64,000 bases of DNA from Flavobacterium sp. 90 (GTDB lineage Bacteria > Bacteroidota > Bacteroidia > Flavobacteriales > Flavobacteriaceae). Below, piece by piece: positions 1 through 64,000 of this stretch (positions within the stretch are counted from its first letter, which is position 1; the number at the start of each line of letters is the position of its first letter). A program made the translations under genes and the position numbers. The stretch covers positions 3,162,001 to 3,226,000 of the forward strand of contig NZ_SMGE01000001.1 of the NCBI RefSeq assembly GCF_004339525.1, in the 5' to 3' direction. Below the pieces are notes generated by a model. It was not told where the DNA came from. It saw nothing but the letters and a program-made list of their open reading frames with translations, and searched no databases.

Positions 1-1
1 A

Positions 2-1066
2 CAGATTTATCAAAAATTAAATCTAACAAAGCAAGATGTAAACAACGCTTTGTTTTTAATTATTGGAGGTTTAATCAAGAAAACTGTAATTTCAAATTAT
101 ATCTCTATAAACTTCGTTGACCGTGTTTTTGATACGCCAATGAATTATACTTCGTTTGAAAATTTAATGGCATCTTACGGATATGCAATTCAAATTTATT
201 GTGATTTCTCAGGATATTCAGATATGGCAATCGGGATTGCTTTATTGTTAGGATTCAAATTACCGGCCAACTTTAGAACGCCATATAAGTCAACTTCTAT
301 AACAGATTTCTGGAGAAGATGGCATATTTCGCTTTCAACCTGGTTAAAGGATTTCTTGTATATTTCTATTGGAGGAAACAGAGAAGGTTCGTTTGCAGGA
401 TATCTATTCCCTAGTTTATTCTTTTTCGGGTTATTGCTTTGGGGAATTTCAAATGTAAAAGAGAGTTTTATTCCATTTGGGATAGCAATTGGAGCAATCG
501 TATTATTCTGTTTGACATTTTTACTTTCAAAGAAAAAACATCAAACATTGGTAACCAATTTCAATTTGTTTACCACAATGCTTTTAGGCGGATTATGGCA
601 TGGAGCAGGAGCACAATTTATTGTTTGGGGAGCATTACACGGATTAGCATTAGCGGTACATAAAATTTTCATGGAATTTTTCCCTTCCAAAAAAGAGGGA
701 AAAAGTTCAAATTTCTTGTGGACATTATTCTCTATAGTAATAACATTTCATTTCGTAGTTTTCTGTTGGATCTTTTTCCGAGCTAGAGATTTCGAAACAG
801 CTTTGCAAGTAATCAATAATATTGGTCAATTAACTTTCGAGCCGGAACATTGGAAAGCAATTGTTTTAGGATATAAAAACGTATTTGGATTAATGCTTTT
901 TGGATATGTTTGGCATTTCTTACCGGAAGTATTTACAGACAAAATGAAATTAGTTTTCGATAAAACTCCTTTACTAGGAAAAGCAATTATTCTAGGTTTC
1001 GTATATTGGGTTGTTTATGCAACAGCAGTTGCGGGTTCACAACCTTTTATTTATTTCCAGTTTTAA
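2..1066 (+). CDS. MBOAT family membrane O-acyltransferase (AlgI-like), 5' truncated by window
   Basis: The reading frame is open from base 2, so the gene starts before the window; the TTG at 50 is only an internal codon. The visible C-terminal part is a multi-pass membrane protein carrying the MBOAT hallmarks: YCDFSGYSDMAIG, then FRTPYKSTSITDFWRRWHIS, then LLGGLWHGAG, whose WHG histidine is the expected catalytic residue. Such proteins move acetyl or other acyl groups from a cytoplasmic donor onto extracytoplasmic polysaccharide, as AlgI does with an SGNH-type partner. That partner would lie to the left, outside the window. The substrate cannot be told from this fragment. Confidence 0.93.
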   Translation, partial: QIYQKLNLTKQDVNNALFLIIGGLIKKTVISNYISINFVDRVFDTPMNYTSFENLMASYGYAIQIYCDFSGYSDMAIGIALLLGFKLPANFRTPYKSTSITDFWRRWHISLSTWLKDFLYISIGGNREGSFAGYLFPSLFFFGLLLWGISNVKESFIPFGIAIGAIVLFCLTFLLSKKKHQTLVTNFNLFTTMLLGGLWHGAGAQFIVWGALHGLALAVHKIFMEFFPSKKEGKSSNFLWTLFSIVITFHFVVFCWIFFRARDFETALQVINNIGQLTFEPEHWKAIVLGYKNVFGLMLFGYVWHFLPEVFTDKMKLVFDKTPLLGKAIILGFVYWVVYATAVAGSQPFIYFQF

Positions 1067-1314
1067 TAGAGAAGGTTCAAAGGATCAAAGTTACAAAGGC
1101 GCAAAGGTTTATTCTTTGCGTTTTTTTTATTTATAGCCACAGATTAAAAGGATTGAAATGATTTTGAAATCTGCTAAAATCTTTTTTAATCTGCGTGAAA
1201 CAAAAAAAACTTTGCGTCTTCGCGGCTTTGCGAGCAAAAAAACATAGCGAACTTTGCGTAAAACTTCGCGCACGTTGCGGTAAAATCAAAACGCACTTTG
1301 TACTTAAATAAAAA
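1067..1314. repeat. Intergenic region with TTTGCG-type repeat words
   Basis: This gap of about 300 bases between the acyltransferase and ffh holds no gene. It contains short words of the GCAAAG/CTTTGCG family on both strands (around 1095-1125 and 1205-1285), ending in a GCGG-TAAAA tail also seen in other gaps of this window. A GCGCAAAG...CTTTGCGTTTTTTTT stretch at about 1100-1132 could act as a terminator for the acyltransferase. Confidence 0.6.
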
Positions 1315-1345
1315 TTGCCTGAAATATCTAATTAGATTATCTTTG
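1315..1345 (+). promoter_or_regulatory. Bacteroidota-type promoter of ffh
   Basis: TTG at 1315-1317 and TATCTTTG at 1338-1345 are separated by 20 bases, matching the TTG / TAnnTTTG consensus of the Bacteroidota primary sigma factor. Transcription would begin near 1351, giving a leader of under 20 bases before the ATG at 1368. Confidence 0.7.
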
Positions 1346-1367
1346 CACTTCAAATAAAGAAAAAATT

Positions 1368-2720
1368 ATGTTTGATAATTTAAGTGATAAGTTAGATAAA
1401 GCGTTCCATATATTAAAAGGACACGGTAAAATTACAGAAGTAAACGTTGCCGAAACCTTAAAAGAAGTTCGTCGTGCCTTACTTGATGCCGATGTTAACT
1501 TTAAAATTGCTAAAGATTTTACTGCCAAAGTAAAAGAAAAAGCGATTGGACAGGACGTTTTAACAACACTTCAACCAGGACAATTATTGGTGAAGTTAGT
1601 AAAAGACGAACTAACAGAATTGATGGGTGGAGATGTTGCGGGAATAAATCTTTCCGGAAATCCAAGCATTATCTTAATGTCAGGATTGCAAGGTTCTGGT
1701 AAAACAACTTTCTCTGGTAAGCTTGCCAATTTTTTAAAGACTAAGAAAAATAAAAAACCACTTCTTGTAGCTTGTGATATCTACCGTCCTGCGGCGATTA
1801 ATCAGTTGCACGTTGTTGGAGATCAAATAGGTGTTGAGGTTTACTCAGAGCCAGAAAACAAAAATCCTGTAGAAATTGCTCAAAACGCAATCAAACATGC
1901 AAAAGCAAACGGTTTCAACATAGTTATTGTCGATACCGCTGGACGTCTTGCAGTAGATCAGGAAATGATGGATGAAATTGCTCGCGTTCATAAAGCAATT
2001 CAGCCACAGGAAACTTTGTTTGTTGTTGATGCAATGACAGGACAAGATGCTGTAAATACAGCAAAAGCCTTCAACGATATCTTAAACTTTGATGGAGTTA
2101 TCTTAACAAAATTAGATGGTGATACACGTGGTGGAGCTGCAATTTCGATTAAATCGGTTGTAAACAAACCTATCAAATTTGTGGGTACAGGCGAGAAGAT
2201 GGAAGCAATTGATGTTTTCTATCCGGATCGTATGGCTGAGCGTATTCTTGGTATGGGAGACGTTGTGTCTCTTGTAGAAAGAGCGCAAGAACAATTTGAC
2301 GAAGAAGAAGCTAGAAAACTTCAAAAGAAAATCGCTAAAAACGAATTTGGTTTTGATGATTTCTTAACTCAAATTCAGCAAGTAAAGAAAATGGGTAATA
2401 TGAAAGACCTGGTTGGAATGATACCGGGAGCTTCAAAAGCCATGAAAGATGTAGAAATAGAAGATGATGCTTTTAAACATATTGAAGCAATCATTCACTC
2501 GATGACGCCAATCGAAAGAAGCAAACCTGCCATAATCGACGTAAAAAGGAAAGCCAGAATCGCTAAAGGTTCCGGAACCAAAGTCGAGCAAGTAAATCAG
2601 TTAATGAAGCAATTCGACCAAATGAGCAAAATGATGAAGATGATGCAAGGTCCGGGCGGAAAAAACCTGATGAAAATGATGGGAGGCATGAAAGGAATGC
2701 CAGGCGGAATGCCGAGATAA
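1368..2720 (+). CDS. ffh: Signal recognition particle protein (SRP54)
   Basis: Ffh binds the signal sequences of nascent inner-membrane proteins and, with 4.5S RNA and FtsY, delivers ribosomes to the translocon. The 450-residue length is normal. The N domain (about 1-90) is followed by the G domain with Walker A GLQGSGKTT (about 106-114), DTAGRL (189-194) and TKLDGD (about 247-252). The C-terminal M domain, from about residue 300, ends in a methionine-rich MMKMMQGPGG tail that binds signal peptides and RNA. It has its own promoter and is followed by folD in the same direction after 129 bases. Confidence 0.98.
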   Translation: MFDNLSDKLDKAFHILKGHGKITEVNVAETLKEVRRALLDADVNFKIAKDFTAKVKEKAIGQDVLTTLQPGQLLVKLVKDELTELMGGDVAGINLSGNPSIILMSGLQGSGKTTFSGKLANFLKTKKNKKPLLVACDIYRPAAINQLHVVGDQIGVEVYSEPENKNPVEIAQNAIKHAKANGFNIVIVDTAGRLAVDQEMMDEIARVHKAIQPQETLFVVDAMTGQDAVNTAKAFNDILNFDGVILTKLDGDTRGGAAISIKSVVNKPIKFVGTGEKMEAIDVFYPDRMAERILGMGDVVSLVERAQEQFDEEEARKLQKKIAKNEFGFDDFLTQIQQVKKMGNMKDLVGMIPGASKAMKDVEIEDDAFKHIEAIIHSMTPIERSKPAIIDVKRKARIAKGSGTKVEQVNQLMKQFDQMSKMMKMMQGPGGKNLMKMMGGMKGMPGGMPR

Positions 2721-2849
2721 AGAAAAATTTGTTTAAGGTTTAAAGTTTCAAGTTGCTTGGAATTTTAGACCTTAAATTTTTTAACTATATTAATAATAGA
2801 GAAGCAGTTAACTTCTCACTTTTAACTCAAAACATTTAACTTACAAGAA

Positions 2850-3734
2850 ATGCAACTACTAGACGGTAAAAAAACAGCTGAAGACATTAAAAACGAAATT
2901 GCAGCCGAAGTTCAATCGATAAAAGCAGCCGGAGGAAAAGTACCTCATTTGGCAGCAGTAATTGTTGGGACAAACGGAGCGAGTTTAACTTACGTAGGAA
3001 GTAAAGTAAAATCTTGCCAGCAAATAGGCTTTGATTCAACTTTAGTAAGTTTACCGGAAGATATTACCGAAGCAGATTTATTGGCAAAAATCAAAGAACT
3101 AAACGAAGATGACGATCTTGATGGATTCATCGTTCAGTTGCCATTGCCAAAACATATCGACGAACAAAAAATCTTATTGGCAATCGATCCTGATAAAGAT
3201 GTTGATGGTTTTCACCCAACAAACTTTGGTAGAATGGCTCTTGAAATGGAAAGTTTCATTCCTGCAACACCATTTGGAATCATGCAATTATTAGAGCGTT
3301 ACAATGTAGAAACTGCCGGAAAACATACCGTTGTTATTGGTAGAAGCCACATTGTAGGTCGCCCAATGAGTATCTTAATGAGCCGTAAAGGAAATCCTGG
3401 AGATTCAACAGTAACTCTAACGCACAGTAGAACTAAAAACTTAGCTGAGTTCACTAAAAACGCCGATATTATTATCACAGCATTAGGAGTTCCAGAATTC
3501 TTAAAAGCAGATATGGTTAAAGACGGAGTTGTAATCGTAGATGTTGGAATTACTCGCGTAGAAGATGCATCAAACCCAAAAGGATACGTTATCAAAGGAG
3601 ATGTTGATTTTGACGGTGTAAGCAAGAAATCATCATTTATCACGCCAGTTCCTGGTGGAGTAGGACCAATGACAATTGCAATGTTATTAAAAAATACACT
3701 TTTAGCAAGAAAAATGAGAAGCGCGAAAAAATAA
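2850..3734 (+). CDS. folD: Bifunctional methylenetetrahydrofolate dehydrogenase/cyclohydrolase
   Basis: FolD oxidises 5,10-methylene-THF to methenyl-THF and hydrolyses it to 10-formyl-THF, supplying one-carbon units for purines and formyl-methionine. The 294 residues show the family motifs YVGSKVKSC (with the active-site lysine), [22 protein letters not shown], the dinucleotide-binding GRSHIVGRP (from about 164) and the C-terminal [11 protein letters not shown]. It is cytoplasmic. The gene is closed by a strong hairpin terminator just downstream. Nothing is unusual about it. Confidence 0.98.
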
Positions 3735-3753
3735 TTTTTGCAATCAAATCATA

Positions 3754-3790
3754 AACAAAGCCTATTCAATCGAGTAGGCTTTGTTGTTTT
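3754..3790 (+). terminator. Rho-independent terminator of folD
   Basis: Eleven-base perfect arms, AACAAAGCCTA (3754-3764) and TAGGCTTTGTT (3775-3785), are followed by a T-rich tail. Confidence 0.85.
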
Positions 3791-3799
3791 ATATACTTT

Positions 3800-3925
3800 G
3801 GGCGTGACCGTATTTACAAAAGGCGCTATTTAACATACCGCTTATGCGCGCCTTCCGCAAATACGGTCGGGCTATCCACGCTACTTCGGTAGCCAGCTCC
3901 TATCCCTCACGCAAATATTAGGTGA
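3800..3925. repeat. Dispersed intergenic element with imperfect inverted repeat
   Basis: A GC-richer block stands out in an AT-rich gap. Arms of 21 bases at 3806-3826 and 3848-3868 pair with three mismatches, and are followed by CGGGCTATCC and a run ending TCCCTCACGC. I recognise CGGGCTATCC-type blocks as recurrent intergenic repeats in Flavobacterium genomes; this is from memory and not tested here. No coding frame runs through it. Confidence 0.6.
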
Positions 3926-3949
3926 GTGATCAAATCTCAACGGGCAATG

Positions 3950-4160
3950 TCATTAAGTTAAGCTTTAAACACAATCCCTTTGCGATCTTAAAGCAAAGCG
4001 CAATTCACAAAACTTTGAGAACTTTGCGTAATCCTTTGCGAACTTTGCGGTAAAATTTTATGTGTCGAGTTACTTACGTGACTTCGACTTCGCTCAGCCT
4101 GACAAGATTGCATTTTTTTTTAAAAATTTAACTTAATAATTGCTCAACGGGACGAGATTT
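3950..4160. other. Non-coding stretch with TTTGCG words
   Basis: This part of the 758-base folD downstream gap has repeated CTTTGCG/GCAAAG words between about 3977 and 4055, ending in GCGGTAAAA as after other genes in the window. No gene is visible. Confidence 0.5.
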
Positions 4161-4385
4161 AACTCCGCTAGGAGTTGCAGATTGGTAGAAAAAAATACAG
4201 AACAAAGAATAAATTATACGTCAAGAAAAATAACTCCGCTAGGAGTTACAGGTTGGTAGAAAAAATACAGAACGAAGAATAAATTATACGTCAACAAAAA
4301 TACTCCGCTAGGAGTTACAGGTCGGTAGCAAATATATATAGTGAATCCATAAAATATCCCGTAGGGATTACACATTTTTAGATAG
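4161..4385. repeat. Tandem array of a CCGCTAGGAGTT...TTGGTAGAAAA unit
   Basis: Three near-identical units begin at 4161, 4232 and about 4302 with a period near 71 bases. Each opens with the small palindrome ACTCCGCTAGGAGT followed by a TTGGTAG-type word. A decayed fourth copy (TCCCGTAGGGA) lies at about 4356-4366. The same core word family reappears at 58943-59092. The units are too long and too uniform between cores to be CRISPR. Confidence 0.75.
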
Positions 4386-4443
4386 CACAGATTTATTTAA
4401 AACCATAAAAAAAAATCACAATAAAAAAAATCAACATTAATAC

Positions 4444-4472
4444 TTGTCAATTCAAAATAAAACATAACTTTG
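4444..4472 (+). promoter_or_regulatory. Promoter of the membrane protein/winged-helix cluster
   Basis: TTG at 4444-4446 and TAACTTTG at 4465-4472 are 18 bases apart. The start would fall near 4478, about 15 bases before the ATG at 4493. Confidence 0.7.
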
Positions 4473-4492
4473 CAATACAAAGTACTTTTATT

Positions 4493-5107
4493 ATGAATCA
4501 GAAGCACCAAGAAGATTTAGCACATATTCGTTCCATGATGGAGCGCTCTTCAAGATTTATATCCTTAAGCGGACTCTCAGGAGTATTTGCCGGACTTTCA
4601 GCTTTAATTGGAGGATTATATGTTTATCAGCTTTTTAAAGCAAGCGGACTTGAATATTTTGATGGCGAACATAAATTGTATTCAGCTAATTTAGTTTCTC
4701 ATTTATTCATTACTGGAGTTGTTATTCTGATCTGTGCTTTTACGTTTGGACTTCTTTTTACGATCAGAAAAAGCCGAAAATACGATTTGCCTATTTGGAC
4801 AACGGCCACAAAAAAAATGCTGTTTAATTTAGCCGTTCCACTTTTGGCAGGAGGTATATTTTGTTTAGCACTTTTGCATCATGAAATTTATGGTTTTGTA
4901 GCGCCAACGACTTTGATCTTTTACGGTTTGGCACTTGTAAATGCTGAAAAATATACTTTTTCGGATGTGAAATATTTAGGATTCAGTGAGTTAGTATTAG
5001 GATTTATTTCTCTTTTTTATATTGGATATGGTTTAGTTTTTTGGATCATAGGATTTGGTATTTTGCATATCTTGTACGGATTAATAATGTTCAAAAAATA
5101 TAAATAA
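4493..5107 (+). CDS. Hypothetical multi-pass membrane protein
   Basis: The 204 residues form about five or six hydrophobic segments (roughly 25-50, 70-95, 108-130, 132-150, 160-180, 183-200) after a short charged N terminus. I do not recognise a catalytic family. It begins a rightward cluster with a winged-helix regulator 8 bases downstream and a DUF4173 membrane protein after that. It may be the membrane partner or target of the small regulator, but that rests on position only. Confidence 0.8.
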   Translation: MNQKHQEDLAHIRSMMERSSRFISLSGLSGVFAGLSALIGGLYVYQLFKASGLEYFDGEHKLYSANLVSHLFITGVVILICAFTFGLLFTIRKSRKYDLPIWTTATKKMLFNLAVPLLAGGIFCLALLHHEIYGFVAPTTLIFYGLALVNAEKYTFSDVKYLGFSELVLGFISLFYIGYGLVFWIIGFGILHILYGLIMFKKYK

Positions 5108-5115
5108 TCCAAGCA

Positions 5116-5406
5116 ATGGGAATTATTGATAAATTAAATAAAGATTTTGAAAGCCGTGTCAGATTGGGAATTATGTCCATTCTGATGGTTAATGAATGGG
5201 TTGATTTTACTGAGATGAAAAATCTCCTTAATATCACTGATGGAAATTTAGCAAGTCATTCCTCAGCACTTGAAAAGTCAGAATATATCGAAGTCAAAAA
5301 AGAGTTTGTAGGCAAAAAGCCCAAAACCTCGTACCAAGTTACACCTAGAGGACGTGCGGCCTTTAAGGAACACCTTTCTTACCTTGAAAAATTAATGAAA
5401 TCGTAA
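5116..5406 (+). CDS. Winged-helix transcriptional regulator (MarR/ArsR-like)
   Basis: This 96-residue protein is a single winged helix-turn-helix domain of the PF13601 type. MSILMVNEWVDFTEMKNLLN precedes the recognition helix region ITDGNLASHSSALEKSEYI, and the wing contains KKPKTSYQVTPRGRAAF. Relatives in Bacteroidota are usually encoded beside a small membrane protein, as here. It probably controls its own cluster. No effector-binding domain is present, so the signal is unknown. Confidence 0.88.
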   Translation: MGIIDKLNKDFESRVRLGIMSILMVNEWVDFTEMKNLLNITDGNLASHSSALEKSEYIEVKKEFVGKKPKTSYQVTPRGRAAFKEHLSYLEKLMKS

Positions 5407-5465
5407 TAACTATATTTTTTTATCTAAATACTTTGAAACGCAAAGTGCTTTTAAAATTTAAAACA

Positions 5466-6851
5466 ATGAAAAAACACCAAATTATTCTAGCTAGCAGTTT
5501 GATATTTACGCTGCTTTTTTACAACGAGTCAGTAGGAGTAAACCTCGCTATTTTTGGACTATTCTTAACCTGTTTAATTTCCTATTCCTTTCAGGATCGG
5601 TCTGTTGACAGATTGCATTTGGTTTTGGTAATTACTTCAGTTTTATCTTGTTTGGCATTTGCCTGGTATGGCGATGCTGCGTCTTTTTTTGCTATGGCAA
5701 TGTCTATTCTCTTTTTGCAATTCAAAACACAGGATTCGCAACTCAAAATAATACAGATTTTTCCACTTGTGTTTTTAAATGCATTTGCCACATTGGGACG
5801 TGTATTTATCTTTACTCAATGGCTTCCGGAAAGAAAAATTCACAACAATTTCACTAAAAAACTAGTTGCTTATTTTATTATTCCAACAATATTCCTGGTT
5901 GTTTTTTTTGCAGCTTATTCGTTCGGAAGTACTCATTTTTCGTCTTTGCTAACAGATTATACTTTAGATCTTGATATTGTTCAGGTTATTCTAATTGGAT
6001 TATTAGGGTTTTATATCTCTTTCAGTTTTTGGAATTATTGGGTACCAGAAGTTTGTTATGAAAAAAATGAAATGCTGAATAATGATTTCACTAATGCAGC
6101 TGAAATCAAAAATCAACAAACATTTTCATTTCTGGATTTGGATTTCGAAAGAAAAAGTGGCGAAATTACTTTAGCGCTTTTAAATTTTATGCTTTTGGTT
6201 TTTATCGTGACCTATAATTATGAACAGTTTTTTGAAGTGGTAAAAAAATCAAACTTAAGTGCCGATACACACGAGAGAGTCAATTCAGTAATCTTCTCGA
6301 TTATTATGGCGGTTGGTTTAATATTGTTCTATTTTAAAGGCGGATTTAATTTTGATAAAAAAGCTGATAACCTTAAAAAATTAGCTAAAATATGGATAGT
6401 CTTAAATGGACTTTTAATTGTAAGTACAGTTATTAAGAACTCGGAATATATTGCGATTCAAGGATTAACTTATAAACGATTGGGTGTTTATGCTTTTCTT
6501 ATTTTAGCAATAATAGGTTTGTTTTTTGTATTTCTAAAAATCACAAAACAAAAAACAAATGCTTATCTGGCAAATCAAATGGTGTGGTATTTTTACGGAA
6601 CAGTTTTAATATGCAGTTTTGTAAATTGGGGAAGTCTAATTACGAGTTATAATATTTCTGTTAATAAATGTGTAGAACCGATATTCTTAAGTAGTTTGAA
6701 TTTTAATGATGAAGCCAGAAGAGAATATTTTTCAAAGAATCACTTAGATGGTCAATTAGAAGAAATTAACAGAGAGCAGCTAATTGATGGGTATCAGAAT
6801 AAACCATTTCTATCAAAAGCGCTCTATTATGAGTTTATGAATAATAAATAG
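5466..6851 (+). CDS. DUF4173 domain-containing membrane protein
   Basis: The protein is multi-pass, with around ten hydrophobic segments and a soluble tail (about residues 415-461). It resembles the DUF4173 family (PF13687), whose function is unknown. I place the start at the ATG at 5466 (MKKHQIILAS, 461 residues); the frame also runs back to a TTG at 5433, but that would add a basic stretch atypical for the family. It follows the winged-helix gene by about 60 bases and is probably co-transcribed with it. Confidence 0.82.
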   Translation: MKKHQIILASSLIFTLLFYNESVGVNLAIFGLFLTCLISYSFQDRSVDRLHLVLVITSVLSCLAFAWYGDAASFFAMAMSILFLQFKTQDSQLKIIQIFPLVFLNAFATLGRVFIFTQWLPERKIHNNFTKKLVAYFIIPTIFLVVFFAAYSFGSTHFSSLLTDYTLDLDIVQVILIGLLGFYISFSFWNYWVPEVCYEKNEMLNNDFTNAAEIKNQQTFSFLDLDFERKSGEITLALLNFMLLVFIVTYNYEQFFEVVKKSNLSADTHERVNSVIFSIIMAVGLILFYFKGGFNFDKKADNLKKLAKIWIVLNGLLIVSTVIKNSEYIAIQGLTYKRLGVYAFLILAIIGLFFVFLKITKQKTNAYLANQMVWYFYGTVLICSFVNWGSLITSYNISVNKCVEPIFLSSLNFNDEARREYFSKNHLDGQLEEINREQLIDGYQNKPFLSKALYYEFMNNK

Positions 6852-6858
6852 TTTGCAT

Positions 6859-6890
6859 AACCGTCTTAAATATGATATTAAGGCGGTTTT
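6859..6890 (+). terminator. Terminator of the DUF4173 gene
   Basis: AACCGTCTTAA (6859-6869) pairs with TTAAGGCGGTT (6878-6888) with one G-T wobble, and is followed by T residues. Confidence 0.8.
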
Positions 6891-6906
6891 TTAATGCCTA
6901 ATTGTT

Positions 6907-6935
6907 TTTGATTCTAAAAATAAAAGATACTTTTG
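6907..6935 (+). promoter_or_regulatory. Promoter of corA-like gene
   Basis: TTTG at 6907-6910 and TACTTTTG at 6928-6935 are 17 bases apart. Transcription would start near 6941, leaving an untranslated leader of about 105 bases, long for this genome. I see no recognisable magnesium-sensing structure in it. Confidence 0.6.
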
Positions 6936-7047
6936 CAGCACTTAAAAAATGACTTCTCCAATGGACGATTATTATTCGTTAGTATTAAATTAAAAAGTAG
7001 CTTTTTGATCTTTTTCAAATTGCTATGATAAACCCCGCAATTTTGAA

Positions 7048-7974
7048 ATGAAAGCCTTTTACAAAAACAACAACGGACTAATCGAGACACAAGAATGGAC
7101 TCCAAATTGCTGGATCAATATTGAATCTCCTACTGAAACTGAGAAAAAGTACTTACTGGAAGAACTTCAAATTCCCGAAGCATTTTATAATGATATTGAG
7201 GATATTGACGAAAGGCCTCGTGTCGAAATAGAAGATGGCTGGACGCTAATTATTATGCGTGTTCCTATAAAAAGTAACGATGTTAAATTACCTTTTCAAA
7301 CCATTCCGATGGGTGTGATTTTTAAAAAGGATATCTGTGTTACCATTAGTTTTTATGAAACACAAATTATTTCTGATTTTGTACAATATACAAAACGAAA
7401 AAACATCCATATAAAAGACAACTTCGATTTAGTTTTAAGGTTGTTATTGTCATCAAGTGTTTGGTATTTAAAATATCTGAAACAAATCAATCAAAAGATA
7501 AAACTAGCCGAAGATAATTTGGAGAAATCTATAAAAAACGCAGAACTACAAGCGCTTTTGCAAATAGAAAAGTGTTTGGTGTTTTTTATTACTTCCTTGA
7601 AAGGAAATGATGTTTTGTTTCACAGAATAAAAAACCTAAAAGCACACAGAGAAGATTTTGATCCTGATTTGCTTGAAGATGTAGAGATCGAAATAAGTCA
7701 GGCACAAGATACAGCCAATATTTACAGCAACATTTTGACAGGAATGATGGATGCTTATGCTTCGGTAATTTCTAATAATATGAATAATATTATGAAGCAA
7801 ATGACTTCAATTTCTATTATTCTGATGATTCCTACTTTAATCGCCAGCTTATACGGAATGAACGTGCCAAATGGTATGGAAGAAAGTAAATACGGATTTT
7901 GGATACTTCTTTTTATATCTGTTATTTTATCTTCTTGCGGCGCATTTTTGTTTAAAAGAAGAAGATGGTTTTAA
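7048..7974 (+). CDS. corA: CorA family divalent cation transporter
   Basis: CorA proteins are homopentameric channels that admit Mg2+ (sometimes Co2+ or Ni2+). The 308 residues have the usual plan: a long soluble N-terminal domain with a stalk helix, then two C-terminal transmembrane helices. The diagnostic YGMN motif lies at about 269-272, at the end of the first membrane helix, and the tail is basic (KRRRWF). It stands alone, between its own promoter and a strong terminator. Confidence 0.95.
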   Translation: MKAFYKNNNGLIETQEWTPNCWINIESPTETEKKYLLEELQIPEAFYNDIEDIDERPRVEIEDGWTLIIMRVPIKSNDVKLPFQTIPMGVIFKKDICVTISFYETQIISDFVQYTKRKNIHIKDNFDLVLRLLLSSSVWYLKYLKQINQKIKLAEDNLEKSIKNAELQALLQIEKCLVFFITSLKGNDVLFHRIKNLKAHREDFDPDLLEDVEIEISQAQDTANIYSNILTGMMDAYASVISNNMNNIMKQMTSISIILMIPTLIASLYGMNVPNGMEESKYGFWILLFISVILSSCGAFLFKRRRWF

Positions 7975-8009
7975 TAAAAATATTTTAAAAATAGTCATAA
8001 AAAGAGAAG

Positions 8010-8040
8010 TCCCATTCGCCGCGGCGAATGGGATTTTTTT
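8010..8040. terminator. Bidirectional terminator between corA and rluF
   Basis: The perfect stem TCCCATTCGCC / GGCGAATGGGA (8010-8020, 8023-8033) with a two-base loop has a T run on the right; the left side is A-rich. It separates two convergent genes. Confidence 0.85.
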
Positions 8041-8046
8041 ATAAAT

Positions 8047-8880
8047 TTAATAATCTCCTTTTTTCTTAAATCGAGGATCATATTTTGAGATGAATTCTGT
8101 TCTTCTTGTTGGAGGAGTTTTAGGAGCTTTGGGAGCTTCTACTTTTGGTAAACTCGCTTCTTCTGTTTTACTAGATGGCTCAATTAATTGATTTAATTCT
8201 TTAATCTCATCATCAGTCAAATCGCGATAACGACCAACCGGAATATCAAGCGATATGTTTATAATTCGAATACGTTTAAGCGCCGTTACATCATAACCCA
8301 AGTATTCGGTCATTCTACGAATCTGACGGTTTAAACCTTGCGTTAAAATAATTTTAAACGTGTATTTACTAATTTGTTCCACTTTACATTTTCGGGTAAC
8401 CGTATCCAAAATCGGAACACCATTTCCCATTCGTTCTATAAAGCGATCCGTAATTGGTCTGTTAACTGTTACCGTATATTCTTTTTCGTGATTGTTTCTG
8501 GCGCGCAAAATCTTGTTTACGATATCACCGTCATTTGTCATAAAAATTAATCCTTCACTGGCTTTATCCAATCTTCCAATCGGAAAAATACGTTTAGGAT
8601 AATTAATATAATCCACAATATTGTTTCGAACCTCTAAATTCGTTGTACATTCAATTCCAACAGGTTTGTTAAAAGCCAGGTAAACCAATTTCTCATGTTT
8701 TTCAACAATCAATTTTCCGTCTATACGTACTTCGTCATTTGGTGAAACTTTCGTTCCCATTTCAGGCACAACACCATTTATTGTTACACGTCCTTCTTCG
8801 ATAAGTTTATCGGCTTCACGACGAGAACAGTAACCTGTTTCTCCAATAAATTTATTAAGACGTTTTAAATTCTCTTCCAT
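8047..8880 (-). CDS. rluF: 23S rRNA pseudouridine synthase RluF-type
   Basis: RluF isomerises uridine 2604 of 23S rRNA to pseudouridine. An S4 RNA-binding domain occupies about residues 5-60 ([20 protein letters not shown]). The RsuA-family catalytic block [15 protein letters not shown] follows, with the nucleophile Asp105, then the family motif [12 protein letters not shown]. The last 40 residues form a charged, proline-rich tail. RluF and RluB/RsuA relatives are close; assignment to RluF rests on overall resemblance. Confidence 0.92.
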
Positions 8881-8884
8881 ATTG

Positions 8885-8892
8885 CAAAAGTA
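8885..8892 (-). promoter_or_regulatory. Possible -7 box of rluF, very close to the ATG
   Basis: TACTTTTG on the minus strand ends only four bases before the ATG at 8880, so the transcript would be leaderless or nearly so if this box is used. No convincing TTG lies upstream. Confidence 0.4.
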
Positions 8893-9185
8893 AGCAAAAT
8901 TTAGACTTCTTAGAATTTTAGATTTCAGACTTTAAATTGCTGGATTGTGAATTTTATGCAATTTTGTTATTCTAAGGCACAAAATCTTCACAAACGTTTC
9001 ATTGTACGCGGATGACGCAGATTTGCTTCGCAAAGACATGGATTAAAACGGATTTTTTTCTTTCTGCATGAAACACAAAGTAATTACTTTATTCACTAAA
9101 AAAAACTTAGAAACTTAGTATCTCAGAACCTTAGTGACTTAAAAAAAAAGCCTTTGTCCCTATGAACCTGTGAAACTTCGAACCT
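8893..9185. other. Non-coding stretch, no gene seen
   Basis: About 290 bases between rluF and the monooxygenase gene contain low-complexity AT-rich sequence and decayed repeat words (ACTTAGNNNCTTAG-like strings at about 9105-9140, GGATTAAAACGGA at about 9040). No coding frame or clear hairpin was found. Confidence 0.5.
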
Positions 9186-9530
9186 TTACTCATGATATGA
9201 AGAACTATCTTCCGGCGTTTCTTTGCGATCAAACATTCCGTAATCGCGAACTACGGTTGCAATTCTTAAATGATAATCTTTAAAAACTTCATTTCTTCCT
9301 TTTGCTTGCGCATGACGATGCATTTCGAGATTTCTCCATTGCTGAATACTTTTTTCATCTCGCCAAAAAGATAACGACAAAACCTTTTCCGGATTGTTAA
9401 AGCTTTGAAATCTCTCAATAGATATAAATCCATCGATATGATCTAATTCAGGGCGAAGATTTGCTGCTATTTCAAGATATTCTTCTTTTTTCCCTTCGTT
9501 AGGAATTACTTCAAAAATTACTGCTATCAT
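9186..9530 (-). CDS. Antibiotic biosynthesis monooxygenase (ABM)-domain protein
   Basis: The 114 residues fit the small ferredoxin-like ABM fold (PF03992): VIFEVIPNEGKKEEYLEIAA, a DGFISIERF strand, and LSLSFWRDEKSIQQWRN. Members dimerise and act as cofactor-free oxygenases or in haem or quinone metabolism; the substrate cannot be inferred. The gene begins 16 bases after the P450 gene on the same strand, so the two are probably one transcript and may act on one compound. Confidence 0.88.
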   Translation of the reverse strand: MIAVIFEVIPNEGKKEEYLEIAANLRPELDHIDGFISIERFQSFNNPEKVLSLSFWRDEKSIQQWRNLEMHRHAQAKGRNEVFKDYHLRIATVVRDYGMFDRKETPEDSSSYHE

Positions 9531-9546
9531 ATTTTTTGTTTTTTAA

Positions 9547-10695
9547 TTATTGAATAGAAAGCCAAATGTTTTTAGGTAATCTGGCATTAATCATTGGTTC
9601 GTATTGAATGTTGTTTTCTAAAATTGTAATTGTTTTATATTTATCAAATAAAAACCATAAAGCTTCAGTTGCCAATTGAATCGAGAAATATTTAGCCAGA
9701 CACATATGACCGCCAATTCCGAAAGTTAGATTTTCGATATTGTTATTTCTTTCAATATCAAAAATAGCCGGATTTTTAAACTTTTCAGAATCGCGGTTTG
9801 CCGAAGCCAGAACAATTAAAATCAAATCATTTTTTTTAATAAGGCTTTCGCCGATATGAAAATCTTCAGTTGCAACTCTTCTTGTGTTGTGAATTGATGG
9901 ATCAAACCGAACTGTTTCTATAACTGATTTTTCTATTGCAGTTTTATCCGAAAAAGTCTTATTGTGAATGATTTGTAACAACGAATTACTCAAAATTCCG
10001 CGTCCGGCATCATAACTCTGAATAAATAATCCGATTAAATTACTCAGGGCTATTTTTATAATCTCATCAGATGAAATTTTATGCTTTTCGCCGATGGAAA
10101 ACAATGATGATTCAAGAACAAGAACGGATAAATGTTTCTCAATTCTTAAAAACAAGTCCTCTGAAATTTCATTAATAGCATTTACTTCTTCATCAGTTTT
10201 CTTTGGAAGCATTATTTTAACTATGGTTTCTATATTTTTAGAAATAAAATTAGAATCGCTGCCATTAAAATTAAAGCTTTTCAGAAGAATTAGTATCGGC
10301 AGTTTTTTGGATACAGAATTGACCCAATCTATTTTGTTTTCGATTAAATCATTTTGAATTAATGCAGTGGTAACCGAACTTATTTCAACAGATTTCATTT
10401 TTGAAAAAAGCATTATCGAAATTTCTCTTCCAATTTCATGTTGAATTCCATTTGATAATCGAGTCAGATTATTCAAAATATCTAAAGCATATTCGTTTAG
10501 ATTCTGAATGTTATCAGGATTTATAGTCGGAATTTGGGCTTTAGGATTTTTTAAAACTTCAACACAATGTTTATGAGAATATATTGCCCATATTTTATTT
10601 GATTCATCCCAATAAACGGCATTTTTATTCCGCATATTTTCATATAATAAATAAGGATCAGAAACATCAGATTGCAAGAATAAAGAAGAGTTCAT
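9547..10695 (-). CDS. Cytochrome P450
   Basis: I take the ATG at 10695 (MNSSLFLQSD, 382 residues); the frame runs back to 10743, but that stretch overlaps the likely promoter. The haem ligand loop FGIGGHMCLAKY has Cys332, and the ETVR motif (Glu260/Arg263) is intact. The I-helix segment reads QSYDAGRGILSN around Asp229, with alanine then glycine where most P450s have the oxygen-activating threonine, so either chemistry or proton delivery may be atypical. An ABM-type monooxygenase follows in the operon, and an ArsR-type regulator is divergent. Confidence 0.93.
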   Translation of the reverse strand: MNSSLFLQSDVSDPYLLYENMRNKNAVYWDESNKIWAIYSHKHCVEVLKNPKAQIPTINPDNIQNLNEYALDILNNLTRLSNGIQHEIGREISIMLFSKMKSVEISSVTTALIQNDLIENKIDWVNSVSKKLPILILLKSFNFNGSDSNFISKNIETIVKIMLPKKTDEEVNAINEISEDLFLRIEKHLSVLVLESSLFSIGEKHKISSDEIIKIALSNLIGLFIQSYDAGRGILSNSLLQIIHNKTFSDKTAIEKSVIETVRFDPSIHNTRRVATEDFHIGESLIKKNDLILIVLASANRDSEKFKNPAIFDIERNNNIENLTFGIGGHMCLAKYFSIQLATEALWFLFDKYKTITILENNIQYEPMINARLPKNIWLSIQ

Positions 10696-10709
10696 GTTTA
10701 TTTTTTTTG

Positions 10710-10717
10710 CAAAGTTA
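10710..10717 (-). promoter_or_regulatory. -7 box of the P450 operon in the divergent control region
   Basis: TAACTTTG read on the minus strand would start transcription about 8 bases before the ATG at 10695. It supports the shorter P450 start. The shared 73-base gap with the regulator gene is the natural place for operator control. Confidence 0.5.
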
Positions 10718-10768
10718 TTTAACTTTACAAAGAGATACTTCATTCTGTACTTAACTATAAAAAACCAA

Positions 10769-11449
10769 ATGGAAGATCAATTTATAAAAACAGCAACTTT
10801 AATTGGTGATCCAACTCGTGCAGCAATTATGTGGACATTGCTCGACGGAAGAGCATTTACAGCAACAGAATTGTCAATTGCAGTAAATACGTCTCCACAA
10901 AATATGAGTATGCATTTGGGTAAACTTCTAGATGCCAATTTACTTAGCGTTGAAAAACAAGGGCGCCATAAATATTACAAATTCTCGAATAAAGAAGTTG
11001 CGTACGTTATTGAAGCAATGGCGAATCTTATTCCAAAACCAGCAATTCAATCCAAAAAAGAAACCGAAAGTTATCCTCCAATAAAATATTGCAGAACTTG
11101 CTACGATCATTTAGCAGGAAAGATAGGTGTTGCTGTAACGGATAGTTTGCTAAATCAAAAGATATTAATAGAAAATAAAAGTAATTTTGAAATCAGTCCT
11201 AATGGAGAAAAATGGTTTTCTGATTTTGGAATTAATATAGAAGAAGCTCAAAAGCAAAAACGAATATTCTTAAAACCTTGCCTGGATTGGAGCGAAAGAA
11301 AAAATCATATTGCTGGTTCGATAGGTTCACTTTTGTTCAATAAAATGATAAATGAAGATTGGCTCAGAAGAACAAAAGATTCAAGAGCGATAATCATCAC
11401 AGGAAAAGGCGAGAAGGAATTGTTGAAATATTTTAATGTAGTTGTTTAA
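10769..11449 (+). CDS. ArsR-family transcriptional regulator
   Basis: I take the ATG at 10769 (MEDQFIKTATL, 226 residues). Residues 5-85 form a winged helix-turn-helix: GDPTRAAIMWTLLDGRAFTA, then ELSIAVNTSPQNMSMHLGKL and the wing KQGRHKYYKFS. The second half, containing CRTCYDHLAGKIGVAVTDSL and KPCLDWSERKNHIAGSIGS, is the conserved C-terminal part of a larger ArsR subgroup and may bind a ligand. Its conserved cysteines and histidines could bind metal. It is divergent from the P450/ABM pair, which it probably represses. Confidence 0.9.
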   Translation: MEDQFIKTATLIGDPTRAAIMWTLLDGRAFTATELSIAVNTSPQNMSMHLGKLLDANLLSVEKQGRHKYYKFSNKEVAYVIEAMANLIPKPAIQSKKETESYPPIKYCRTCYDHLAGKIGVAVTDSLLNQKILIENKSNFEISPNGEKWFSDFGINIEEAQKQKRIFLKPCLDWSERKNHIAGSIGSLLFNKMINEDWLRRTKDSRAIIITGKGEKELLKYFNVVV

Positions 11450-11587
11450 AAATTTTAGATTGCAGATTTTAGACTTCAGATTAATAAATTTCACGCAATC
11501 TTGTCATTTCTCCTTGGTAGAAATGACAATACTACCATTTATTAAGGAAAAAACTTAGAACCTTAGCTACTTAGTACCTCAGAACCT

Positions 11588-12439
11588 TTAAGACGAAAAC
11601 AAAAACTCAATTACTCTCTGATACAATTCATCGTCATGCATTCCGTGGCCTAAACCTTTGGTTTCGATAAACTGACTGTTTTTCCAATTACTGGCAATTT
11701 TCTTTCCTTCTTCAAAAGCAACAATCTTATCAGAAGTATCATGTGCAATTAAACCCGCAACATTAAATTCTGAAGCGAATCTTTGTCCGGAGAAATCTTC
11801 CAGTTTAAAGTTGAAACGACTCATGAATTTACTTTCTAAAAGTGAAAACATCTTCGTATTTAAACTCAACATCGATATGTAATTATTAATCAAAGTTTTC
11901 AATTCTGATGGAGCTCCAAGAATAACCATTTTGTTAATGCTGGTATTCGGGAATAAATATTGGTGATAAACGCAAGCCGCTCCACCAATCGAGTGACCAA
12001 TAATAATTGTAGGCTGATATTTTTCGACCGCTTTATTAATGAATTCAGCGTAAAGCGGAACATTAAATTCTTTTCCGCTGCTTTGTCCGTGTGCCGGAGC
12101 ATCAATAGCAATTATCGTACTTCCTGATTCTTGAAGATGTGGTAAGGTTTTTTTCCAGCGCGAAGCATTACTTTCCCATCCGTGAACCAGTAGAATTTTG
12201 GTTTCGTTTCCTTTCCAGATATACGTCTGAAAATGATGTTCGTTATGATGAAACGTTTCTGTTTCGGTATTTTTCAGGACTTTTGGTAAACTCTCTTTTT
12301 GTAATCGGCCAATTCTGGGTTGGCTAAAAAGAGCATATGAAAGTTCGACAGCTTTTTGTGGACGAACATAACTTAAGAAATTAATATATTGTCCAACTGA
12401 TTTTACTGTAATGAAACGAATTCCTTTTTTAATTCCCAA
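11588..12439 (-). CDS. Alpha/beta hydrolase
   Basis: The 283-residue protein has a standard alpha/beta-hydrolase core: LLVHGWESNASRW (oxyanion strand), IAIDAPAHGQSSG, and the nucleophile elbow GHSIGG. Near the C terminus lie the probable acid AHDTSDKIV and the histidine in GLGHGMHDD. No signal peptide is seen, so it is probably cytoplasmic. The substrate is unknown, and the gene stands alone. Confidence 0.9.
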   Translation of the reverse strand: MGIKKGIRFITVKSVGQYINFLSYVRPQKAVELSYALFSQPRIGRLQKESLPKVLKNTETETFHHNEHHFQTYIWKGNETKILLVHGWESNASRWKKTLPHLQESGSTIIAIDAPAHGQSSGKEFNVPLYAEFINKAVEKYQPTIIIGHSIGGAACVYHQYLFPNTSINKMVILGAPSELKTLINNYISMLSLNTKMFSLLESKFMSRFNFKLEDFSGQRFASEFNVAGLIAHDTSDKIVAFEEGKKIASNWKNSQFIETKGLGHGMHDDELYQRVIEFLFSS

Positions 12440-12514
12440 AACTTAAATTTTTTCTAAAGGTAAAAAATGTTTTGCCACAGATTAAAATGATTTTCACAAA
12501 TTAGTGAAAAGTTT

Positions 12515-12574
12515 CGCCACGAATTTCACGAATTCACACTAATTAATTTGTGCTAATTCGTGAAATTCGTGGCG
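12515..12574. repeat. Perfect inverted repeat, GCCACGAATTTCACGAATT family
   Basis: Twenty-base arms at 12515-12534 and 12555-12574 are exact reverse complements around a 20-base spacer. The same word recurs at 33381-33486 and, less perfectly, from 34985. It lies between two leftward genes. Confidence 0.8.
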
Positions 12575-12591
12575 GAAAATTTTAAGCAAAA

Positions 12592-12616
12592 AAAATCCCG
12601 ATTTAATCGGGATTTT
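12592..12616 (-). terminator. Terminator of the nif3/zinc-ribbon-like operon
   Basis: AAAATCCCGAT / ATCGGGATTTT arms with a three-base loop; the A run to the left becomes the T tail of the leftward transcript ending at 12623. Confidence 0.85.
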
Positions 12617-12622
12617 AAATAT

Positions 12623-13402
12623 TTAGAATTTAGAGAACAATTGTTCCATTTTTTCTTTTTCTTCTTCAGCTAATGCGCTGTCAACCAAAATTCTTCCAGA
12701 GTGCTCATCAGTGATGATCTTCTTTCTAGAAGCGATCTCAACTTGAGTTTGTGGCGGAATAGTGAAGAATGATCCTGCAGAAGCACCTCTTTCGATAGAT
12801 ACTACAGCTAAACCATTACGAACACTAGTTCTGATTCTAGTATAAGCAGCTAATAATCTTTCTTCGATTTGACCTGAAAACTCAGCTGATTTCTCAGATA
12901 AGAAGATTTCTTCTTTTTGAGTTTCTGCCATAATCGCATCTAATTCATTTTTTTTGTGTTTTAAATGAGAGCTTTTAGCATCAAGTTTTTCTTTTAAGTT
13001 AGAAATAACTTCTTTTTTATGCTCGATAGAAGCTTTCATTTCTTTGATTTGCTTTTCAGCCAATTGAATTTCTAATTCTTGAAATTCAACCTCTTTAGTC
13101 AAAGAATTAAATTCTCTGTTATTACGAACTGATTCTTGTTGTTTTGTGTATTTTTTGATAACCTCTTTGTGCTCATCAATCGCATTTTTCTTCGATTTGA
13201 TAAGATCCTCAATCACTTCAAGTTCACTTTTCAGTTTCTCTGAACGAGTGCTTAAACCTGCAACTTCATCTTCTAGATCTTCCACTTCTAAAGGAAGTTC
13301 TCCTCTTACGTTTCTGATTTCGTCAATTCTAGAGTCAATAAGCTGTAAATCGTATATTGCTCTTAACTTGTCCTCAACACTTAATTCTTTCGTATTCGCC
13401 AT
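12623..13402 (-). CDS. Coiled-coil protein of the C4 zinc-ribbon (CT398-like) family, zinc site lost
   Basis: Residues 10-180 are a long antiparallel coiled coil, as in the CT398/HP0958 family. The C-terminal domain aligns with the usual zinc ribbon (GSCGGC...TCPNCGRIL in typical members), but here reads GASAGSFFTIPPQ and TDEHSGRIL. All four cysteine positions are replaced (Ser208, Ser211, Asp232, Ser235), so the ribbon fold may persist without metal. It starts 3 bases after nif3 in the same operon. The function of the family is not settled. Confidence 0.88.
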   Translation of the reverse strand: MANTKELSVEDKLRAIYDLQLIDSRIDEIRNVRGELPLEVEDLEDEVAGLSTRSEKLKSELEVIEDLIKSKKNAIDEHKEVIKKYTKQQESVRNNREFNSLTKEVEFQELEIQLAEKQIKEMKASIEHKKEVISNLKEKLDAKSSHLKHKKNELDAIMAETQKEEIFLSEKSAEFSGQIEERLLAAYTRIRTSVRNGLAVVSIERGASAGSFFTIPPQTQVEIASRKKIITDEHSGRILVDSALAEEEKEKMEQLFSKF

Positions 13403-13405
13403 ATT

Positions 13406-14500
13406 CTATAAGTACTTAACTGGATTTGTATTTTCTTCTGATAAAATGATTGCAAAATTAAGGATTTTTTTTCGAAGATAATCAACAATATAGTTTTTTG
13501 TATAGCGTTCGCTCTCAAAATGACCAATATCGGCTAAAAGTAGTCGGTTTTCAGCTTCATAAAACTGATGGTATTTTAAATCGGCAGTCAAAAAAGCATC
13601 GGCTCCAGCCTGAATTGCATTTTTTATGGCAAAACTTCCTGAACCTCCCAAAACGGCAACTTTCTTAATTTTTTTTCCTGTAAAGGCAGAATGGCGAATT
13701 CCATCGGCAATCATTTTGTCTTTTACGAAATGCAGAAACTCTTTTTCATCCATTTCGGTTTCAAATTCTCCAATCATTCCTAATCCAATATTTTGATGAG
13801 AATTTTGAAGATCATAAATTTCATAAGCGACTTCTTCATAAATATGATTTGCAAAAAGAGCTTTTAGAATTTTAGATTGTAAGTGCTTTTCAAAAACAAC
13901 TTCAATTTTTATTTCAGTTCCGGTATGTAGTTTTCCTTTTTCTCCAATTACAGGATTACTGTCTTCATTTCCTTTAAAAGTAAAAAAGCCTTCCGTATTA
14001 AAACTGCAGTTATCATAATTTCCAATTGTTCCTGCACCGGCTTCAAACATCGCATTACGCACTTTTTCTGAATTATCCGGAACGGTATAAGTAACTAATT
14101 TTTGAATGAAATTCTGTTTCGGAATTAGAACTTTAGTATTCGTTAATCCTAAAGCATCGCAGAAAATTTTATTAACTCCAGCCGAATGATTATCCAAAGC
14201 GGTATGAACGGCATAAATAGCAATGTCATTTTTGATAGCTTTTAAAATCGCACGCTCAACATAGTTTTTACCCGTGATTTTTTTAATTCCCGAGAATAAA
14301 ATAGGGTGAAAGCAAACCACAAGATTGCAATTTTTAGCAATAGCTTCTTCAATTACATTTTCTAAAGCATCGTGACAAACTAAAACTCCTGTACTTTCGG
14401 TTTCAGCATCACCGACTAAAAGTCCAACATTGTCAAAATCCTCGGCGTAAGCCAAAGGTGCCATTTCTTCGAGAACTTCTATTATATTTTTGATTTTCAT
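13406..14500 (-). CDS. Nif3-like dinuclear metal center protein
   Basis: The 364 residues match the YqfO/Nif3 (DUF34) family: an N-terminal half with GLLVGD and CFHPILFSG, a central PII-like insert (about 125-235), and a C-terminal half with GGSGSFAIKNAIQAGADAFL and the metal-binding LADIGHFESE. In the N-terminal motif most relatives have HHP; here it is FHP, so one histidine ligand may be absent or supplied elsewhere. The members form hexameric rings with two metals per subunit; some have been linked to GTP cyclohydrolase-like reactions, but a general function is unproven. Confidence 0.94.
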   Translation of the reverse strand: MKIKNIIEVLEEMAPLAYAEDFDNVGLLVGDAETESTGVLVCHDALENVIEEAIAKNCNLVVCFHPILFSGIKKITGKNYVERAILKAIKNDIAIYAVHTALDNHSAGVNKIFCDALGLTNTKVLIPKQNFIQKLVTYTVPDNSEKVRNAMFEAGAGTIGNYDNCSFNTEGFFTFKGNEDSNPVIGEKGKLHTGTEIKIEVVFEKHLQSKILKALFANHIYEEVAYEIYDLQNSHQNIGLGMIGEFETEMDEKEFLHFVKDKMIADGIRHSAFTGKKIKKVAVLGGSGSFAIKNAIQAGADAFLTADLKYHQFYEAENRLLLADIGHFESERYTKNYIVDYLRKKILNFAIILSEENTNPVKYL

Positions 14501-14660
14501 TATTTTGTTGTTTCAAGTTTTATTTGTTTCAGGTTTCAGGTTGTTGTGTGAATCTTGAAATCTGAAACAAATTCATCAAACAAATTAACGAATAAAGGTA
14601 TCAACTTTAAAATATTTGATAGATATTGTTTTATGTAAATAAGTACTATAATATTACAAG

Positions 14661-14691
14661 TATTACACGTAATAGTAATTTTGTATCTTTG
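14661..14691 (+). promoter_or_regulatory. Promoter and palindromic operator of the toxin-antitoxin pair
   Basis: TATCTTTG at 14684-14691 is a good -7 box, 17 bases before the antitoxin ATG. Just upstream, TATTACACGTAATA (14661-14674) is a palindrome with six-base arms and a two-base centre, sitting where the -33 element should be. That is the usual place for autorepression by an antitoxin. Confidence 0.6.
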
Positions 14692-14708
14692 TGTTTAAAT
14701 CAAGAATC

Positions 14709-14957
14709 ATGAAAACGCTAACCGTAAAAATAAACGAACGCACAAAGATAGGGAAAGCTTTTATTGCCATATTTGATAGTTTTAAAGGTTTTGAGGAAAT
14801 TGAAATTATTGAAACAGATGCTTATGGACAAGTTAACGAGGAACAAAGCATATATAGTTCAGAATTTATTGAAAAGGTTAAAAAAGCAGAAGAGAATATT
14901 AGACAGGGAAAAACCACAAGATTAAATCCAGATGATATATGGGGAAGTATTTTGTAG
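14709..14957 (+). CDS. Antitoxin of a YoeB-type toxin-antitoxin pair
   Basis: This 82-residue protein (start at the ATG 14709, MKTLTVKINERTKIG) has an N-terminal beta/helix part and a charged C-terminal part with KKAEENIRQGKTTRLNPDDI. It does not look like classical YefM, and resembles the small DUF2683-type proteins found before RelE-superfamily toxins in Bacteroidota. Its last 19 bases overlap the toxin gene in another frame, giving translational coupling. The antitoxin role rests on position and size; a likely operator lies upstream. Confidence 0.82.
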   Translation: MKTLTVKINERTKIGKAFIAIFDSFKGFEEIEIIETDAYGQVNEEQSIYSSEFIEKVKKAEENIRQGKTTRLNPDDIWGSIL

Positions 14958-15220
14958 AATTTGACGATATTGCTCGTAAAGATTTGAAAAATCACTATAA
15001 ATCAGGAAATAAAGCTACTATAAAAAAGATTGAAAAAATACTTTTGGAATTAATTGAAACACCTTTTTCAGGAGAAGGACAGCCAGAGGAGTTGAAACAT
15101 AATTTTAATGGATATTGGTCTAGAAGAATTAATCAAAAAGATCGAATGATTTATCGGGTAGAGGAAGAAATTGTGACTGTTATTATAGTTTCTGCGATGG
15201 GACATTATTCTGATAAATAA
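14939..15220 (+). CDS. Txe/YoeB-family mRNA interferase toxin
   Basis: YoeB toxins bind the ribosomal A site and cut mRNA. The 93 residues carry the family signature: GEGQPEELKHNFNGYWSRRI, then DRMIYRVEE, then the C-terminal GHYSDK. The glutamate, arginine, histidine and tyrosine expected at the active site (E. coli YoeB Glu46, Arg65, His83, Tyr84) all have counterparts, so the toxin looks intact. It overlaps the antitoxin by 19 bases and ends 4 bases before lpxK. Confidence 0.92.
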   Translation: MGKYFVEFDDIARKDLKNHYKSGNKATIKKIEKILLELIETPFSGEGQPEELKHNFNGYWSRRINQKDRMIYRVEEEIVTVIIVSAMGHYSDK

Positions 15221-15224
15221 CTTT

Positions 15225-16232
15225 ATGAACTTACTTCGAAAAATACTTTTTCCGTTTGCCATCTTATACGGATTCATTACTTCAATCAGGAATTTTCTTT
15301 TTGATAAAGGAATTCTAAAATCGACTTCATTTGATATTCCGGTTATTGCTGTTGGAAATCTGAGTGTTGGCGGAACCGGTAAAACACCTCAAATAGAATA
15401 TTTAATCCGATTGTTGTCTGATCGATATAAAGTGGCAACTTTAAGCCGCGGTTATAAACGTAAATCCGAAGGTTTTGTTTTGGCTAGTGCAACTTCAAAT
15501 GCTGAAATTCTGGGAGATGAACCGTTTCAGTTTTATCAAAAGTTTCCAAATATTCAGGTTGCAGTTGATGCTGATCGAACAAACGGAATTACGCAATTGC
15601 TTTCGCAACAAGAAAAACCTCAGGTAATTTTATTGGATGATGCTTATCAACATCGAAAGGTAAAAGCAGGATTTTATATTTTACTGACTTCTTACGGTGA
15701 TTTGTTTGCCGATGATTTTATGCTTCCAACTGGAAATTTGCGTGAAAGCAGAAGTGGAGCAAACAGAGCTAATGTTGTAATTGTAACAAAATGTCCAAAA
15801 TCTTTATCTGATGAAGAACAAGCTCAAATTCGTTTGAAATTAAAACTTACTTGTTCTCAACAAATTTATTTTACTTTTATAGATTACGATAGTTTTATTT
15901 ATGGCGAAAATGAAAAAGTAGCGGTTAGTGAAATTAAAGACGAATCGAAATTACTTCTTGCCGGAATAGCAAAACCAACTCCGTTTTTTGATTATTTAAA
16001 AAATGAGAAAGATGAATGTTTGACTTTTCCGGATCATCATAATTTTTCTGATGCCGATTTAGAATTGGTTCAATCTAAGGCTCAAAATAAAAGAATCATT
16101 ACAACAGAAAAAGATTATGTGCGTTTAAAAGATTCTAAATTAGCTTCGCAATTGTATTATTTGCCTATTAAAAGTACATTTATCAAACATCAGCAAAATT
16201 TTGACGCAACAATTTTGGAGTATGTCAAGTAA
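15225..16232 (+). CDS. lpxK: Tetraacyldisaccharide 4'-kinase
   Basis: LpxK phosphorylates the 4' position of the lipid A disaccharide precursor at the inner membrane. The 335 residues have the N-terminal membrane-associated helix (about 5-25), the P-loop GNLSVGGTGKTP (about 43-54), LDDAYQHRK and the C-terminal HHNFSDADLE and TTEKDYVRL motifs. The gene begins four bases after the YoeB-type toxin, so the toxin-antitoxin promoter may drive or supplement its transcription. No separate promoter can be seen in that space. Confidence 0.96.
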   Translation: MNLLRKILFPFAILYGFITSIRNFLFDKGILKSTSFDIPVIAVGNLSVGGTGKTPQIEYLIRLLSDRYKVATLSRGYKRKSEGFVLASATSNAEILGDEPFQFYQKFPNIQVAVDADRTNGITQLLSQQEKPQVILLDDAYQHRKVKAGFYILLTSYGDLFADDFMLPTGNLRESRSGANRANVVIVTKCPKSLSDEEQAQIRLKLKLTCSQQIYFTFIDYDSFIYGENEKVAVSEIKDESKLLLAGIAKPTPFFDYLKNEKDECLTFPDHHNFSDADLELVQSKAQNKRIITTEKDYVRLKDSKLASQLYYLPIKSTFIKHQQNFDATILEYVK

Positions 16233-16293
16233 ACTTAAAACTGAGAATCTTAGAGACTTAGTCCCGAAGCTTCGGGATAGTAATTCAAAAAGA

Positions 16294-18474
16294 CTAATCA
16301 AAAAACTTAGCGATAATGCTGTAAAATTCATCTGGAACAAATGGTTTTGTAATAACATCATTCATTCCAAAAGATAGAAGCATGTCTCTGTTTTCGTCAA
16401 GCGAAATTGCTGTAAGTGCAATAATAGGAGTCGTTTTATCAAATTCTCTGATTTGTTGTGTAGCCGTCGTTCCATTTATTCCAGGTAAATGAACATCCAT
16501 TAAAATCATGTCGAAACGTTTGACTTTCAGAAGTTCTACAGCGTCTTCACCATTATCGAGAATCTCGCAACAAATCGCTTTGTTTTCAAGCATTTTTCGA
16601 GTAATCATTTGATTGATTTTGTTGTCTTCAATCAATAAAATCGATTTGTGTTTGAGTTGCTTGTCATTATACGGTTTAGCTTCTTCGACTACTTCCAATG
16701 GTTCATTGTTGATTTTAAAATTTAGTTTGAATGTAAAAGTAGATCCTTTTCCAACTTCACTTTTTAGTTTTATTTCTCCGCCCAAAAGCTCGATTAATTT
16801 TTTTACAATGGTAAGACCCAATCCGGTTCCGCCATATTTTCTATTAACCTCAATTGATCCTTGTGAGAAACTTTCGAAAACAGATTGTAATTTGTCTTCG
16901 GGAATACCAATTCCGGTGTCTACAATTTCAAAATAAACGGTAGCAATTTCATCTTCCTGCGCATACAATTTGGCTATAACATTTACGTTTCCGTTTTGCG
17001 TAAATTTTAAAGCATTGTTTATTAAGTTCAGTATGATTTGGGATAGCTTTGTTGGATCGCCAATTAAATTATCCGGAATTGTTTTGTCAATCTCCAGATT
17101 AAAATAATTTTTATTGGCTGTTGCTAATTCTTTCAGAGAGCTCTGAATGTTGAATAGTAATTCTTTTAGGTTGAAGCTAATGTTTTCTATCTCAACTTTA
17201 GTCGAATCGATTTTGTTGATTTCAAGAATTTCATTAATAAAAGTAGTGAGGTAATTTCCGGAGAATTTTAAAGACTCAAGATATTTTAATTGTGTTTTTT
17301 TAGGATTGTCTTCGAGTAATAAATGCGTGATTCCGTTAATTGCATTCAAAGGCGTCCGCAGTTCATGACTTACAGTCGAAAGAAATTCTGATCTGGCTTT
17401 AGATGCTTTTTCAGCTTTGTTTTTTGCGAGAATAAGTTCTTTATTTTTCTCTCTCAAAAGTAAATTATTCTGATTTCGAATAATATTGTTTTTGTATAAA
17501 GCTAAACTTAAAAGGGATAAAATCGAAATAAGAGCAATTGCCAAAATACTCACAAGTTTGGAGTATCGATATGTTTTCAGCTGAATTTTTTCTTCACTTT
17601 CGCGTTTAAGCGTATTGTTTAAAGATTGATTTTTTTTGAATTTTTCAAATTCATTAAGATCAATCTTTGCATTTTTTAGTTTTAAAAGATAGTTTTCTAT
17701 TTGGTAATGTTCGTCTAAATAAGAGTAGGCAAGGTCGTAGTTTTTATTTCGTTTGTAATACTCGCTTATTCCTAAGATGATTTTAGATTTTTGAGCCAGA
17801 TTATTGGTTTTAGCATTATAATCTAAAGCGCGATCAAAATAAATTATAGCAGAATCGTTTCGTTTAAGTTGTGTTTCGATTAGACCAAGTTGATAATAAG
17901 CGTCAGTTTTTGCTTTTAGAATAGACGCATTATCCGGTTTCTTGATTATTTTTTGAAAAGATTTTGCAGCTAAAGGTAGATTTTTACTTGTTTTTAGTGC
18001 CATTGCTTTCTGATAACTTAAAAGCTCAGCATGGTCTGTAATATTTAGCTGTTTTAAAAGATCGTCGGCTTTTTTATAATAAATATCAGCTGTTTTGTAA
18101 TCGCCTTTTGCGGTATTGGTCAGGCCAATGTAATGAAGTCCTAATACTTTAGTGCAAGTTGGATTTACAACATCAAAGTAAGAAAGGCTTTTGTGGAAGT
18201 TTTTTAGTGCTTCTTCGTATTTTTTTTGATTGTAATAGATTTTTCCAAGCTTAAAAGTCTGGTTCGCCAGATTCTCTACTTTATGATTGGTTTCGCAAAA
18301 ATCGATTGATTTTTTAGTGTAAAAGACTGCCTGATTATACTCTTTTTGGTTAAGATTCTTGTTTGCTAGTTTGTTGTAATAGGAAATGCTATCTGTACTC
18401 TTTTTAATTTGAGAATACAAAAATGAATTAAAAAAACAAACAAGAATAAAAAGATGATATTTCATGTATGGCAA
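16294..18474 (-). CDS. Hybrid sensor histidine kinase with N-terminal TPR domain
   Basis: The 726 residues run: signal peptide (about 1-21); periplasmic tetratricopeptide-like helical repeats (about 25-270); one membrane helix (about 305-328); a short coiled coil; HisKA with SHELRTPLN and phospho-acceptor His370; HATPase with NLINNALKF, DTGIGIP and GTGLGL; and a C-terminal receiver with phospho-acceptor Asp660 (MDVHLPG). No DNA-binding domain is attached, so phosphate must pass to a partner encoded elsewhere. It follows the GAPDH gene by 17 bases on the same strand. Confidence 0.95.
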   Translation of the reverse strand: MPYMKYHLFILVCFFNSFLYSQIKKSTDSISYYNKLANKNLNQKEYNQAVFYTKKSIDFCETNHKVENLANQTFKLGKIYYNQKKYEEALKNFHKSLSYFDVVNPTCTKVLGLHYIGLTNTAKGDYKTADIYYKKADDLLKQLNITDHAELLSYQKAMALKTSKNLPLAAKSFQKIIKKPDNASILKAKTDAYYQLGLIETQLKRNDSAIIYFDRALDYNAKTNNLAQKSKIILGISEYYKRNKNYDLAYSYLDEHYQIENYLLKLKNAKIDLNEFEKFKKNQSLNNTLKRESEEKIQLKTYRYSKLVSILAIALISILSLLSLALYKNNIIRNQNNLLLREKNKELILAKNKAEKASKARSEFLSTVSHELRTPLNAINGITHLLLEDNPKKTQLKYLESLKFSGNYLTTFINEILEINKIDSTKVEIENISFNLKELLFNIQSSLKELATANKNYFNLEIDKTIPDNLIGDPTKLSQIILNLINNALKFTQNGNVNVIAKLYAQEDEIATVYFEIVDTGIGIPEDKLQSVFESFSQGSIEVNRKYGGTGLGLTIVKKLIELLGGEIKLKSEVGKGSTFTFKLNFKINNEPLEVVEEAKPYNDKQLKHKSILLIEDNKINQMITRKMLENKAICCEILDNGEDAVELLKVKRFDMILMDVHLPGINGTTATQQIREFDKTTPIIALTAISLDENRDMLLSFGMNDVITKPFVPDEFYSIIAKFFD

Positions 18475-18491
18475 TGCTTTTACAATGAATT

Positions 18492-19490
18492 CTACGTTTT
18501 CTTTATTAGTAAAATCAAATCTATTAATCTTGATGAATAGCCAATTTCGTTATCGTACCAACCTACAACTTTTACCATTTTGTCAATGACAGATGTTAGT
18601 TGCGCGTCAAATAAGCACGAATGTGTGTTGCCAATTACATCAACAGAAACGATTGGATCTTCTGTGTAATCTAATATTCCTTTTAAATTTGTTTTTGAGG
18701 CTTTTTCAAATGCGTTATTAATTTCTTCAATCGTAACAGCGCGTTTTACATTAAATGTTATGTCTGTCAGGGAACCATCCGGAACAGGAACACGAATTCC
18801 ACAACCTCCGATTTTATGATGCAATTTAGGAAAAATTTTCGTTAATGCCTTAGCTGCACCCGTAGTTGTTGGAACAATCGACTGACTCGCACCTCTTGCA
18901 CGTCGCAAGTCCTTATGTGGTTGGTCGTGAAGACTTTGGTCTGTTGTGTAGGAATGTATTGTTGTGATGTAAGCTTGCTCAATTCCGCATAAATCATCAA
19001 TGATTTTTATCATTGGAGCGGCATTATTTGTCGTACAGCTTGCATTCGAAACAATATTTTCAGTTCCGTCCAGGATATTTTCATTTACACCAAGAACTAC
19101 CGTTTTTATAGTGTCAACTTCTGATGGAGCTGAAAGAATTACTTTTTTTGCTCCGGCTTCAATATGAGCATTAAGTTCTTCATGAGTTTTGTATTTTCCG
19201 GTAGACTCAATCACAAAATCAATATTGTGGCTTTTCCAGTCTAAATTAGAAATGCTTTTTTCATGAAAGAATAAATAATGTTTTTCGTCAACAATAATAC
19301 CTTCGTCATCATGACTAACTTTATAAGGTAAAACTCCGTGAATACTGTCGTATTTTATCAAATGCGACATGGTTCTGTTATCTGCAATATCATTAATTGC
19401 AACGACTTCTATTTGGGGATGGTTTAAAAGAAGACGGAACAAATTTCTTCCAATTCTTCCAAAACCGTTGATAGCAATTCTAGTTTTCAA
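18492..19490 (-). CDS. gap: Glyceraldehyde-3-phosphate dehydrogenase, type I
   Basis: The enzyme oxidises glyceraldehyde 3-phosphate to 1,3-bisphosphoglycerate with NAD+. The 332 residues begin with the Rossmann motif INGFGRIGRN. They contain the catalytic SNASCTTN with Cys152, HSYTTDQSLHD, and the C-terminal WYDNEIGYS. The residues INDI after the second strand suggest NAD+ preference. It lies between lipA and the sensor kinase on one strand. Many flavobacteria have more than one gap gene, so this may not be the main glycolytic copy. Confidence 0.96.
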   Translation of the reverse strand: MKTRIAINGFGRIGRNLFRLLLNHPQIEVVAINDIADNRTMSHLIKYDSIHGVLPYKVSHDDEGIIVDEKHYLFFHEKSISNLDWKSHNIDFVIESTGKYKTHEELNAHIEAGAKKVILSAPSEVDTIKTVVLGVNENILDGTENIVSNASCTTNNAAPMIKIIDDLCGIEQAYITTIHSYTTDQSLHDQPHKDLRRARGASQSIVPTTTGAAKALTKIFPKLHHKIGGCGIRVPVPDGSLTDITFNVKRAVTIEEINNAFEKASKTNLKGILDYTEDPIVSVDVIGNTHSCLFDAQLTSVIDKMVKVVGWYDNEIGYSSRLIDLILLIKKT

Positions 19491-19497
19491 TTTTTTT

Positions 19498-19545
19498 GTT
19501 TATTCGGTAAATCGTTTATTCGTCTAATCGATTTACCGAATAAAC
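19498..19545. repeat. Inverted repeat between lipA and gap
   Basis: Seventeen-base arms built on TATTCGGTAAATCG are perfect complements (19498-19514 and 19529-19545). A close relative of this word lies just upstream of the WbqC-family gene at 62572-62640, also immediately before the start codon of a leftward gene. Confidence 0.75.
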
Positions 19546-19564
19546 GAATGAACGATTAAACTTT

Positions 19565-20431
19565 TTATAAAATATGTTTTTGTGCTTTGTATGAGGAACG
19601 AACTAAAGGCCCGCTTTCGACATGACGGAAACCTAATTCAAGACCAAATTTTTCATACTTAGCAAATTGTTCGGGTGTGATAAATTCTTTAACAGGTAAA
19701 TGTTTTTTACTTGGCTGTAGGTATTGGCCAATAGTAACAACATCAACATTTGCATTGCGTAAATCTGTCATTGTCTGAAAAACTTCCTCTTCAGTTTCAC
19801 CTAATCCAAGCATAATTCCGGATTTGGTTCTGTTGATTCCTTTTTCTTTCAAATAACGTAAAACTTCCAGACTACGATCATATTTTGCCTGAATACGAAC
19901 TTCACGAGTTAAACGACGAACGGTTTCAACATTATGAGAAACTACTTCAGGATTTGCTTCTACAATTCGATCAAGATTTCTTTCGATTCCTTGAAAATCA
20001 GGAATTAAAGTTTCAAGAGTAGTATTTGGGTTCATTCTACGAATTGCTTTTACAGTTTCAATCCAGATAATAGAACCACCATCTTTCAAATCATCTCTGT
20101 CAACACTAGTAATTACAGCGTGTTTGATGTTCATGATTTTTATAGAACGTGCTACTTTTTCCGGTTCATCCCAATCTACTGTTTCAGGTCTTCCGGTTTT
20201 TACGCCGCAAAATCCGCAAGAACGCGTACAAACATTTCCTAAAATCATGAAAGTTGCTGTTCCTTCACCCCAACATTCGCCCATATTAGGACAACTTCCT
20301 GAGGTACAAATAGTATTTAAGCTATATTTATCAACCAAACCACGTAGTTCAGTATATTTTTGTCCAATTGGAAGTTTTACTTTTAACCATTTAGGTTTTC
20401 CAGTTGGTATATTTTCAATGACTGTTTCCAT
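19565..20431 (-). CDS. lipA: Lipoyl synthase (radical SAM)
   Basis: LipA inserts two sulfur atoms into protein-bound octanoyl groups to make lipoate. The 288 residues show both cluster-binding motifs: the auxiliary cluster cysteines 42, 47 and 53 ([12 protein letters not shown]) and the radical-SAM triad 68, 72 and 75 (CTRSCGFC). The C-terminal RSSYKAQ contains the conserved serine ligand. It has its own upstream promoter box and is followed at 74 bases by gap. Confidence 0.97.
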
Positions 20432-20449
20432 ATATCAAAATTCAAAGTA

Positions 20450-20457
20450 CAAAGATA
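20450..20457 (-). promoter_or_regulatory. -7 box of lipA
   Basis: TATCTTTG on the minus strand is a full match to TAnnTTTG and would give a leader of roughly 12 bases. No good TTG lies at the expected distance. Confidence 0.5.
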
Positions 20458-20727
20458 AGCAATGTAGTTTATTTGGAGATTCGTTTAAGATTTAATTTGG
20501 TATTGATCTATTTGGTATTTATAAAACCTTGTTTAGTAATAATTTTATCATAATGTTAAATTTCTGTTTTTAAATCATGATGTTGGTTTAAAAGCTTGTT
20601 TTTTGTCTGTTAATTCAAGAAAGACGAATAATAATGATAGAAGTCTGATTTTTACTCGTTTAAAATTTATATCTTTAATTGTTAAAAAAATAATCTTTAT
20701 TGAAATAAAAAGGCATTGATGTTGTAC
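20458..20727. other. Non-coding divergent region, no gene seen
   Basis: About 270 very AT-rich bases between lipA and the M48 peptidase gene contain promoter boxes at both edges, but no frame, hairpin or repeat that I can support. Confidence 0.5.
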
Positions 20728-20735
20728 TACATTTG
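20728..20735 (+). promoter_or_regulatory. -7 box of the M48 peptidase gene
   Basis: TACATTTG matches TAnnTTTG and lies 25 bases before the ATG at 20761. Confidence 0.5.
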
Positions 20736-20760
20736 TTGTTAAATTGTAATAATAAAAAAC

Positions 20761-21627
20761 ATGAAAAAGAAAATTATTGTATTTGGAGTTTTATTTGCCA
20801 CATTTGGTTTCACTAGAATGAATGCGCAAATTAATTTTGGAGATAAAGCTATAGGAGCCGTTCAAAAAGGAATTTCAGGTTTTACATTTAGTAATGCTGA
20901 TGCAGCTGCGTTATCTAAAGCAGCAGTTGATAAAATGGATACAGAGCATGATGTTGCAAGTGCAACTGATCCTTATACTTTAAGATTGAATAGAGTTTTT
21001 GGAAAATATACTGCTGGTGAAGGTTATACACTAAACTACAAAGTTTATAAGTTAAAAGAAGTAAACGCTTTTGCAACTGCAGACGGAAGTGTTCGTGTAT
21101 ATACAGGTTTAATGGATATCATGGATGATAATGAATTGCTTGCGGTAATTGGTCACGAAATTGGTCACGTTGCAAATCATGATTCTCAAGATGCTATAAA
21201 AGCGGCTTACAAAAAAGAAGCTTTAATGGATGCTGCAGCTTCTCAATCAGCAACAGTTGCAAGTGTTACAGATAGCCAGTTAGGAAAAATTGGAAGTGCG
21301 ATTATTGATAGTAAATTTAGCCGTAAACAAGAAGCTGAAGCCGATTTGTTTTCTTATAACTTTATGAAAAAGAATGGTTATAATGTAAATGCCGAAGAAT
21401 CTGCTTTTAGAATTCTTGCTAAAATGAGCGAAGGAACTGAAGCTTCATTTATTGATCAGATGATGAGTTCTCACCCAGATTCTAAACAAAGAGCTGAAGA
21501 TGCTAAAAAACGTGCTGAAAAAGACGGTTTGTATAAGCCTTATGTGCAACAAAAAATTGTAAATACAGCACCGGCAAAAACAACAACTAAAAAAGCTACG
21601 ACGAAAAAAACAACTAAAAAGAAATAA
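20761..21627 (+). CDS. Secreted M48-family zinc metallopeptidase
   Basis: A signal peptide (about 1-22, ending MNAQ) precedes the peptidase domain. The zinc motif HEIGH gives ligands His132 and His136 with catalytic Glu133; the third ligand is in EAEADLFSYNF. The architecture resembles the M48C/BepA-Loi side of the family, soluble periplasmic proteases in protein quality control; there are no membrane helices as in HtpX. The last 25 residues are a lysine/threonine repeat tail (TTKKATTKKTTKKK), probably disordered and cationic. Confidence 0.93.
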   Translation: MKKKIIVFGVLFATFGFTRMNAQINFGDKAIGAVQKGISGFTFSNADAAALSKAAVDKMDTEHDVASATDPYTLRLNRVFGKYTAGEGYTLNYKVYKLKEVNAFATADGSVRVYTGLMDIMDDNELLAVIGHEIGHVANHDSQDAIKAAYKKEALMDAAASQSATVASVTDSQLGKIGSAIIDSKFSRKQEAEADLFSYNFMKKNGYNVNAEESAFRILAKMSEGTEASFIDQMMSSHPDSKQRAEDAKKRAEKDGLYKPYVQQKIVNTAPAKTTTKKATTKKTTKKK

Positions 21628-21648
21628 TAATTTCTAATTAGAAAAATA

Positions 21649-21685
21649 AAACCCGACAAGTTTCAGAAATTTGTCGGGTTTTTTA
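21649..21685. terminator. Bidirectional terminator between the M48 and PH-domain genes
   Basis: AAACCCGACAA (21649-21659) pairs with TTGTCGGGTTT (21671-21681); an A run on the left and a T run on the right serve the two convergent genes. Confidence 0.85.
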
Positions 21686-21694
21686 TTTTTAAGA

Positions 21695-22075
21695 TTAACC
21701 TAAAACGTGAAATGCTAATACTTTTTGCACATCATAAACATTTACAGATTTGTTGAATTGTTTTACGATACTTGGTTGTAATTCACTTGCAACCCAGATT
21801 TTTAATTCGGCATCAAGATCAAAAGTTCCTGCAGTTTCTACACTGAATCTTGTAATGCTTTTGTATGCAATTGATTTATATTCTGTTTTGCTTCCAGTTA
21901 TTCCTTGTACATCAACTAAGATTAATCTTTTGTTAGTGAAGATAAAAGTATCACGGATTAATTTGAAACCCATTTCGATTTCTTCGTTATCAGTTAAAAG
22001 TTGTCCGTATTTTTTAAGTAAATCTTCTTGGCTTACTGAACCGGCGTTACCAAGAATAGCAGAAAATATTCCCAT
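21695..22075 (-). CDS. Bacterial PH-domain protein
   Basis: The 126 residues match the bacterial pleckstrin-homology family (PF08000): LLTDNEEIEMGFKLIRDTFIFTNKRLILVD, then YKSIAYKSITRFSVET and the DLDAELKIWV strand. No membrane segment or signal peptide is seen. Such domains form oligomeric rings, and their role is mostly unknown. It is a lone gene converging on the M48 peptidase. Confidence 0.9.
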   Translation of the reverse strand: MGIFSAILGNAGSVSQEDLLKKYGQLLTDNEEIEMGFKLIRDTFIFTNKRLILVDVQGITGSKTEYKSIAYKSITRFSVETAGTFDLDAELKIWVASELQPSIVKQFNKSVNVYDVQKVLAFHVLG

Positions 22076-22258
22076 TTTTTAGTTTTTAATTTTATTACAA
22101 TTTTTTCTCCTTTTTAGGAGGTGTAAAAGTAATTAAAAATAAAAAAAGAAGATTGTTTTACCATTAAGAGATTAAGAGATATAAAGCGAGTATTTTCGAT
22201 AAAGAATAAAACAGAAAAAAGATTTGTTTTAATTTATATATTTATAAAAGCAAAAAAA

Positions 22259-22282
22259 AAAGCAGAACCTAAGTTCTGCTTT
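22259..22282 (-). terminator. Terminator of tonB
   Basis: AAAGCAGAAC / GTTCTGCTTT with a four-base loop; the long A run to the left is the T tail of the leftward transcript. Confidence 0.85.
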
Positions 22283-22291
22283 TGAAGTTTA

Positions 22292-23119
22292 TTATTCTAG
22301 TTCAGTTTTTATCGTTATTGGGAGATTGTAAGCGGTTCTCACTGCTTTTCCGTTTAGCATTCCCGGACTCCATTTTGTTTTTAATGATTTTAATACTCTG
22401 ATTGCTTCTCTACCCATTCCGTAACCCGGATCTCTTTTTACTTCGATGTCAGTCATTGAACCATCTCTTTCAATTACGAAAGAAACATACACTTTTAATG
22501 TTTTTTCTGCATCTAATTCAGGTCTGTTGAAATTATTTCCCACGAAAGTGTAGAATTTATTAATTCCTCCAGGAAACTCTGGCAATTTGTCTAATGCGGC
22601 AGCAATTACAGGAACCTCTGGACTCACAGATGGTGTTACTACTGTTTCTGGACCGTTACCACCAGGTAATGCATTATCACTAGGAGTTCCATTTCCTGGC
22701 GCAGCATTGTCAACAGCAGGACCGTTTTGTTTATTAGTTGCAATTTCCGGTATAACCTCAGTTGGTGCAGCAACAACAGGATGTGTTAACTGAACTACTT
22801 CAGGAGTTGGTACAGTTTGTTTTGGAGGCGCAACTGGTTTTGGCGCTTCCGGCTTCACTACGTTGTCGTGAATGTCAACTTTTGTTGTATGCGTTGGAGT
22901 GTCAGGAATAGTTGGTGTATCTACTACAGTCCCGCCTCTAAATTTATTAATCAACATCGAACCAGTTCCAATGCTTGCCAATAATAGCAATCCTGCAAAT
23001 AGTGCTGTAATGGTAGTTTTAGAATTTTCCTGACGTAATTGATACGCGCCGTACTCTTTGTTTTTGTTTTCGAAAACTAGGTCAGTCCAAGTGGTTTCGT
23101 AGATGTTTGATTTAGACAT
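22292..23119 (-). CDS. tonB: Energy transducer TonB
   Basis: TonB couples the proton-motive force, through ExbB/ExbD, to outer-membrane transporters such as SusC. The 275 residues have a short cytoplasmic N terminus, one membrane helix (about 34-54), a proline/valine-rich periplasmic spacer (about 65-170), and a C-terminal TonB domain with PEFPGGINKFY and the KWSPGMLNGKAV strand typical of Bacteroidota TonBs. exbB and exbD are not in this window. It lies 155 bases behind the ECF sigma gene on the same strand. Confidence 0.95.
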   Translation of the reverse strand: MSKSNIYETTWTDLVFENKNKEYGAYQLRQENSKTTITALFAGLLLLASIGTGSMLINKFRGGTVVDTPTIPDTPTHTTKVDIHDNVVKPEAPKPVAPPKQTVPTPEVVQLTHPVVAAPTEVIPEIATNKQNGPAVDNAAPGNGTPSDNALPGGNGPETVVTPSVSPEVPVIAAALDKLPEFPGGINKFYTFVGNNFNRPELDAEKTLKVYVSFVIERDGSMTDIEVKRDPGYGMGREAIRVLKSLKTKWSPGMLNGKAVRTAYNLPITIKTELE

Positions 23120-23274
23120 GATTTTTGGATTTTAAGGTTAAGTAACTTTAAATCATAAGCAATTGGGTTTTGGTTTTAGCTAACAACGCAGGGATTGTTA
23201 TTTTAGTATATGAATAATTTATTTTTTTAAGAATAAATGCGATTATATTTTATTCTTTACCTAAAGATAATAAA

Positions 23275-23826
23275 TTATCTATTACGTTCAATGATTTCTG
23301 CTAATAATTTTTTGGCACGAAGTAATTTTACTTTTACGTTGCTCAGAGGCTCGTCAATCTTGACAGCGATTTCCTGATAAGTCATTTCCTGAAAGTAACG
23401 TAACTGGATTGCTTCCTGATAGTGGGGTTTTAATTCTTTGATGCAAAGAAGCAATCGGGAGAGGTTTTGCTCTTTAATTAAAGCATCTTCAGCAGATGGA
23501 GTAGGGTCAGCAATATTATAAGCCTGCTGATCGTCGGCGTCAGTGATTTCTATAAAAAGATTGGTTTTCTTTTTTCGAAGTAAATCTATATAGACATTTT
23601 TTGCAATGGCAATTAACCAGGTATTGAATTGAAATTCAGAATTGTAACTGGCTATTTTGTCAAAAGCTTTTGAGAAAGTCTCAATGGTAATATCTTCAGC
23701 AGTAGTTTCGTTTTCGGTACGTTTTAGCATGAAGCCATATACTTCATTCCAGTAATAATCTAATAAAAAAGTAAAGGCGATCTGGTCACCTTTTTTAGCT
23801 TTTTCTATTTTAGAATTTATTTCCAA
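23275..23826 (-). CDS. RNA polymerase ECF-type sigma factor
   Basis: The 183 residues show sigma region 2 (AFTFLLDYYWNEVYGFMLKR, then DITIETFSKAF and FNTWLIAIAKN) and region 4 (LRYFQEMTYQEIAVKI and LSNVKVKLLRAKK). No anti-sigma gene follows, so control may be through the upstream glycosyltransferase operon or be unregulated at the protein level. Its start codon lies 10 bases inside the end of the glycosyltransferase gene, so translation is coupled. Confidence 0.94.
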   Translation of the reverse strand: MEINSKIEKAKKGDQIAFTFLLDYYWNEVYGFMLKRTENETTAEDITIETFSKAFDKIASYNSEFQFNTWLIAIAKNVYIDLLRKKKTNLFIEITDADDQQAYNIADPTPSAEDALIKEQNLSRLLLCIKELKPHYQEAIQLRYFQEMTYQEIAVKIDEPLSNVKVKLLRAKKLLAEIIERNR

Positions 23827-24923
23827 TGTACAGGTTTTGAAAAGATATTAGTTATAAAGATATTAATTTGCGTGAATATAAGCACGATTTCTACAATAGG
23901 AAACCAAATTTTAAGATCATTTTCTTTTAATTTCCCCGCAGAAAATCCAATTACTGTCCAAACAACGGTGTAACGTGTTGCCAGAATAGCCAATACGGCA
24001 ATCCATTGAAATTGGAAAGCCAATAAAACAATAACTAATATAAAGAATAATAATTGTGTGCTGAAAAATAAACCCAATTGCATTTTATCAAAAAACTTAT
24101 AATACTCAGCCGTAGAAGTATGTCTTCTTTTTTGAGTAAACCATTCTTTATAAGTTTCCTTTGGTTTTGAATAGGTGAAACTTTCCGGAGTATAAGAAAT
24201 TGCAGTATTTGCTTTGGTTGCCGCCTGATTAATAAATAAATCATCATCGCCGGAACGAACCTGAATGTGATCTATAAAACCATTAACATTAAAGAATTCT
24301 TCTTTTTTATAAGCAAGATTTCGTCCAACTCCCATATATGGAAGTCCAATTTTTGCCCACGAAAAATATTGCACTGCTGTTAAGATTGTTTCAAAACGGA
24401 TTATTTTATTTAATAAAGAGCGTTCTATTTTTTCATAACCGCCATAACCCAAAACAATAGTTTTGTTCATTGTAAATTGCGAAGTCATTGCAGTAATCCA
24501 GTTTTTTGAAGTTGGATAACAATCAGCATCAGTAAACAATAAGTATTCTTTTCTTGATGCTTTGATTCCTAATGTCAGGGCGTATTTTTTATTTCCCCAA
24601 AAGGCTTCGTTATTTTGTACTTTAACCAAGCGAATATTTGGGTATTGTTGTTCGAATTCTTCAAAAACTTCTAACGTTTCATCGCTTGAAGCATCGTCAA
24701 TTAAAACAATTTCAAAATCAGGATAATCTTGTTCCGCTAATAATGGAATGAATTTTTTAACGTTTTCTTCTTCATTTTTAGCACATACAATTACTGAAAC
24801 CGGTAGATTTTTTGATGTAATTTCTTGAGGTTTCCCAAAAGCAAATTTTCCAAAAATTCCTAAATAATAGAAAACTTGAAGAACAACAATAGCAATAAAG
24901 AAGTAAAATAAAGTTATAAGCAT
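23817..24923 (-). CDS. Membrane glycosyltransferase, family 2
   Basis: After an N-terminal membrane helix (about 1-22), residues 40-250 form a GT-A fold: PVSVIVCAKNEEENV, VLIDDASSDET and the DADCYP metal-binding motif. RSGDDDLFINQ and a QKRRH motif near 270 resemble the Q/RxxRW acceptor motif of processive enzymes. Two or three C-terminal helices follow (about 285-360). The product is unknown. The end overlaps the sigma gene. Confidence 0.9.
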   Translation of the reverse strand: MLITLFYFFIAIVVLQVFYYLGIFGKFAFGKPQEITSKNLPVSVIVCAKNEEENVKKFIPLLAEQDYPDFEIVLIDDASSDETLEVFEEFEQQYPNIRLVKVQNNEAFWGNKKYALTLGIKASRKEYLLFTDADCYPTSKNWITAMTSQFTMNKTIVLGYGGYEKIERSLLNKIIRFETILTAVQYFSWAKIGLPYMGVGRNLAYKKEEFFNVNGFIDHIQVRSGDDDLFINQAATKANTAISYTPESFTYSKPKETYKEWFTQKRRHTSTAEYYKFFDKMQLGLFFSTQLLFFILVIVLLAFQFQWIAVLAILATRYTVVWTVIGFSAGKLKENDLKIWFPIVEIVLIFTQINIFITNIFSKPVHWK

Positions 24924-25006
24924 CTGATTTTAATGTCTTTTAATTTCTGAATCTTGCGAGTGCAAATGTACTTATGAATTCCTAGATTTCAATGGCTAAA
25001 GCCGAT

Positions 25007-25621
25007 TTACTTTCGGCATTTCGACATTTCTTTTGCAACAGCAATAGCCTGAGGGTTTTCGCTTTTTTCTAACTCCGAAATTATATTTTTATAATTATGA
25101 TCGTCTCTGTTTTGAGATAGTTTTTTGGTGGCCTGAATCTCGTCGATTTCAATTTCAAAACCAAAGATTCCTCTGGCTTCACGCATTGTTTTTGTTGATA
25201 AATCTTCAACACGAACAGGATTTACAGAATTGGCTTCGTATTTATCGACCAATTTTTTAAGCTGTTCTATCGAAGTTGCTTCGTCAACAATTTTAATTCG
25301 TCCGTAAACATGTACGGCTATATAATTCCATGTTGGTACATTTTCATGATCGTACCAAGACGAAGAAATATAAATATGCGCTCCTGTAAATACTGCTAAA
25401 ACCTGATCGTTTTCTGCAAAACCTTCTGCTTGCGGATTAAGTTTAGAAATATGTCCTTGCAGTATTTCTTTTCCATCAGCATTTACTTCAAGTTCGATTG
25501 GAATATGTGTTGCACATAATTTTCCATGAGTTTGATTGATCAGGATTCCGAAACTATTTTCTTTCAAAAAAGTTCTGATAGATTCCGGATCTTCGTCTTT
25601 GTATATTTTAGGTGTGTACAT
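25007..25621 (-). CDS. PaiB-family FMN-binding regulator
   Basis: The 204 residues begin MYTPKIYKDEDPESIRTFL, then FGILINQTHGKLCATHIP, which is typical of the PaiB (PF04299) split-barrel fold. SSWYDHENVPTWNYIAVHVYG is the conserved flavin-contact region. In Bacillus, PaiA (an acetyltransferase) and PaiB act together. Here a GNAT acetyltransferase lies 18 bases upstream in the same operon, an echo of that pairing. It may be an oxidoreductase rather than a DNA-binding protein. Confidence 0.92.
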   Translation of the reverse strand: MYTPKIYKDEDPESIRTFLKENSFGILINQTHGKLCATHIPIELEVNADGKEILQGHISKLNPQAEGFAENDQVLAVFTGAHIYISSSWYDHENVPTWNYIAVHVYGRIKIVDEATSIEQLKKLVDKYEANSVNPVRVEDLSTKTMREARGIFGFEIEIDEIQATKKLSQNRDDHNYKNIISELEKSENPQAIAVAKEMSKCRK

Positions 25622-25639
25622 TGCTTCAGGTAATGAAAT

Positions 25640-26098
25640 TTATTTTAGAGATTTTCCAAGACAAATAGCTTCTGGTCGATCTGCATATTTTCCGTAATTC
25701 GGAATTGTTTTATATCCTTGTTTTTGGTAAAATTGAATTGCTTCCAGATTTTTTACTCGTGTTTCCAGAATCAAATCCGTATATCCAATTGTTTTGGCTT
25801 TATCTTCTAAAAAAGCTAAAATGGTTTGACCAATCTTCTGTCCCGGAAATTTTGAATACATTCGTTTTACTTCGCCAATAGTATCGCTAATTGGTCTTAT
25901 AGCGCCACAACCCAGAATCTCATTTTCAAGTTCGGCAATAGCAAAGACAAATTTGGGATTGTTATATTGCCAATCTGTAAAAGAATTTTTTCCGTCACTT
26001 CCAAAACGAAGATAAAGATTTATGGACAATTCTTCGATAATTGCAGCGACTTTTTCATCACTTGGATTTGCTGTTTTTATAGAAGGTATTTGAGTCAT
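25640..26098 (-). CDS. GNAT-family N-acetyltransferase
   Basis: The 152 residues form one GNAT domain: LGCGAIRPI, EVKRMYSKFPGQKIGQTIL (acetyl-CoA-binding loop) and LETRVKNLEAIQFYQKQGY. The acceptor is not known. It starts 3 bases after the membrane protein at 26102 and precedes PaiB by 18 bases. Confidence 0.9.
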   Translation of the reverse strand: MTQIPSIKTANPSDEKVAAIIEELSINLYLRFGSDGKNSFTDWQYNNPKFVFAIAELENEILGCGAIRPISDTIGEVKRMYSKFPGQKIGQTILAFLEDKAKTIGYTDLILETRVKNLEAIQFYQKQGYKTIPNYGKYADRPEAICLGKSLK

Positions 26099-26101
26099 CT
26101 T

Positions 26102-26611
26102 TTAATTTGAAACTAAGTCTTTTCGGGAGCTAAACCAATTGGGATGAACACTGAGCCATAGAATTGCAAGTCCCATTAAAGTAAAAAGAACTCCTCCAAC
26201 AATAAATTGTACAGTAATGTCATCAGAAAACGCAGATGTAAATGAGTGAAATAAACGAGAGAAAACTCCTCTTCTGAAAGATTTAAGCCTTATAATAATG
26301 TACATTACTATAGCAACTATAATCGAATTTAACGACGAAAATTTATGTTTCCAATTCAGGAAAGAAATTACAAAAATTCCAATTAGCAAACCAAGAAATA
26401 TCCAAATATAGATACTTGGCCAAAAATTAAGTATAATTTCTTTGGTCGGGAATAACTCATTCCAACATTCTGATTTTTGTCCCTGAAGATACTTTATGGC
26501 ACAAATATATTGTTCTGCTACGCTGTAATATCGCAATTGTAATATGCCATGAATGAGGAAAATCATTCCAAACAATTGTATTACAATTACGAGTATATTA
26601 ATCTTTTTCAT
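26102..26611 (-). CDS. Hypothetical membrane protein
   Basis: The 169 residues contain about four hydrophobic segments (roughly 7-24, 65-85, 92-108, 137-157). The block ELFPTKEIILNFW at 52-64 matches nine of thirteen residues with ELFPAKEMFLKFW at 38-50 of the rhomboid protein at 30700-32256, both placed before a membrane helix. I recognise no function. It lies 28 bases after murB in a leftward operon. Confidence 0.75.
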   Translation of the reverse strand: MKKINILVIVIQLFGMIFLIHGILQLRYYSVAEQYICAIKYLQGQKSECWNELFPTKEIILNFWPSIYIWIFLGLLIGIFVISFLNWKHKFSSLNSIIVAIVMYIIIRLKSFRRGVFSRLFHSFTSAFSDDITVQFIVGGVLFTLMGLAILWLSVHPNWFSSRKDLVSN

Positions 26612-26639
26612 TTAGAACTTAAATGGTATTATGCTTATT

Positions 26640-27653
26640 TTAAATTACATTTACTTCTGCTTCAATATGAATTCCGAAGGTTTCAAAAACGGTTTTCTGA
26701 ACATCTCTCGAAACGGCTAAGATTTCTTGTCCTGTTGCGTTTCCGTAATTTACCAAAACCAAAGCTTGATTTTTATGAACTCCCGCGTCACCAAAACGTT
26801 TTCCTTTAAAACCAGCTTGTTCGATTAACCAGCCAGCCGGAACTTTTACTTCGGTTTCTGAAACTTCATAATATTTCATTTCAGGGAATTTCTGATGGAT
26901 TTTTTCGAAATCAGATTTCAATAAAATTGGGTTTTTAAAGAAACTTCCGCTATTTCCTAATTCTTTTGGATCAGGTAATTTGCTTTGTCTGATTGCGATT
27001 ACAGCATTACTAACATCTTTTAGAGTTGGATTTGTAATGTTGTTTTTAGCCAATTCGGCAGTAATATCTCCGTAAGAAGTATTGATTTTATGATTGTGTT
27101 TCGTCAATTTATAAACTACAGAAGTAATTATATATTGATCTTTAACTTCATTTTTAAAGATGCTTTCACGATATCCAAAATTACATTCGGCATTAGTGAA
27201 AGTTTTCATTTCCTGAGATTCGATATTAATCGCTTCACACGAAACAAAAGTGTCTTTTATCTCCGTTCCGTATGCGCCAATATTCTGAACTGGCGTTGTG
27301 CCAACATTTCCAGGAATTAGAGACATGTTTTCTAAACCTCCAAAATTATTGTCGATTGTCCATAATACGAAATCGTGCCAGGTTTCACCAGCTTGGCTTT
27401 CAACCCAAACAAAATCGTCGTCTTCTTTAATGATTTTTTTTCCTTTTAAATCAATATGAATCACCAAAGCATCGATGTCTTTAGTAAGAAGCATATTGCT
27501 TCCGCCTCCTAAAATAAATTTTTTCTCGTTTTTATTTTCTTCCAGAATAGTTTTTAATTCAGTAACTGAATGTACTGCAACAAATTGTTTAGCGCTGGCT
27601 TCAATGCCAAAAGTATTGTAGTTTTTTAAAGAAAAATTGGATTGGATTTCCAT
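26640..27653 (-). CDS. murB: UDP-N-acetylenolpyruvoylglucosamine reductase
   Basis: MurB reduces UDP-GlcNAc-enolpyruvate to UDP-N-acetylmuramate with NADPH and FAD. The 337 residues correspond to the type I enzyme: NTFGIEASAKQF, the FAD-binding LGGGSNMLLT, SLIPGNVGTTPVQNIGAYG, and the catalytic SGSFFKNP. The conserved glutamate is near the C terminus (AEVNVI). It heads the leftward run that continues to PaiB and perhaps tonB. Confidence 0.97.
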   Translation of the reverse strand: MEIQSNFSLKNYNTFGIEASAKQFVAVHSVTELKTILEENKNEKKFILGGGSNMLLTKDIDALVIHIDLKGKKIIKEDDDFVWVESQAGETWHDFVLWTIDNNFGGLENMSLIPGNVGTTPVQNIGAYGTEIKDTFVSCEAINIESQEMKTFTNAECNFGYRESIFKNEVKDQYIITSVVYKLTKHNHKINTSYGDITAELAKNNITNPTLKDVSNAVIAIRQSKLPDPKELGNSGSFFKNPILLKSDFEKIHQKFPEMKYYEVSETEVKVPAGWLIEQAGFKGKRFGDAGVHKNQALVLVNYGNATGQEILAVSRDVQKTVFETFGIHIEAEVNVI

Positions 27654-27699
27654 AAATAAAAGGCTTTTGAATCCCGAAATGCAGGGATATTTCTGGGCT

Positions 27700-27707
27700 C
27701 AAAAGTA
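27700..27707 (-). promoter_or_regulatory. -7 box of the murB operon
   Basis: TACTTTTG on the minus strand would give a leader of about 40 bases. The -33 element is weak. Confidence 0.45.
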
Positions 27708-27862
27708 CGGATTATAATTTATTTGAGTTAGATTTTGATAAATTATGAGGTAGAAATTTAAATTCGCTTTATCGGACTTTATAAAAGATTTGCTTAATGA
27801 AAACTTTTCAATTTCGTAATTCAATTTTTATATTCTTTTTCTGATATGAATCTTTTCTTTTG

Positions 27863-27870
27863 TATGTTTG
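27863..27870 (+). promoter_or_regulatory. -7 box of the lipoprotein gene
   Basis: TATGTTTG matches TAnnTTTG, 28 bases before the ATG at 27898. Confidence 0.5.
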
Positions 27871-27897
27871 ATTCCCCAAATTAACTATACCAAATAA

Positions 27898-28728
27898 ATG
27901 AAAGTAGCCCTTAAAACATTGTTTTTTACAATTATAATTTTACAATTCTTTAGTTGTAATAATTCAAAAAAGGAAATAGCATTAAAAACTGAGCTACATA
28001 AAAGTTCTGATAAAGCGTCTGAAATTGTAGAGAATGATCCTGTAAAAGATGAATTTTCTTTTCCTGTTGATAGTGCTTTACCAGTCAAAATTATTCGTTT
28101 GGAAACTTTTCATTCTGATGAAATTGAGGAGAATTATAATAAGAAAGTTTGGTTTGGACTTTTTAAAAATAATAACGATTATTCACTTGCCGAAACTAAA
28201 GTGTCTTTTAAACGTGTGAATGATCCGATAATTGATGAAACTGACGAAGAGAAAACAGGTTGGGAAGTTAGTGCTCAGGCAAAAGATTCTTGTTTGATTT
28301 TAATTGAAAAACTTCCTTATTTTATTGATGGAAATATATCAAGCGTCAAAATACCAGAAAGTATTTATCCAGACGAGAGTTTTAAATTTAGCTATAAAAA
28401 CGCCGAATACACTTTGTTCGCAACTGGCAAAAAGAAAAAGGAACAATCAGATTCAGATTGGATTGTAGTTTCGAATTATAAATTATATCTAAAAATGGTT
28501 GTTGATGGTAAAGAAACTACAGAACTTCTGGTTGCAAAGAAAAACTTTGATGACCAAATGATCAGAATAATATTTGCCGGAGATCTTGATGACGACAACA
28601 AATTGGACTTAATTATTGATACAGCAAGTCATTACAATGTTTCGAGTCCAACATTATATTTATCAAAACCCGCCGAAAAAGGAAAAGCAATTAAACCTGT
28701 TGGAGTTTTTGTTACCGTAGGATGTTAA
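27898..28728 (+). CDS. Hypothetical lipoprotein
   Basis: The lipobox QFFSC puts the acylated cysteine at residue 20. The 276-residue protein is otherwise unrecognised. Near residues 225-235 there is an acidic DLDDDNKLDL stretch like the calcium-binding loops of VCBS/FG-GAP repeats. It probably sits in the periplasm or on the outer membrane. It converges on the aminotransferase gene, with 12 bases between the stop codons. Confidence 0.85.
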   Translation: MKVALKTLFFTIIILQFFSCNNSKKEIALKTELHKSSDKASEIVENDPVKDEFSFPVDSALPVKIIRLETFHSDEIEENYNKKVWFGLFKNNNDYSLAETKVSFKRVNDPIIDETDEEKTGWEVSAQAKDSCLILIEKLPYFIDGNISSVKIPESIYPDESFKFSYKNAEYTLFATGKKKKEQSDSDWIVVSNYKLYLKMVVDGKETTELLVAKKNFDDQMIRIIFAGDLDDDNKLDLIIDTASHYNVSSPTLYLSKPAEKGKAIKPVGVFVTVGC

Positions 28729-28740
28729 TTATTATAGACT

Positions 28741-29841
28741 TTAGTTTATAGCGGCAATAAATCGTTGCATTTCTTTTAAGGTTCCTATGGTGATTCTGGT
28801 CCATTTTCCGTTTTCTTCATAGATTCTGGTTCCCATTATATTATGATCTGCTAATTGTTTGAAATAATCTTTTTTGTAGTTTTCTAAAGAGAAATAAACA
28901 AAATTTGAATAAGACGGAATGCATTCCAGATTAAGTTTGGTAAGTTGTTCTATCGTATATTTTTTTACCTCTTCATTTGAAGTATAAACTTGCTGAATGA
29001 ATTTTTCGTCATTTAAAGATGCAATTGCGGCTGTAGCTGATACAACGCTTACGGACATATTTGGTGAAGACTTAAAAGAATTAATTTCATCTATTGTAGC
29101 CGAATGCGCAACAGCATAACCAACGCGAGCCCCTGCCAAACCATACATTTTTGAGAATGTTTTGGTGATAATTACGTTTTTGTTTTCCATAACAAGATCT
29201 GTTAAAGATTGTTCTTTTGTGAAATCAATATAAGCTTCATCAACAAAAACGATTGCTTTTTTTGAAGCTTCATTTATAAAAGAAACCAATTCTTCTCTAT
29301 TACAGATGGTTCCTGTTGGGTTATTTGGATTACAGATATAAATCATTTTAGTTTCTGAATCAATAGCTTTCAACATTGCTGGTAAATCATGCTTTTTATC
29401 TTTGGTTAATGGAACCGTTATTTTCTTAAGTCCTAATTTTTCATAAGGAGCGGTCCAATAATCAAAAGTGGTTTCGGCCATTATAAAGTTCCCTTTTTTA
29501 GATGCCGTGTATTGAAGTACTAAATCTAAAATTTCAGTTGAACCTGCGCCTAATGTAATATTGTTGTCCGAAACATTATTTTTTTTAGCAATGAGCGTAA
29601 TTAATTCAGGCCAAAGAGTCCAGCCGTATCGATTACTGCTGTTAATACTTTTTGCCATTGCAGCTCTTGCTAACGGAGATGGACCATAAGGATTTTCATT
29701 TGATCTGAGTAATATTGGAGAATTGTCTAAATCAGGTAAAATGTATTCTTCTGTAGGACTTGCAAATGCTTCAAGCTGACAAAATCCTAATCCTATTGTG
29801 CCTAATCCTATTTGTTTTAGCCAATTTCTTCTGTTATTCAT
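28741..29841 (-). CDS. HisC-like aminotransferase with twin-arginine leader
   Basis: The 366 residues form a fold-type I PLP enzyme related to histidinol-phosphate aminotransferase: NENPYGPSP, GAGSTEILDL, NPNNPTGT (171-177), VDEAYIDF and the PLP lysine Lys231 in TKTFSKMYG. The N terminus, NNRRNWLKQIGLGTIGLGF, is a credible Tat signal (RR followed by a hydrophobic segment and FAS), suggesting export with bound cofactor. It lies outside any his operon, so its role is probably not histidine synthesis. Confidence 0.9.
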   Translation of the reverse strand: MNNRRNWLKQIGLGTIGLGFCQLEAFASPTEEYILPDLDNSPILLRSNENPYGPSPLARAAMAKSINSSNRYGWTLWPELITLIAKKNNVSDNNITLGAGSTEILDLVLQYTASKKGNFIMAETTFDYWTAPYEKLGLKKITVPLTKDKKHDLPAMLKAIDSETKMIYICNPNNPTGTICNREELVSFINEASKKAIVFVDEAYIDFTKEQSLTDLVMENKNVIITKTFSKMYGLAGARVGYAVAHSATIDEINSFKSSPNMSVSVVSATAAIASLNDEKFIQQVYTSNEEVKKYTIEQLTKLNLECIPSYSNFVYFSLENYKKDYFKQLADHNIMGTRIYEENGKWTRITIGTLKEMQRFIAAIN

Positions 29842-29930
29842 CTCTTTTAGATTAAATTAAACAATTCAGTACAATAGTATGTCGTTGAAATAGGAGGAAA
29901 GTTACGAGGTATTTTTAGATTTTCTTTTTG

Positions 29931-29938
29931 TAAGTTTG
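29931..29938 (+). promoter_or_regulatory. -7 box that fixes the start of the gene at 29961
   Basis: TAAGTTTG ends just before the ATG at 29940, so transcription would begin near 29944. The ATG at 29940 would then be outside the mRNA, and translation should start at 29961, where a signal peptide begins. Confidence 0.55.
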
Positions 29939-29960
29939 AATGAATTATAAAGATATAATT

Positions 29961-30677
29961 ATGTTTAAATCAATTCTTAAGAATAAAGTTGCAGTTCTTT
30001 TAATTCTATTTTTCTCAATAGTTTCTAATGCCCAAATAAATATATTTGGAGATTGGAGAATTGATAATGTTATTGGAATTCGTGATCTTAAAGAATATTC
30101 TATGGTTAAACAAGAAGAGAATAATCGGTGGGGAAGTTTGTTGACATTAAATTCAGACGGAACATTTTTAAGTAGAAATTTACCTGAATGTGGGAATTTA
30201 ATCTCCGCGAATATTTTAGGTGATTTTGTATTAATAGACGATAATCATATTCGTTTTATTCTAGGAGAAACTTCTTCAAGAAAATATAATAAAGCTCATA
30301 ATTTAGACTCAGAATCAGATTTGAATAGAGATTTAGGGATTTTTTATATTTATAAAGATTCAAAATCAATTCGATTAATCGAAAGCAATGGCGTTTTAGA
30401 AGACGATAAAAATAAAATTTTATACAATAAACTGATGAATTCTTTTGATTGGAGATCGTATGATTTTGTTTGGAATAATACAAAAGGAAAGAATCAGGAG
30501 GAAATCGTAAAAGATTGTATTGATTCAAAAAAACTGATTGATTTGTCTAATTGTAAAGTTGTTTTTTCTAAAAAAGAAAAATACGGTGATGTTCTTCTTG
30601 TGCAAGAAAACAGCAATTTTCACTTTGTGATTTATGATGATTTTAAAAAGAAAGTTTCTTTGGCGTATCCTCGATAA
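29961..30677 (+). CDS. Hypothetical secreted protein
   Basis: With the start at 29961 the 238-residue protein opens with a clean signal peptide (MFKSILKNKVAVLLILFFSI, cleavage after SNAQ). The rest has no motif I know. GDWRIDNVIGI and the LLTLNSDGTFLSRN stretch recall lipocalin-like secreted proteins of Bacteroidota, but this is only a resemblance. The gene converges on the rhomboid gene with 22 bases between them. Confidence 0.78.
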   Translation: MFKSILKNKVAVLLILFFSIVSNAQINIFGDWRIDNVIGIRDLKEYSMVKQEENNRWGSLLTLNSDGTFLSRNLPECGNLISANILGDFVLIDDNHIRFILGETSSRKYNKAHNLDSESDLNRDLGIFYIYKDSKSIRLIESNGVLEDDKNKILYNKLMNSFDWRSYDFVWNNTKGKNQEEIVKDCIDSKKLIDLSNCKVVFSKKEKYGDVLLVQENSNFHFVIYDDFKKKVSLAYPR

Positions 30678-30699
30678 AATTGAAAAAGTTAATTATGAG

Positions 30700-32256
30700 T
30701 TATACTTGATCGTCAAAATCAGTTTGTTCTCTTAAATGTGATGCTATTATACAGCCAATAACAAATCCACTTATAAGTCCTCCAACGTGCGCTGCATTAT
30801 CAATATTTCCAAATAATCCCATTAATAAATTGTAACCCACAAATATTGCACTGAAAACTAAATAAGCTTTGTTTAATAGTGGTGAAAAAACTTTTAGAAG
30901 TGATAACGCAATAAAAAGTCCATAAAGCCCAAAAATTGCTCCTGATGCTCCAACACTTACCGTTGCATCATGCCACCAAATGCTGGCGAGACTTGCAAAA
31001 AATCCTGTAACCAGATATATTGTAAGATATTTTGCTTTTCCTAAAACAGGTTCCAGAAATATGCCAACAATATAAAGGCCAAACATATTTGAGACTAAAT
31101 GCATTATACTTCCATGTAAAAAAACAGATGTAAGTAATCTCCACCATTGTCCGTCTTCTACAAAAGGTCTAAAGTTAGCGCCCCAATCGAGTAAATCTTT
31201 TCCTTTGAAAGAAAAAAATCCAAAACCTGTACAAACCATTAAAATGAAAATGAATAAGTTGAGGTTAATTAAAATTGGAGTGATGTAAAAACCTTCTCTC
31301 GGAACTAAAAAATCAAAAGTATCTTTTAGACTTTCTAATTTTGATTTTTTTCCAGTTATAGAATTTCTAAAGCTTTGTGGTTGCAGTTTGGTGAAAAAGA
31401 TTAGGATAAACCAAAATAAAAAGCCAATTCCTAAAGAACCTAAAAGCCATTCGAGTTTTTTACCGTTTCGATTTTTAAAAGGTTCGTCGTGTGCTTGTAA
31501 TAAAATAGGTTTATTAAGATCGTAATGTGTGTTTTGTTCGATTGCCGAATTAAAATTATCATGATCTTCTGTGTTTCCTACTAGTTCTAAATAAGTAAAT
31601 TGATTAAAATCTGTACTATTAAATTCCTTTTCAGTTCTTGCGGCAAAATCCTTGAATTTAATCTGTTTTTCGCCATTGGATAAACTATTGCTTATTTCTT
31701 CGGAGTATCTTTTTCCTAACCAATATTTACATTCATGTCTGGAAGTTTCCTTAGAAGTTTCTAAGATTGGCATTGCGACATAGATAAGCATATTAAAACG
31801 GTTATTGTTTTTTCCGGTTGCTTCGCCAGTGTTTAGAACGCCAATATTCTTTTTGTCAATATAGAATTTTTGTAATGTATAATATTTTGTCTTTTCATGT
31901 TTCGGAATCTCTGAAATAGTTTCAATTGGAGTAAGTTTTCCAGTTGCTGTAATCAAATATTCTTGCGCGATCATAGTTGGAATTGCGATTACTAAGATTG
32001 CCATTAAATGAAAGAAAAAAGATTTATTATCATTTTTGAATTTTAAGTTCTTTAATCTTGGGCTTAAAAAAAGGTAAACAAGAATACATGGAATACCAAA
32101 AGGAAGCCAAAACTTTAAAAACATTTCTTTAGCAGGAAATAATTCAAATTTGATGAATAAAAACCAATGCAGGAAAGTATAAATAGAAATAAAACTAATT
32201 GCAATTATTAAAAAAGGCAAGTAAATTAATTTGATTTTTTCTAAAAGATCTTTCAT
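30700..32256 (-). CDS. Rhomboid intramembrane serine protease with large N-terminal domain
   Basis: The C-terminal 200 residues are a six-helix rhomboid core: LTSVFLHGSIMHLVSNMFGL, then GASGAIFG with catalytic Ser438, and NAAHVGG with His490. The first 300 residues are additional: two membrane helices (about 12-32 and 48-66), another near 78-98, and a soluble extracytoplasmic domain (about 110-265) of no family I know. The usual core is about 200-250 residues, so at 518 this is a long form. The substrate is unknown. Confidence 0.93.
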   Translation of the reverse strand: MKDLLEKIKLIYLPFLIIAISFISIYTFLHWFLFIKFELFPAKEMFLKFWLPFGIPCILVYLFLSPRLKNLKFKNDNKSFFFHLMAILVIAIPTMIAQEYLITATGKLTPIETISEIPKHEKTKYYTLQKFYIDKKNIGVLNTGEATGKNNNRFNMLIYVAMPILETSKETSRHECKYWLGKRYSEEISNSLSNGEKQIKFKDFAARTEKEFNSTDFNQFTYLELVGNTEDHDNFNSAIEQNTHYDLNKPILLQAHDEPFKNRNGKKLEWLLGSLGIGFLFWFILIFFTKLQPQSFRNSITGKKSKLESLKDTFDFLVPREGFYITPILINLNLFIFILMVCTGFGFFSFKGKDLLDWGANFRPFVEDGQWWRLLTSVFLHGSIMHLVSNMFGLYIVGIFLEPVLGKAKYLTIYLVTGFFASLASIWWHDATVSVGASGAIFGLYGLFIALSLLKVFSPLLNKAYLVFSAIFVGYNLLMGLFGNIDNAAHVGGLISGFVIGCIIASHLREQTDFDDQV

Positions 32257-32299
32257 TCTAAAATATAAAAAAGGTTGCTTTGATTGGTTTTATGGAGCG

Positions 32300-33361
32300 T
32301 TAGTTAGAATATTGGTTTAATAACTCATGATATTTATCTGCAATAATCTTCATGTTGATGTTATAATTTGCATTTTCTTCTACAAACTTTCTGTTTTGTA
32401 AAATAGCATTGTTTCGGGATTCAGCATTTTTAAAAGACCAGATAAGTTCTTCGGCAAGCATTTCGATATTATCGATTTCAATCAATTGTCCGTTTTCGCG
32501 ATGTTTAATCCAGCTTTGGTTTCCTGCAATATCCGAAACTACAGGATAACAATTGCAAGCCATTGCTTCAAATAAAGAAGCCGAAACACCTTCGGTAATT
32601 GGCATACTAATATAAATATTCGATTGTTGTAATAATTTAGGAAGTTCCGTATTTGGAATTCTTCCTGTAAAGATTACTTTATTTTCGATTTGTAATTCTT
32701 TTGCCAGATCTTTTAGAAATTGTAATCTCGTTCCGTCGCCAACAATAGTTAAGGAGAAATCAATTCCTTTTTGGTTAAGAATCGCAAAAGCTTTCAAAAT
32801 AGAATCATGGCGATATTCAGGTTGCAAAGAACGAGTTACAATCGCTTCAATTTTGCTTGAATTATTTATTGAAGGAGAAAAAAGTGACAAATCAATTCCT
32901 TTCGGGATAACCAAAACTTTATTCATATCAACACCAATTGCTTTCATAGAAATCGTCATAACCAGACCCCAGGCATGAATTAAATCTGCTTTTTTGAAAG
33001 CGTGTTTCTGTATGATTTTCTTAAAAGGAAGTAAAACTGAACCATCCGGCCACAAATCAGTTCGCCCTTGTTGCGCAATTGCAATTGGATGCATTCCTGA
33101 AATCGCAGCAAGAAACCCGTAACTTGTGGTTCTTTCTGCGATAATCATATCCGGTTTTTGTTCTTTGATTGTTTTTCGAATAGAAATAGGAGAGAACGCA
33201 TATTCTAAAATACGCTTGAATCGATTGAGTTTCGAATTATTTGGCGTTTGAAGTTCCCAAGTGCAGATTTCAAAATCCCCAAATTCTTTCAAACCTTTCA
33301 TCCATGTAATCGCGTCGGCACGATAAGATTCTCCCAGAAAAAGTATTTTTCTTTTTTTCAT
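32300..33361 (-). CDS. Glycosyltransferase family 4
   Basis: The 353 residues fit a GT-B enzyme: an N-terminal domain beginning KILFLGESYRADAITW, a linker, then the donor-binding domain with VTRSLQPEYRH, LTIVGDGTRLQFL, VIFTGRIPNTELPKLLQQSN and EAMACNCYPVVSDIAGN. There are no membrane helices. The donor and acceptor are unknown, and the neighbours do not form a polysaccharide cluster. Confidence 0.92.
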   Translation of the reverse strand: MKKRKILFLGESYRADAITWMKGLKEFGDFEICTWELQTPNNSKLNRFKRILEYAFSPISIRKTIKEQKPDMIIAERTTSYGFLAAISGMHPIAIAQQGRTDLWPDGSVLLPFKKIIQKHAFKKADLIHAWGLVMTISMKAIGVDMNKVLVIPKGIDLSLFSPSINNSSKIEAIVTRSLQPEYRHDSILKAFAILNQKGIDFSLTIVGDGTRLQFLKDLAKELQIENKVIFTGRIPNTELPKLLQQSNIYISMPITEGVSASLFEAMACNCYPVVSDIAGNQSWIKHRENGQLIEIDNIEMLAEELIWSFKNAESRNNAILQNRKFVEENANYNINMKIIADKYHELLNQYSN

Positions 33362-33380
33362 TCGGCAAACTTAATTTTTT

Positions 33381-33486
33381 TGCCACGAATTTCACGAATT
33401 TGCACTAATTTTTATTGTTTGGCTTTGACAAAGTTTTAAACTTTGTCAAAGCTTTTAATTAGTGAAAATTAGTGAAATTCGTGGCA
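33381..33486. repeat. Nested inverted repeats upstream of the GT4 gene
   Basis: Outer arms of 30 bases (33381-33410, 33457-33486) pair with few mismatches and belong to the GCCACGAATTTCACGAATT family. Inside, 33422-33452 is a perfect 31-base palindrome (15-base arms beginning GCTTTGACAAAG, one-base centre). No gene is present. Confidence 0.8.
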
Positions 33487-33493
33487 ACCTTTT

Positions 33494-34171
33494 TTAAAAC
33501 TCATCAGTATCTAAAGCGCGATTGATAAATTCGTTCAATGGTTTTAAGGCAATTAATTTCTTGCTTATTTTCGATACAAAATCTTTTTGTGTCACTTCAG
33601 AAATATCATATTTTTGAGTTGCCGTAAAACTTTTTAGTTTCAAAAACTCAATTGCCGGATGTTCTTTTTCGTAACCTCTTGGTGGATTTTTTAGCGAATT
33701 ATTTTCATCAAAATCTAAATTTCCAAATTCTTTTTTGAAGTTTTTGTCTGCTAAAATAGCTTCAAGATCATCATGGAAAAATGCAATTTCTTTACGTACT
33801 TTTTTCAATTGATCCGGATCTGGAGAATAAAATCCTCCGGCAATAAAACTGGCTCCTTTTTCTATATGTACATAATATCCGGAACGATTTTGACCTTTTG
33901 CGCCAGATGACATCCAAACGCCCAAATGTGCTTTATAAGGAGATTTGTCTTTAGAAAACCGAATGTCACGATTGATTCTGAAAGTACAATTTTTAACTTC
34001 CAATAATTCTAATGACGGATCAAGTGGTTTCATCGCATCCAGAAAATCACTGACCAATTGATGGTAATCCTTTTTGAAAACTTCGTATCGCTTTTTATTG
34101 TCCTGAAACCAATCTCTGTTATTGTTCTTTTTTAAATCGTCTAAAAATTGCAATGATTCTTTAGCTAGCAT
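33494..34171 (-). CDS. DUF2461 family protein
   Basis: The 225 residues match the DUF2461/TIGR02453 family: LKKNNNRDWFQDNKKRYE, RINRDIRFSKDKSPYK, and GGFYSPDPDQLKKVRKEI. The function is unknown. It is cytoplasmic. It begins 10 bases after the rhodanese-thioredoxin gene, so the two are probably co-transcribed. Confidence 0.92.
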   Translation of the reverse strand: MLAKESLQFLDDLKKNNNRDWFQDNKKRYEVFKKDYHQLVSDFLDAMKPLDPSLELLEVKNCTFRINRDIRFSKDKSPYKAHLGVWMSSGAKGQNRSGYYVHIEKGASFIAGGFYSPDPDQLKKVRKEIAFFHDDLEAILADKNFKKEFGNLDFDENNSLKNPPRGYEKEHPAIEFLKLKSFTATQKYDISEVTQKDFVSKISKKLIALKPLNEFINRALDTDEF

Positions 34172-34181
34172 ATTCGTTATA

Positions 34182-34880
34182 TTATTGCAGTTGTTTTTTT
34201 AAATCTTGTTCACCAATAAAGCCTGTGTTTTTCCATTGTACAGCTTTGTTTTCGTATAAAACCATTGTTGGCAATTGATCAATTTTTAGTTGAGTAGCCA
34301 AAGTTTTGTTTTTATCTACATCAATACGAATGATTATTACTTTGTCGGCCATGTCTTTTTGCATTTTCAAAAGATACGGTTCCATTTGTTTGCATGGACC
34401 ACACCATTCGGCATAGAAATCAACCAAAACTTTTTTATCTGAATTTAATAAATCATTAAACTCATTCATCGTCATTCCAACTTGCGCTGAAGAAGCATTT
34501 GATAATCCCTCAGCATTCCATTTCATGATTCCGCCTTCCAATTCATAAACATTTGTAAAGCCTAATTCGTTTAGTTTTGCAGCCGCTTTTTTACTTCTTC
34601 CGCCACTTAAACAATATACAAATACAGGTTTCGATTTATCGTAAGAAGCAACATTTGCAGCAAAATCTTCACTGTTCCAGTTTACATTTGCAGCATTATC
34701 AATATGTTCCGATTCGAATTCTTCAGGAGTTCGAACATCTAATATTTGAGGATTTTCGGTTGTTTTGATTTTCTCTGCAAAATCTTTTGGAGCAATTTCC
34801 TTAAAGGAATTGTCTTTCTTTTCGTTGCAGGAAATTAGTAAAACAGAAACTATTAGGAATAAAATTTTAGAAAACTTCAT
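34182..34880 (-). CDS. Rhodanese-thioredoxin fusion lipoprotein
   Basis: A lipobox (LLISC, Cys18) anchors the protein in a membrane. Residues 28-125 form a rhodanese domain (LDVRTPEEFESEHI, active-site Cys90 in VYCLSGGRS). Residues 132-232 are a thioredoxin domain (WCGPC, Cys160/Cys163, and DQLPTMVLY with the cis-proline). Both active sites look complete. A periplasm-facing protein could handle thiol-persulfide exchange or cytochrome or thiol repair; the substrate is not evident. The fusion order is rhodanese first. Confidence 0.93.
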   Translation of the reverse strand: MKFSKILFLIVSVLLISCNEKKDNSFKEIAPKDFAEKIKTTENPQILDVRTPEEFESEHIDNAANVNWNSEDFAANVASYDKSKPVFVYCLSGGRSKKAAAKLNELGFTNVYELEGGIMKWNAEGLSNASSAQVGMTMNEFNDLLNSDKKVLVDFYAEWCGPCKQMEPYLLKMQKDMADKVIIIRIDVDKNKTLATQLKIDQLPTMVLYENKAVQWKNTGFIGEQDLKKQLQ

Positions 34881-34984
34881 AAAGCTGAATTTTAAAATAT
34901 AGAATTGCTAAAGTAGTGAATTTTCAATTTTTGAATTCATAATAGAAAGTGAAAAAAAAAGGTTTGTTGGGATTAAAGGTTTTT

Positions 34985-35250
34985 AGCCACGAATTTCACT
35001 AATAAGCACGAATTTTTTATTTAGTGTGCGCATTTTTGTCATTCCGAGGAACGAGGAATCTCCGTAAGTAGCGCGACAAAGATTAGTAACTTATCTTCAG
35101 CGTCCCGAAGCTTCGGGATTGCGGAGATTCCTCGTTCCTCGGAATGACAAACTTTGATAGGAAAGTTTTTAAATCCGTTTAATCCTGATAATCTGTGGCT
35201 AAATATTTTTTAGACAAAGACAATTAGTGAAAATTCGAGCAATTCGCGGC
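34985..35250. repeat. Large nested repeat element upstream of the fusion lipoprotein
   Basis: This 376-base gap holds no gene. Thirty-base arms at 35035-35064 and 35122-35151 are exact reverse complements (core GTCATTCCGAGGAACGAGGA), with a CCCGAAGCTTCGGG palindrome at 35104-35117 between them. The outer sequence begins with a GCCACGAATTTCAC word (34986-34999) and ends with a matching GTGAAAATTCG...GCGGC word near 35227-35250. Confidence 0.8.
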
Positions 35251-35256
35251 AAAAAA

Positions 35257-36339
35257 TTACCCTAAATTAAACATCTTATAACTCTGATGCGTCGATTTTA
35301 CAATCGCTTCGGTACGTTCAGGATGTGTATCTGAGATAAAAAGCTGACCGAAAGTTTCGCTGTTTACCATTTCGATTATTTTGGCAACCCGATTTTCGTC
35401 TAATTTGTCAAAAATATCATCAAATAATAATAACGGTTTTACGCCGCTTTGTTTCTTTAGAAATTCGAATTGGGCAAGTTTCAAAGCAATCAGGAAAGAT
35501 TTCTGCTGACCTTGTGATCCAAATTTCTTTATTGGATGTGAATCTATTTCAAAAGATAAATCATCTTTATGGATTCCGACACTTGTATATTGCAGTGCGC
35601 GATCTTTATTGATGTTCTCCTTTAATAATGTCAGTAAATCTTTTTCGAACAAATTACTTTCATAAACCAATTGTACCGTTTCTTCAGATCCCGTTATGGC
35701 TTGGTGATGCACATTAAATATAGGTATAAATTGTTCCAGGAAATCTTTTCTTTTTTCGAAAATCGATTGTCCGAAACTATTTAGCTGTTCATTATATATA
35801 GATAAGGTATCATTGTCAAAAACATGATTCAGTGCAAAATACTTCAGCAAAGCATTTCGCTGCACAATTACTTTCTGGTATTGAATAAGCTGATGTAAAT
35901 AAGTAGAATCTAATTGCGAAATTACGCTGTCCATGAATTTACGGCGTGTTTCACTTCCTTCAACAATTAAATCACGATCTGCGGGAGAAATAATTACAAG
36001 CGGAATAAACCCAATATGATCGGAGAATTTATCGTAAGCTTTTCCGTTTCTTTTTAAAATTTTCTTTTGTCCTTTTTTTAAACTGCAAACGATTTGTTCC
36101 GTTCTTTCATTTTTCTCTAATTCGGCATCAATTACAAAAAACTCTTCTCCGTGTTTGATATTTTGAACTGCCAACGGATTAAAATAACTTTTCCCGTAAG
36201 CCAAATGATAAATTGCATCAAGCACATTGGTTTTCCCAATTCCGTTTTTCCCAACAAAACAATTGATCTTGTGGTCAAAATCAAAACTGATCTCGGAGAA
36301 ATTTTTATAATTGAATAAAGAAATTTTGTTTAAATGCAT
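35257..36339 (-). CDS. recF: DNA replication and repair protein RecF
   Basis: RecF loads RecA with RecO and RecR at gaps. The 360 residues carry an SMC-like ATPase: Walker [10 protein letters not shown] (about 30-38), the signature FGSQGQQKS and Walker [16 protein letters not shown]. The N terminus [14 protein letters not shown] is canonical. The length is normal. It stands apart from dnaA/dnaN, as is common in this phylum. Confidence 0.96.
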
Positions 36340-36381
36340 TGTTAATCAGTAGTAATGATAAAATTTAAAAAAGAAAGTTTA

Positions 36382-36389
36382 CAAATTTA
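36382..36389 (-). promoter_or_regulatory. -7 box of recF
   Basis: TAAATTTG on the minus strand would give a leader of about 37 bases. Confidence 0.45.
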
Positions 36390-36402
36390 TGATTTTGAAG
36401 CA

Positions 36403-36960
36403 CTACTTGTTTTTTATGAGGTCACTTTTTGTTTTTATTATTAAATCAAAAACAGATTTTACTTTTGGAATATTATACATTACATTTTTATCTTCAAAAA
36501 AATTGATTCCACTATGAAATGTAAATGAATCAGTTGAGCTTCCTGCTATTGATTCTGGTTCTCCAATAATAATATAACCGTAATCATTTGCTTTTTCTCT
36601 ATAATTGAGAATTAAGGTTTCTAATTCGAAACTTTCGTTGATTATTTTAGAATTTGAGTCACAAAAGATTATTCTTTGATTTGTTAAGAAGAATTGTGTT
36701 GCTCTAGTTTTAAACCATCTAATTAGGATTCTTCCTAATGTTAAAAGAAGATAAAAGAATGTGAGAATTGGGATGATAAAATAGTAATATAATTCTTGAT
36801 AGTTATTGATTTGAATATCTTTTGAAGGTTTTACTAGAATTATTAATACCAAGGCTATAAAAGTAAAAATTGGTATTGTGACCAAATCCTCAAGTCGGAA
36901 AGGTATTTTTTTGGTGTGTTCGATTTCCCGAATTAATACTTCGTCTTTTTTTAAAATCAT
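36403..36960 (-). CDS. Hypothetical membrane protein with PH-like region
   Basis: The 185 residues have two membrane helices (about 27-46 and 59-80) followed by a soluble region containing FFLTNQRIIFCDSN, a pattern typical of bacterial PH (YdbS-like, bPH_2) domains. The call is tentative because the rest is divergent. It lies upstream of recF on the same strand, but recF has its own promoter box. Confidence 0.72.
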   Translation of the reverse strand: MILKKDEVLIREIEHTKKIPFRLEDLVTIPIFTFIALVLIILVKPSKDIQINNYQELYYYFIIPILTFFYLLLTLGRILIRWFKTRATQFFLTNQRIIFCDSNSKIINESFELETLILNYREKANDYGYIIIGEPESIAGSSTDSFTFHSGINFFEDKNVMYNIPKVKSVFDLIIKTKSDLIKNK

Positions 36961-37133
36961 TTATATATTTTCGACTCTTTATATTTGTTATAAAGTTTAA
37001 GCGTGCAAATTATTGAAAATTATCGAAACAATAGACTTTTCGCGTGTTACGAGATGAATTATTTCCCCTGAAATACTAAAGAAGTTACTGTTTAGTGAAT
37101 TATTTTTTTAAAATGGATATAAATTTGCTTTTT

Positions 37134-37166
37134 TTTGCTTTAGTTTCAATAAAAATTTTATTTTTG
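37134..37166 (+). promoter_or_regulatory. Promoter of the TPR protein/ribH unit
   Basis: TTTG (37134-37137) and TATTTTTG (37159-37166) are 21 bases apart, with the ATG at 37189. A second possible -7 box, TAAATTTG, is at 37120-37127. Confidence 0.6.
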
Positions 37167-37188
37167 CCGTTCACTAAATTAAATTGAA

Positions 37189-37971
37189 ATGGCAACTTAT
37201 AATAAAAGAGGATATAAAACACCAAAAGAAAAGGAAGTTAAAGATGTTGTTACAGAAGAACAACAAGTAATCATTGACGAGAAGGATAGTACAACAGCTG
37301 GTGTGTTCTCAAAATTAGATGAAACCGCTTCAAGAACTGAGGATTGGGTTGCTAAAAATCAAAAAATCATTATTGGTTTAGTTGCTGGTATTGCAGTTGC
37401 TACTATTGGATATTTGGCTTACCAAAAATTTATTGAAGCTCCAAAACAAAATGAAGCTGCAAGCGAAATGTTTGTTGCTCAACAAAATTTTGAAAAAGCA
37501 ACAAATGGTGTAGCAAGTGATTCATTATACAAATTGGCTTTGAATGGTTCTGAAGGTAAATTCGGATTCGTTAAAATTGCTGACGAATATTCTGGAACTG
37601 ATGCAGGAAATTTAGCAAACTACTATGCAGGTATTGCTTCTTTGAACATTGGAAAATATGATGACGCTATTAAATACTTAGGGGAATTTAAATCAAAAGA
37701 AGCTATCGTTGGAGCTTTGGCAATTGGTGCAATTGGAGATGCTTATTCTCAAAAGAACCAACAAAAAGAAGCTTTAGACTATTATGTGAAAGCTGCTGAA
37801 TCTAATAAAAATGATTTCACAACACCTCGTTTCTTATTAAAAGCAGGTAAAACAGCTTTGGCTTTAGGTCAAAAAGAAGATGCTATTAAGTATTTAACAG
37901 ATATTAAAGAAAACTACGATGCAACTCCAGAAGCAGCTTCTGTTGATGTATTGATTGGATTAGCACAATAA
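37189..37971 (+). CDS. Membrane-anchored tetratricopeptide protein (YfgM-like)
   Basis: The 260 residues have a hydrophilic N terminus of about 55 residues, one membrane helix (about 60-81, IIIGLVAGIAVATIGYLAYQ), and a periplasmic part of TPR-like helical pairs (about 85-260; ALAIGAIGDAYSQKNQQKEA is a clear repeat). This matches the TPR_21/YfgM family of envelope chaperone-like proteins. It shares a promoter with ribH, which starts 93 bases downstream. Confidence 0.88.
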   Translation: MATYNKRGYKTPKEKEVKDVVTEEQQVIIDEKDSTTAGVFSKLDETASRTEDWVAKNQKIIIGLVAGIAVATIGYLAYQKFIEAPKQNEAASEMFVAQQNFEKATNGVASDSLYKLALNGSEGKFGFVKIADEYSGTDAGNLANYYAGIASLNIGKYDDAIKYLGEFKSKEAIVGALAIGAIGDAYSQKNQQKEALDYYVKAAESNKNDFTTPRFLLKAGKTALALGQKEDAIKYLTDIKENYDATPEAASVDVLIGLAQ

Positions 37972-38064
37972 AAATTTTAGACTTTAGATTTAAGATTGTA
38001 GATTTGTATTTAAGAATCTATCCCGAGACTTCGGGGCGAAAATCAAAAATTTAAAATATCACTG

Positions 38065-38637
38065 ATGGCTACTGAAAATAAAAACTTATCAGAATACGAT
38101 AAAAACACAATCCCAAATGCGAAAGACTTTCGATTTGGGATTGTTGTTTCTGAGTGGAACGAAACCATAACAGAAGGACTTTATAATGGCGCTTTTGACG
38201 CTTTAGTTGATTGTGATGTACCGCAACAGCAAATTATTCGTTGGAATGTTCCTGGAAGTTTTGAGCTGATTTATGGTGCAAAGAAAATGTTGCAAACGCA
38301 AAATGTAGATGCGGTTATTGTAATTGGATGTGTAATTCAAGGAGAAACTAAACATTTTGATTTTGTATGTGAAGGTGTAACACAAGGAATTAAAGATCTG
38401 AATGTTCAGACTGATGTTCCGGTTATCTTTTGTGTCTTAACAGATAATAACATGCAACAATCTATTGACAGAAGTGGAGGAGTTCATGGAAACAAAGGAA
38501 CCGAAGCAGCAATTGCAGCTATAAAAATGGCATATATTCGTCAACAAGCGTCTATGTCGCATCCGTTTCACCAGCCATTATTGTCTTCAGGTGCGCTTCA
38601 GATCGAAGATTCACCAAGAAAAATTGAGAAGGAATAA
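38065..38637 (+). CDS. ribH: 6,7-dimethyl-8-ribityllumazine synthase
   Basis: RibH condenses 5-amino-6-ribitylaminouracil with dihydroxybutanone phosphate in riboflavin synthesis and forms 60-mers or pentamers. The motifs VVSEWNETITEGL, VPGSFEL, GCVIQGETKHFD and the C-terminal HGNKGTEAA are all present. At 190 residues it exceeds the usual 155-160 by an N-terminal extension and a tail after residue 160. No FMN riboswitch is seen upstream. Confidence 0.96.
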   Translation: MATENKNLSEYDKNTIPNAKDFRFGIVVSEWNETITEGLYNGAFDALVDCDVPQQQIIRWNVPGSFELIYGAKKMLQTQNVDAVIVIGCVIQGETKHFDFVCEGVTQGIKDLNVQTDVPVIFCVLTDNNMQQSIDRSGGVHGNKGTEAAIAAIKMAYIRQQASMSHPFHQPLLSSGALQIEDSPRKIEKE

Positions 38638-38660
38638 AACACAAATGTTTTAAAAATACT

Positions 38661-38698
38661 AAAACCTATACTGTGTAAAAATAGTATAGGTTTTTTTG
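38661..38698 (+). terminator. Terminator of ribH
   Basis: AAAACCTATACT (38661-38672) pairs exactly with AGTATAGGTTTT (38683-38694), followed by more T residues. Confidence 0.85.
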
Positions 38699-38743
38699 TT
38701 TTTTTTATGATAGCTGTTATTCTAAAACACAACAGAAATTCAT

Positions 38744-38751
38744 TAAATTTG
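38744..38751 (+). promoter_or_regulatory. -7 box of the mutL operon
   Basis: TAAATTTG, a full TAnnTTTG match, lies 64 bases before the mutL ATG. The -33 region is weak. Confidence 0.45.
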
Positions 38752-38815
38752 TACACCTTGGTTTAGATTTTAAATCAAAAATCTTAAATCGTTAATCTAC
38801 AATCTAAAATTTTAA

Positions 38816-40741
38816 ATGTCGAGTATAATTCAATTACTTCCTGATCACGTTGCTAATCAAATTGCTGCTGGAGAAGTGGTTCAAAGACCCGCTTCAGTTG
38901 TAAAAGAGCTATTAGAAAATGCTGTTGATGCAAAAGCAACTGATATTAAATTGATCATTAAAGACGCTGGAAAATCATTGGTTCAGGTGATCGATAATGG
39001 TCAGGGAATGAGTGTTACTGATGCTCGTTTATGTTTTGAGCGCCACGCAACTTCAAAAATACGTCAGGCCGAAGATTTATTCTCACTTGCGACCAAAGGT
39101 TTTCGTGGAGAAGCTCTGGCTTCTATCGCCGCGATTGCGCACATGGAAATGAAAACCAAACAAGATCAGGACGAACTTGGAACTCATATTATAATCGAAG
39201 GAAGTAAATTTGTCTCGCAGGAAGTTGCCGTTTTACCAAAAGGAACATCATTTGCCGTTAAAAATTTATTTTTTAATATTCCGGCACGTCGTAATTTCTT
39301 AAAATCAGATACAGTTGAATTTCGCCATGTTATGGACGAGTTTCAGCGAGTAGCAATGGCGCATCCAAATATTCATTTTACATTTTATCATAACGGAAGT
39401 GAAATGTATAATTTGCCAGCGGCAGGTTATCGTCAACGAATTGTTGGGATAATGTCCGGTAAAACAAATGAAAAATTAGTTCCGGTCAATGAAGATACAG
39501 AAATTATAAACGTTCAGGGATTTGTTTGTAAACCTGAATTTGCCAAGAAAAGCCGAGGAGAGCAATTCTTTTTTGTAAACGATCGTTTTATAAAAAGTGG
39601 TTACTTGCATCACGCTGTAATGGCAGCATATGACGGACTTTTGAAAGATGGTTCTCAGCCAAGTTATTTCTTGTATTTGCAAGTTCCGCCTAACACAATC
39701 GATATCAATATTCATCCAACTAAAACAGAAATTAAGTTTGATGATGAACAGGCATTATACGCTATTTTAAGAGCTTCGATAAAACATAGTTTAGGACAGT
39801 TTAATGTAGCACCGGTTTTAGATTTTGATCGCGATGCCAATTTAGATACACCATATCATTATAAAGATTTAGAAGCCGAGACACCTACGATTCAGGTTGA
39901 TGGAACTTTTAATCCGTTTACGGATGATAAGACAAATCAGCATTATTCTAAATCAAATTCAAGTTCTGGATCAGGTTCAAGTTCAGGTTCTAGTTATAGT
40001 TCAGGATCTAATTCAAATTCCTATTCGGGAGGATATTCTAAACGAGTAGAACCAACTACAAGCTGGGAAAGTTTGTACGTAGGTTTGGATACAGAAAGTG
40101 TCGAAAGTTCACCTTTTACATTCGAAAACGAAGAAGTTACTTCATCATTGTTTAATGACGATGAGGTAGAACAAGCAAGTCAGGGAACGTATCAGATTCA
40201 TAAAAAATATATTGTTTCGCCAATAAAATCAGGAATGGTTATTGTTGATCAGCAACGTGCACATCAACGAATTTTGTACGAGCAATTTTTGTTGAATATG
40301 ACCGTTAATCAAGCATCAAGTCAGCAATTATTGTTTCCGTTGAATTTATTTTATTCGTCAGGCGAAATGGAATTAATCGAAGAATTAAAGCCTTCGCTTG
40401 AAACAACAGGTTTTGTTTTTGATGAAGCGCAAACAGATCACATCGTGATTTCGGGAATTCCTGTAAATATTACAGAAAGTGAAGTTTCGTTGGTAATAGA
40501 ACAATTATTAAGTGATTTGCAAGACGGAATTCCAGCTAATAGTTACAGTCAGAATGATACGATTGCAAAATCTATGGCGAAGAGTTTAGCGGTTAAAACC
40601 GGATCTTATTTAACCGAAAAAGAACAAGATAATTTGGTAAACGGATTGTTTGCCTGTAAAGATCCAAATATTTCACCTTTTCAAAAACCTACCTTCATTA
40701 CCATGCGTGTTGAAGATATAGATAAAAAGTTTGCCTTATGA
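38816..40741 (+). CDS. mutL: DNA mismatch repair protein MutL, degenerate endonuclease motifs
   Basis: The N-terminal GHKL ATPase is complete (ELLENAVDAKAT, DNGQGM, TKGFRGEALASI). A serine/glycine/asparagine-rich linker (about 380-405) leads to the dimerisation domain. There the endonuclease motif DQHA(X)2E(X)4E reads DQQRAHQRILYE from Asp478, and the usual CPHGRP zinc motif reads SPFQKP (620-625). Both are degraded, so this MutL probably has no nuclease of its own. The downstream rhomboid gene overlaps its stop codon by four bases. Confidence 0.96.
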   Translation: MSSIIQLLPDHVANQIAAGEVVQRPASVVKELLENAVDAKATDIKLIIKDAGKSLVQVIDNGQGMSVTDARLCFERHATSKIRQAEDLFSLATKGFRGEALASIAAIAHMEMKTKQDQDELGTHIIIEGSKFVSQEVAVLPKGTSFAVKNLFFNIPARRNFLKSDTVEFRHVMDEFQRVAMAHPNIHFTFYHNGSEMYNLPAAGYRQRIVGIMSGKTNEKLVPVNEDTEIINVQGFVCKPEFAKKSRGEQFFFVNDRFIKSGYLHHAVMAAYDGLLKDGSQPSYFLYLQVPPNTIDINIHPTKTEIKFDDEQALYAILRASIKHSLGQFNVAPVLDFDRDANLDTPYHYKDLEAETPTIQVDGTFNPFTDDKTNQHYSKSNSSSGSGSSSGSSYSSGSNSNSYSGGYSKRVEPTTSWESLYVGLDTESVESSPFTFENEEVTSSLFNDDEVEQASQGTYQIHKKYIVSPIKSGMVIVDQQRAHQRILYEQFLLNMTVNQASSQQLLFPLNLFYSSGEMELIEELKPSLETTGFVFDEAQTDHIVISGIPVNITESEVSLVIEQLLSDLQDGIPANSYSQNDTIAKSMAKSLAVKTGSYLTEKEQDNLVNGLFACKDPNISPFQKPTFITMRVEDIDKKFAL

Positions 40742-41487
40742 TGAAAATAACTCCCGTAGTAAAACAATTGCTGATAATTAATATTATATTTTTTATTGGT
40801 ACTTATTTAGTGCCGGCTGCACAAGCTTATTTTATGCTTTTTTTTCCTGAAAATCCAGGATTTAGAGTTTGGCAACCTATCACACATATGTTCATGCATG
40901 GAAATATCATGCATATTGCTTTCAATATGTTTGCTCTGTATTCTTTTGGTTCGACATTGGAGCATTTTTGGGGTGGTAAAAAATTCTTGTTTTTTTATAT
41001 ATCATGTGGTTTAGGTGCAGCTTTAATAAATTATGCTGTAAACTTCTATTTCTTTCAGGATGCAATGAATACCTTAGCTGCTAATGGGTTTAATAAAACA
41101 GAAATTTTGCAGTTGCTTGATGAGGGTAAAATGAATACAAAATGGAATGAACTGTTGTCAGTCTCTGAGCTAAAACATTTTTATTCAGCTTATTATGGTA
41201 CTGTTCTGGGAGCTTCTGGAGCAATTTATGGATTGCTTGTTGCTTTTACTTTTATGTTTCCAAATGCGGAACTTGGAATTATGTTTATTCCGATTCCAAT
41301 TAAAGCTAAATATTTTGTTCCGGTTTATATGCTTTTATATGATGGTTTCTTCGGAATTTTAGGAAATTCATTTTTAGGTATGGCCGATGGAGTAGCTCAT
41401 TATGCACATATTGGAGGAGCGCTTTTCGGATTTTTAATAATGTGGTACTGGAAAAAAAATCAGTTTAATCAAAATCGTTGGAATTAA
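40738..41487 (+). CDS. Rhomboid intramembrane serine protease
   Basis: The 249 residues are a compact rhomboid: THMFMHGNIMHIAFNMFALY in loop/helix 2, GASGAIYG with nucleophile Ser160, and HYAHIGG with His224. A roughly 45-residue insert (about 105-150) between helices 3 and 4 is longer than usual. The ATGA overlap with mutL implies translational coupling. A second rhomboid follows at 44 bases. Confidence 0.94.
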   Translation: MMKITPVVKQLLIINIIFFIGTYLVPAAQAYFMLFFPENPGFRVWQPITHMFMHGNIMHIAFNMFALYSFGSTLEHFWGGKKFLFFYISCGLGAALINYAVNFYFFQDAMNTLAANGFNKTEILQLLDEGKMNTKWNELLSVSELKHFYSAYYGTVLGASGAIYGLLVAFTFMFPNAELGIMFIPIPIKAKYFVPVYMLLYDGFFGILGNSFLGMADGVAHYAHIGGALFGFLIMWYWKKNQFNQNRWN

Positions 41488-41531
41488 TTTTTAACTTTAA
41501 TATAAAAAATAGAAACTAAAGAAAAGCTTTT

Positions 41532-42395
41532 ATGAATATTCTCGACGATTTAAAACTACAATATAAATTAGGTGGAATTGCAATGCGTGTCATTTATTGG
41601 AACATTGCTTGTTTCTTGATTTCGTTAGTGTTTTTTTACCAATTTTCTATTGGTCAATTTGCTTTCCCAAGTTGGTTGGCATTGTCGTCAGATCCTCAAG
41701 CTTTTTTGTTTAGACCCTGGACATTTTTAACGTATGCATTCTTTCATGACGGATTCTTGCATTTGTTGTTTAATATGATGGTTTTAAACTTTGCCAGCAA
41801 TTTATTTTTGACATTTTTTACTCAAAAGCAATATTTAGGATTATACATTTTAAGTGCTATTTTCTCCGGAGTTATTTTTGCCTTGAGTTTTTATTTTTCT
41901 AATATATATGGTTCTATTGTTGGTGCTTCTGCCGCTATTATGGCAATTTTGGTTGCAACAACAACATATCAGCCCTTAATGAATGTGCGTTTAATGTTTT
42001 TTGGAAACGTTAAACTCTGGCATATTACGGCTGTAATTTTAGTTTTAGATTTAATGCAGTTTCGTTTAGACAATACCGGCGGACATATTTCGCATTTAGC
42101 CGGAGCAATTTTTGGATTTATTTACATTAAGTTGCTTCAAAACGGAACAGATTTGAGTATTATTATTTCCAAAACTCTTGATTTCTTTACAAATCTATTT
42201 AGAAAATCCCCATCGACCCCATTCACAAAAGTTCATAAAAATTACAAAAAACCTACAGAAAAAGTGACGTCCCGAATTGTTACGAAAGACAAAACGCAGC
42301 AACAAATTGACGAAATTTTAGATAAGATTAGCCAGTCCGGTTATGATTGTCTCACAAAAGAAGAAAAAGAGTTTTTATTTAAAGCTGGAAAATAA
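41532..42395 (+). CDS. Rhomboid family protein with cytoplasmic tail
   Basis: Residues 20-205 are a rhomboid core: AFFHDGFLHLLFNMMVLNF, GASAAIM with Ser133, and GGHISHLAG with His188. In this copy the GxSG element is GASAA. The last 80 residues are soluble and end in a helical EILDKISQSGYDCLTKEEK motif shared by many Bacteroidota rhomboid-like proteins. It sits between another rhomboid and a phosphatase-family gene in the mutL operon. Confidence 0.92.
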   Translation: MNILDDLKLQYKLGGIAMRVIYWNIACFLISLVFFYQFSIGQFAFPSWLALSSDPQAFLFRPWTFLTYAFFHDGFLHLLFNMMVLNFASNLFLTFFTQKQYLGLYILSAIFSGVIFALSFYFSNIYGSIVGASAAIMAILVATTTYQPLMNVRLMFFGNVKLWHITAVILVLDLMQFRLDNTGGHISHLAGAIFGFIYIKLLQNGTDLSIIISKTLDFFTNLFRKSPSTPFTKVHKNYKKPTEKVTSRIVTKDKTQQQIDEILDKISQSGYDCLTKEEKEFLFKAGK

Positions 42396-42413
42396 TCCTT
42401 TTAGCAAACAAAT

Positions 42414-43460
42414 ATGAAAAACCTTTCATGGTTTAATAAAATAATGTTCTTTTTGAATATAGTTCTGACTGTACTAACATTTAGTATCTATATTTTACCC
42501 TTTTTAGCACCTAAAAGTTTTCCGCTTTTATCGGTGCTAACCTTGTTTATGCCCGCTTTTTTTGTCCTTAACGGATTGTTCTTTGTTTACTGGGCAATTC
42601 AGTTTAAAAAGCGACTTATTTTGTCTGGTTTAGTCTTGTTAACCGGAATTACCTTTATCAGTAAATTTTATAAATTTTCGACGAAAGAATATGTACCTGA
42701 TGAAAAAGATTTTTCTATAATGAGTTACAATGTTCGTCTTTTTAATGTTTTTAAATGGTTGGATCGTGATGATATTCCATCAAATATTAAAACTTTTATT
42801 GACGAAAAAGATCCGGATATTCTGTGTATTCAGGAATATTCGAATTCGGCTCATATTGATTTAAAAGTATATCCGCATCGTTATATTTTTATTGAAGGAA
42901 ATAAGATCAAAACCGGTCAGGCAATTTTCTCCAAGTTTCCAATTTTGTATGAAGGAAATATTATTTTTCCAAATTCAGATAACAATGTAATTTATGCTGA
43001 CATAAAACGCGGAAAAGATGTTATCAGGGTTTATAATATGCACTTGCAGTCGATTAAGATTTCTCCCGATGTTAGCGATATTTCAAATAATATAGACAAT
43101 GTAAATCAGGAAAAATCACAATTGATTTATACCAGAATCAGTAAAGGTTTTAGACAGCAGCAAGAACAAGCTCAAATATTTAAGGAGAATATCAAACAAT
43201 GCAAAACCCCGATTATTATTTGTGGAGATATGAATAATAGTCCGTTTTCGTATGTATATCGAAGTATAAAAGGGAAACTAAAAGATGCTTTTGAAGAAGC
43301 TGGAGAAGGTTTTGGAGCGACTTATAAATTTCGTTATTACCCCGCCCGAATTGATTATATTTTTACAGATCCTAAAATGAAAGTCAAGCAATTCGAGAGT
43401 TTTTCTGATTTCGAAAACTCAGATCATTATCCAATTATGACGAGACTTTCTATAGAATAG
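42414..43460 (+). CDS. Endonuclease/exonuclease/phosphatase-family membrane protein
   Basis: Two or three N-terminal membrane helices (about 10-85) precede an extracytoplasmic EEP domain: IMSYNVRLFNVF, CIQEYS, GDMNNSPFSYVYR, the ARIDYIF strand and SDHYPIM with the catalytic histidine. The family hydrolyses phosphodiesters in nucleic acids, lipids or inositol phosphates; membrane attachment argues for a lipid or extracellular substrate. It ends the mutL operon, a gene order typical of Flavobacteriaceae. Confidence 0.92.
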   Translation: MKNLSWFNKIMFFLNIVLTVLTFSIYILPFLAPKSFPLLSVLTLFMPAFFVLNGLFFVYWAIQFKKRLILSGLVLLTGITFISKFYKFSTKEYVPDEKDFSIMSYNVRLFNVFKWLDRDDIPSNIKTFIDEKDPDILCIQEYSNSAHIDLKVYPHRYIFIEGNKIKTGQAIFSKFPILYEGNIIFPNSDNNVIYADIKRGKDVIRVYNMHLQSIKISPDVSDISNNIDNVNQEKSQLIYTRISKGFRQQQEQAQIFKENIKQCKTPIIICGDMNNSPFSYVYRSIKGKLKDAFEEAGEGFGATYKFRYYPARIDYIFTDPKMKVKQFESFSDFENSDHYPIMTRLSIE

Positions 43461-43487
43461 TTTTTTAATTGGAGCGATTTTTTTTAA

Positions 43488-43646
43488 CCGCAAAGATGCA
43501 AAGGTTTACGCAAAGTTCGCAAAGCTATTTTTGTTTTAATCTCGCAAAGTCGCGAAGTCGCAAAGAAAATTAAACTTTGCGACTTCGCGACTTTGCGAGA
43601 AATATACTAGCGCCCCTTGCGTAAACCCTTGCGAACTTTGCGGTTA
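43488..43646. repeat. Nested TTTGCG hairpin element, probable bidirectional terminator
   Basis: Perfect 25-base arms lie at 43541-43565 and 43575-43599 (core GCAAAGTCGCGAAGTCGC). Outer arms, AACCGCAAAG...GCAAAG (43488-43526) and CTTGCGTAAAC...GCGGTT (43615-43646), enclose them. It sits between convergent genes. Confidence 0.8.
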
Positions 43647-43654
43647 AATCCAAA

Positions 43655-44500
43655 TCACAAATTTAATTTTCGATATTGTAAAGGAGAAGTTTGTTTTAAC
43701 TCTTTGAATTTTCTGTTGAAATTTGAGATGTTATTAAAGCCACATAATTCGGCAATTTCTAAAACAGAAAGTTCACTGTTATTTGCTAATAGCTTTGAAG
43801 CGTGCTCAATTCTCACTTCTATTAAAAACTGGAAAAAAGACTTGTTCGTCCGGACTTTAAAATACCGGCAAAAGGCATTTTTGGTCATATTGGCAATCGA
43901 GGCAATTTCGTCTAAATTTATATTTTTACTAAAGTTAGTCATTACATGTTCGAAGACGGTCTGCATACGTTTACCTTCATTATCCGTAATTTTTTTATCA
44001 TATAAGTGATTCGATAATTGCTCTTTATTGTTGTTTGAAAGCCATTTTAAAATTTCCAAAAACAAAATAAAACGTTGGTAATTGTCGGCTTTATTTAGCT
44101 TTTTAAAAGACTTGGTAATTTTCTTTGGAGCATTGTGAATGATGAAGCCGTTTCTGCTGCTTTCTAAAAAAGGATGAATGTTTTTGAAGGTATTTAGATT
44201 GAAAAAATCCTTTCCAAATGAGTTGGTTGTAAAAAATAAGGTAAGCATTATTGAAGATTCATTTTCGTGCACTTCACTTCTAAAAACATGAGGTAAGTTG
44301 CTGCCAATCACTAATATGTCGCCTTGGTTATAGTGCGAAATAGTATCTCCGGCAAAAACGGCACCTTCGCCTTTTTCGATAAAACTAATTTGAATTTCTT
44401 CATGTTGGTGAAGTTTATCATAGAAAACAATTTCTCTATCTTCTTGATATATAAGCGGATCTTCTCCCGATTTAGGGATTTTAAATGGAAAAACTTTCAT
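43655..44500 (-). CDS. AraC-family transcriptional regulator
   Basis: The 281 residues have an N-terminal cupin-like sensor (HEEIQISFIEKGEGAVFAG, about 33-100) and a C-terminal double helix-turn-helix: NINLDEIASIANMTKNAFCR, KVRTNKSFFQFLIEVRIEHA, and LEIAELCGFNNISNFNRKFK. It is transcribed away from the hydroxyproline/peptidase operon and probably activates that locus in response to hydroxyproline, proline or peptides. Its own promoter (44525-44556) contains a copy of the motif found upstream of SusC. Confidence 0.95.
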   Translation of the reverse strand: MKVFPFKIPKSGEDPLIYQEDREIVFYDKLHQHEEIQISFIEKGEGAVFAGDTISHYNQGDILVIGSNLPHVFRSEVHENESSIMLTLFFTTNSFGKDFFNLNTFKNIHPFLESSRNGFIIHNAPKKITKSFKKLNKADNYQRFILFLEILKWLSNNNKEQLSNHLYDKKITDNEGKRMQTVFEHVMTNFSKNINLDEIASIANMTKNAFCRYFKVRTNKSFFQFLIEVRIEHASKLLANNSELSVLEIAELCGFNNISNFNRKFKELKQTSPLQYRKLNL

Positions 44501-44524
44501 GGTTGGTTGGTTAGATAGTTATAT

Positions 44525-44564
44525 CAAATATATTTTATTTCGATAAAAAATAGCAATATATTAG
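44525..44564 (-). promoter_or_regulatory. Promoter of the AraC gene with embedded operator-like word
   Basis: On the minus strand TTG (44556-44554) and TATATTTG (44532-44525) are 21 bases apart. The -33 element sits inside 44549-44564, whose minus-strand sequence CTAATATATTGCTATT matches 14 of 16 bases of the SusC upstream site at 49662-49677. This suggests autoregulation. Confidence 0.55.
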
Positions 44565-44590
44565 TTGGTTTTTTGCTTAAGTGCCTTATA

Positions 44591-44605
44591 TAGGGTAATA
44601 TAGTA
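44591..44605 (+). promoter_or_regulatory. Candidate AraC operator upstream of the DapA-like gene
   Basis: TAGGGTAATATAGTA matches 13 of 15 bases with the site at 60443-60457 and is close to that at 49637-49651. It ends exactly 45 bases before the -7 box at 44651, the same distance as at susC. Confidence 0.5.
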
Positions 44606-44631
44606 TTGTTTTGAGATAATTTTTACGCCTC

Positions 44632-44658
44632 TTGCTTTGTTCAATATAAATAATTTTG
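44632..44658 (+). promoter_or_regulatory. Promoter of the peptidase operon
   Basis: TTG (44632-44634), 16 bases, then TAATTTTG (44651-44658). The start near 44663 excludes the TTG at 44656 as a translation start and supports the ATG at 44680. Confidence 0.55.
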
Positions 44659-44679
44659 GTCCTAATTAAAATCGATATT

Positions 44680-45594
44680 ATGAGTATTCAATGGAAAGGC
44701 GTTATGCCGGCGGTAACCACAAAATTTACTGCAGATGATAAATTAGACTTCAGAATGTTTGAAGTAAACTTAAAAGCGCAACTAGACGCAGGTGTTGAAG
44801 GAATCATACTTGGTGGAACTTTAGGAGAAGCAAGTACACTTCTGGAAGAGGAGAAAAGAGAGTTGGTAAAAGGTACTGTGAGCATGGTTAACAATCAGGT
44901 TCCTGTAATCATGAATATTGCTGAACAAACAACTCGCGGAGCAATTTTGGCAGCTAATATTGCAGAGCAAGATGGAGCAAAAGGATTGATGATGTTGCCT
45001 CCAATGCGTTACAAAGCTTCTGATTTTGAAACTGTAACGTTTTTCTCAGAAGTGGCTAAAAACACTTCACTTCCAATAATGGTTTACAATAATCCAGTTG
45101 ATTATAAAATTGAAGTTACACTAGATATGTTCGAAGAAATCCTGAAATTCGATAATATTCAGGCGGTAAAAGAATCGACAAGAGATATTTCTAATGTAAC
45201 AAGAATGATCAACCGTTTTGGAGATCGTCTAAAAATATTATCAGGAGTCGATACATTGGCTTTAGAAAGTTTATTGATGGGATCTCACGGATGGGTTTCT
45301 GGTTTGGTAGATGCTTTCCCGAGAGAAACTGTAGCGATTTACAAGTTGGCAAAAGCTGGCCGAATTGACGAAGCGCTAAAAATATACAGATGGTTTTTGC
45401 CTTTGTTAGAATTAGATATCAATTCTTTTTTAGTTCAGAATATCAAGCTTGCAGAAGTCGCAACAGGAATTGGAACAGAAAATGTTCGTGCGCCAAGATT
45501 GCCGCTTCGTGGAGCTGAGAGAGAACAAGTTTTAGGAATTATTACCAAAGCATTGGAATCAAGACCGGAATTACCGGATTATAAAAATTTATAA
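44680..45594 (+). CDS. Dihydrodipicolinate synthase-family protein, probable pyrroline-hydroxycarboxylate deaminase
   Basis: The 304-residue TIM-barrel lyase has GGTLGE (45-50, the DapA GTTGE-type loop), Tyr136 in MVYNNP and Schiff-base Lys164 in QAVKEST. It lies next to an AraC regulator, a FAD amino-acid oxidoreductase remnant and Xaa-Pro peptidases, not lysine genes. The best fit is therefore 1-pyrroline-4-hydroxy-2-carboxylate deaminase, which converts the product of D-hydroxyproline oxidation to 2-oxoglutarate semialdehyde. That assignment is inferred from context. The next enzyme needed, an aldehyde dehydrogenase, is missing here. Confidence 0.88.
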   Translation: MSIQWKGVMPAVTTKFTADDKLDFRMFEVNLKAQLDAGVEGIILGGTLGEASTLLEEEKRELVKGTVSMVNNQVPVIMNIAEQTTRGAILAANIAEQDGAKGLMMLPPMRYKASDFETVTFFSEVAKNTSLPIMVYNNPVDYKIEVTLDMFEEILKFDNIQAVKESTRDISNVTRMINRFGDRLKILSGVDTLALESLLMGSHGWVSGLVDAFPRETVAIYKLAKAGRIDEALKIYRWFLPLLELDINSFLVQNIKLAEVATGIGTENVRAPRLPLRGAEREQVLGIITKALESRPELPDYKNL

Positions 45595-45604
45595 TCAAGG
45601 ATAG

Positions 45605-45826
45605 TACATTGATGTGTCCGAAGAGCAAGAAACCTGGTTTGGTTTCAGACCTTGTAAACCTTCTGGTTTGCCAATTATTTCGCGAGCAGAAAAAGTTGTA
45701 AATTTGACTTTCGCAACCGGACACGCCATGATGGGTTTAAGTCTTGCGCCGGCAACAGTAAAAGTTATTACTGAGATTATTTCTGGTAAAACGAATTCTG
45801 TTGCTACTAAAATGTTTCAATTATAA
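45605..45826 (+). pseudogene. Relic: C-terminal 73 residues of a DadA-like FAD oxidoreductase
   Basis: Ten bases after the DapA-like gene a frame opens following the stop codon at 45602. It reads TWFGFRPCKPSGLPIISRAE and LTFATGHAMMGLSLAPATVK, the C-terminal FAD-binding end of D-amino-acid (D-hydroxyproline) dehydrogenases. Intact members have about 400 residues; the FAD-binding N terminus is absent. A GTG at 45614 could start translation, but the product would lack cofactor and active site. The following M24 gene starts 3 bases after its stop codon, as if the original operon end had been kept. Confidence 0.88.
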
Positions 45827-45829
45827 AAG

Positions 45830-47125
45830 ATGAGATACGATTCAATTCCAGTTTCTTTGTTTGAGAATAACCGAAAAAGGTTTATCGAAAAGATGCAAAA
45901 TAATAGTTTGGCAATCCTAACTTCAAATGATGTAATGCCTAATAATGCTGATGATGTAATGGGTTTTGCACAAAATAATGATTTGTTTTATTTGTCAGGA
46001 ATTGAGCAAGACGAAACTATTTTGGTACTTTATCCAGATGCTTTTAAAGAAGAAAATCGCACTATTTTATTTGTAAAAGAAGTTACTGAAATGACTTTGA
46101 TTTGGGATGGCGATTTTTTGACCAAAGAAAAAGTTTCGACTATTTCAGGAATTAAAAATGTAAAATGGATTCATGAATTCGAAAAGACAATTCAGCTTTT
46201 TGCTTTTGAAGCAGATACAATCTATTTAGGACATAATGAGCACATTAAAAGAATAACTTCGGAAATGAATACGCGTCAGGATCGAATGATTCAATGGTGT
46301 AAACAAAAATATCCGTTGCATCAATACGAGCGTGTTGCCAAAATTACAAGAGAACTGCGACCAGTAAAATCTGTTGAAGAAATTGACTTGATGAAAAAAG
46401 CAGTTTCTATAAGTGTAAAAGGGTTTAAAGGACTTTTGAAAGCTGTAAAACCTGAGGTGAAAGAATACGAACTAGAAGCAGAATTAGCGTATCAATATAT
46501 TAAGAATGGAGGAAATCGCCATGCATTCAAACCAATTATAGCTTCGGGTAAAAATGCCTGCGCGCTTCATTATAATACCAATGATTCTGTTTGTAAGGAC
46601 GGCGAAATGGTTTTGGTCGATTTTGGTGTTTGTTATGCTAATTATAATTCAGATATTACGCGTTGTGTTCCGGTAAACGGAAAATTTTCAGCACGTCAGA
46701 AAGAAATTTACGAATCGGTTTTGTATTGTTTAAAAGAAGGATCAAAATTTTTGAAACCGGGAGTTTTGTCGAAAGATTACGAATTGCAAATGGCAAGTCT
46801 GATCGAAGCGGAATTGGTTAAGTTGAAATTAATTACGTTGGAAGAGATCGCTTCTCAAAATCCTCAAAATCCGGCTTACAAAAAATATTTCATGCACGGA
46901 ACAGCTCATTTTTTAGGGCTTGATGTTCATGATGTTGGTTTGTATTCAAAGCCTTTCGAAAAGGGAATGGTCTTAACCTGTGAACCCGGAATTTATATTC
47001 GCGAAGAAGGAATTGGCTGCCGATTAGAAAATGATTACTTACTGACAGAAGACGGAAATATCAATTTATCTGAAGAAATACCAATCGAAATTACAGAAAT
47101 AGAACAGCTAATTAACACCAAATAA
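45830..47125 (+). CDS. Xaa-Pro aminopeptidase (M24B, aminopeptidase P)
   Basis: Aminopeptidase P removes the N-terminal residue when proline is second. The 431 residues contain an AMP_N domain (about 5-130) and a pita-bread catalytic domain with the metal ligands Asp264 and Asp275 (DFGVCYANYNSD), His360 (HGTAHFLGLDVHD), Glu385 (CEPGIYI) and Glu400 (GCRLEND). There is no signal peptide, so it acts in the cytoplasm on imported peptides. It lies 3 bases from the relic and 2 bases from the DPP IV gene. Confidence 0.95.
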   Translation: MRYDSIPVSLFENNRKRFIEKMQNNSLAILTSNDVMPNNADDVMGFAQNNDLFYLSGIEQDETILVLYPDAFKEENRTILFVKEVTEMTLIWDGDFLTKEKVSTISGIKNVKWIHEFEKTIQLFAFEADTIYLGHNEHIKRITSEMNTRQDRMIQWCKQKYPLHQYERVAKITRELRPVKSVEEIDLMKKAVSISVKGFKGLLKAVKPEVKEYELEAELAYQYIKNGGNRHAFKPIIASGKNACALHYNTNDSVCKDGEMVLVDFGVCYANYNSDITRCVPVNGKFSARQKEIYESVLYCLKEGSKFLKPGVLSKDYELQMASLIEAELVKLKLITLEEIASQNPQNPAYKKYFMHGTAHFLGLDVHDVGLYSKPFEKGMVLTCEPGIYIREEGIGCRLENDYLLTEDGNINLSEEIPIEITEIEQLINTK

Positions 47126-47127
47126 AC

Positions 47128-49290
47128 ATGATTAAAAAACAATTTTTATTACTACTTTTTATTTGCTCAGGAATCTTTGCTCAAACTGGCATTGATATTA
47201 ATGAGTTAAAATGGTTGCCCAATTCACATTCTTTTTGGGTGAATTCTAATCATAATGTTTTAGTTTATGATGTTGATAAATTAAATCAAAGTACTACAGT
47301 TTTAACAGATCAACAATTAAAAAGTGCAGGTTTCAAAGGAGAAGTTGAAGATTTGGTTTGGAATCAGAATAAGACAAAAGTTCTGGTTTATACCAATTCA
47401 AAGATGGTATGGAGAGCTAAAACCAAAGGTGATTATTGGTTTTTTGATTTAGCAACCGGAAAAGGAAGAAAACTGGGAGGGAATTTAGAAGAATCCTCTT
47501 TGATGTTTGCTAAATTTTCAAATGATAACGAAAATGTTGCTTATGTTTCTAAGCATAATATTTATTTGGAGAATCTGGCTTCGGGCAAAATTACTCCTTT
47601 AACAACAGATGGAACAGATAAGGTAATCAACGGAACTTTTGACTGGGTTTATGAAGAAGAACTTGCTGCTCGCGATGGATTTCGTTGGAGTCCTGATGGA
47701 AAAAGTATTGCTTTTTGGCGTGTTGATGCTACAGAGACAAAATTCCATTTGATGATTAATAATACTGATGCTTTATATCCATTTGTAGTTCCTGTAGAAT
47801 ATCCAAAAGCGGGAGAAAAACCTTCTTCTGTAAAAATTGGTGTTATCGATATTGCTTCTTTGAAGACAAATTGGCTGGATATTCCAGGTGAACCAGATAA
47901 TAATTATTTGGTTCGTATGGAATGGGCTGCTAAAGATGCCGTAATGGTGGTTCAGTTGAATAGATATCAAAATCAGGCTTCGATCTATAATTGTAACTCA
48001 CAAACTGGAAAAGCAAATTTAATATATCAGGAAAAGTCACCGGAATGGATTGATGTTTTTGATATTTCTTCTGGGATTTACGATGGGTTTCCGTGTCAGT
48101 TTGTAGACGATGGAAAAGCTTTTTTATGGAGTTCTGATGCTGATGGCTGGATGCATGTTTATAAAATAAGCAGCGACGGAAAGAAGAAAGAGTTAGTTAC
48201 AAAAGGAAATTATGATGCGTATTATAAGGCTTATAATGATAAGACAAAATCTATTTATTACATCTCAAGTCCTAAAGATGCAACGCAAAGATATTTGTAC
48301 GAAACGAATTTAAAATCGGGGAAAACCCAAAGAGTTACTCCTGAAATATTTGAAGGAACTAATGAATATCAATTTTCGACTGATGGATCGTATGCAAAAC
48401 ACACGAATATGAATATCAATCGAAATATAAATACCCGTTTAGTTTCGTTATCCGATCATAAAAAAATATTGCCAAAAGAAGCTGATGTTTTTGTAAAACC
48501 AAACCGTAATTTTTCTTTGGAAAAGTTTAAAGTAACAACGGTTGATGGCGTTGAAATGGACGGAATTATGGCAAAACCTTTAGATTTTGATCCAGCAAAA
48601 AAATACCCATTGTTTTTTTATGTTTATGGTGAACCAATGGCTTGCGTTGCAAATGATATGCCTTATTTGAATGAATTTATTGATTTACTTATTCCGGAAG
48701 GATATATAGGAATTGCAATGGATAATAGAGGAACTCCATCTTTGAAAGGAACAAAATGGAGAAAGTCTATTTATAAAAACATGGGAATTATAAATACTCG
48801 TGATCAGGCGATGGCTGCAAAAGAAATTCTAAAATGGAATTTTATTGATGCTGACAGAGTTGCTGTTCATGGTTGGAGCGGTGGTGGAGCTGTGACGTTG
48901 AATTTAATGTTTCAATATCCTGATATTTACAAAACGGGTGTAGCTATTTCGGCAGTTACAGATCAGCATTTTTATGATAATATCTACACAGAACGTTATA
49001 TGGGATTACCAAGCGAAAACGAAGCGAATTATATTAAGGCTTCGCCGGTAACATACGCTAAGAATTTAAAAGGAAATTTACTTTACATTCATGGAACTGG
49101 TGATGACAATGTACATTACAAAAATGCAGAAGTTTTGATTAATGAATTTATAAAATATGATAGAATGTTTAATTTAATGATTTATCCAAATCGTTCACAT
49201 TCTATCTATGAAGGCGAAGGAACTACACAGCATTTAGTAGATACTTTTGTAAAATTTATATATGAGAAATCTCCTCCGGGAGCAAAATAA
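47128..49290 (+). CDS. Dipeptidyl peptidase IV (S9B)
   Basis: DPP IV releases Xaa-Pro dipeptides from peptide N termini. A signal peptide (about 1-18) indicates the periplasm or outer membrane. Residues 40-470 form the beta-propeller with DWVYEEELAARDGF, the double-glutamate motif that reads the free N terminus. The hydrolase domain has Ser584 (GWSGGGA), Asp659 (GTGDDNVH) and His691 (NRSHSI). All residues are intact. It completes the operon begun by the DapA-like gene and makes the substrates of the M24 enzymes. Confidence 0.96.
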   Translation: MIKKQFLLLLFICSGIFAQTGIDINELKWLPNSHSFWVNSNHNVLVYDVDKLNQSTTVLTDQQLKSAGFKGEVEDLVWNQNKTKVLVYTNSKMVWRAKTKGDYWFFDLATGKGRKLGGNLEESSLMFAKFSNDNENVAYVSKHNIYLENLASGKITPLTTDGTDKVINGTFDWVYEEELAARDGFRWSPDGKSIAFWRVDATETKFHLMINNTDALYPFVVPVEYPKAGEKPSSVKIGVIDIASLKTNWLDIPGEPDNNYLVRMEWAAKDAVMVVQLNRYQNQASIYNCNSQTGKANLIYQEKSPEWIDVFDISSGIYDGFPCQFVDDGKAFLWSSDADGWMHVYKISSDGKKKELVTKGNYDAYYKAYNDKTKSIYYISSPKDATQRYLYETNLKSGKTQRVTPEIFEGTNEYQFSTDGSYAKHTNMNINRNINTRLVSLSDHKKILPKEADVFVKPNRNFSLEKFKVTTVDGVEMDGIMAKPLDFDPAKKYPLFFYVYGEPMACVANDMPYLNEFIDLLIPEGYIGIAMDNRGTPSLKGTKWRKSIYKNMGIINTRDQAMAAKEILKWNFIDADRVAVHGWSGGGAVTLNLMFQYPDIYKTGVAISAVTDQHFYDNIYTERYMGLPSENEANYIKASPVTYAKNLKGNLLYIHGTGDDNVHYKNAEVLINEFIKYDRMFNLMIYPNRSHSIYEGEGTTQHLVDTFVKFIYEKSPPGAK

Positions 49291-49306
49291 AATTCACGAA
49301 TTAGAT

Positions 49307-49350
49307 TAAAAAGGGGAGAGTTTCTGTAAAAAGAAGTTGTCCCTTTTTTG
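49307..49350 (+). terminator. Terminator after the DPP IV gene
   Basis: AAAAAGGGGA and TCCCTTTTTT form an imperfect stem with a loop of about 20 bases, followed by T residues. Confidence 0.6.
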
Positions 49351-49375
49351 TTTTGAGATAAATTCAACCGCACAG

Positions 49376-49527
49376 TTCGCTAAGATTTAATTTTACTTTA
49401 TACATAGAAAACGCAAAGTTCTCAAATACAGATCAATACAATCCCGATAGCTATCGGGATTGCGGACTTTGCGCTTTTATAAAAGCTACGATTGTCTAAA
49501 TGTCTTTGCGTGCTTTGCGGTTAAAAT
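49376..49527. repeat. Intergenic TTTGCG element with CCCGATAGCTATCGGG palindrome
   Basis: In the 439-base gap before susC, an element starts with an AACCGCA word and ends with TTTGCGGTTAAA. A perfect 24-base palindrome, core CCCGATAGCTATCGGG, lies at 49439-49462. A related element with the same palindrome lies after susD at 54487-54640. Confidence 0.75.
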
Positions 49528-49636
49528 AATTGGTGCAAACAATATATTTTATATCTCTCCACCGATCATTTAAAGTTGTAAAAAGATTGATTTTTAAAGG
49601 TAGGATAATATGTGTAAAAATAACAATTATTCAATT

Positions 49637-49677
49637 AAGGATAATATAATAGGCTTTTATGGTAATATATTGCCATT
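49637..49677 (+). promoter_or_regulatory. Candidate AraC operator: two half-sites 22 bases apart
   Basis: AAGGATAATATAATA (49637-49651) and GGTAATATATTGCCATT (49661-49677) share the GGNTAATATA or GGTAATATA core; their GG steps are 22 bases apart, two helical turns. AraC-type activators often bind direct half-sites at this spacing. The first word ends 45 bases before the -7-like box at 49697. Confidence 0.5.
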
Positions 49678-49696
49678 AAAATTGTCAAAAAAGCAA

Positions 49697-49704
49697 AACA
49701 TTTG
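49697..49704 (+). promoter_or_regulatory. Probable -7 box of susC
   Basis: AACATTTG differs from TAnnTTTG at the first base and has no well-placed TTG, fitting an activator-dependent promoter 26 bases before the ATG at 49730. Confidence 0.4.
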
Positions 49705-49729
49705 CCCCTACTAATTATAAAACCATTTT

Positions 49730-52700
49730 ATGAAATTTAAGTTTTTTCAAAGAAAAACGGTGGTACTTTTTTTTGTACTGCTAGCGCAATTTGCGTTCGC
49801 ACAAGAGCGGGTTGTGTCAGGAATTGTTTCAGATAATGCAGGAATGCCTTTGCCGGGCGCGAGTGTATTGATTAGAGGAACAAAAACGGGAACTCAAACA
49901 GATTTTGACGGAAAATATTCGCTTAAAGCAAGTTCAAATTCTGTATTGATCTTTAATTATATCGGAATGAAAACTCAGGAAATAATGGCTGCAAATACTA
50001 CTGTAAATGTAGTTATGGCTGGAGGTTCAGAGCAACTTCAGGAAATTGTTGTAACGGCCTTGGGTGTTAAAAGAGAAAAGAAATCTCTGGGATATGCCAC
50101 TCAGGAAATTAAAGGCGAAGATTTGACAAAAGTAAATACTGGTAACGTAGCCAATTCAATTTCCGGGAAAATTGCCGGCGTACAAATCAGACGTAATAAT
50201 AATATTGGAGGTTCTACCAATGTAATTATTCGTGGTACAACTTCATTAACAGGTAATAATCAGGCATTATGGATTGTAGATGGTATTCCGTTAAACAATG
50301 ACAATACTAATAGTGAAGATCAAAAAAGCGGTGGTAATGTTGGTGGATATGATTACGGAAATGCTGCTGCAGATATCAATCCTGATGATATTGAAACAAT
50401 GAACGTTTTAAAAGGTTCTGCGGCTTCAGCTTTATACGGTTCAAGAGCTTCAAACGGAGTTATTTTGGTTACGCTTAAAAAAGGAAGTAAATCTAAAGGT
50501 GGTTTGGGAGTAACTTTTAGCTCTGGGATTACTATTGGTGTAGTCGATAAAAAGACATTACCGGAATATCAAAATCAATATGGCGGGGGTTATGGAGATT
50601 TTTATGGTACTGTAAATTTAGGCAGTGGTGTGCATCCTTATGCGGCAACTGATGATGCTTCCTGGGGACCAAAATTTGATCCTAATTTATTAGTTTACAA
50701 TTGGAAATCATTTTATCCTCAGTTGCCAGGTTATGGAAAAGCAACACCTTGGACAGCGGTACAGGAAAACCCAAATAGTTTTTATCAAAAGAGTGTGACG
50801 TATGTAAATAATGTTGCAGTTGCAGGATCTAATGAAAATGGTGATTTCAGATTTGGATATACAAATTATAATATGGATCAGGGAATTTTGCCTAATAGCG
50901 ATAATCGCAAGGATAATTTTAATTTATCTGCAAGTTATAATTTAAAGCCTAAAACTAAAATTTCGGCTTCAGCCAATTACTTAAAGGCGAATGCGAAAGG
51001 AATGAATGAAACTGGTTATGGTGATGGAGGAAACAATTATTTGAGCAGTATTAGACAATGGTATTCAACGAGTGTAGATTTTAAAGATTTAAGGGATGCT
51101 TATAATTTAACAGGACAAAATACAACCTGGAATGTGGCTGGTCCTAATGATTTGGCAGTTCAGTTTCATGATAATCCATACTTTCAGAGATATAATAATT
51201 ACAACAGTCTGGCTCGTGATCGTTTCTTTGGAAACGTTAATTTAACTACACAAGTAAACGACTGGTTTGATATTACTGGTAAAGGAGCTGTAGATTATTA
51301 TCACCAATTACAAGAAGAGCGCATTGCTGTAGGTTCAAAAAGAACTCCAAACGGACTTGGACAATATTCAAGATACGATAAAGATTTTAGAGAGATCAAT
51401 TTTGATTTGATCCTAAATTTTAAAACTGGTATCACCGAAGGTATAAAATTCAATGGAATGGTTGGGGCAAATTCAAGACGATCTGTTAGTAATTCAATAT
51501 ACGCCAGAACAAATGGAGGTTTGGTAGTGCCGGGAATGTATGCTTTGAATAATTCTATTGACAAAATAAACAGTCCTGACGAACGTGAGATTACACTTGG
51601 AACAAATAGTGTTTATGCTAATGCAAGTTTTAATTTCTTAGATACTTATTTCTTAGAGGGAACTTATCGCGTGGATGAATCTTCGACGTTGCCAAAAGAT
51701 AATAATGTTTATTCATACCCTTCTATTACCGGGACTTATATTTTTAGTAATCATATTAAAACGGATTGGTTGTCTTTTGGAAAATTACGTCTGAATTATG
51801 CTGAAACAGGAAATGATGCTCCTTTTGCTGTAACTACTGCAACTTATCCTAAAAGTGACAATTTTGGTGATGGCGGAATTCGTTTTTCTACAGAAAACGA
51901 TAAAAGTAATGCCAACTTAAAAAGTGAGTTGACAAAAGGTGTTGAAGCGGGTATTGAACTTAAATTGTTTAAAAACAGATTAGGTTTTGATTTTTCGTAC
52001 TATAAAACAAATACGACAAACCAAATTCTTTCTATTGAAACTCCGTCGCAAACAGGATATACAAGAGCGTGGATAAATGCCGGAGATGTTCAGAATAAAG
52101 GATTTGAAGTAACGATGAATGTAATTCCGGTAAAAACTGCAAATTTCTCATGGGAAGTAAAAGTAAACTGGTCTACAAATAAAAATGAAGTGATTTCGTT
52201 AGGAGAGGCAAACAGAATTTCGTTAGGGTCTTTTCAGGGTGTAGGTTATGTTGCTGAAGTAGGAAAACCAGTTGGACAACTTATTGGTTCCGGATTTACA
52301 TATTTAAACGGGCAAAAAGTAATTCGTGCAAACGGAAGATATTTACAAACTGCCGGAGCTACTATTGGAGATGTAAACCCAGATTGGATTGGTGGTGTAA
52401 ATAACGTTTTGACGTATAAAAACTTCACATTTAATTTCTTAATTGATGTTAAAAAAGGCGGAGATGTTTATTCATTAGATCAGCGTTTTGGACATACTAC
52501 GGGAATTTATGAAAGTACAGTAACAAATAATCATTTAGGACATCCGCAGAGAGATCCTGTTGCAAGCGGAGGAGGAATTTTATTGCCTGGCGTGAAAGAA
52601 GACGGAACTCCAAATGATAAAATTGTAAGTGTAGAAGGTGCCAATGGATATTCTTTTTATAACTCAATGCCAGAACAGCAATATGTTTATGATGCTTCTT

Positions 52701-52936
52701 ATGTAAAGTTACGTGAGGTAGGATTAAGCTACAGATTACCTTCTAAGTTTCTTGCAAAGACTTTTATGAGCAGTATAATTTTTGCTTTTAATGGATCTAA
52801 TTTATGGATCATAAGTAAAAATTTACCTTATGCAGATCCGGAAGCAGGAATGTCTTCAGGAAATCTTCAGGGTTTTCAAACAGGAGTATTACCTACATCA
52901 AAGGAGTATAACTTTAATATGAAAGTTCAATTCTAA
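49730..52936 (+). CDS. SusC/RagA-family TonB-dependent outer membrane transporter
   Basis: The 1068 residues run: signal peptide (about 1-25, FAFAQ); a carboxypeptidase-regulatory-like domain (about 28-105, SGIVSDNAGMPLPGASVLIR, then TDFDGKYSL); plug domain with NVIIRGTTSLTGNNQALWIV and the SALYGSRASNGVILVT strand; and a C-terminal barrel ending in KVQF. With its SusD partner 11 bases downstream it should import oligomers. The surrounding genes are peptidases and no glycoside hydrolase is present, so the cargo is most probably peptides. Confidence 0.97.
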   Translation: MKFKFFQRKTVVLFFVLLAQFAFAQERVVSGIVSDNAGMPLPGASVLIRGTKTGTQTDFDGKYSLKASSNSVLIFNYIGMKTQEIMAANTTVNVVMAGGSEQLQEIVVTALGVKREKKSLGYATQEIKGEDLTKVNTGNVANSISGKIAGVQIRRNNNIGGSTNVIIRGTTSLTGNNQALWIVDGIPLNNDNTNSEDQKSGGNVGGYDYGNAAADINPDDIETMNVLKGSAASALYGSRASNGVILVTLKKGSKSKGGLGVTFSSGITIGVVDKKTLPEYQNQYGGGYGDFYGTVNLGSGVHPYAATDDASWGPKFDPNLLVYNWKSFYPQLPGYGKATPWTAVQENPNSFYQKSVTYVNNVAVAGSNENGDFRFGYTNYNMDQGILPNSDNRKDNFNLSASYNLKPKTKISASANYLKANAKGMNETGYGDGGNNYLSSIRQWYSTSVDFKDLRDAYNLTGQNTTWNVAGPNDLAVQFHDNPYFQRYNNYNSLARDRFFGNVNLTTQVNDWFDITGKGAVDYYHQLQEERIAVGSKRTPNGLGQYSRYDKDFREINFDLILNFKTGITEGIKFNGMVGANSRRSVSNSIYARTNGGLVVPGMYALNNSIDKINSPDEREITLGTNSVYANASFNFLDTYFLEGTYRVDESSTLPKDNNVYSYPSITGTYIFSNHIKTDWLSFGKLRLNYAETGNDAPFAVTTATYPKSDNFGDGGIRFSTENDKSNANLKSELTKGVEAGIELKLFKNRLGFDFSYYKTNTTNQILSIETPSQTGYTRAWINAGDVQNKGFEVTMNVIPVKTANFSWEVKVNWSTNKNEVISLGEANRISLGSFQGVGYVAEVGKPVGQLIGSGFTYLNGQKVIRANGRYLQTAGATIGDVNPDWIGGVNNVLTYKNFTFNFLIDVKKGGDVYSLDQRFGHTTGIYESTVTNNHLGHPQRDPVASGGGILLPGVKEDGTPNDKIVSVEGANGYSFYNSMPEQQYVYDASYVKLREVGLSYRLPSKFLAKTFMSSIIFAFNGSNLWIISKNLPYADPEAGMSSGNLQGFQTGVLPTSKEYNFNMKVQF

Positions 52937-52947
52937 AAACAAACAAA

Positions 52948-54405
52948 ATGAAAATAGTAAAAACAATATTTTTTGCAGGAGCCATTTTACTTTCAGTTGC
53001 TTCGTGTGATAATTTAGATGATTTAAATCAAAATAAAAAAGCATATACAAGTGTTTTGCCTTCTAGTTTAATGGCAAGCGCACAGGTTGCATATGCTTAT
53101 TTCCTGACGAATGCTTCTGTAAATGATAATAATTTTAGAGGATACGCGCAATATTGGACCAGTACAACTTACACAGATGAGGTAAATTATAATCAGGAAA
53201 GAAGAAATTTAGGAAATTCTCATTCGGTTCTATTGTACAGAGATGTTCTGCAGGATTTGACAAATGCCCAAAAACAAATTAGGAATAGAGAGGCACTTGG
53301 AACAATTGAAAAAGAGATCAAGAAAAATGATATCGCAATTCTTGACGTTCAAATTATAATAGTGTATCAAACTCTTGTTGATTTATTTGGTAATGTTCCT
53401 TATACAGAAGCTTTAGATATTGTAGGACATCCACGCCCTAAGTATGATGATGCAAAAAGCATTTATTTGGATTTGGCAGCCCGTTTAGATGTTGCCATTG
53501 CAGATTTAAGCGGAGGCACAAGCAGTTTGGGTGGTGGAGATTTAATATTTCGCGGTAATGTTGGTCAATGGAAATTATTGGCGAATAGTGTAAAGTTAAA
53601 ATTAGGTTTACATCTTGCAGACATAGAATCGGCAAAAGCCAAAGAAATGGTTGAAAGTGCGTATAATTCAGGATTGATGACAAATAAAAATGAATCGGCG
53701 TTGTTTAAGTATTACGCAACAGTAATTGATATGAATCCTTTGTATAATACTTTGGTAAATGAAAGCCAAACGGTACCAACAGAGTTTTTTGTTAATGAAT
53801 TGAATGCAAAAGATGATCCAAGGCGAGATGTTTATTTTAATCCGGAATCTAAAATAGGAGGCGTTTATAAAGGAGCTCCTTATGCTAAGCAAGTGAGTTA
53901 TGGTAATTTCTCGAATGTAGGACCAAAGTTAAAGGAGAAAACAAATCCGGGAGTTATTTTTGATTATACAGAAACATGCTTCTTGTTGGCAGATGCAGCA
54001 AATAGAGGGTTTTCTGTAGGAGGAACGGCAGAAGATTATTATAAAAAAGGAATTTTGGCAAGCATGAATTTCTGGGGAATTGGAAGTAGTGATGCGCAAA
54101 CTTATCTTGATAGAACTGATGTAGCTTTTACAACAGCAGCAGGAACGGCTAAGCAAAAAATTGCCTACCAACTTTGGATTGCTTATTACAATAGAGGATT
54201 TGAAGCTTGGACCGAATATAGAAGATTAGATTACCCAATTTTGCAAGCGCCTTCAACTGCGGTTGATGCTGCCGAAGGGAAAGTTCCGGTTCGTAATATT
54301 TATTCACTTTTTGATAAAACGTTGAATAAAAACAATTATGAAGCTGCTGCTACTGCTATTGGAGGAGATCGAATGACAACAAAAATATTTTGGGACAAAT
54401 TTTAA
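52948..54405 (+). CDS. SusD/RagB-like nutrient-binding lipoprotein
   Basis: The lipobox SVASC gives acylated Cys20. The 485 residues fit the SusD-like_2 group (PF12771): LNQNKKAYTSVLPSSLMASA near the N terminus, LDVQIIIVYQTLVDLFGNVP as a TPR-like helix, and the C-terminal IAYQLWIAYYNRGFEAWTEY. It caps the SusC barrel on the cell surface and should set substrate binding. Members of this subgroup are often, not always, next to peptidases. A terminator follows. Confidence 0.95.
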   Translation: MKIVKTIFFAGAILLSVASCDNLDDLNQNKKAYTSVLPSSLMASAQVAYAYFLTNASVNDNNFRGYAQYWTSTTYTDEVNYNQERRNLGNSHSVLLYRDVLQDLTNAQKQIRNREALGTIEKEIKKNDIAILDVQIIIVYQTLVDLFGNVPYTEALDIVGHPRPKYDDAKSIYLDLAARLDVAIADLSGGTSSLGGGDLIFRGNVGQWKLLANSVKLKLGLHLADIESAKAKEMVESAYNSGLMTNKNESALFKYYATVIDMNPLYNTLVNESQTVPTEFFVNELNAKDDPRRDVYFNPESKIGGVYKGAPYAKQVSYGNFSNVGPKLKEKTNPGVIFDYTETCFLLADAANRGFSVGGTAEDYYKKGILASMNFWGIGSSDAQTYLDRTDVAFTTAAGTAKQKIAYQLWIAYYNRGFEAWTEYRRLDYPILQAPSTAVDAAEGKVPVRNIYSLFDKTLNKNNYEAAATAIGGDRMTTKIFWDKF

Positions 54406-54427
54406 TTTGAGTTAGTTTATGTTTTTG

Positions 54428-54466
54428 AAACCGGGAGATCTTTAATTAGATTTTTCGGTTTTTTTT
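54428..54466 (+). terminator. Terminator of the SusC/SusD operon
   Basis: AAACCGGGAGATCT (54428-54441) pairs with AGATTTTTCGGTTT (54448-54461) through Watson-Crick ends and a G-U/A-U centre, followed by T residues. Confidence 0.7.
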
Positions 54467-54486
54467 AAAATGAAATAACAGAAGTT

Positions 54487-54775
54487 TTACCGCAAAAGTC
54501 GCTAAGGGGCTATTTTACTTTACTTATAGGAAACACAAAGTCCGCAAAGCTTGATCTACACAATCCCGATAGCTATCGGGATTGCGGACTTTATGTTTTT
54601 ACAAAACCATATTTAAAAGAAGCTTAGTGAGCTTTGTGGTTATATAAAGTCAGTTTTAAAATTAACTGGACAAAACATAGTACGACGCTAAGGTTTACGC
54701 AAGGTTCGCAAAGTTTTTAATAAAAAGCTTTGCGAACCTTGCGTTTTGTTTCATTGCGAACTTTACAGTTAAACT
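54487..54775. repeat. Two TTTGCG-type elements between susD and the M43 protease
   Basis: This 572-base gap has no gene. The first element (54487-54640) repeats the design of that before susC, with the CCCGATAGCTATCGGG palindrome at 54561-54584. The second (about 54683-54775) holds perfect 16-base arms CGCAAGGTTCGCAAAG / CTTTGCGAACCTTGCG at 54698-54713 and 54728-54743. Confidence 0.75.
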
Positions 54776-54942
54776 AGTAAATCCATAGCGTTTGTATTTG
54801 TTTGGTAAAATGCTATTTTTTGTATTAGATTGATATTTTATTATGGATATTTTTTTAAAGTATGTTTTTTTAGGGTTAAAAAGATGTTAATTATGTATTA
54901 TTTTTAATTAAGATAGTATCAGTAAAATAGTACATATGTAGG

Positions 54943-54950
54943 TAATTTTG
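54943..54950 (+). promoter_or_regulatory. -7 box of the M43 protease gene
   Basis: TAATTTTG, a full TAnnTTTG match, is 27 bases before the ATG. No TTG lies at the expected -33 position. Confidence 0.5.
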
Positions 54951-54977
54951 GTGGTAACAATTTAACCTAAAACTATT

Positions 54978-57900
54978 ATGAAAATAAAATTACTAATGTT
55001 ATTACTGGTTTTCTCGGCAGGGAAAATTAGTGCGCAAGGACTTCCTTGCCGGACGACGGAAGAAAACGCTAAAGTGTATCGGGCGAACCCAAATTCACTT
55101 CAGGAGAAAAAAGATTTTGACAATTTTACAAAGAATTTTACGCTTCAGCGAAAAAGTAAAACTTCAAAAACAGCAGCAGTTACCTATACAATTCCAGTAG
55201 TTTTTCATATTTACGGAGACGTGCAAAGTGGTAAAACAATTACTTATGAAAAGATCGTAAATCATTTGGCGCAATTAAATGATGACTTTAACGGAAGAAA
55301 CGCAGATTTTCAAACCGTTGAACCTTTTTTTCAGGCAAGAAGAGGAACAATAAACATCGAATTTAAACTTGCCAAAAAAGACCCAAATGGCGGTTGTACA
55401 ACCGGTGTAGTTTTTCATACCGCAAAAAATGGTTACGGAAACGGCGGTGGCTACGATGATCAGATTGCCGCAGATGCCTGGGATAATAAAAAATACATGA
55501 ACGTTTATATTCAGAATGATTTGTATAATGACGGTGCTTTAAATAATTCAGGAGTTGCATGGTATCCGGATTCTGGCATGACAGCAAGCAATACAGCGCG
55601 TGTGGTTTTTAACGGAGCTTATCTTTATGATAACTCCTATAGCAAAGAATTTTCGGCAACCTTAACACATGAGTTTGGTCACTTTCTAAATTTAATTCAC
55701 ACTTTTGAAGGAGGTTGTACCGGAACTGATGAAGTTGTAGATACACCTCCAGAAGATGGTTTACATACTTTGGCTTGTACGCCTGGAACAAACTGTAGCG
55801 GAGACAAAGTAAATTTCGAAAATTACATGGGATATAATGGCGCACAAGGCTGTTATAAAATGTATACGCAAGGGCAAATCGACAGAATGTTGGCGGCATT
55901 GCAACATCCTGCAAGAATCACACTTTGGCAACCTCAAAATTTAATAGACACAGGTGTAAATTCAACAGAAAGTAGTTTAGTTGCCAGTGTAACCACATTA
56001 AAAGAGACAGTTGTAAACGATGGAGCTTTTAATACGTCATCAGTAGTGACGTTAAGTGCTGGTAAAACATTTGCTTTAAGCTCAGGAACAATGACAGCTG
56101 GAACACATTTTACTCACACTTTTCCAGCAGGAATAACTCCGGTAGTTACAGTAAATTCAAACGGACAATTAACAGTAACGCTAATAGGAAAAGCTGTTAA
56201 TCACGCCGCAGCACAAAATACAACAGCTGGAATTACATTTTTACCCGCTGCTTTTACCGGAGGAACAACAGGTTTATCTTGTACATCTTTATTTTTCAAT
56301 TTGAAATTTACAGATCCGTATGGGATATTTTTTGTTGATATGCCTAACATAACTATTTCTTCTGGTTTAACATGGAAAGCATTCGATATTGCAAAAGGAG
56401 ATGATACTTCTTTCGGAGCTTGGCGTTATGTTGCCAATGCATTAAAAATTGAAACTTATGGTAAGAGATTAGCATGCGAAACAGGAACCAGAAATATTTC
56501 GCTATTAGCACAAAATGTAGCTGTTGGTCCGGCAAGTAATATGACAGCGCCGGGAGTATATCCGAATCAGTTAGATTTAAGGACCCCAACTTATACTACT
56601 TGGGAAGGGAAATCCGGATATGTAGGTTTTGAATACCAAATAGAAGGACAAACTTGTTATGGTTGGTTCAAAGTTGATGTTGCAGCGGGTGGAGATGCTT
56701 TTACCGTTTCGGAATATGCTTATAACACGCAGCCAAATGCACCAATTTATACCGGAATGTCTAATAAAACTGCGGTAACATTATCTGATAGTGTTTTGTA
56801 TGAGGCAGAGGCAAATGATGGAGGTGTTACAAGTACCAGTACGATTACATTGTCAACTAACAACGGAACATTTACGAAAAGTACAGGAACCTTTACAGCA
56901 GGAACTGATTATACGGTAACTGGAGTTCCTTCGGGATTAACAGCTGTATTAACGCTTCAGGCGAATAATAAAGTTGCGGTATCTTTTACAGGAAAAGCAA
57001 CTGCACATCTTCCGGCAAATGATGCTTCTGTGGTTATTACTTTGAAAGATGCTGCTGTAACAGGAGGAGTTTCAACTCTTGATAGTGCGACAAAAACAAT
57101 CAATTTAAAATTTGATTCGCCTTACGGAGTTTTCTATGTTAACAATCCTGATTATGTTGCTTCGGCGGCACAAACATGGCAGTATTTTAATTTAGCACTT
57201 GGCGATAATACAGAATATGGAGCTTGGCAATTTGCAGCTGCGGCTTTAAAAATCGAAACTTATGGTAAAAGATTAGTTTGCCAAACCGGAACAAGAAATA
57301 TTACCTTAATTAATCAGGGAACTTCAATTGGTGCATCAAGTAGTTTTGTGGCTCCTGGAGCGGCATATCCGGATCAGTTGGATTTGAGAACGGCAACTTA
57401 CACATCTTGGGATAATCAAACAGGATATGTTGGTTTTGAATATACAAGCAGAGGGCGTATTTGTTACGGTTGGATGCATATTAAAGTAGAAGTCGGAGGA
57501 GTTGGTTACGCTGTTTTGGATTATGCTTATAACACAAAACCGAACGAATCAATTTTAGCAGGAACTCAAACTCCTGTAACAGTTTTGGCGCCAACAAGTT
57601 TAACAGCGACTGCTAATAATGCTAATTTGGAAGTACAATTGACATGGGTTAATAATGCGACAAATGCTACAAACATTGCCATTGAAAGAGCAGGAACTGA
57701 TAATGTTTTTGCCGAAATAACAACATTGCCAAGTACAGCGTTAACGTATACAAATACAGGATTAACAGCTGGAAATACTTATAAATACAGAGTTCGTGCA
57801 AAAGCAAATACTATTTATTCGGGGTATTCTAATGAAGTTTCTGCAACAATAACAGCCAATTCGGCTTATTGTACTACTCAGGCAGACAATAAATATGAAT

Positions 57901-58829
57901 ATATTAACGCTGTAACTATCGGAAGCTTTAATAATGCTTCGGGTAAAAATACAGGAGGTTACGCTGATTATACTTCTAAAACAATTACAGTATCGCCAAG
58001 TGCTCCTACAAACGTAAGTTTAACAGCTGGTTTCTCCGGTGATGCTTATACAGAGTTTTGGGGAATCTGGATCGATTATAATAAAAACAATATTTTTGAA
58101 GCTTCAGAAAAAGTGATTGACGGAATTTCGTCGAACGGAACTGCAACCGGAAGTTTTACTGCTGCTGCATTTACAGGATCAACAAGAATGCGTATAGTGA
58201 TGAAATACTATTCAAATCCTTCTGCTTGCGGTAATATTGCTGACGGAGAAGTAGAAGATTATACGGTAGTTTCAGGAACAGTGACAAATCCAAATCCAAC
58301 TACATTGGCTACGCCTGTTGCAGGTAATTCAGGAGTTTATTCATCAGGATTTTATAGTTCATGGACTACAGTTACGAATGCTACGAGTTATGAAGTGCAA
58401 TTAAATAATGCAACTACAGGTTGGACAACATTTGGAACTTCGACAACTTATTATTTATGGATTCCAAAACAAGGAACGCAAACTGTTTATCAATTTAGAG
58501 TAAGAGCAAAAAATGCTACAGAATTCAGTGATTGGAGCAATCCATTGACAATTGATTTACAAAGCGGAAGTGCAGGACCAGATCAAATCGATTTTACCAA
58601 GTCATTTGCGATGTATCCTAATCCGGCTTCAGATGTTGTTAATTTTAGTTTCAAAAACCTAAATATAGCAACTACTAAAATAACGATTTATGATAGTACA
58701 GGAAATTTGATAGATGTTTTACAAAACAATGTAACTTCTTATCCTGTAAATCATCTTAGAAAAGGAATTTACATTGTAATAGCAACAGACGGAGGTTTTA
58801 CAGAAAACAAAAAATTATTAATTAAGTAA
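54978..58829 (+). CDS. Secreted M43 (cytophagalysin-type) metalloprotease with type IX sorting domain
   Basis: The 1283 residues run: signal peptide (1-20); a short propeptide; M43 catalytic domain with HEFGHFLNLIH (His231, Glu232, His235) and Met-turn Met284; two copies of a ~265-residue beta-rich unit (about 335-593 and 596-861) sharing ALKIETYGKRL and SGYVGFEY/TGYVGFEY; a fibronectin type III domain (about 866-960); a GEVED-type domain (about 964-1100); a second FnIII-like domain (about 1108-1195); and a type A C-terminal sorting domain (about 1209-1283, MYPNPASD...GIYIV). It should be exported by the type IX system and begin protein breakdown outside the cell. A collagen-like substrate is inferred from neighbours. 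Confidence 0.95.
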   Translation: MKIKLLMLLLVFSAGKISAQGLPCRTTEENAKVYRANPNSLQEKKDFDNFTKNFTLQRKSKTSKTAAVTYTIPVVFHIYGDVQSGKTITYEKIVNHLAQLNDDFNGRNADFQTVEPFFQARRGTINIEFKLAKKDPNGGCTTGVVFHTAKNGYGNGGGYDDQIAADAWDNKKYMNVYIQNDLYNDGALNNSGVAWYPDSGMTASNTARVVFNGAYLYDNSYSKEFSATLTHEFGHFLNLIHTFEGGCTGTDEVVDTPPEDGLHTLACTPGTNCSGDKVNFENYMGYNGAQGCYKMYTQGQIDRMLAALQHPARITLWQPQNLIDTGVNSTESSLVASVTTLKETVVNDGAFNTSSVVTLSAGKTFALSSGTMTAGTHFTHTFPAGITPVVTVNSNGQLTVTLIGKAVNHAAAQNTTAGITFLPAAFTGGTTGLSCTSLFFNLKFTDPYGIFFVDMPNITISSGLTWKAFDIAKGDDTSFGAWRYVANALKIETYGKRLACETGTRNISLLAQNVAVGPASNMTAPGVYPNQLDLRTPTYTTWEGKSGYVGFEYQIEGQTCYGWFKVDVAAGGDAFTVSEYAYNTQPNAPIYTGMSNKTAVTLSDSVLYEAEANDGGVTSTSTITLSTNNGTFTKSTGTFTAGTDYTVTGVPSGLTAVLTLQANNKVAVSFTGKATAHLPANDASVVITLKDAAVTGGVSTLDSATKTINLKFDSPYGVFYVNNPDYVASAAQTWQYFNLALGDNTEYGAWQFAAAALKIETYGKRLVCQTGTRNITLINQGTSIGASSSFVAPGAAYPDQLDLRTATYTSWDNQTGYVGFEYTSRGRICYGWMHIKVEVGGVGYAVLDYAYNTKPNESILAGTQTPVTVLAPTSLTATANNANLEVQLTWVNNATNATNIAIERAGTDNVFAEITTLPSTALTYTNTGLTAGNTYKYRVRAKANTIYSGYSNEVSATITANSAYCTTQADNKYEYINAVTIGSFNNASGKNTGGYADYTSKTITVSPSAPTNVSLTAGFSGDAYTEFWGIWIDYNKNNIFEASEKVIDGISSNGTATGSFTAAAFTGSTRMRIVMKYYSNPSACGNIADGEVEDYTVVSGTVTNPNPTTLATPVAGNSGVYSSGFYSSWTTVTNATSYEVQLNNATTGWTTFGTSTTYYLWIPKQGTQTVYQFRVRAKNATEFSDWSNPLTIDLQSGSAGPDQIDFTKSFAMYPNPASDVVNFSFKNLNIATTKITIYDSTGNLIDVLQNNVTSYPVNHLRKGIYIVIATDGGFTENKKLLIK

Positions 58830-58850
58830 TTATAAATTGGTTATAAGAAG

Positions 58851-58890
58851 AAAAGGGGAAACTATAAATAGTTTCCCCTTTTGTTTTACT
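58851..58890 (+). terminator. Terminator of the M43 protease gene
   Basis: Fifteen-base perfect arms AAAAGGGGAAACTAT / ATAGTTTCCCCTTTT with a two-base loop (58851-58865, 58868-58882). Confidence 0.88.
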
Positions 58891-58942
58891 TCTAATAAAG
58901 GTTATAATAAATATATAATTATGCTGATCAAGGGTTGAGATG

Positions 58943-59092
58943 TACCGTTAGGCACTAAATATTGGTAGAAAAACAAGGATCGCAAAAAAAACAGCGTGCC
59001 GTAGGTACGCAATGATATTATTTTGTTGCGTACCTACGGCACGCCAACGAATTTCAAATCTAATGACTACCGATATTGAGTGCCTAGCGGCA
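58943..59092. repeat. Nested inverted repeat, TTGGTAG family
   Basis: Inner arms of 19 bases (58994-59012 and 59026-59044, GCGTGCCGTAGGTACGCAA and complement) are perfect. Outer arms of 26 bases (58943-58968 and 59067-59092), containing TAGGCACT and TTGGTAG, pair with four mismatches. The outer word matches the tandem units at 4161-4385. The element fills most of the gap between convergent genes. Confidence 0.82.
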
Positions 59093-59120
59093 CTTTTTTG
59101 TTTTTATTTAGAATAAAAAA

Positions 59121-60341
59121 TTAATTTACATCAATACCAAAAGGATTCTCAATACTATGCATAGGAGTTGTAAACCATTTTGGACCTTCTGATGTCATGT
59201 AAAAATGATCTTCATGACGAATTCCAAATTGTCCCGGAATACAAATCATTGGTTCATTGCTAACAACCATTCCTTCCTGTAAAATTGTAGAATTACCTCT
59301 CACAAGATATGGGAATTCGTGAATGTCTAATCCTGTTCCGTGGCCCACACGATGAGGTAATCCCGGAAGTTCATAATCAGGGCTTAAACCTCCTGCGGCA
59401 ATTACTTTTCGGGCAGCATCATCTACGGATCCGCAAGTGGCGCCCAATTGTGCTGCATCAAAAGCTGCTTTTTGAGCCGCTTTCTCTAAGTTCCAAATTT
59501 TTGTATGTGCTTCAGTTGGAGTTCCGTATATATAAGTTCGCGTGATATCAGATAAATAACCTTCTAAACGACATCCTGTATCAATTAATACAACGTCATT
59601 ATCTTTTAAATCCTGCGGAACAGTAACGCCATGTGGATATTGAGAATCATCGGCAAAAAGAACAATGCAAAAGTATGAACCTGACGGAATCCCCGCTTTG
59701 ATATGTGCACGATTTATAAAATCAACAACCGTTTCTACTTTTATTCCTGGATGCAAAATACGCGCAGCGGCGCGTTGCACAACCATCGTTATTTCTTTTG
59801 CTTGCTGAATAATAGCAATTTCATTTTCTGATTTTTGCATGCGACATCCTGCGGTAATAGCTTGTGCAGTCTCAAATTCATAAGTTGGATTAGCTTTGAT
59901 TATTCCATCAACTAAAAAATAACCCGCAGATTCGTCCAAAGCAATTTTTCCTGTAGTGATGTTTTTATCCTCAAGTATTTTTCCAAATAAAACAGATGGA
60001 GATTCATGCTCTTCCCAACAATTAAGTTTACCGTCTATTTGTTTGTATTTTTTGAAAGTTCCTTCTTCGAATTTAGGAACAATGTATTCCAGACTTCCGT
60101 CTTCAAACAAGATTCCGCCAACCATTCTTTCAGAAGCATTCCATTTAGTTCCTGTAAAATAATATAAATTGGTTCCGGCATTTAAGTACAATGCCTCAAA
60201 TCCCGCTTTTTTAATAAGAGACACTGCTTTTTGAATACGTGTTTGGTATTCTTCGGGCTGAATGGCTTTTACATTCAGTGTCATATTTTGTATTTTTTCC
60301 AGTTCTGTATTTACGTTAGATCCGCCAACTCCAATAGTCAT
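59121..60341 (-). CDS. Xaa-Pro dipeptidase/aminopeptidase (M24B)
   Basis: The 406 residues have an N-terminal creatinase-like domain and a pita-bread domain with Asp254 and Asp265 (DTGCRLEGYLSD), His334 (GHGTGLDIHE), Glu363 (SNEPMI) and Glu377 (RHEDH). It is more like bacterial YqhT/PepQ-type enzymes than the M24 protein at 45830, from which it differs widely. No signal peptide is present. It is divergent from the S28/S37-type peptidase gene, with a shared control region carrying the locus motif. Confidence 0.94.
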   Translation of the reverse strand: MTIGVGGSNVNTELEKIQNMTLNVKAIQPEEYQTRIQKAVSLIKKAGFEALYLNAGTNLYYFTGTKWNASERMVGGILFEDGSLEYIVPKFEEGTFKKYKQIDGKLNCWEEHESPSVLFGKILEDKNITTGKIALDESAGYFLVDGIIKANPTYEFETAQAITAGCRMQKSENEIAIIQQAKEITMVVQRAAARILHPGIKVETVVDFINRAHIKAGIPSGSYFCIVLFADDSQYPHGVTVPQDLKDNDVVLIDTGCRLEGYLSDITRTYIYGTPTEAHTKIWNLEKAAQKAAFDAAQLGATCGSVDDAARKVIAAGGLSPDYELPGLPHRVGHGTGLDIHEFPYLVRGNSTILQEGMVVSNEPMICIPGQFGIRHEDHFYMTSEGPKWFTTPMHSIENPFGIDVN

Positions 60342-60377
60342 CTTTTTTGTTTTAAGGTTAATGATTCAAGTTCATTT

Positions 60378-60385
60378 CAAAATTA
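60378..60385 (-). promoter_or_regulatory. -7 box of the M24 gene at 59121
   Basis: TAATTTTG on the minus strand gives a leader of about 30 bases. Confidence 0.5.
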
Positions 60386-60442
60386 AGATATTATTTCTGT
60401 ATAGTTTTATTTTAACTTTAATCAGATAAAATAAAACAATTT

Positions 60443-60479
60443 AAGGGTAATATAATATCATATTTAGATTTGTATTGCC
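60443..60479 (+). promoter_or_regulatory. Candidate AraC operator and promoter of the S28/S37-type peptidase gene
   Basis: AAGGGTAATATAATA (60443-60457) matches 14 of 15 bases of the susC site. TAGATTTG (60465-60472) is a full -7 box, and TATTGCC (60473-60479) lies 30 bases from the motif start, as it does at susC (31 bases). The motif replaces the -33 element. Confidence 0.55.
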
Positions 60480-60512
60480 TGTATTTTTAGAAGCTCAATT
60501 AAATATCAAAAA

Positions 60513-61823
60513 ATGCAAAAAATACAAAATTCATTAGTATTACTTTGTTTTGTTCTGATGTCCTTTTTTGGTTCAGCACAAACAACTTCAAATTTACACC
60601 AAAAGCTTGTTGAGTTATTTCCGAAAGCCGAAATTACCGTTATCGAAAATTTAGAAGGTTATTCAGAATCTTATCAATTGATTTTGGATGAACCATTAGA
60701 CCATAAAAATCCGCAAAAAGGAACCTTTAAACATTATATTTATCTTTCTCATCTTGATTTTAATAAACCAATGGTTGTCGAAACGCATGGCTATAATACA
60801 GGTAATATTAAAAGTGAAGTAAGTAAGTTATTAAACGCAAATCAAATTGCGGTAGAGTATCGTTTTTACGGAAAATCGCGTCCGGAACCACTTCCGTGGG
60901 AATATTTGACAAACGATCAGGCTATTGCTGATTATCATGTTATTGTGACAAAATTAAAGCAAATATATTCCGGTAAGTGGGTCTCAACCGGAATCAGTAA
61001 AGGCGGAGAAACAGCGCTAATTTATAAGTCAAAATATCCAAATGATGTAGATGTTGCGATGCCTTATGTAGCGCCGCTAATTAATACGCAGGAAGATTCC
61101 AGAACAATAAATCATGACAGAACCATTGGAACGCCGGAATGCAGAGCTGCAATTACGGTGTTTCAAAGAGCGATTTTAGAAAATAGAGAAGCTGTTTTGA
61201 AAGAGTTTGCACAATATGCAGAAGCTAAAAAAATGACATTTGCAGAAGTTCCGTTTAATGAATCTTTAGAATATGCTGTTTTGGAATTTCCTTTTTCTTT
61301 CTGGCAGTGGGGAGGGAAATGTGAAGCTATTCCATCGCCAAAAGCTACTCCAAAAGAACTGTTTAATTATTTGAATGATATAGTCGGAATGGGAACTTAT
61401 AATGACAAGAATTATTTTAATTATTTACCGTCGTATTATCAGCATTTGAGTGAACTTGGATATTATGGATTTGATTTAACTCCGGTTGTTGATTTATTAC
61501 AGGTTGTAAAAAGTTCTTCAAATGACCGATTTGCGCCCAAAGATGTTGTAATAAAGTACAATCCGAAATACATCAAAAAAGTTAGAAAATATGTTGAAAA
61601 TAAAGGAAATAAGATTTTATATATCTACGGAGGTTATGATACGTGGTTTTCGTGCTCTCCCACACCGAATCCTAAATTAGATGCATTGAAAATGGTTCTG
61701 CCAGCTGGAAGTCATTCTACGAGAGTTAAAAACTTCCCTGAAAAAGATCAGAAGTTAATTAAGGAAACCTTAAATAGATGGTTAGAAATAAAACCGTTAG
61801 AGTATAATGCTGAGGTGAAATAG
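60513..61823 (+). CDS. Secreted S28/S37-type prolyl peptidase (PS-10 family)
   Basis: A signal peptide (about 1-23, GSAQ) leads into a 436-residue alpha/beta hydrolase of the PF05576 type. PMVVETHGYN and AVEYRFYGKSRPEPLPWEYL precede the nucleophile Ser162 in STGISKGGETA; the probable acid and histidine lie in YIYGGYDTWFSCS and LPAGSHSTRV. Relatives are tripeptidyl- or prolyl-specific aminopeptidases from Streptomyces and Bacteroidota. With the neighbouring DPP IV it would trim proline-containing peptides outside the cytoplasm. Confidence 0.9.
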   Translation: MQKIQNSLVLLCFVLMSFFGSAQTTSNLHQKLVELFPKAEITVIENLEGYSESYQLILDEPLDHKNPQKGTFKHYIYLSHLDFNKPMVVETHGYNTGNIKSEVSKLLNANQIAVEYRFYGKSRPEPLPWEYLTNDQAIADYHVIVTKLKQIYSGKWVSTGISKGGETALIYKSKYPNDVDVAMPYVAPLINTQEDSRTINHDRTIGTPECRAAITVFQRAILENREAVLKEFAQYAEAKKMTFAEVPFNESLEYAVLEFPFSFWQWGGKCEAIPSPKATPKELFNYLNDIVGMGTYNDKNYFNYLPSYYQHLSELGYYGFDLTPVVDLLQVVKSSSNDRFAPKDVVIKYNPKYIKKVRKYVENKGNKILYIYGGYDTWFSCSPTPNPKLDALKMVLPAGSHSTRVKNFPEKDQKLIKETLNRWLEIKPLEYNAEVK

Positions 61824-61844
61824 AGATTCTTGTAATGCTCTTAA

Positions 61845-61935
61845 CTGCAAAGGACGCAAGGTACAAAAGCGCAAAGTTCGCAAAGCTTAAAATAATCTTT
61901 GCGAACTTTGCGGAAACCTTTGCGCTCTTTGCGGT
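61845..61935. repeat. TTTGCG hairpin element between convergent genes
   Basis: Perfect 16-base arms CGCAAAGTTCGCAAAG (61870-61885) and CTTTGCGAACTTTGCG (61897-61912) lie within outer AACTGCAAAG...CTTTGCGGTT words. It probably ends both flanking transcripts. Confidence 0.78.
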
Positions 61936-61940
61936 TAGGT

Positions 61941-62561
61941 TTAAACTAATAGTTTTTGTGTTTTCAAATAATCCATGGCAAATTTACCTTCATTGAAAAG
62001 TAAATCTAAAACACTTAAATTATTTACAAAACCATGTTTGTCATCAAAAACCTGAGTGTATTTTTCGAATGAGTTAAGGTCTTTTTTTCCGTTTGCCAAA
62101 ACTCTAAAATCAGAAATTTTTTCTACTTCATGAAAATACTCTGTAGTTTTATTAAACTCCAGTTTCATACGCAGGCATTTTGTAGTGATGTCTAAAACTT
62201 CAAAATTTAAATCCATCAAAAATTTATGCTCTTTTTCAAATATCGGACGAATATCATCTTCAAAAAACTCAAAAAAAGGAGAACTTCTATAAGCTGCTTC
62301 CAGAGATTTGAAATGTTGTTTTTGCCAGTCAAATTCATTTTCAATTAACACATCTTTTGTTTTTTGATGTGGTGCTTTAGAATGCTTCACAGGAATATTC
62401 AATAACTGAATCCCATTTGGACTATAAATATAAGTACGATTTCTATTGGTCTGTTTTTGAAAATTATCTTCCGTTTCAAACGTAATACTTTCAGATTGAG
62501 CTATAACTGCAAAGTGGCTTATCGAAGGAAAATAGGTAGGAAGTAATAGTGATGAGTTCAT
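61941..62561 (-). CDS. WbqC family protein
   Basis: The 206 residues match the WbqC-like family (PF08889): LLPTYFPSISHFAVIAQS at the N terminus, QTNRNRTYIYSPNGIQLLNIPV, DWQKQHFKSLEAAYRSSPFF and the conserved YTQVFDDKHGFVNNLSVLDL. Its biochemical role is unknown; relatives occur in O-antigen clusters but also, as here, behind lepB in flavobacteria. It is probably co-transcribed with lepB. Confidence 0.92.
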   Translation of the reverse strand: MNSSLLLPTYFPSISHFAVIAQSESITFETEDNFQKQTNRNRTYIYSPNGIQLLNIPVKHSKAPHQKTKDVLIENEFDWQKQHFKSLEAAYRSSPFFEFFEDDIRPIFEKEHKFLMDLNFEVLDITTKCLRMKLEFNKTTEYFHEVEKISDFRVLANGKKDLNSFEKYTQVFDDKHGFVNNLSVLDLLFNEGKFAMDYLKTQKLLV

Positions 62562-62571
62562 TTGATTTTTT

Positions 62572-62640
62572 GTTTAATCGGTAAATCGTTTAACCGTACT
62601 TTTTGAGATACGATTAAACGATTTATCAGTTCAACGAATT
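62572..62640. repeat. Imperfect hairpin between lepB and the WbqC gene
   Basis: TAAATCGTTTAACCGTA (62583-62599) pairs with the TACGATTAAACGATTTA word (from about 62609) apart from one wobble. The CGGTAAATCGTTTA core matches the repeat before gap at 19498-19545. Confidence 0.7.
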
Positions 62641-62648
62641 AACGTTTT

Positions 62649-63998
62649 TTAAGCTTTATTTTCTTTTCTTTTTCTCCAGAAAAAATCTCCAACGAAGTAA
62701 AGAGCAAGAATAATTAGGAAATATTTAAAATAAGATTGTGGTTGTCCTTCACCATCAACAGTTGTAAATACTCTGTTCCAACGAACTTTATTAATTCCTT
62801 TTCCGTTAGTATCCCAGCTCATCCAGATGAAAACCGGTTTTCCTACGATGTGATCTTCGGGAACGTAACCCCAATAACGGCTATCTTCAGAGTTGTGACG
62901 GTTGTCTCCCATCATCCAATAGTAGTTTTGTTTGAAGGTATAAGTTGTTGCTGGTTTTCCGTTTATGATAAATTTTGAACCGTCCAATTGCAACGTGTTT
63001 CCTTCGTAGTTTGTAATGATTTCTTTGTAAAAAGGTAAAGATTCATTATTCAAAGCAACAGTTTTTCCTGCTTCAGGAATGTAAATCGGACCAAAATTAT
63101 CCTGATTCCATTTGTTTATATGAGGGAAAATTGAATTGTCGTTTCCTTTTTGAATTTGTCTTATTACGCCAGTTATACCAGGAGTGTTTTTGAATCTCTC
63201 GGCACTAGCTTCTGTTAGGGCTCTAAAGTAAATTGTATCTTTTTTATCATTTGTATTAAAGCCGTCTGTTATGTCCAGCTCTTTAAATAAAGATTCAAAA
63301 TCGATTGGAGTTTTCCCATCTAATGCAACTGCATAAGAATATTGTGGCTTAGCACGCTCTGGTAAAACTAATTTTTTTCCGTTTATAAAAACAAATCCGT
63401 CTTTGATAGACAAGCTATCTCCAGGAATACCAACGCATCTTTTTACATAATTCGATTTTTTATCGATTGGTTTTATAACCCCTGGTCTTCCTTTTTGTTC
63501 GTAAAAATAATGTACGGTATCAACCGGCCAGTTAAAAACTACAATGTCAGTTCGTTTTATTTTTTCTAAAGCTGGCAACCTAAAATATGGTAATTGCGGC
63601 CAGCTTAAATATGATTTACGTTTCATTAACGGTATAGAGTCGTGAACCATTGGTAATGCAATAGTTGTCATAGGTACTCTAGGACCGTAATTTACTTTAC
63701 TAACAAACAAAAAGTCACCAATTAATAATGATTTTTCTAAAGATGAAGTAGGAATTGTATAAGGTTGTACTACATAAGTATGTACTAATGTTGCTACGAT
63801 AATAGCAAAAAGTAAAGAACTTACTGTATCTGCTGCTTTATTTTCTGAAGTTAATGTACGATTGGCATTGTACTCTAATTTTTGAGTATAACTCACATAA
63901 TAGATATAAAAGCCAAAAGTAAAAATTCCTAATACAGTATCTAAAGTAGATTTTTTTCCAAAAGTTCTTAAAGTCTCTACCCAAATAACCGGAAACAT
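62649..63998 (-). CDS. lepB: Signal peptidase I, 5' end beyond the window
   Basis: LepB cleaves signal peptides at the periplasmic face. The visible 449 residues have membrane helices (about 20-40 and 57-77), the catalytic serine in IPTSSLEKSLLIGD (Ser86 of the visible part), the lysine block SNYVKRCVGIPGDSL, and the C-terminal box MMGDNRHNSEDSRYWGYVPE. A last helix (about 425-442) and a basic tail follow. The frame is open to the window edge, and flavobacterial LepB usually has a further N-terminal membrane segment, so the ATG at 63998 is probably internal. Confidence 0.95.
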   Translation of the reverse strand: MFPVIWVETLRTFGKKSTLDTVLGIFTFGFYIYYVSYTQKLEYNANRTLTSENKAADTVSSLLFAIIVATLVHTYVVQPYTIPTSSLEKSLLIGDFLFVSKVNYGPRVPMTTIALPMVHDSIPLMKRKSYLSWPQLPYFRLPALEKIKRTDIVVFNWPVDTVHYFYEQKGRPGVIKPIDKKSNYVKRCVGIPGDSLSIKDGFVFINGKKLVLPERAKPQYSYAVALDGKTPIDFESLFKELDITDGFNTNDKKDTIYFRALTEASAERFKNTPGITGVIRQIQKGNDNSIFPHINKWNQDNFGPIYIPEAGKTVALNNESLPFYKEIITNYEGNTLQLDGSKFIINGKPATTYTFKQNYYWMMGDNRHNSEDSRYWGYVPEDHIVGKPVFIWMSWDTNGKGINKVRWNRVFTTVDGEGQPQSYFKYFLIILALYFVGDFFWRKRKENKA

Positions 63999-64000
63999 GA

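What the first reader, a model, noticed from the sequence alone, without database searches (positions are those of the whole stretch)
43655..61823. A proline-peptide (collagen-like) utilisation locus built around SusC/SusD with peptidases instead of glycoside hydrolases
Within 18 kb the sequence shows an AraC regulator, a DapA-family enzyme, two different Xaa-Pro peptidases (M24), a DPP IV with an intact EE motif and triad, a SusC/SusD pair, a 1283-residue M43 protease with type IX sorting domain, and a secreted S28/S37-type peptidase. Nearly every enzyme is proline-directed and no CAZyme is present. The inference is a SusCD system for proline- and hydroxyproline-rich peptides, such as those from collagen or gelatin. 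I know of SusCD systems with peptidases, but not of one described with exactly this gene set.
Basis: partly seen in the sequence, partly recalled or inferred. Interest (0 to 1): 0.85.

Follow-up and report, generated by a model that had tools for sequence, protein, structure and literature searches.

The report
Hydroxyproline-peptide uptake locus, half outsourced
This Flavobacterium locus looks like an import-and-digest system for protein fragments rich in proline and hydroxyproline (as in collagen or plant cell-wall proteins), but this strain has deleted most of the hydroxyproline-burning enzymes here and keeps them in a second gene cluster that appears to share the same genetic switch.

Summary
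The DapA-family gene is most likely the hydroxyproline (Hyp) pathway deaminase: 72-74% identical to the one in a complete Hyp cluster 1.96 Mb away. In 13 related Flavobacterium loci it heads AraC|DapA-ALDH-HypE-DAO-M24B, followed by SusC, with DPP4 in between in 10 of 13. The window has lost ALDH, HypE and most of DAO; 72 codons of DAO remain. An operator-like repeat, GRTAATATARTA-N9-GRTAAT, lies 86-90 bp before DapA and SusC. Its only other exact copy in the genome precedes SusC of the second Hyp cluster, and it is within 2 mismatches upstream of DapA in 62 of 80 loci (shuffles 0.2). SusCD therefore most likely serves Hyp-containing peptides. Collagen versus plant Hyp-rich glycoprotein is unresolved. 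The gene set is not new: almost certainly the same locus is printed for F. collinsii as an "oligopeptide" PUL (PMC10132118, passages read), without mention of Hyp. New variant of a known kind.

The parts
43655..44500 (-). AraC-family regulator, divergent from DapA; 57% identical to the AraC of the second Hyp cluster
   Evidence: N-terminal part 96/180 and HTH part 62/100 identical
44594..44620 (+). operator-like two-half-site repeat upstream of DapA (site start 86 bp before ATG 44680)
44656..45594 (+). [quoted passage not shown]
   Evidence: below the DapA equivalog cut-off (162 vs 206 bits)
45608..45826 (+). relic: last 72 codons and stop of a D-amino-acid-oxidase-type (D-Hyp oxidase) gene
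   Evidence: 68% identical to residues 340-411 of the intact L006 gene
45830..47125 (+). M24 Xaa-Pro aminopeptidase type, no signal peptide seen, presumed cytosolic
   Evidence: within 10 kb after DapA in 24 of 71 loci
47128..49290 (+). DPPIV (S9) with signal-peptide-like N-terminus; EE motif present, serine motif GWSGGG
49640..49666 (+). operator-like repeat, site start 90 bp before SusC
   Evidence: same place, at most 2 mismatches to the looser pattern, in 13 of 13 Flavobacterium loci with this SusC
49730..52936 (+). SusC/RagA TonB-linked outer-membrane transporter
   Evidence: 588 bits, cut-off 368
52948..54405 (+). SusD-like_2 lipoprotein (lipobox-like VASC at the N-terminus)
54978..58829 (+). 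M43 metalloprotease with fn3, GEVED and T9SS sorting tail; contains an internal tandem duplication of about 268 aa
59121..60341 (-). M24 prolidase type
   Evidence: 387 bits to PDB 'Proline dipeptidase' 5cik/4r60
60425..60457 (+). weaker operator-like site (2 mismatches to the looser pattern, overlapping a further half site), site start 88 bp before S37
60513..61823 (+). S37-family serine peptidase with signal-peptide-like N-terminus

Best explanation
This is a locus for hunting, importing and digesting hydroxyproline/proline-rich peptides. The T9SS-exported M43 protease cuts the protein outside the cell, and SusCD imports oligopeptides. Periplasmic DPPIV and S37 remove short Xaa-Pro(Hyp) units, and cytosolic aminopeptidase P and prolidase release free Pro and Hyp. 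Hyp is then burnt to 2-oxoglutarate via HypE, D-Hyp oxidase, the DapA-family deaminase and a semialdehyde dehydrogenase. In this strain three of those four catabolic genes were deleted here, and the complete second cluster at 5.16 Mb supplies them. Both clusters probably answer to AraC-type regulators that read the same operator. Shown by computation: gene identities, the order in relatives, the deletion relic, the shared and conserved site. Inferred: peptide specificity, compartments (from signal-peptide-like N-termini), supply from the second cluster, that the AraC proteins bind the site, and that Hyp is the inducer.
For: Window DapA is 74% identical over 282 aa (72% over 304) to the DapA inside a complete cluster with ALDH, 4-hydroxyproline epimerase (593 bits, cut-off 376) and DAO. 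Close relatives keep AraC|DapA-ALDH-HypE-DAO-M24B, with DPP4 and then SusC in ten and SusC directly in three. DAO relic in the window. ALDH, HypE and DAO all lie within 10 kb downstream in 66 of 71 loci with at least 9 kb there. Operator: the strict pattern gives 3 exact hits in 6.65 Mb, namely window DapA, window SusC and SusC of the second Hyp cluster (reversed control 1); 62 of 80 loci at <=2 mismatches upstream of DapA vs 0.2 in shuffles (61 of the 62 at 52-67 bp, all on the same strand); 13 of 13 Flavobacterium loci upstream of SusC at <=2 mismatches to the looser pattern. Intact genes under purifying selection against strain JAS: dN/dS 0.03-0.14, DapA 0.038 (SusC over its first 706 codons only). 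Pathway logic 4HypE-DAAO-DHDPS-ALDH: PMC4113996 (passages read).
Against: No ligand, induction or growth data. The SusD family does not decide peptide versus glycan: the best PDB sequence matches are SusDs of unknown ligand or glycan loci, with peptide-linked BT_2263 weaker. The M43 upstream site is weak and not conserved. The two Aquimarina SusC genes near DapA lack the operator. Outside the own genome only 4 of 39 relatives had an exact operator hit (whether the others have Hyp genes was not tested). With up to 2 mismatches the looser pattern is no more frequent than its reversed control (46 vs 75). Its five exact hits, all in the two Hyp loci, are partly fitted, because I widened the pattern after seeing the second cluster; two of its four 1-mismatch hits lie outside the Hyp loci, one inside an ORF and one unexplained. 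Most of the 71-80 loci are related species, not independent.
Confidence: 0.78

Rival explanations
1. The natural substrate is plant (or algal) hydroxyproline-rich glycoprotein, such as extensin, rather than collagen; the window locus takes up the stripped peptide backbone while glycosidases of the second cluster remove Hyp-arabinosides and Ser-galactose.
For: The second Hyp cluster is followed by GH127, DUF885, DUF5695, GH43, DUF6055 and GH36 genes and shares the operator, with 1-mismatch sites 106 bp before a DUF6055-T9SS gene and 153 bp before another SusC. F. cutihirudinis has the same cluster from SusC to GH43, with SusCD more diverged (52% and 41%) and GH36/DUF6055 not seen in the stretch fetched. 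A GH36-like gene (74%) lies just upstream of AraC at a window-type locus on a contig of the same length as the F. anhuiense one, and another (49%) lies near an operator in a further genome. GH127 acts on Hyp-linked arabinose of extensin (PMC4454575, passages read).
Against: No CAZyme inside the window locus. Four relatives hold a second proline-racemase-family gene between M24 and S37; in the two that I read it has the Cys/Thr pattern of trans-3-Hyp dehydratases and an ornithine-cyclodeaminase-family (Pyr2C reductase type) neighbour, and 3-Hyp is (recall) a collagen residue not known from plant wall proteins.
Confidence: 0.3
2. A general proline-rich or bulk oligopeptide uptake locus in which Hyp is irrelevant and DapA is a dying remnant.
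For: Only one of four Hyp enzymes remains in the window. PMC10132118 (passages) files the F. collinsii locus simply under oligopeptides. M43 relatives are (recall) broad proteases.
Against: DapA is under strong purifying selection (dN/dS 0.038). SusC and DapA share a rare site that also marks the second Hyp cluster. 13 Flavobacterium loci keep the full Hyp pathway next to this SusC.
Confidence: 0.13
3. The locus is decaying and no longer works in this strain.
For: Internal deletion of about 3.75 kb relative to strain JAS. F. cutihirudinis also lacks ALDH/HypE/DAO there, and no SusC follows its DPP4.
Against: The other genes are open and show dN/dS 0.03-0.14. Operators are kept. A complete set of the missing enzymes exists at 5.16 Mb.
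Confidence: 0.06
4. DapA here is lysine biosynthesis or a sialic-acid lyase and sits there by chance, the SusCD being a glycan system.
For: Family membership only.
Against: Below DapA and NanA equivalog cut-offs. 74% identical to the DapA of the Hyp cluster. A better DHDPS match lies elsewhere in the genome (255 bits at 6251880). No CAZyme in the locus.
Confidence: 0.02

Closest known systems
F. collinsii TRV642 PUL TRV642_0198 to -0209 (PMC10132118, passages read)
   Same: Five peptidases of S9, S37, M24 and M43 around susCD, with the SusD in IPR041662; predicted for oligopeptides. The 12 locus tags match the 12 genes in F. collinsii CECT7796 (L012 and L152), with SusD and SusC falling on 0201/0202: almost certainly the same locus (my inference; the TRV642 sequence was not fetched).
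   Different: Neither hydroxyproline nor collagen occurs in the paper's main text; the F. collinsii CECT7796 locus keeps the four Hyp genes that this strain has mostly lost.
Colwellia BB5 21-kb collagen-utilisation cluster (PMC7883544, passages read)
   Same: Collagenase, TonB receptor, proline peptidases, 4-Hyp epimerase, D-Hyp dehydrogenase, deaminase and KGSA dehydrogenase in one cluster.
   Different: Gammaproteobacterial, built on an M9 collagenase and MFS transporter; no SusCD, DPPIV, S37 or M43 is mentioned in the passages read.
trans-4-hydroxy-L-proline pathway clusters (4HypE-DAAO-DHDPS-ALDH; PMC4113996, passages read)
   Same: Same four enzyme families in the relatives and in the second cluster.
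   Different: The passages read mention transport systems such as TRAP and ABC, not SusCD and exported proteases; the window itself has one of the four enzymes.
RagAB and BT2263-2264 oligopeptide SusCD transporters (as cited in PMC10132118)
   Same: SusCD pair that imports oligopeptides.
   Different: Neither is tied, as far as I know (recall), to a Hyp catabolic operon or a shared operator.
F. psychrophilum SusCD co-induced with collagenase (PMC9723704, passages read)
   Same: Flavobacterial SusCD proposed to import collagen peptides.
   Different: Supported by co-expression; hydroxyproline does not occur in the main text; no orthology tested here.

Membership tests
SusCD peptide-utilisation locus | SusC/SusD pair, adjacent and co-directional | tested here: met
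   (11-bp gap)
SusCD peptide-utilisation locus | peptidases and no CAZymes in the cluster | tested here: met
   for the window; some relatives have GH genes within or beside it
SusCD peptide-utilisation locus | SusD binds and SusC transports peptides | not testable with these tools
   PDB sequence matches are mixed; AlphaFold model weak in many regions (mean pLDDT 66.5); fold search not run, machine busy
trans-4-Hyp catabolic cluster | 4-hydroxyproline epimerase present | tested here: not met
   absent from the window locus; one Pro_racemase-family gene in the genome, at 5166718
trans-4-Hyp catabolic cluster | D-Hyp oxidase (DAO family) intact | tested here: not met
   only the last 72 codons remain
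trans-4-Hyp catabolic cluster | DHDPS-family Pyr4H2C deaminase | tested here: met
   by sequence and context only
trans-4-Hyp catabolic cluster | KGSA (aldehyde) dehydrogenase | tested here: not met
   no ALDH6 match in the window by tblastn; present in relatives and the second cluster
collagen-utilisation cluster (Colwellia type) | M9 collagenase | tested here: inconclusive
   no PF01752 match in the genome, but the control genomes were silent too
glycan PUL | CAZymes next to SusCD | tested here: not met
dipeptidyl peptidase IV | DPPIV_N propeller, S9 domain, EE motif | tested here: met
   nearest solved chain is a dipeptidyl peptidase IV (5olj)
dipeptidyl peptidase IV | GWSYGG serine motif with the Tyr lining S1 (role of the Tyr recalled) | tested here: not met
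   GWSGGG in the window, in the 11 orthologues L009-L019 and in two more distant homologues (L025, L026); the genome's other DPPIV (L143) has GWSYGG

The most novel reading that the evidence does not exclude
One AraC-type operator code unites two hydroxyproline loci in the same genome: the window locus for bare (collagen-like) Hyp peptides and a second one for glycosylated plant Hyp-rich glycoproteins. Once the second cluster was present, the first shed its redundant catabolic genes but kept its uptake, peptidases and the deaminase, so that two SusCD loci share one central pathway in trans. The same DapA-without-HypE arrangement in F. cutihirudinis and in two Aquimarina strains suggests this outsourcing has happened more than once. 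The DPPIV of this system may be adapted to Hyp at P1 through loss of the S1 tyrosine.
Probability: 0.4. Interest if true: 0.68.

Novelty: new variant of a known kind. Interest (0 to 1): 0.52.

Why it matters
Substrates of peptide-type SusCD systems are mostly unknown (recall). Here the catabolic genes and a shared operator point to one residue, hydroxyproline, so the substrate becomes directly testable. If right, it links Bacteroidota SusCD biology to turnover of collagen and plant wall glycoproteins, offers a predicted operator usable to annotate Hyp regulons across Flavobacteriaceae, and gives a clear case of two loci sharing one catabolic pathway.

Tried and rejected
Lysine-biosynthesis or sialic-acid role for DapA: rejected (below cut-offs; 74% identical to the Hyp-cluster paralogue; stronger DHDPS match elsewhere). 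M43 as part of the operator group: its upstream site is weak and not conserved, left open. SusD structure: the alignment of 21 sequences (A1) gave a model of mean pLDDT 66.5; too weak to read a binding site, and the fold search did not run. Plasmid search with DapA: only distant matches, best 64% in Spirosoma; no bearing. M9 collagenase search: no match but silent controls. Operator search in 40 genomes, the own one included: 5 of 40 had an exact match (4 of 39 others, five sites). Of those five sites one lies before DapA (L175), one before a SusC-like gene (L176), one between AraC and M24B (L177), one near a GH36-like gene (L178) and one inside a coding sequence, taken as chance (L179). Literature: ten searches; none of their listings showed a Hyp-SusCD regulon. 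That is a statement about these searches and this open-licence library only; I read passages of six papers and none in full.

Results against my reading: no excess of the looser operator pattern over the reversed control when 2 mismatches are allowed (46 vs 75); two of its four 1-mismatch hits lie outside the Hyp loci, 237709 inside an ORF and 4079533 between ORFs without known link; no operator before the two Aquimarina SusC genes; a GGGTAATATAGTA half site between a glycoside-hydrolase-like and a SusC-like ORF (named by eye) at 1102087, which I do not explain. In F. cutihirudinis I cannot tell whether the catabolic genes were lost separately: the DapA-M24B gap holds only faint collinear matches to the oxidase's end (E 0.1-0.3); four species closer to the window by DapA (L009-L012) keep the operon, so either two losses or loss and regain. 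Rows dropped: the counts out of 71 use only the 71 of 80 loci with at least 9 kb downstream; of 15 fetched stretches the two from F. cutihirudinis are left out of the 12-of-13 count.
Full report
What is there. The window is bases 3162001-3226000 of a 6.65-Mb single-contig genome, a Flavobacterium to judge by its nearest relatives. The last peptidase is S37 (188 bits) rather than S28 (45 bits). The creatinase-N-type M24 resembles solved 'Proline dipeptidase' chains (387 bits), so the two M24 enzymes look like an aminopeptidase P and a prolidase. M43 is nearest mirolysin and ulilysin. The N-termini of DPPIV, S37, SusC and M43 look like signal peptides, SusD has a lipobox-like VASC, and I see none in the two M24 proteins and DapA (read; no predictor was run).

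The missing half. Between DapA and the first M24, frame translation shows a 72-codon stretch ending in a stop that is 68% identical to the end of a D-amino-acid-oxidase-type protein. The same genome has a second cluster at about 5.156-5.174 Mb: SusC, SusD, M61, AraC, DapA, ALDH, 4-hydroxyproline epimerase, DAO, amino-acid permease and an S9 peptidase. The epimerase passes its NCBIfam equivalog cut-off (593 vs 376 bits) and is the only Pro_racemase-family match in the genome. The window DapA is 74% identical to that cluster's DapA over 282 aa and the AraC proteins are 57% identical. This is the trans-4-hydroxy-L-proline pathway set described in PMC4113996 (passages read).

Order in relatives. 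A scan of named genomes with the window DapA gave 80 loci, the cap of the tool. In ten Flavobacterium loci (L009-L018) the order is AraC(-) | DapA-ALDH-HypE-DAO-M24B-DPP4-SusC, and in three more (L021-L023) SusC follows M24B directly. SusD, M43, M24(-) and S37 follow in 12 of the 13 fetched stretches that continue such a locus; L161 lacks M43. Of the 71 loci with at least 9 kb downstream, 66 have ALDH, HypE and DAO, 66 have AraC, 24 have M24B and 15 have a SusC of this kind within the locus. The nearest relative (strain JAS, DapA 97%) has the complete operon, so the window lost about 3.75 kb. F. cutihirudinis (L019) also lacks ALDH/HypE/DAO at this place; its gap holds only faint, inconclusive matches to the oxidase's end, and it too has a second cluster of the same make. 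All 17 relatives tested have exactly one epimerase-level match (82-99% identical to the window genome's); 12 of 17 have a second match of 33-35%, which in the two that I read is dehydratase-like. Two Aquimarina loci with SusC/SusD, DapA, ALDH, M24s and S37 have their epimerase on another contig. Window genes show dN/dS 0.03-0.14 against JAS, DapA 0.038, the oxidase relic 0.19.

A shared operator. Reading the promoters I noticed GGRTAATATARTA. In the window it occurs without mismatch three times, all in this locus: before DapA, SusC and S37; with up to 2 mismatches it is only mildly in excess (14 vs 8.6 expected). Extended to two half sites 21 bp apart it becomes GRTAATATARTA-N9-GRTAAT. With W allowed as the last base it has three exact hits in the genome: window DapA, window SusC, and 101 bp before SusC of the second cluster; the reversed control gives one. 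A looser version (GNTAATATARTA-N9-GNTAAT) has five exact hits, all in the two Hyp loci. I loosened it after seeing the second cluster, so that count is partly circular, and at up to 2 mismatches it is not enriched over its control (46 vs 75). The better test is phylogenetic: within 200 bp upstream of DapA, 62 of 80 loci have the strict site with at most 2 mismatches (dinucleotide shuffles: 0.2 of 80), all on the same strand and 61 of 62 at 52-67 bp before the DapA match. I had seen some of these upstream regions before fixing the pattern. Upstream of SusC the looser pattern is met with at most 2 mismatches in 13 of 13 Flavobacterium loci, with half sites more conserved (0.92, 0.93) than spacer (0.71) or flanks (0.81). 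Site starts lie 86, 90 and 88 bp before the start codons of DapA, SusC and S37. Direct-repeat half sites two helical turns apart suit an AraC-family protein (established knowledge; binding not shown).

Collagen or plant wall. In F. frigoritolerans, F. oncorhynchi, F. hydatis and F. muglaense a second proline-racemase-family gene lies between M24 and S37. In the two that I read (L153, L161) it has SPTGSG instead of the SPCGTG of the epimerase and an ornithine-cyclodeaminase-family neighbour. For L153 that neighbour passes the Pyr2C reductase cut-off (376 vs 322), while the dehydratase model is the best match but below its cut-off (369 vs 540). That suggests 3-hydroxyproline use, which points to collagen (recall). 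In contrast the second cluster of the window genome is followed by GH127, GH43, GH36, DUF6055 and others, and GH127 acts on Hyp-linked arabinose of extensins (PMC4454575, passages read; PMC10850190, start of abstract in the listing). So Hyp-containing peptides are well supported, their source is not settled, and the two loci may split the work.

What is known. PMC10132118 (passages read) lists F. collinsii TRV642_0198 to -0209 as a PUL with five peptidases of S9, S37, M24 and M43, likely for oligopeptides. Gene count and order match the F. collinsii CECT7796 locus seen here, so the gene set is in print, without the Hyp link. PMC7883544 (passages read) describes a Colwellia collagen cluster that unites an M9 collagenase, a TonB receptor and Hyp catabolism. 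The parts I found in no listing are the Hyp operon as the other half of the SusCD locus, the operator, and the deletion with supply from a second cluster. I rate it a new variant of a known kind.

Noticed in passing
G000:C1:5149673-5190122 (L119, L006, L120): Second Hyp cluster beside GH127, DUF885, DUF5695, GH43, DUF6055 and GH36 genes with operator-like sites before two SusC genes, DapA, an S9 peptidase and a DUF6055-T9SS gene: a candidate plant hydroxyproline-rich glycoprotein locus.
   Followed up: partly
47128-49290: DPPIV serine motif is GWSGGG in the window copy, its 11 orthologues and two distant homologues, GWSYGG in the genome's other DPPIV; possible widened S1 pocket. The second cluster's S9 peptidase and L061/L084 gave no match to the pattern G[WG]SxGG, and the EE motif was not found in L025/L026 or the second cluster's S9.
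   Followed up: partly
56369-57564: Internal tandem duplication (spacing 804-807 bp, 70-72% DNA identity) inside the M43 protease gene, between the catalytic domain and fn3.
   Followed up: no
43498-43600, 49360-49484, 54482-54606, 61889-61923: Intergenic repeats, several palindromic and rich in CGCAAAG/CTTTGCG words, including a perfect 26-bp inverted repeat; they flank the locus and lie between its units.
   Followed up: no
L047 and L056 (Aquimarina sp. Aq78): One strain has two DapA loci: one full Hyp cluster, one SusCD-peptidase locus with DapA and ALDH but no epimerase.
   Followed up: no
L149 (F. johnsoniae CI04) and L151: In L149 a MGH1/GH63-like glycosidase in two ORFs lies between the M24 prolidase and S37; in L151 an alpha-galactosidase (Melibiase_2) follows S37.
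   Followed up: no
G000:C1:1102087: Exact half site GGGTAATATAGTA between a glycoside-hydrolase-like and a SusC-like ORF (named by eye), with no second half site.
   Followed up: no
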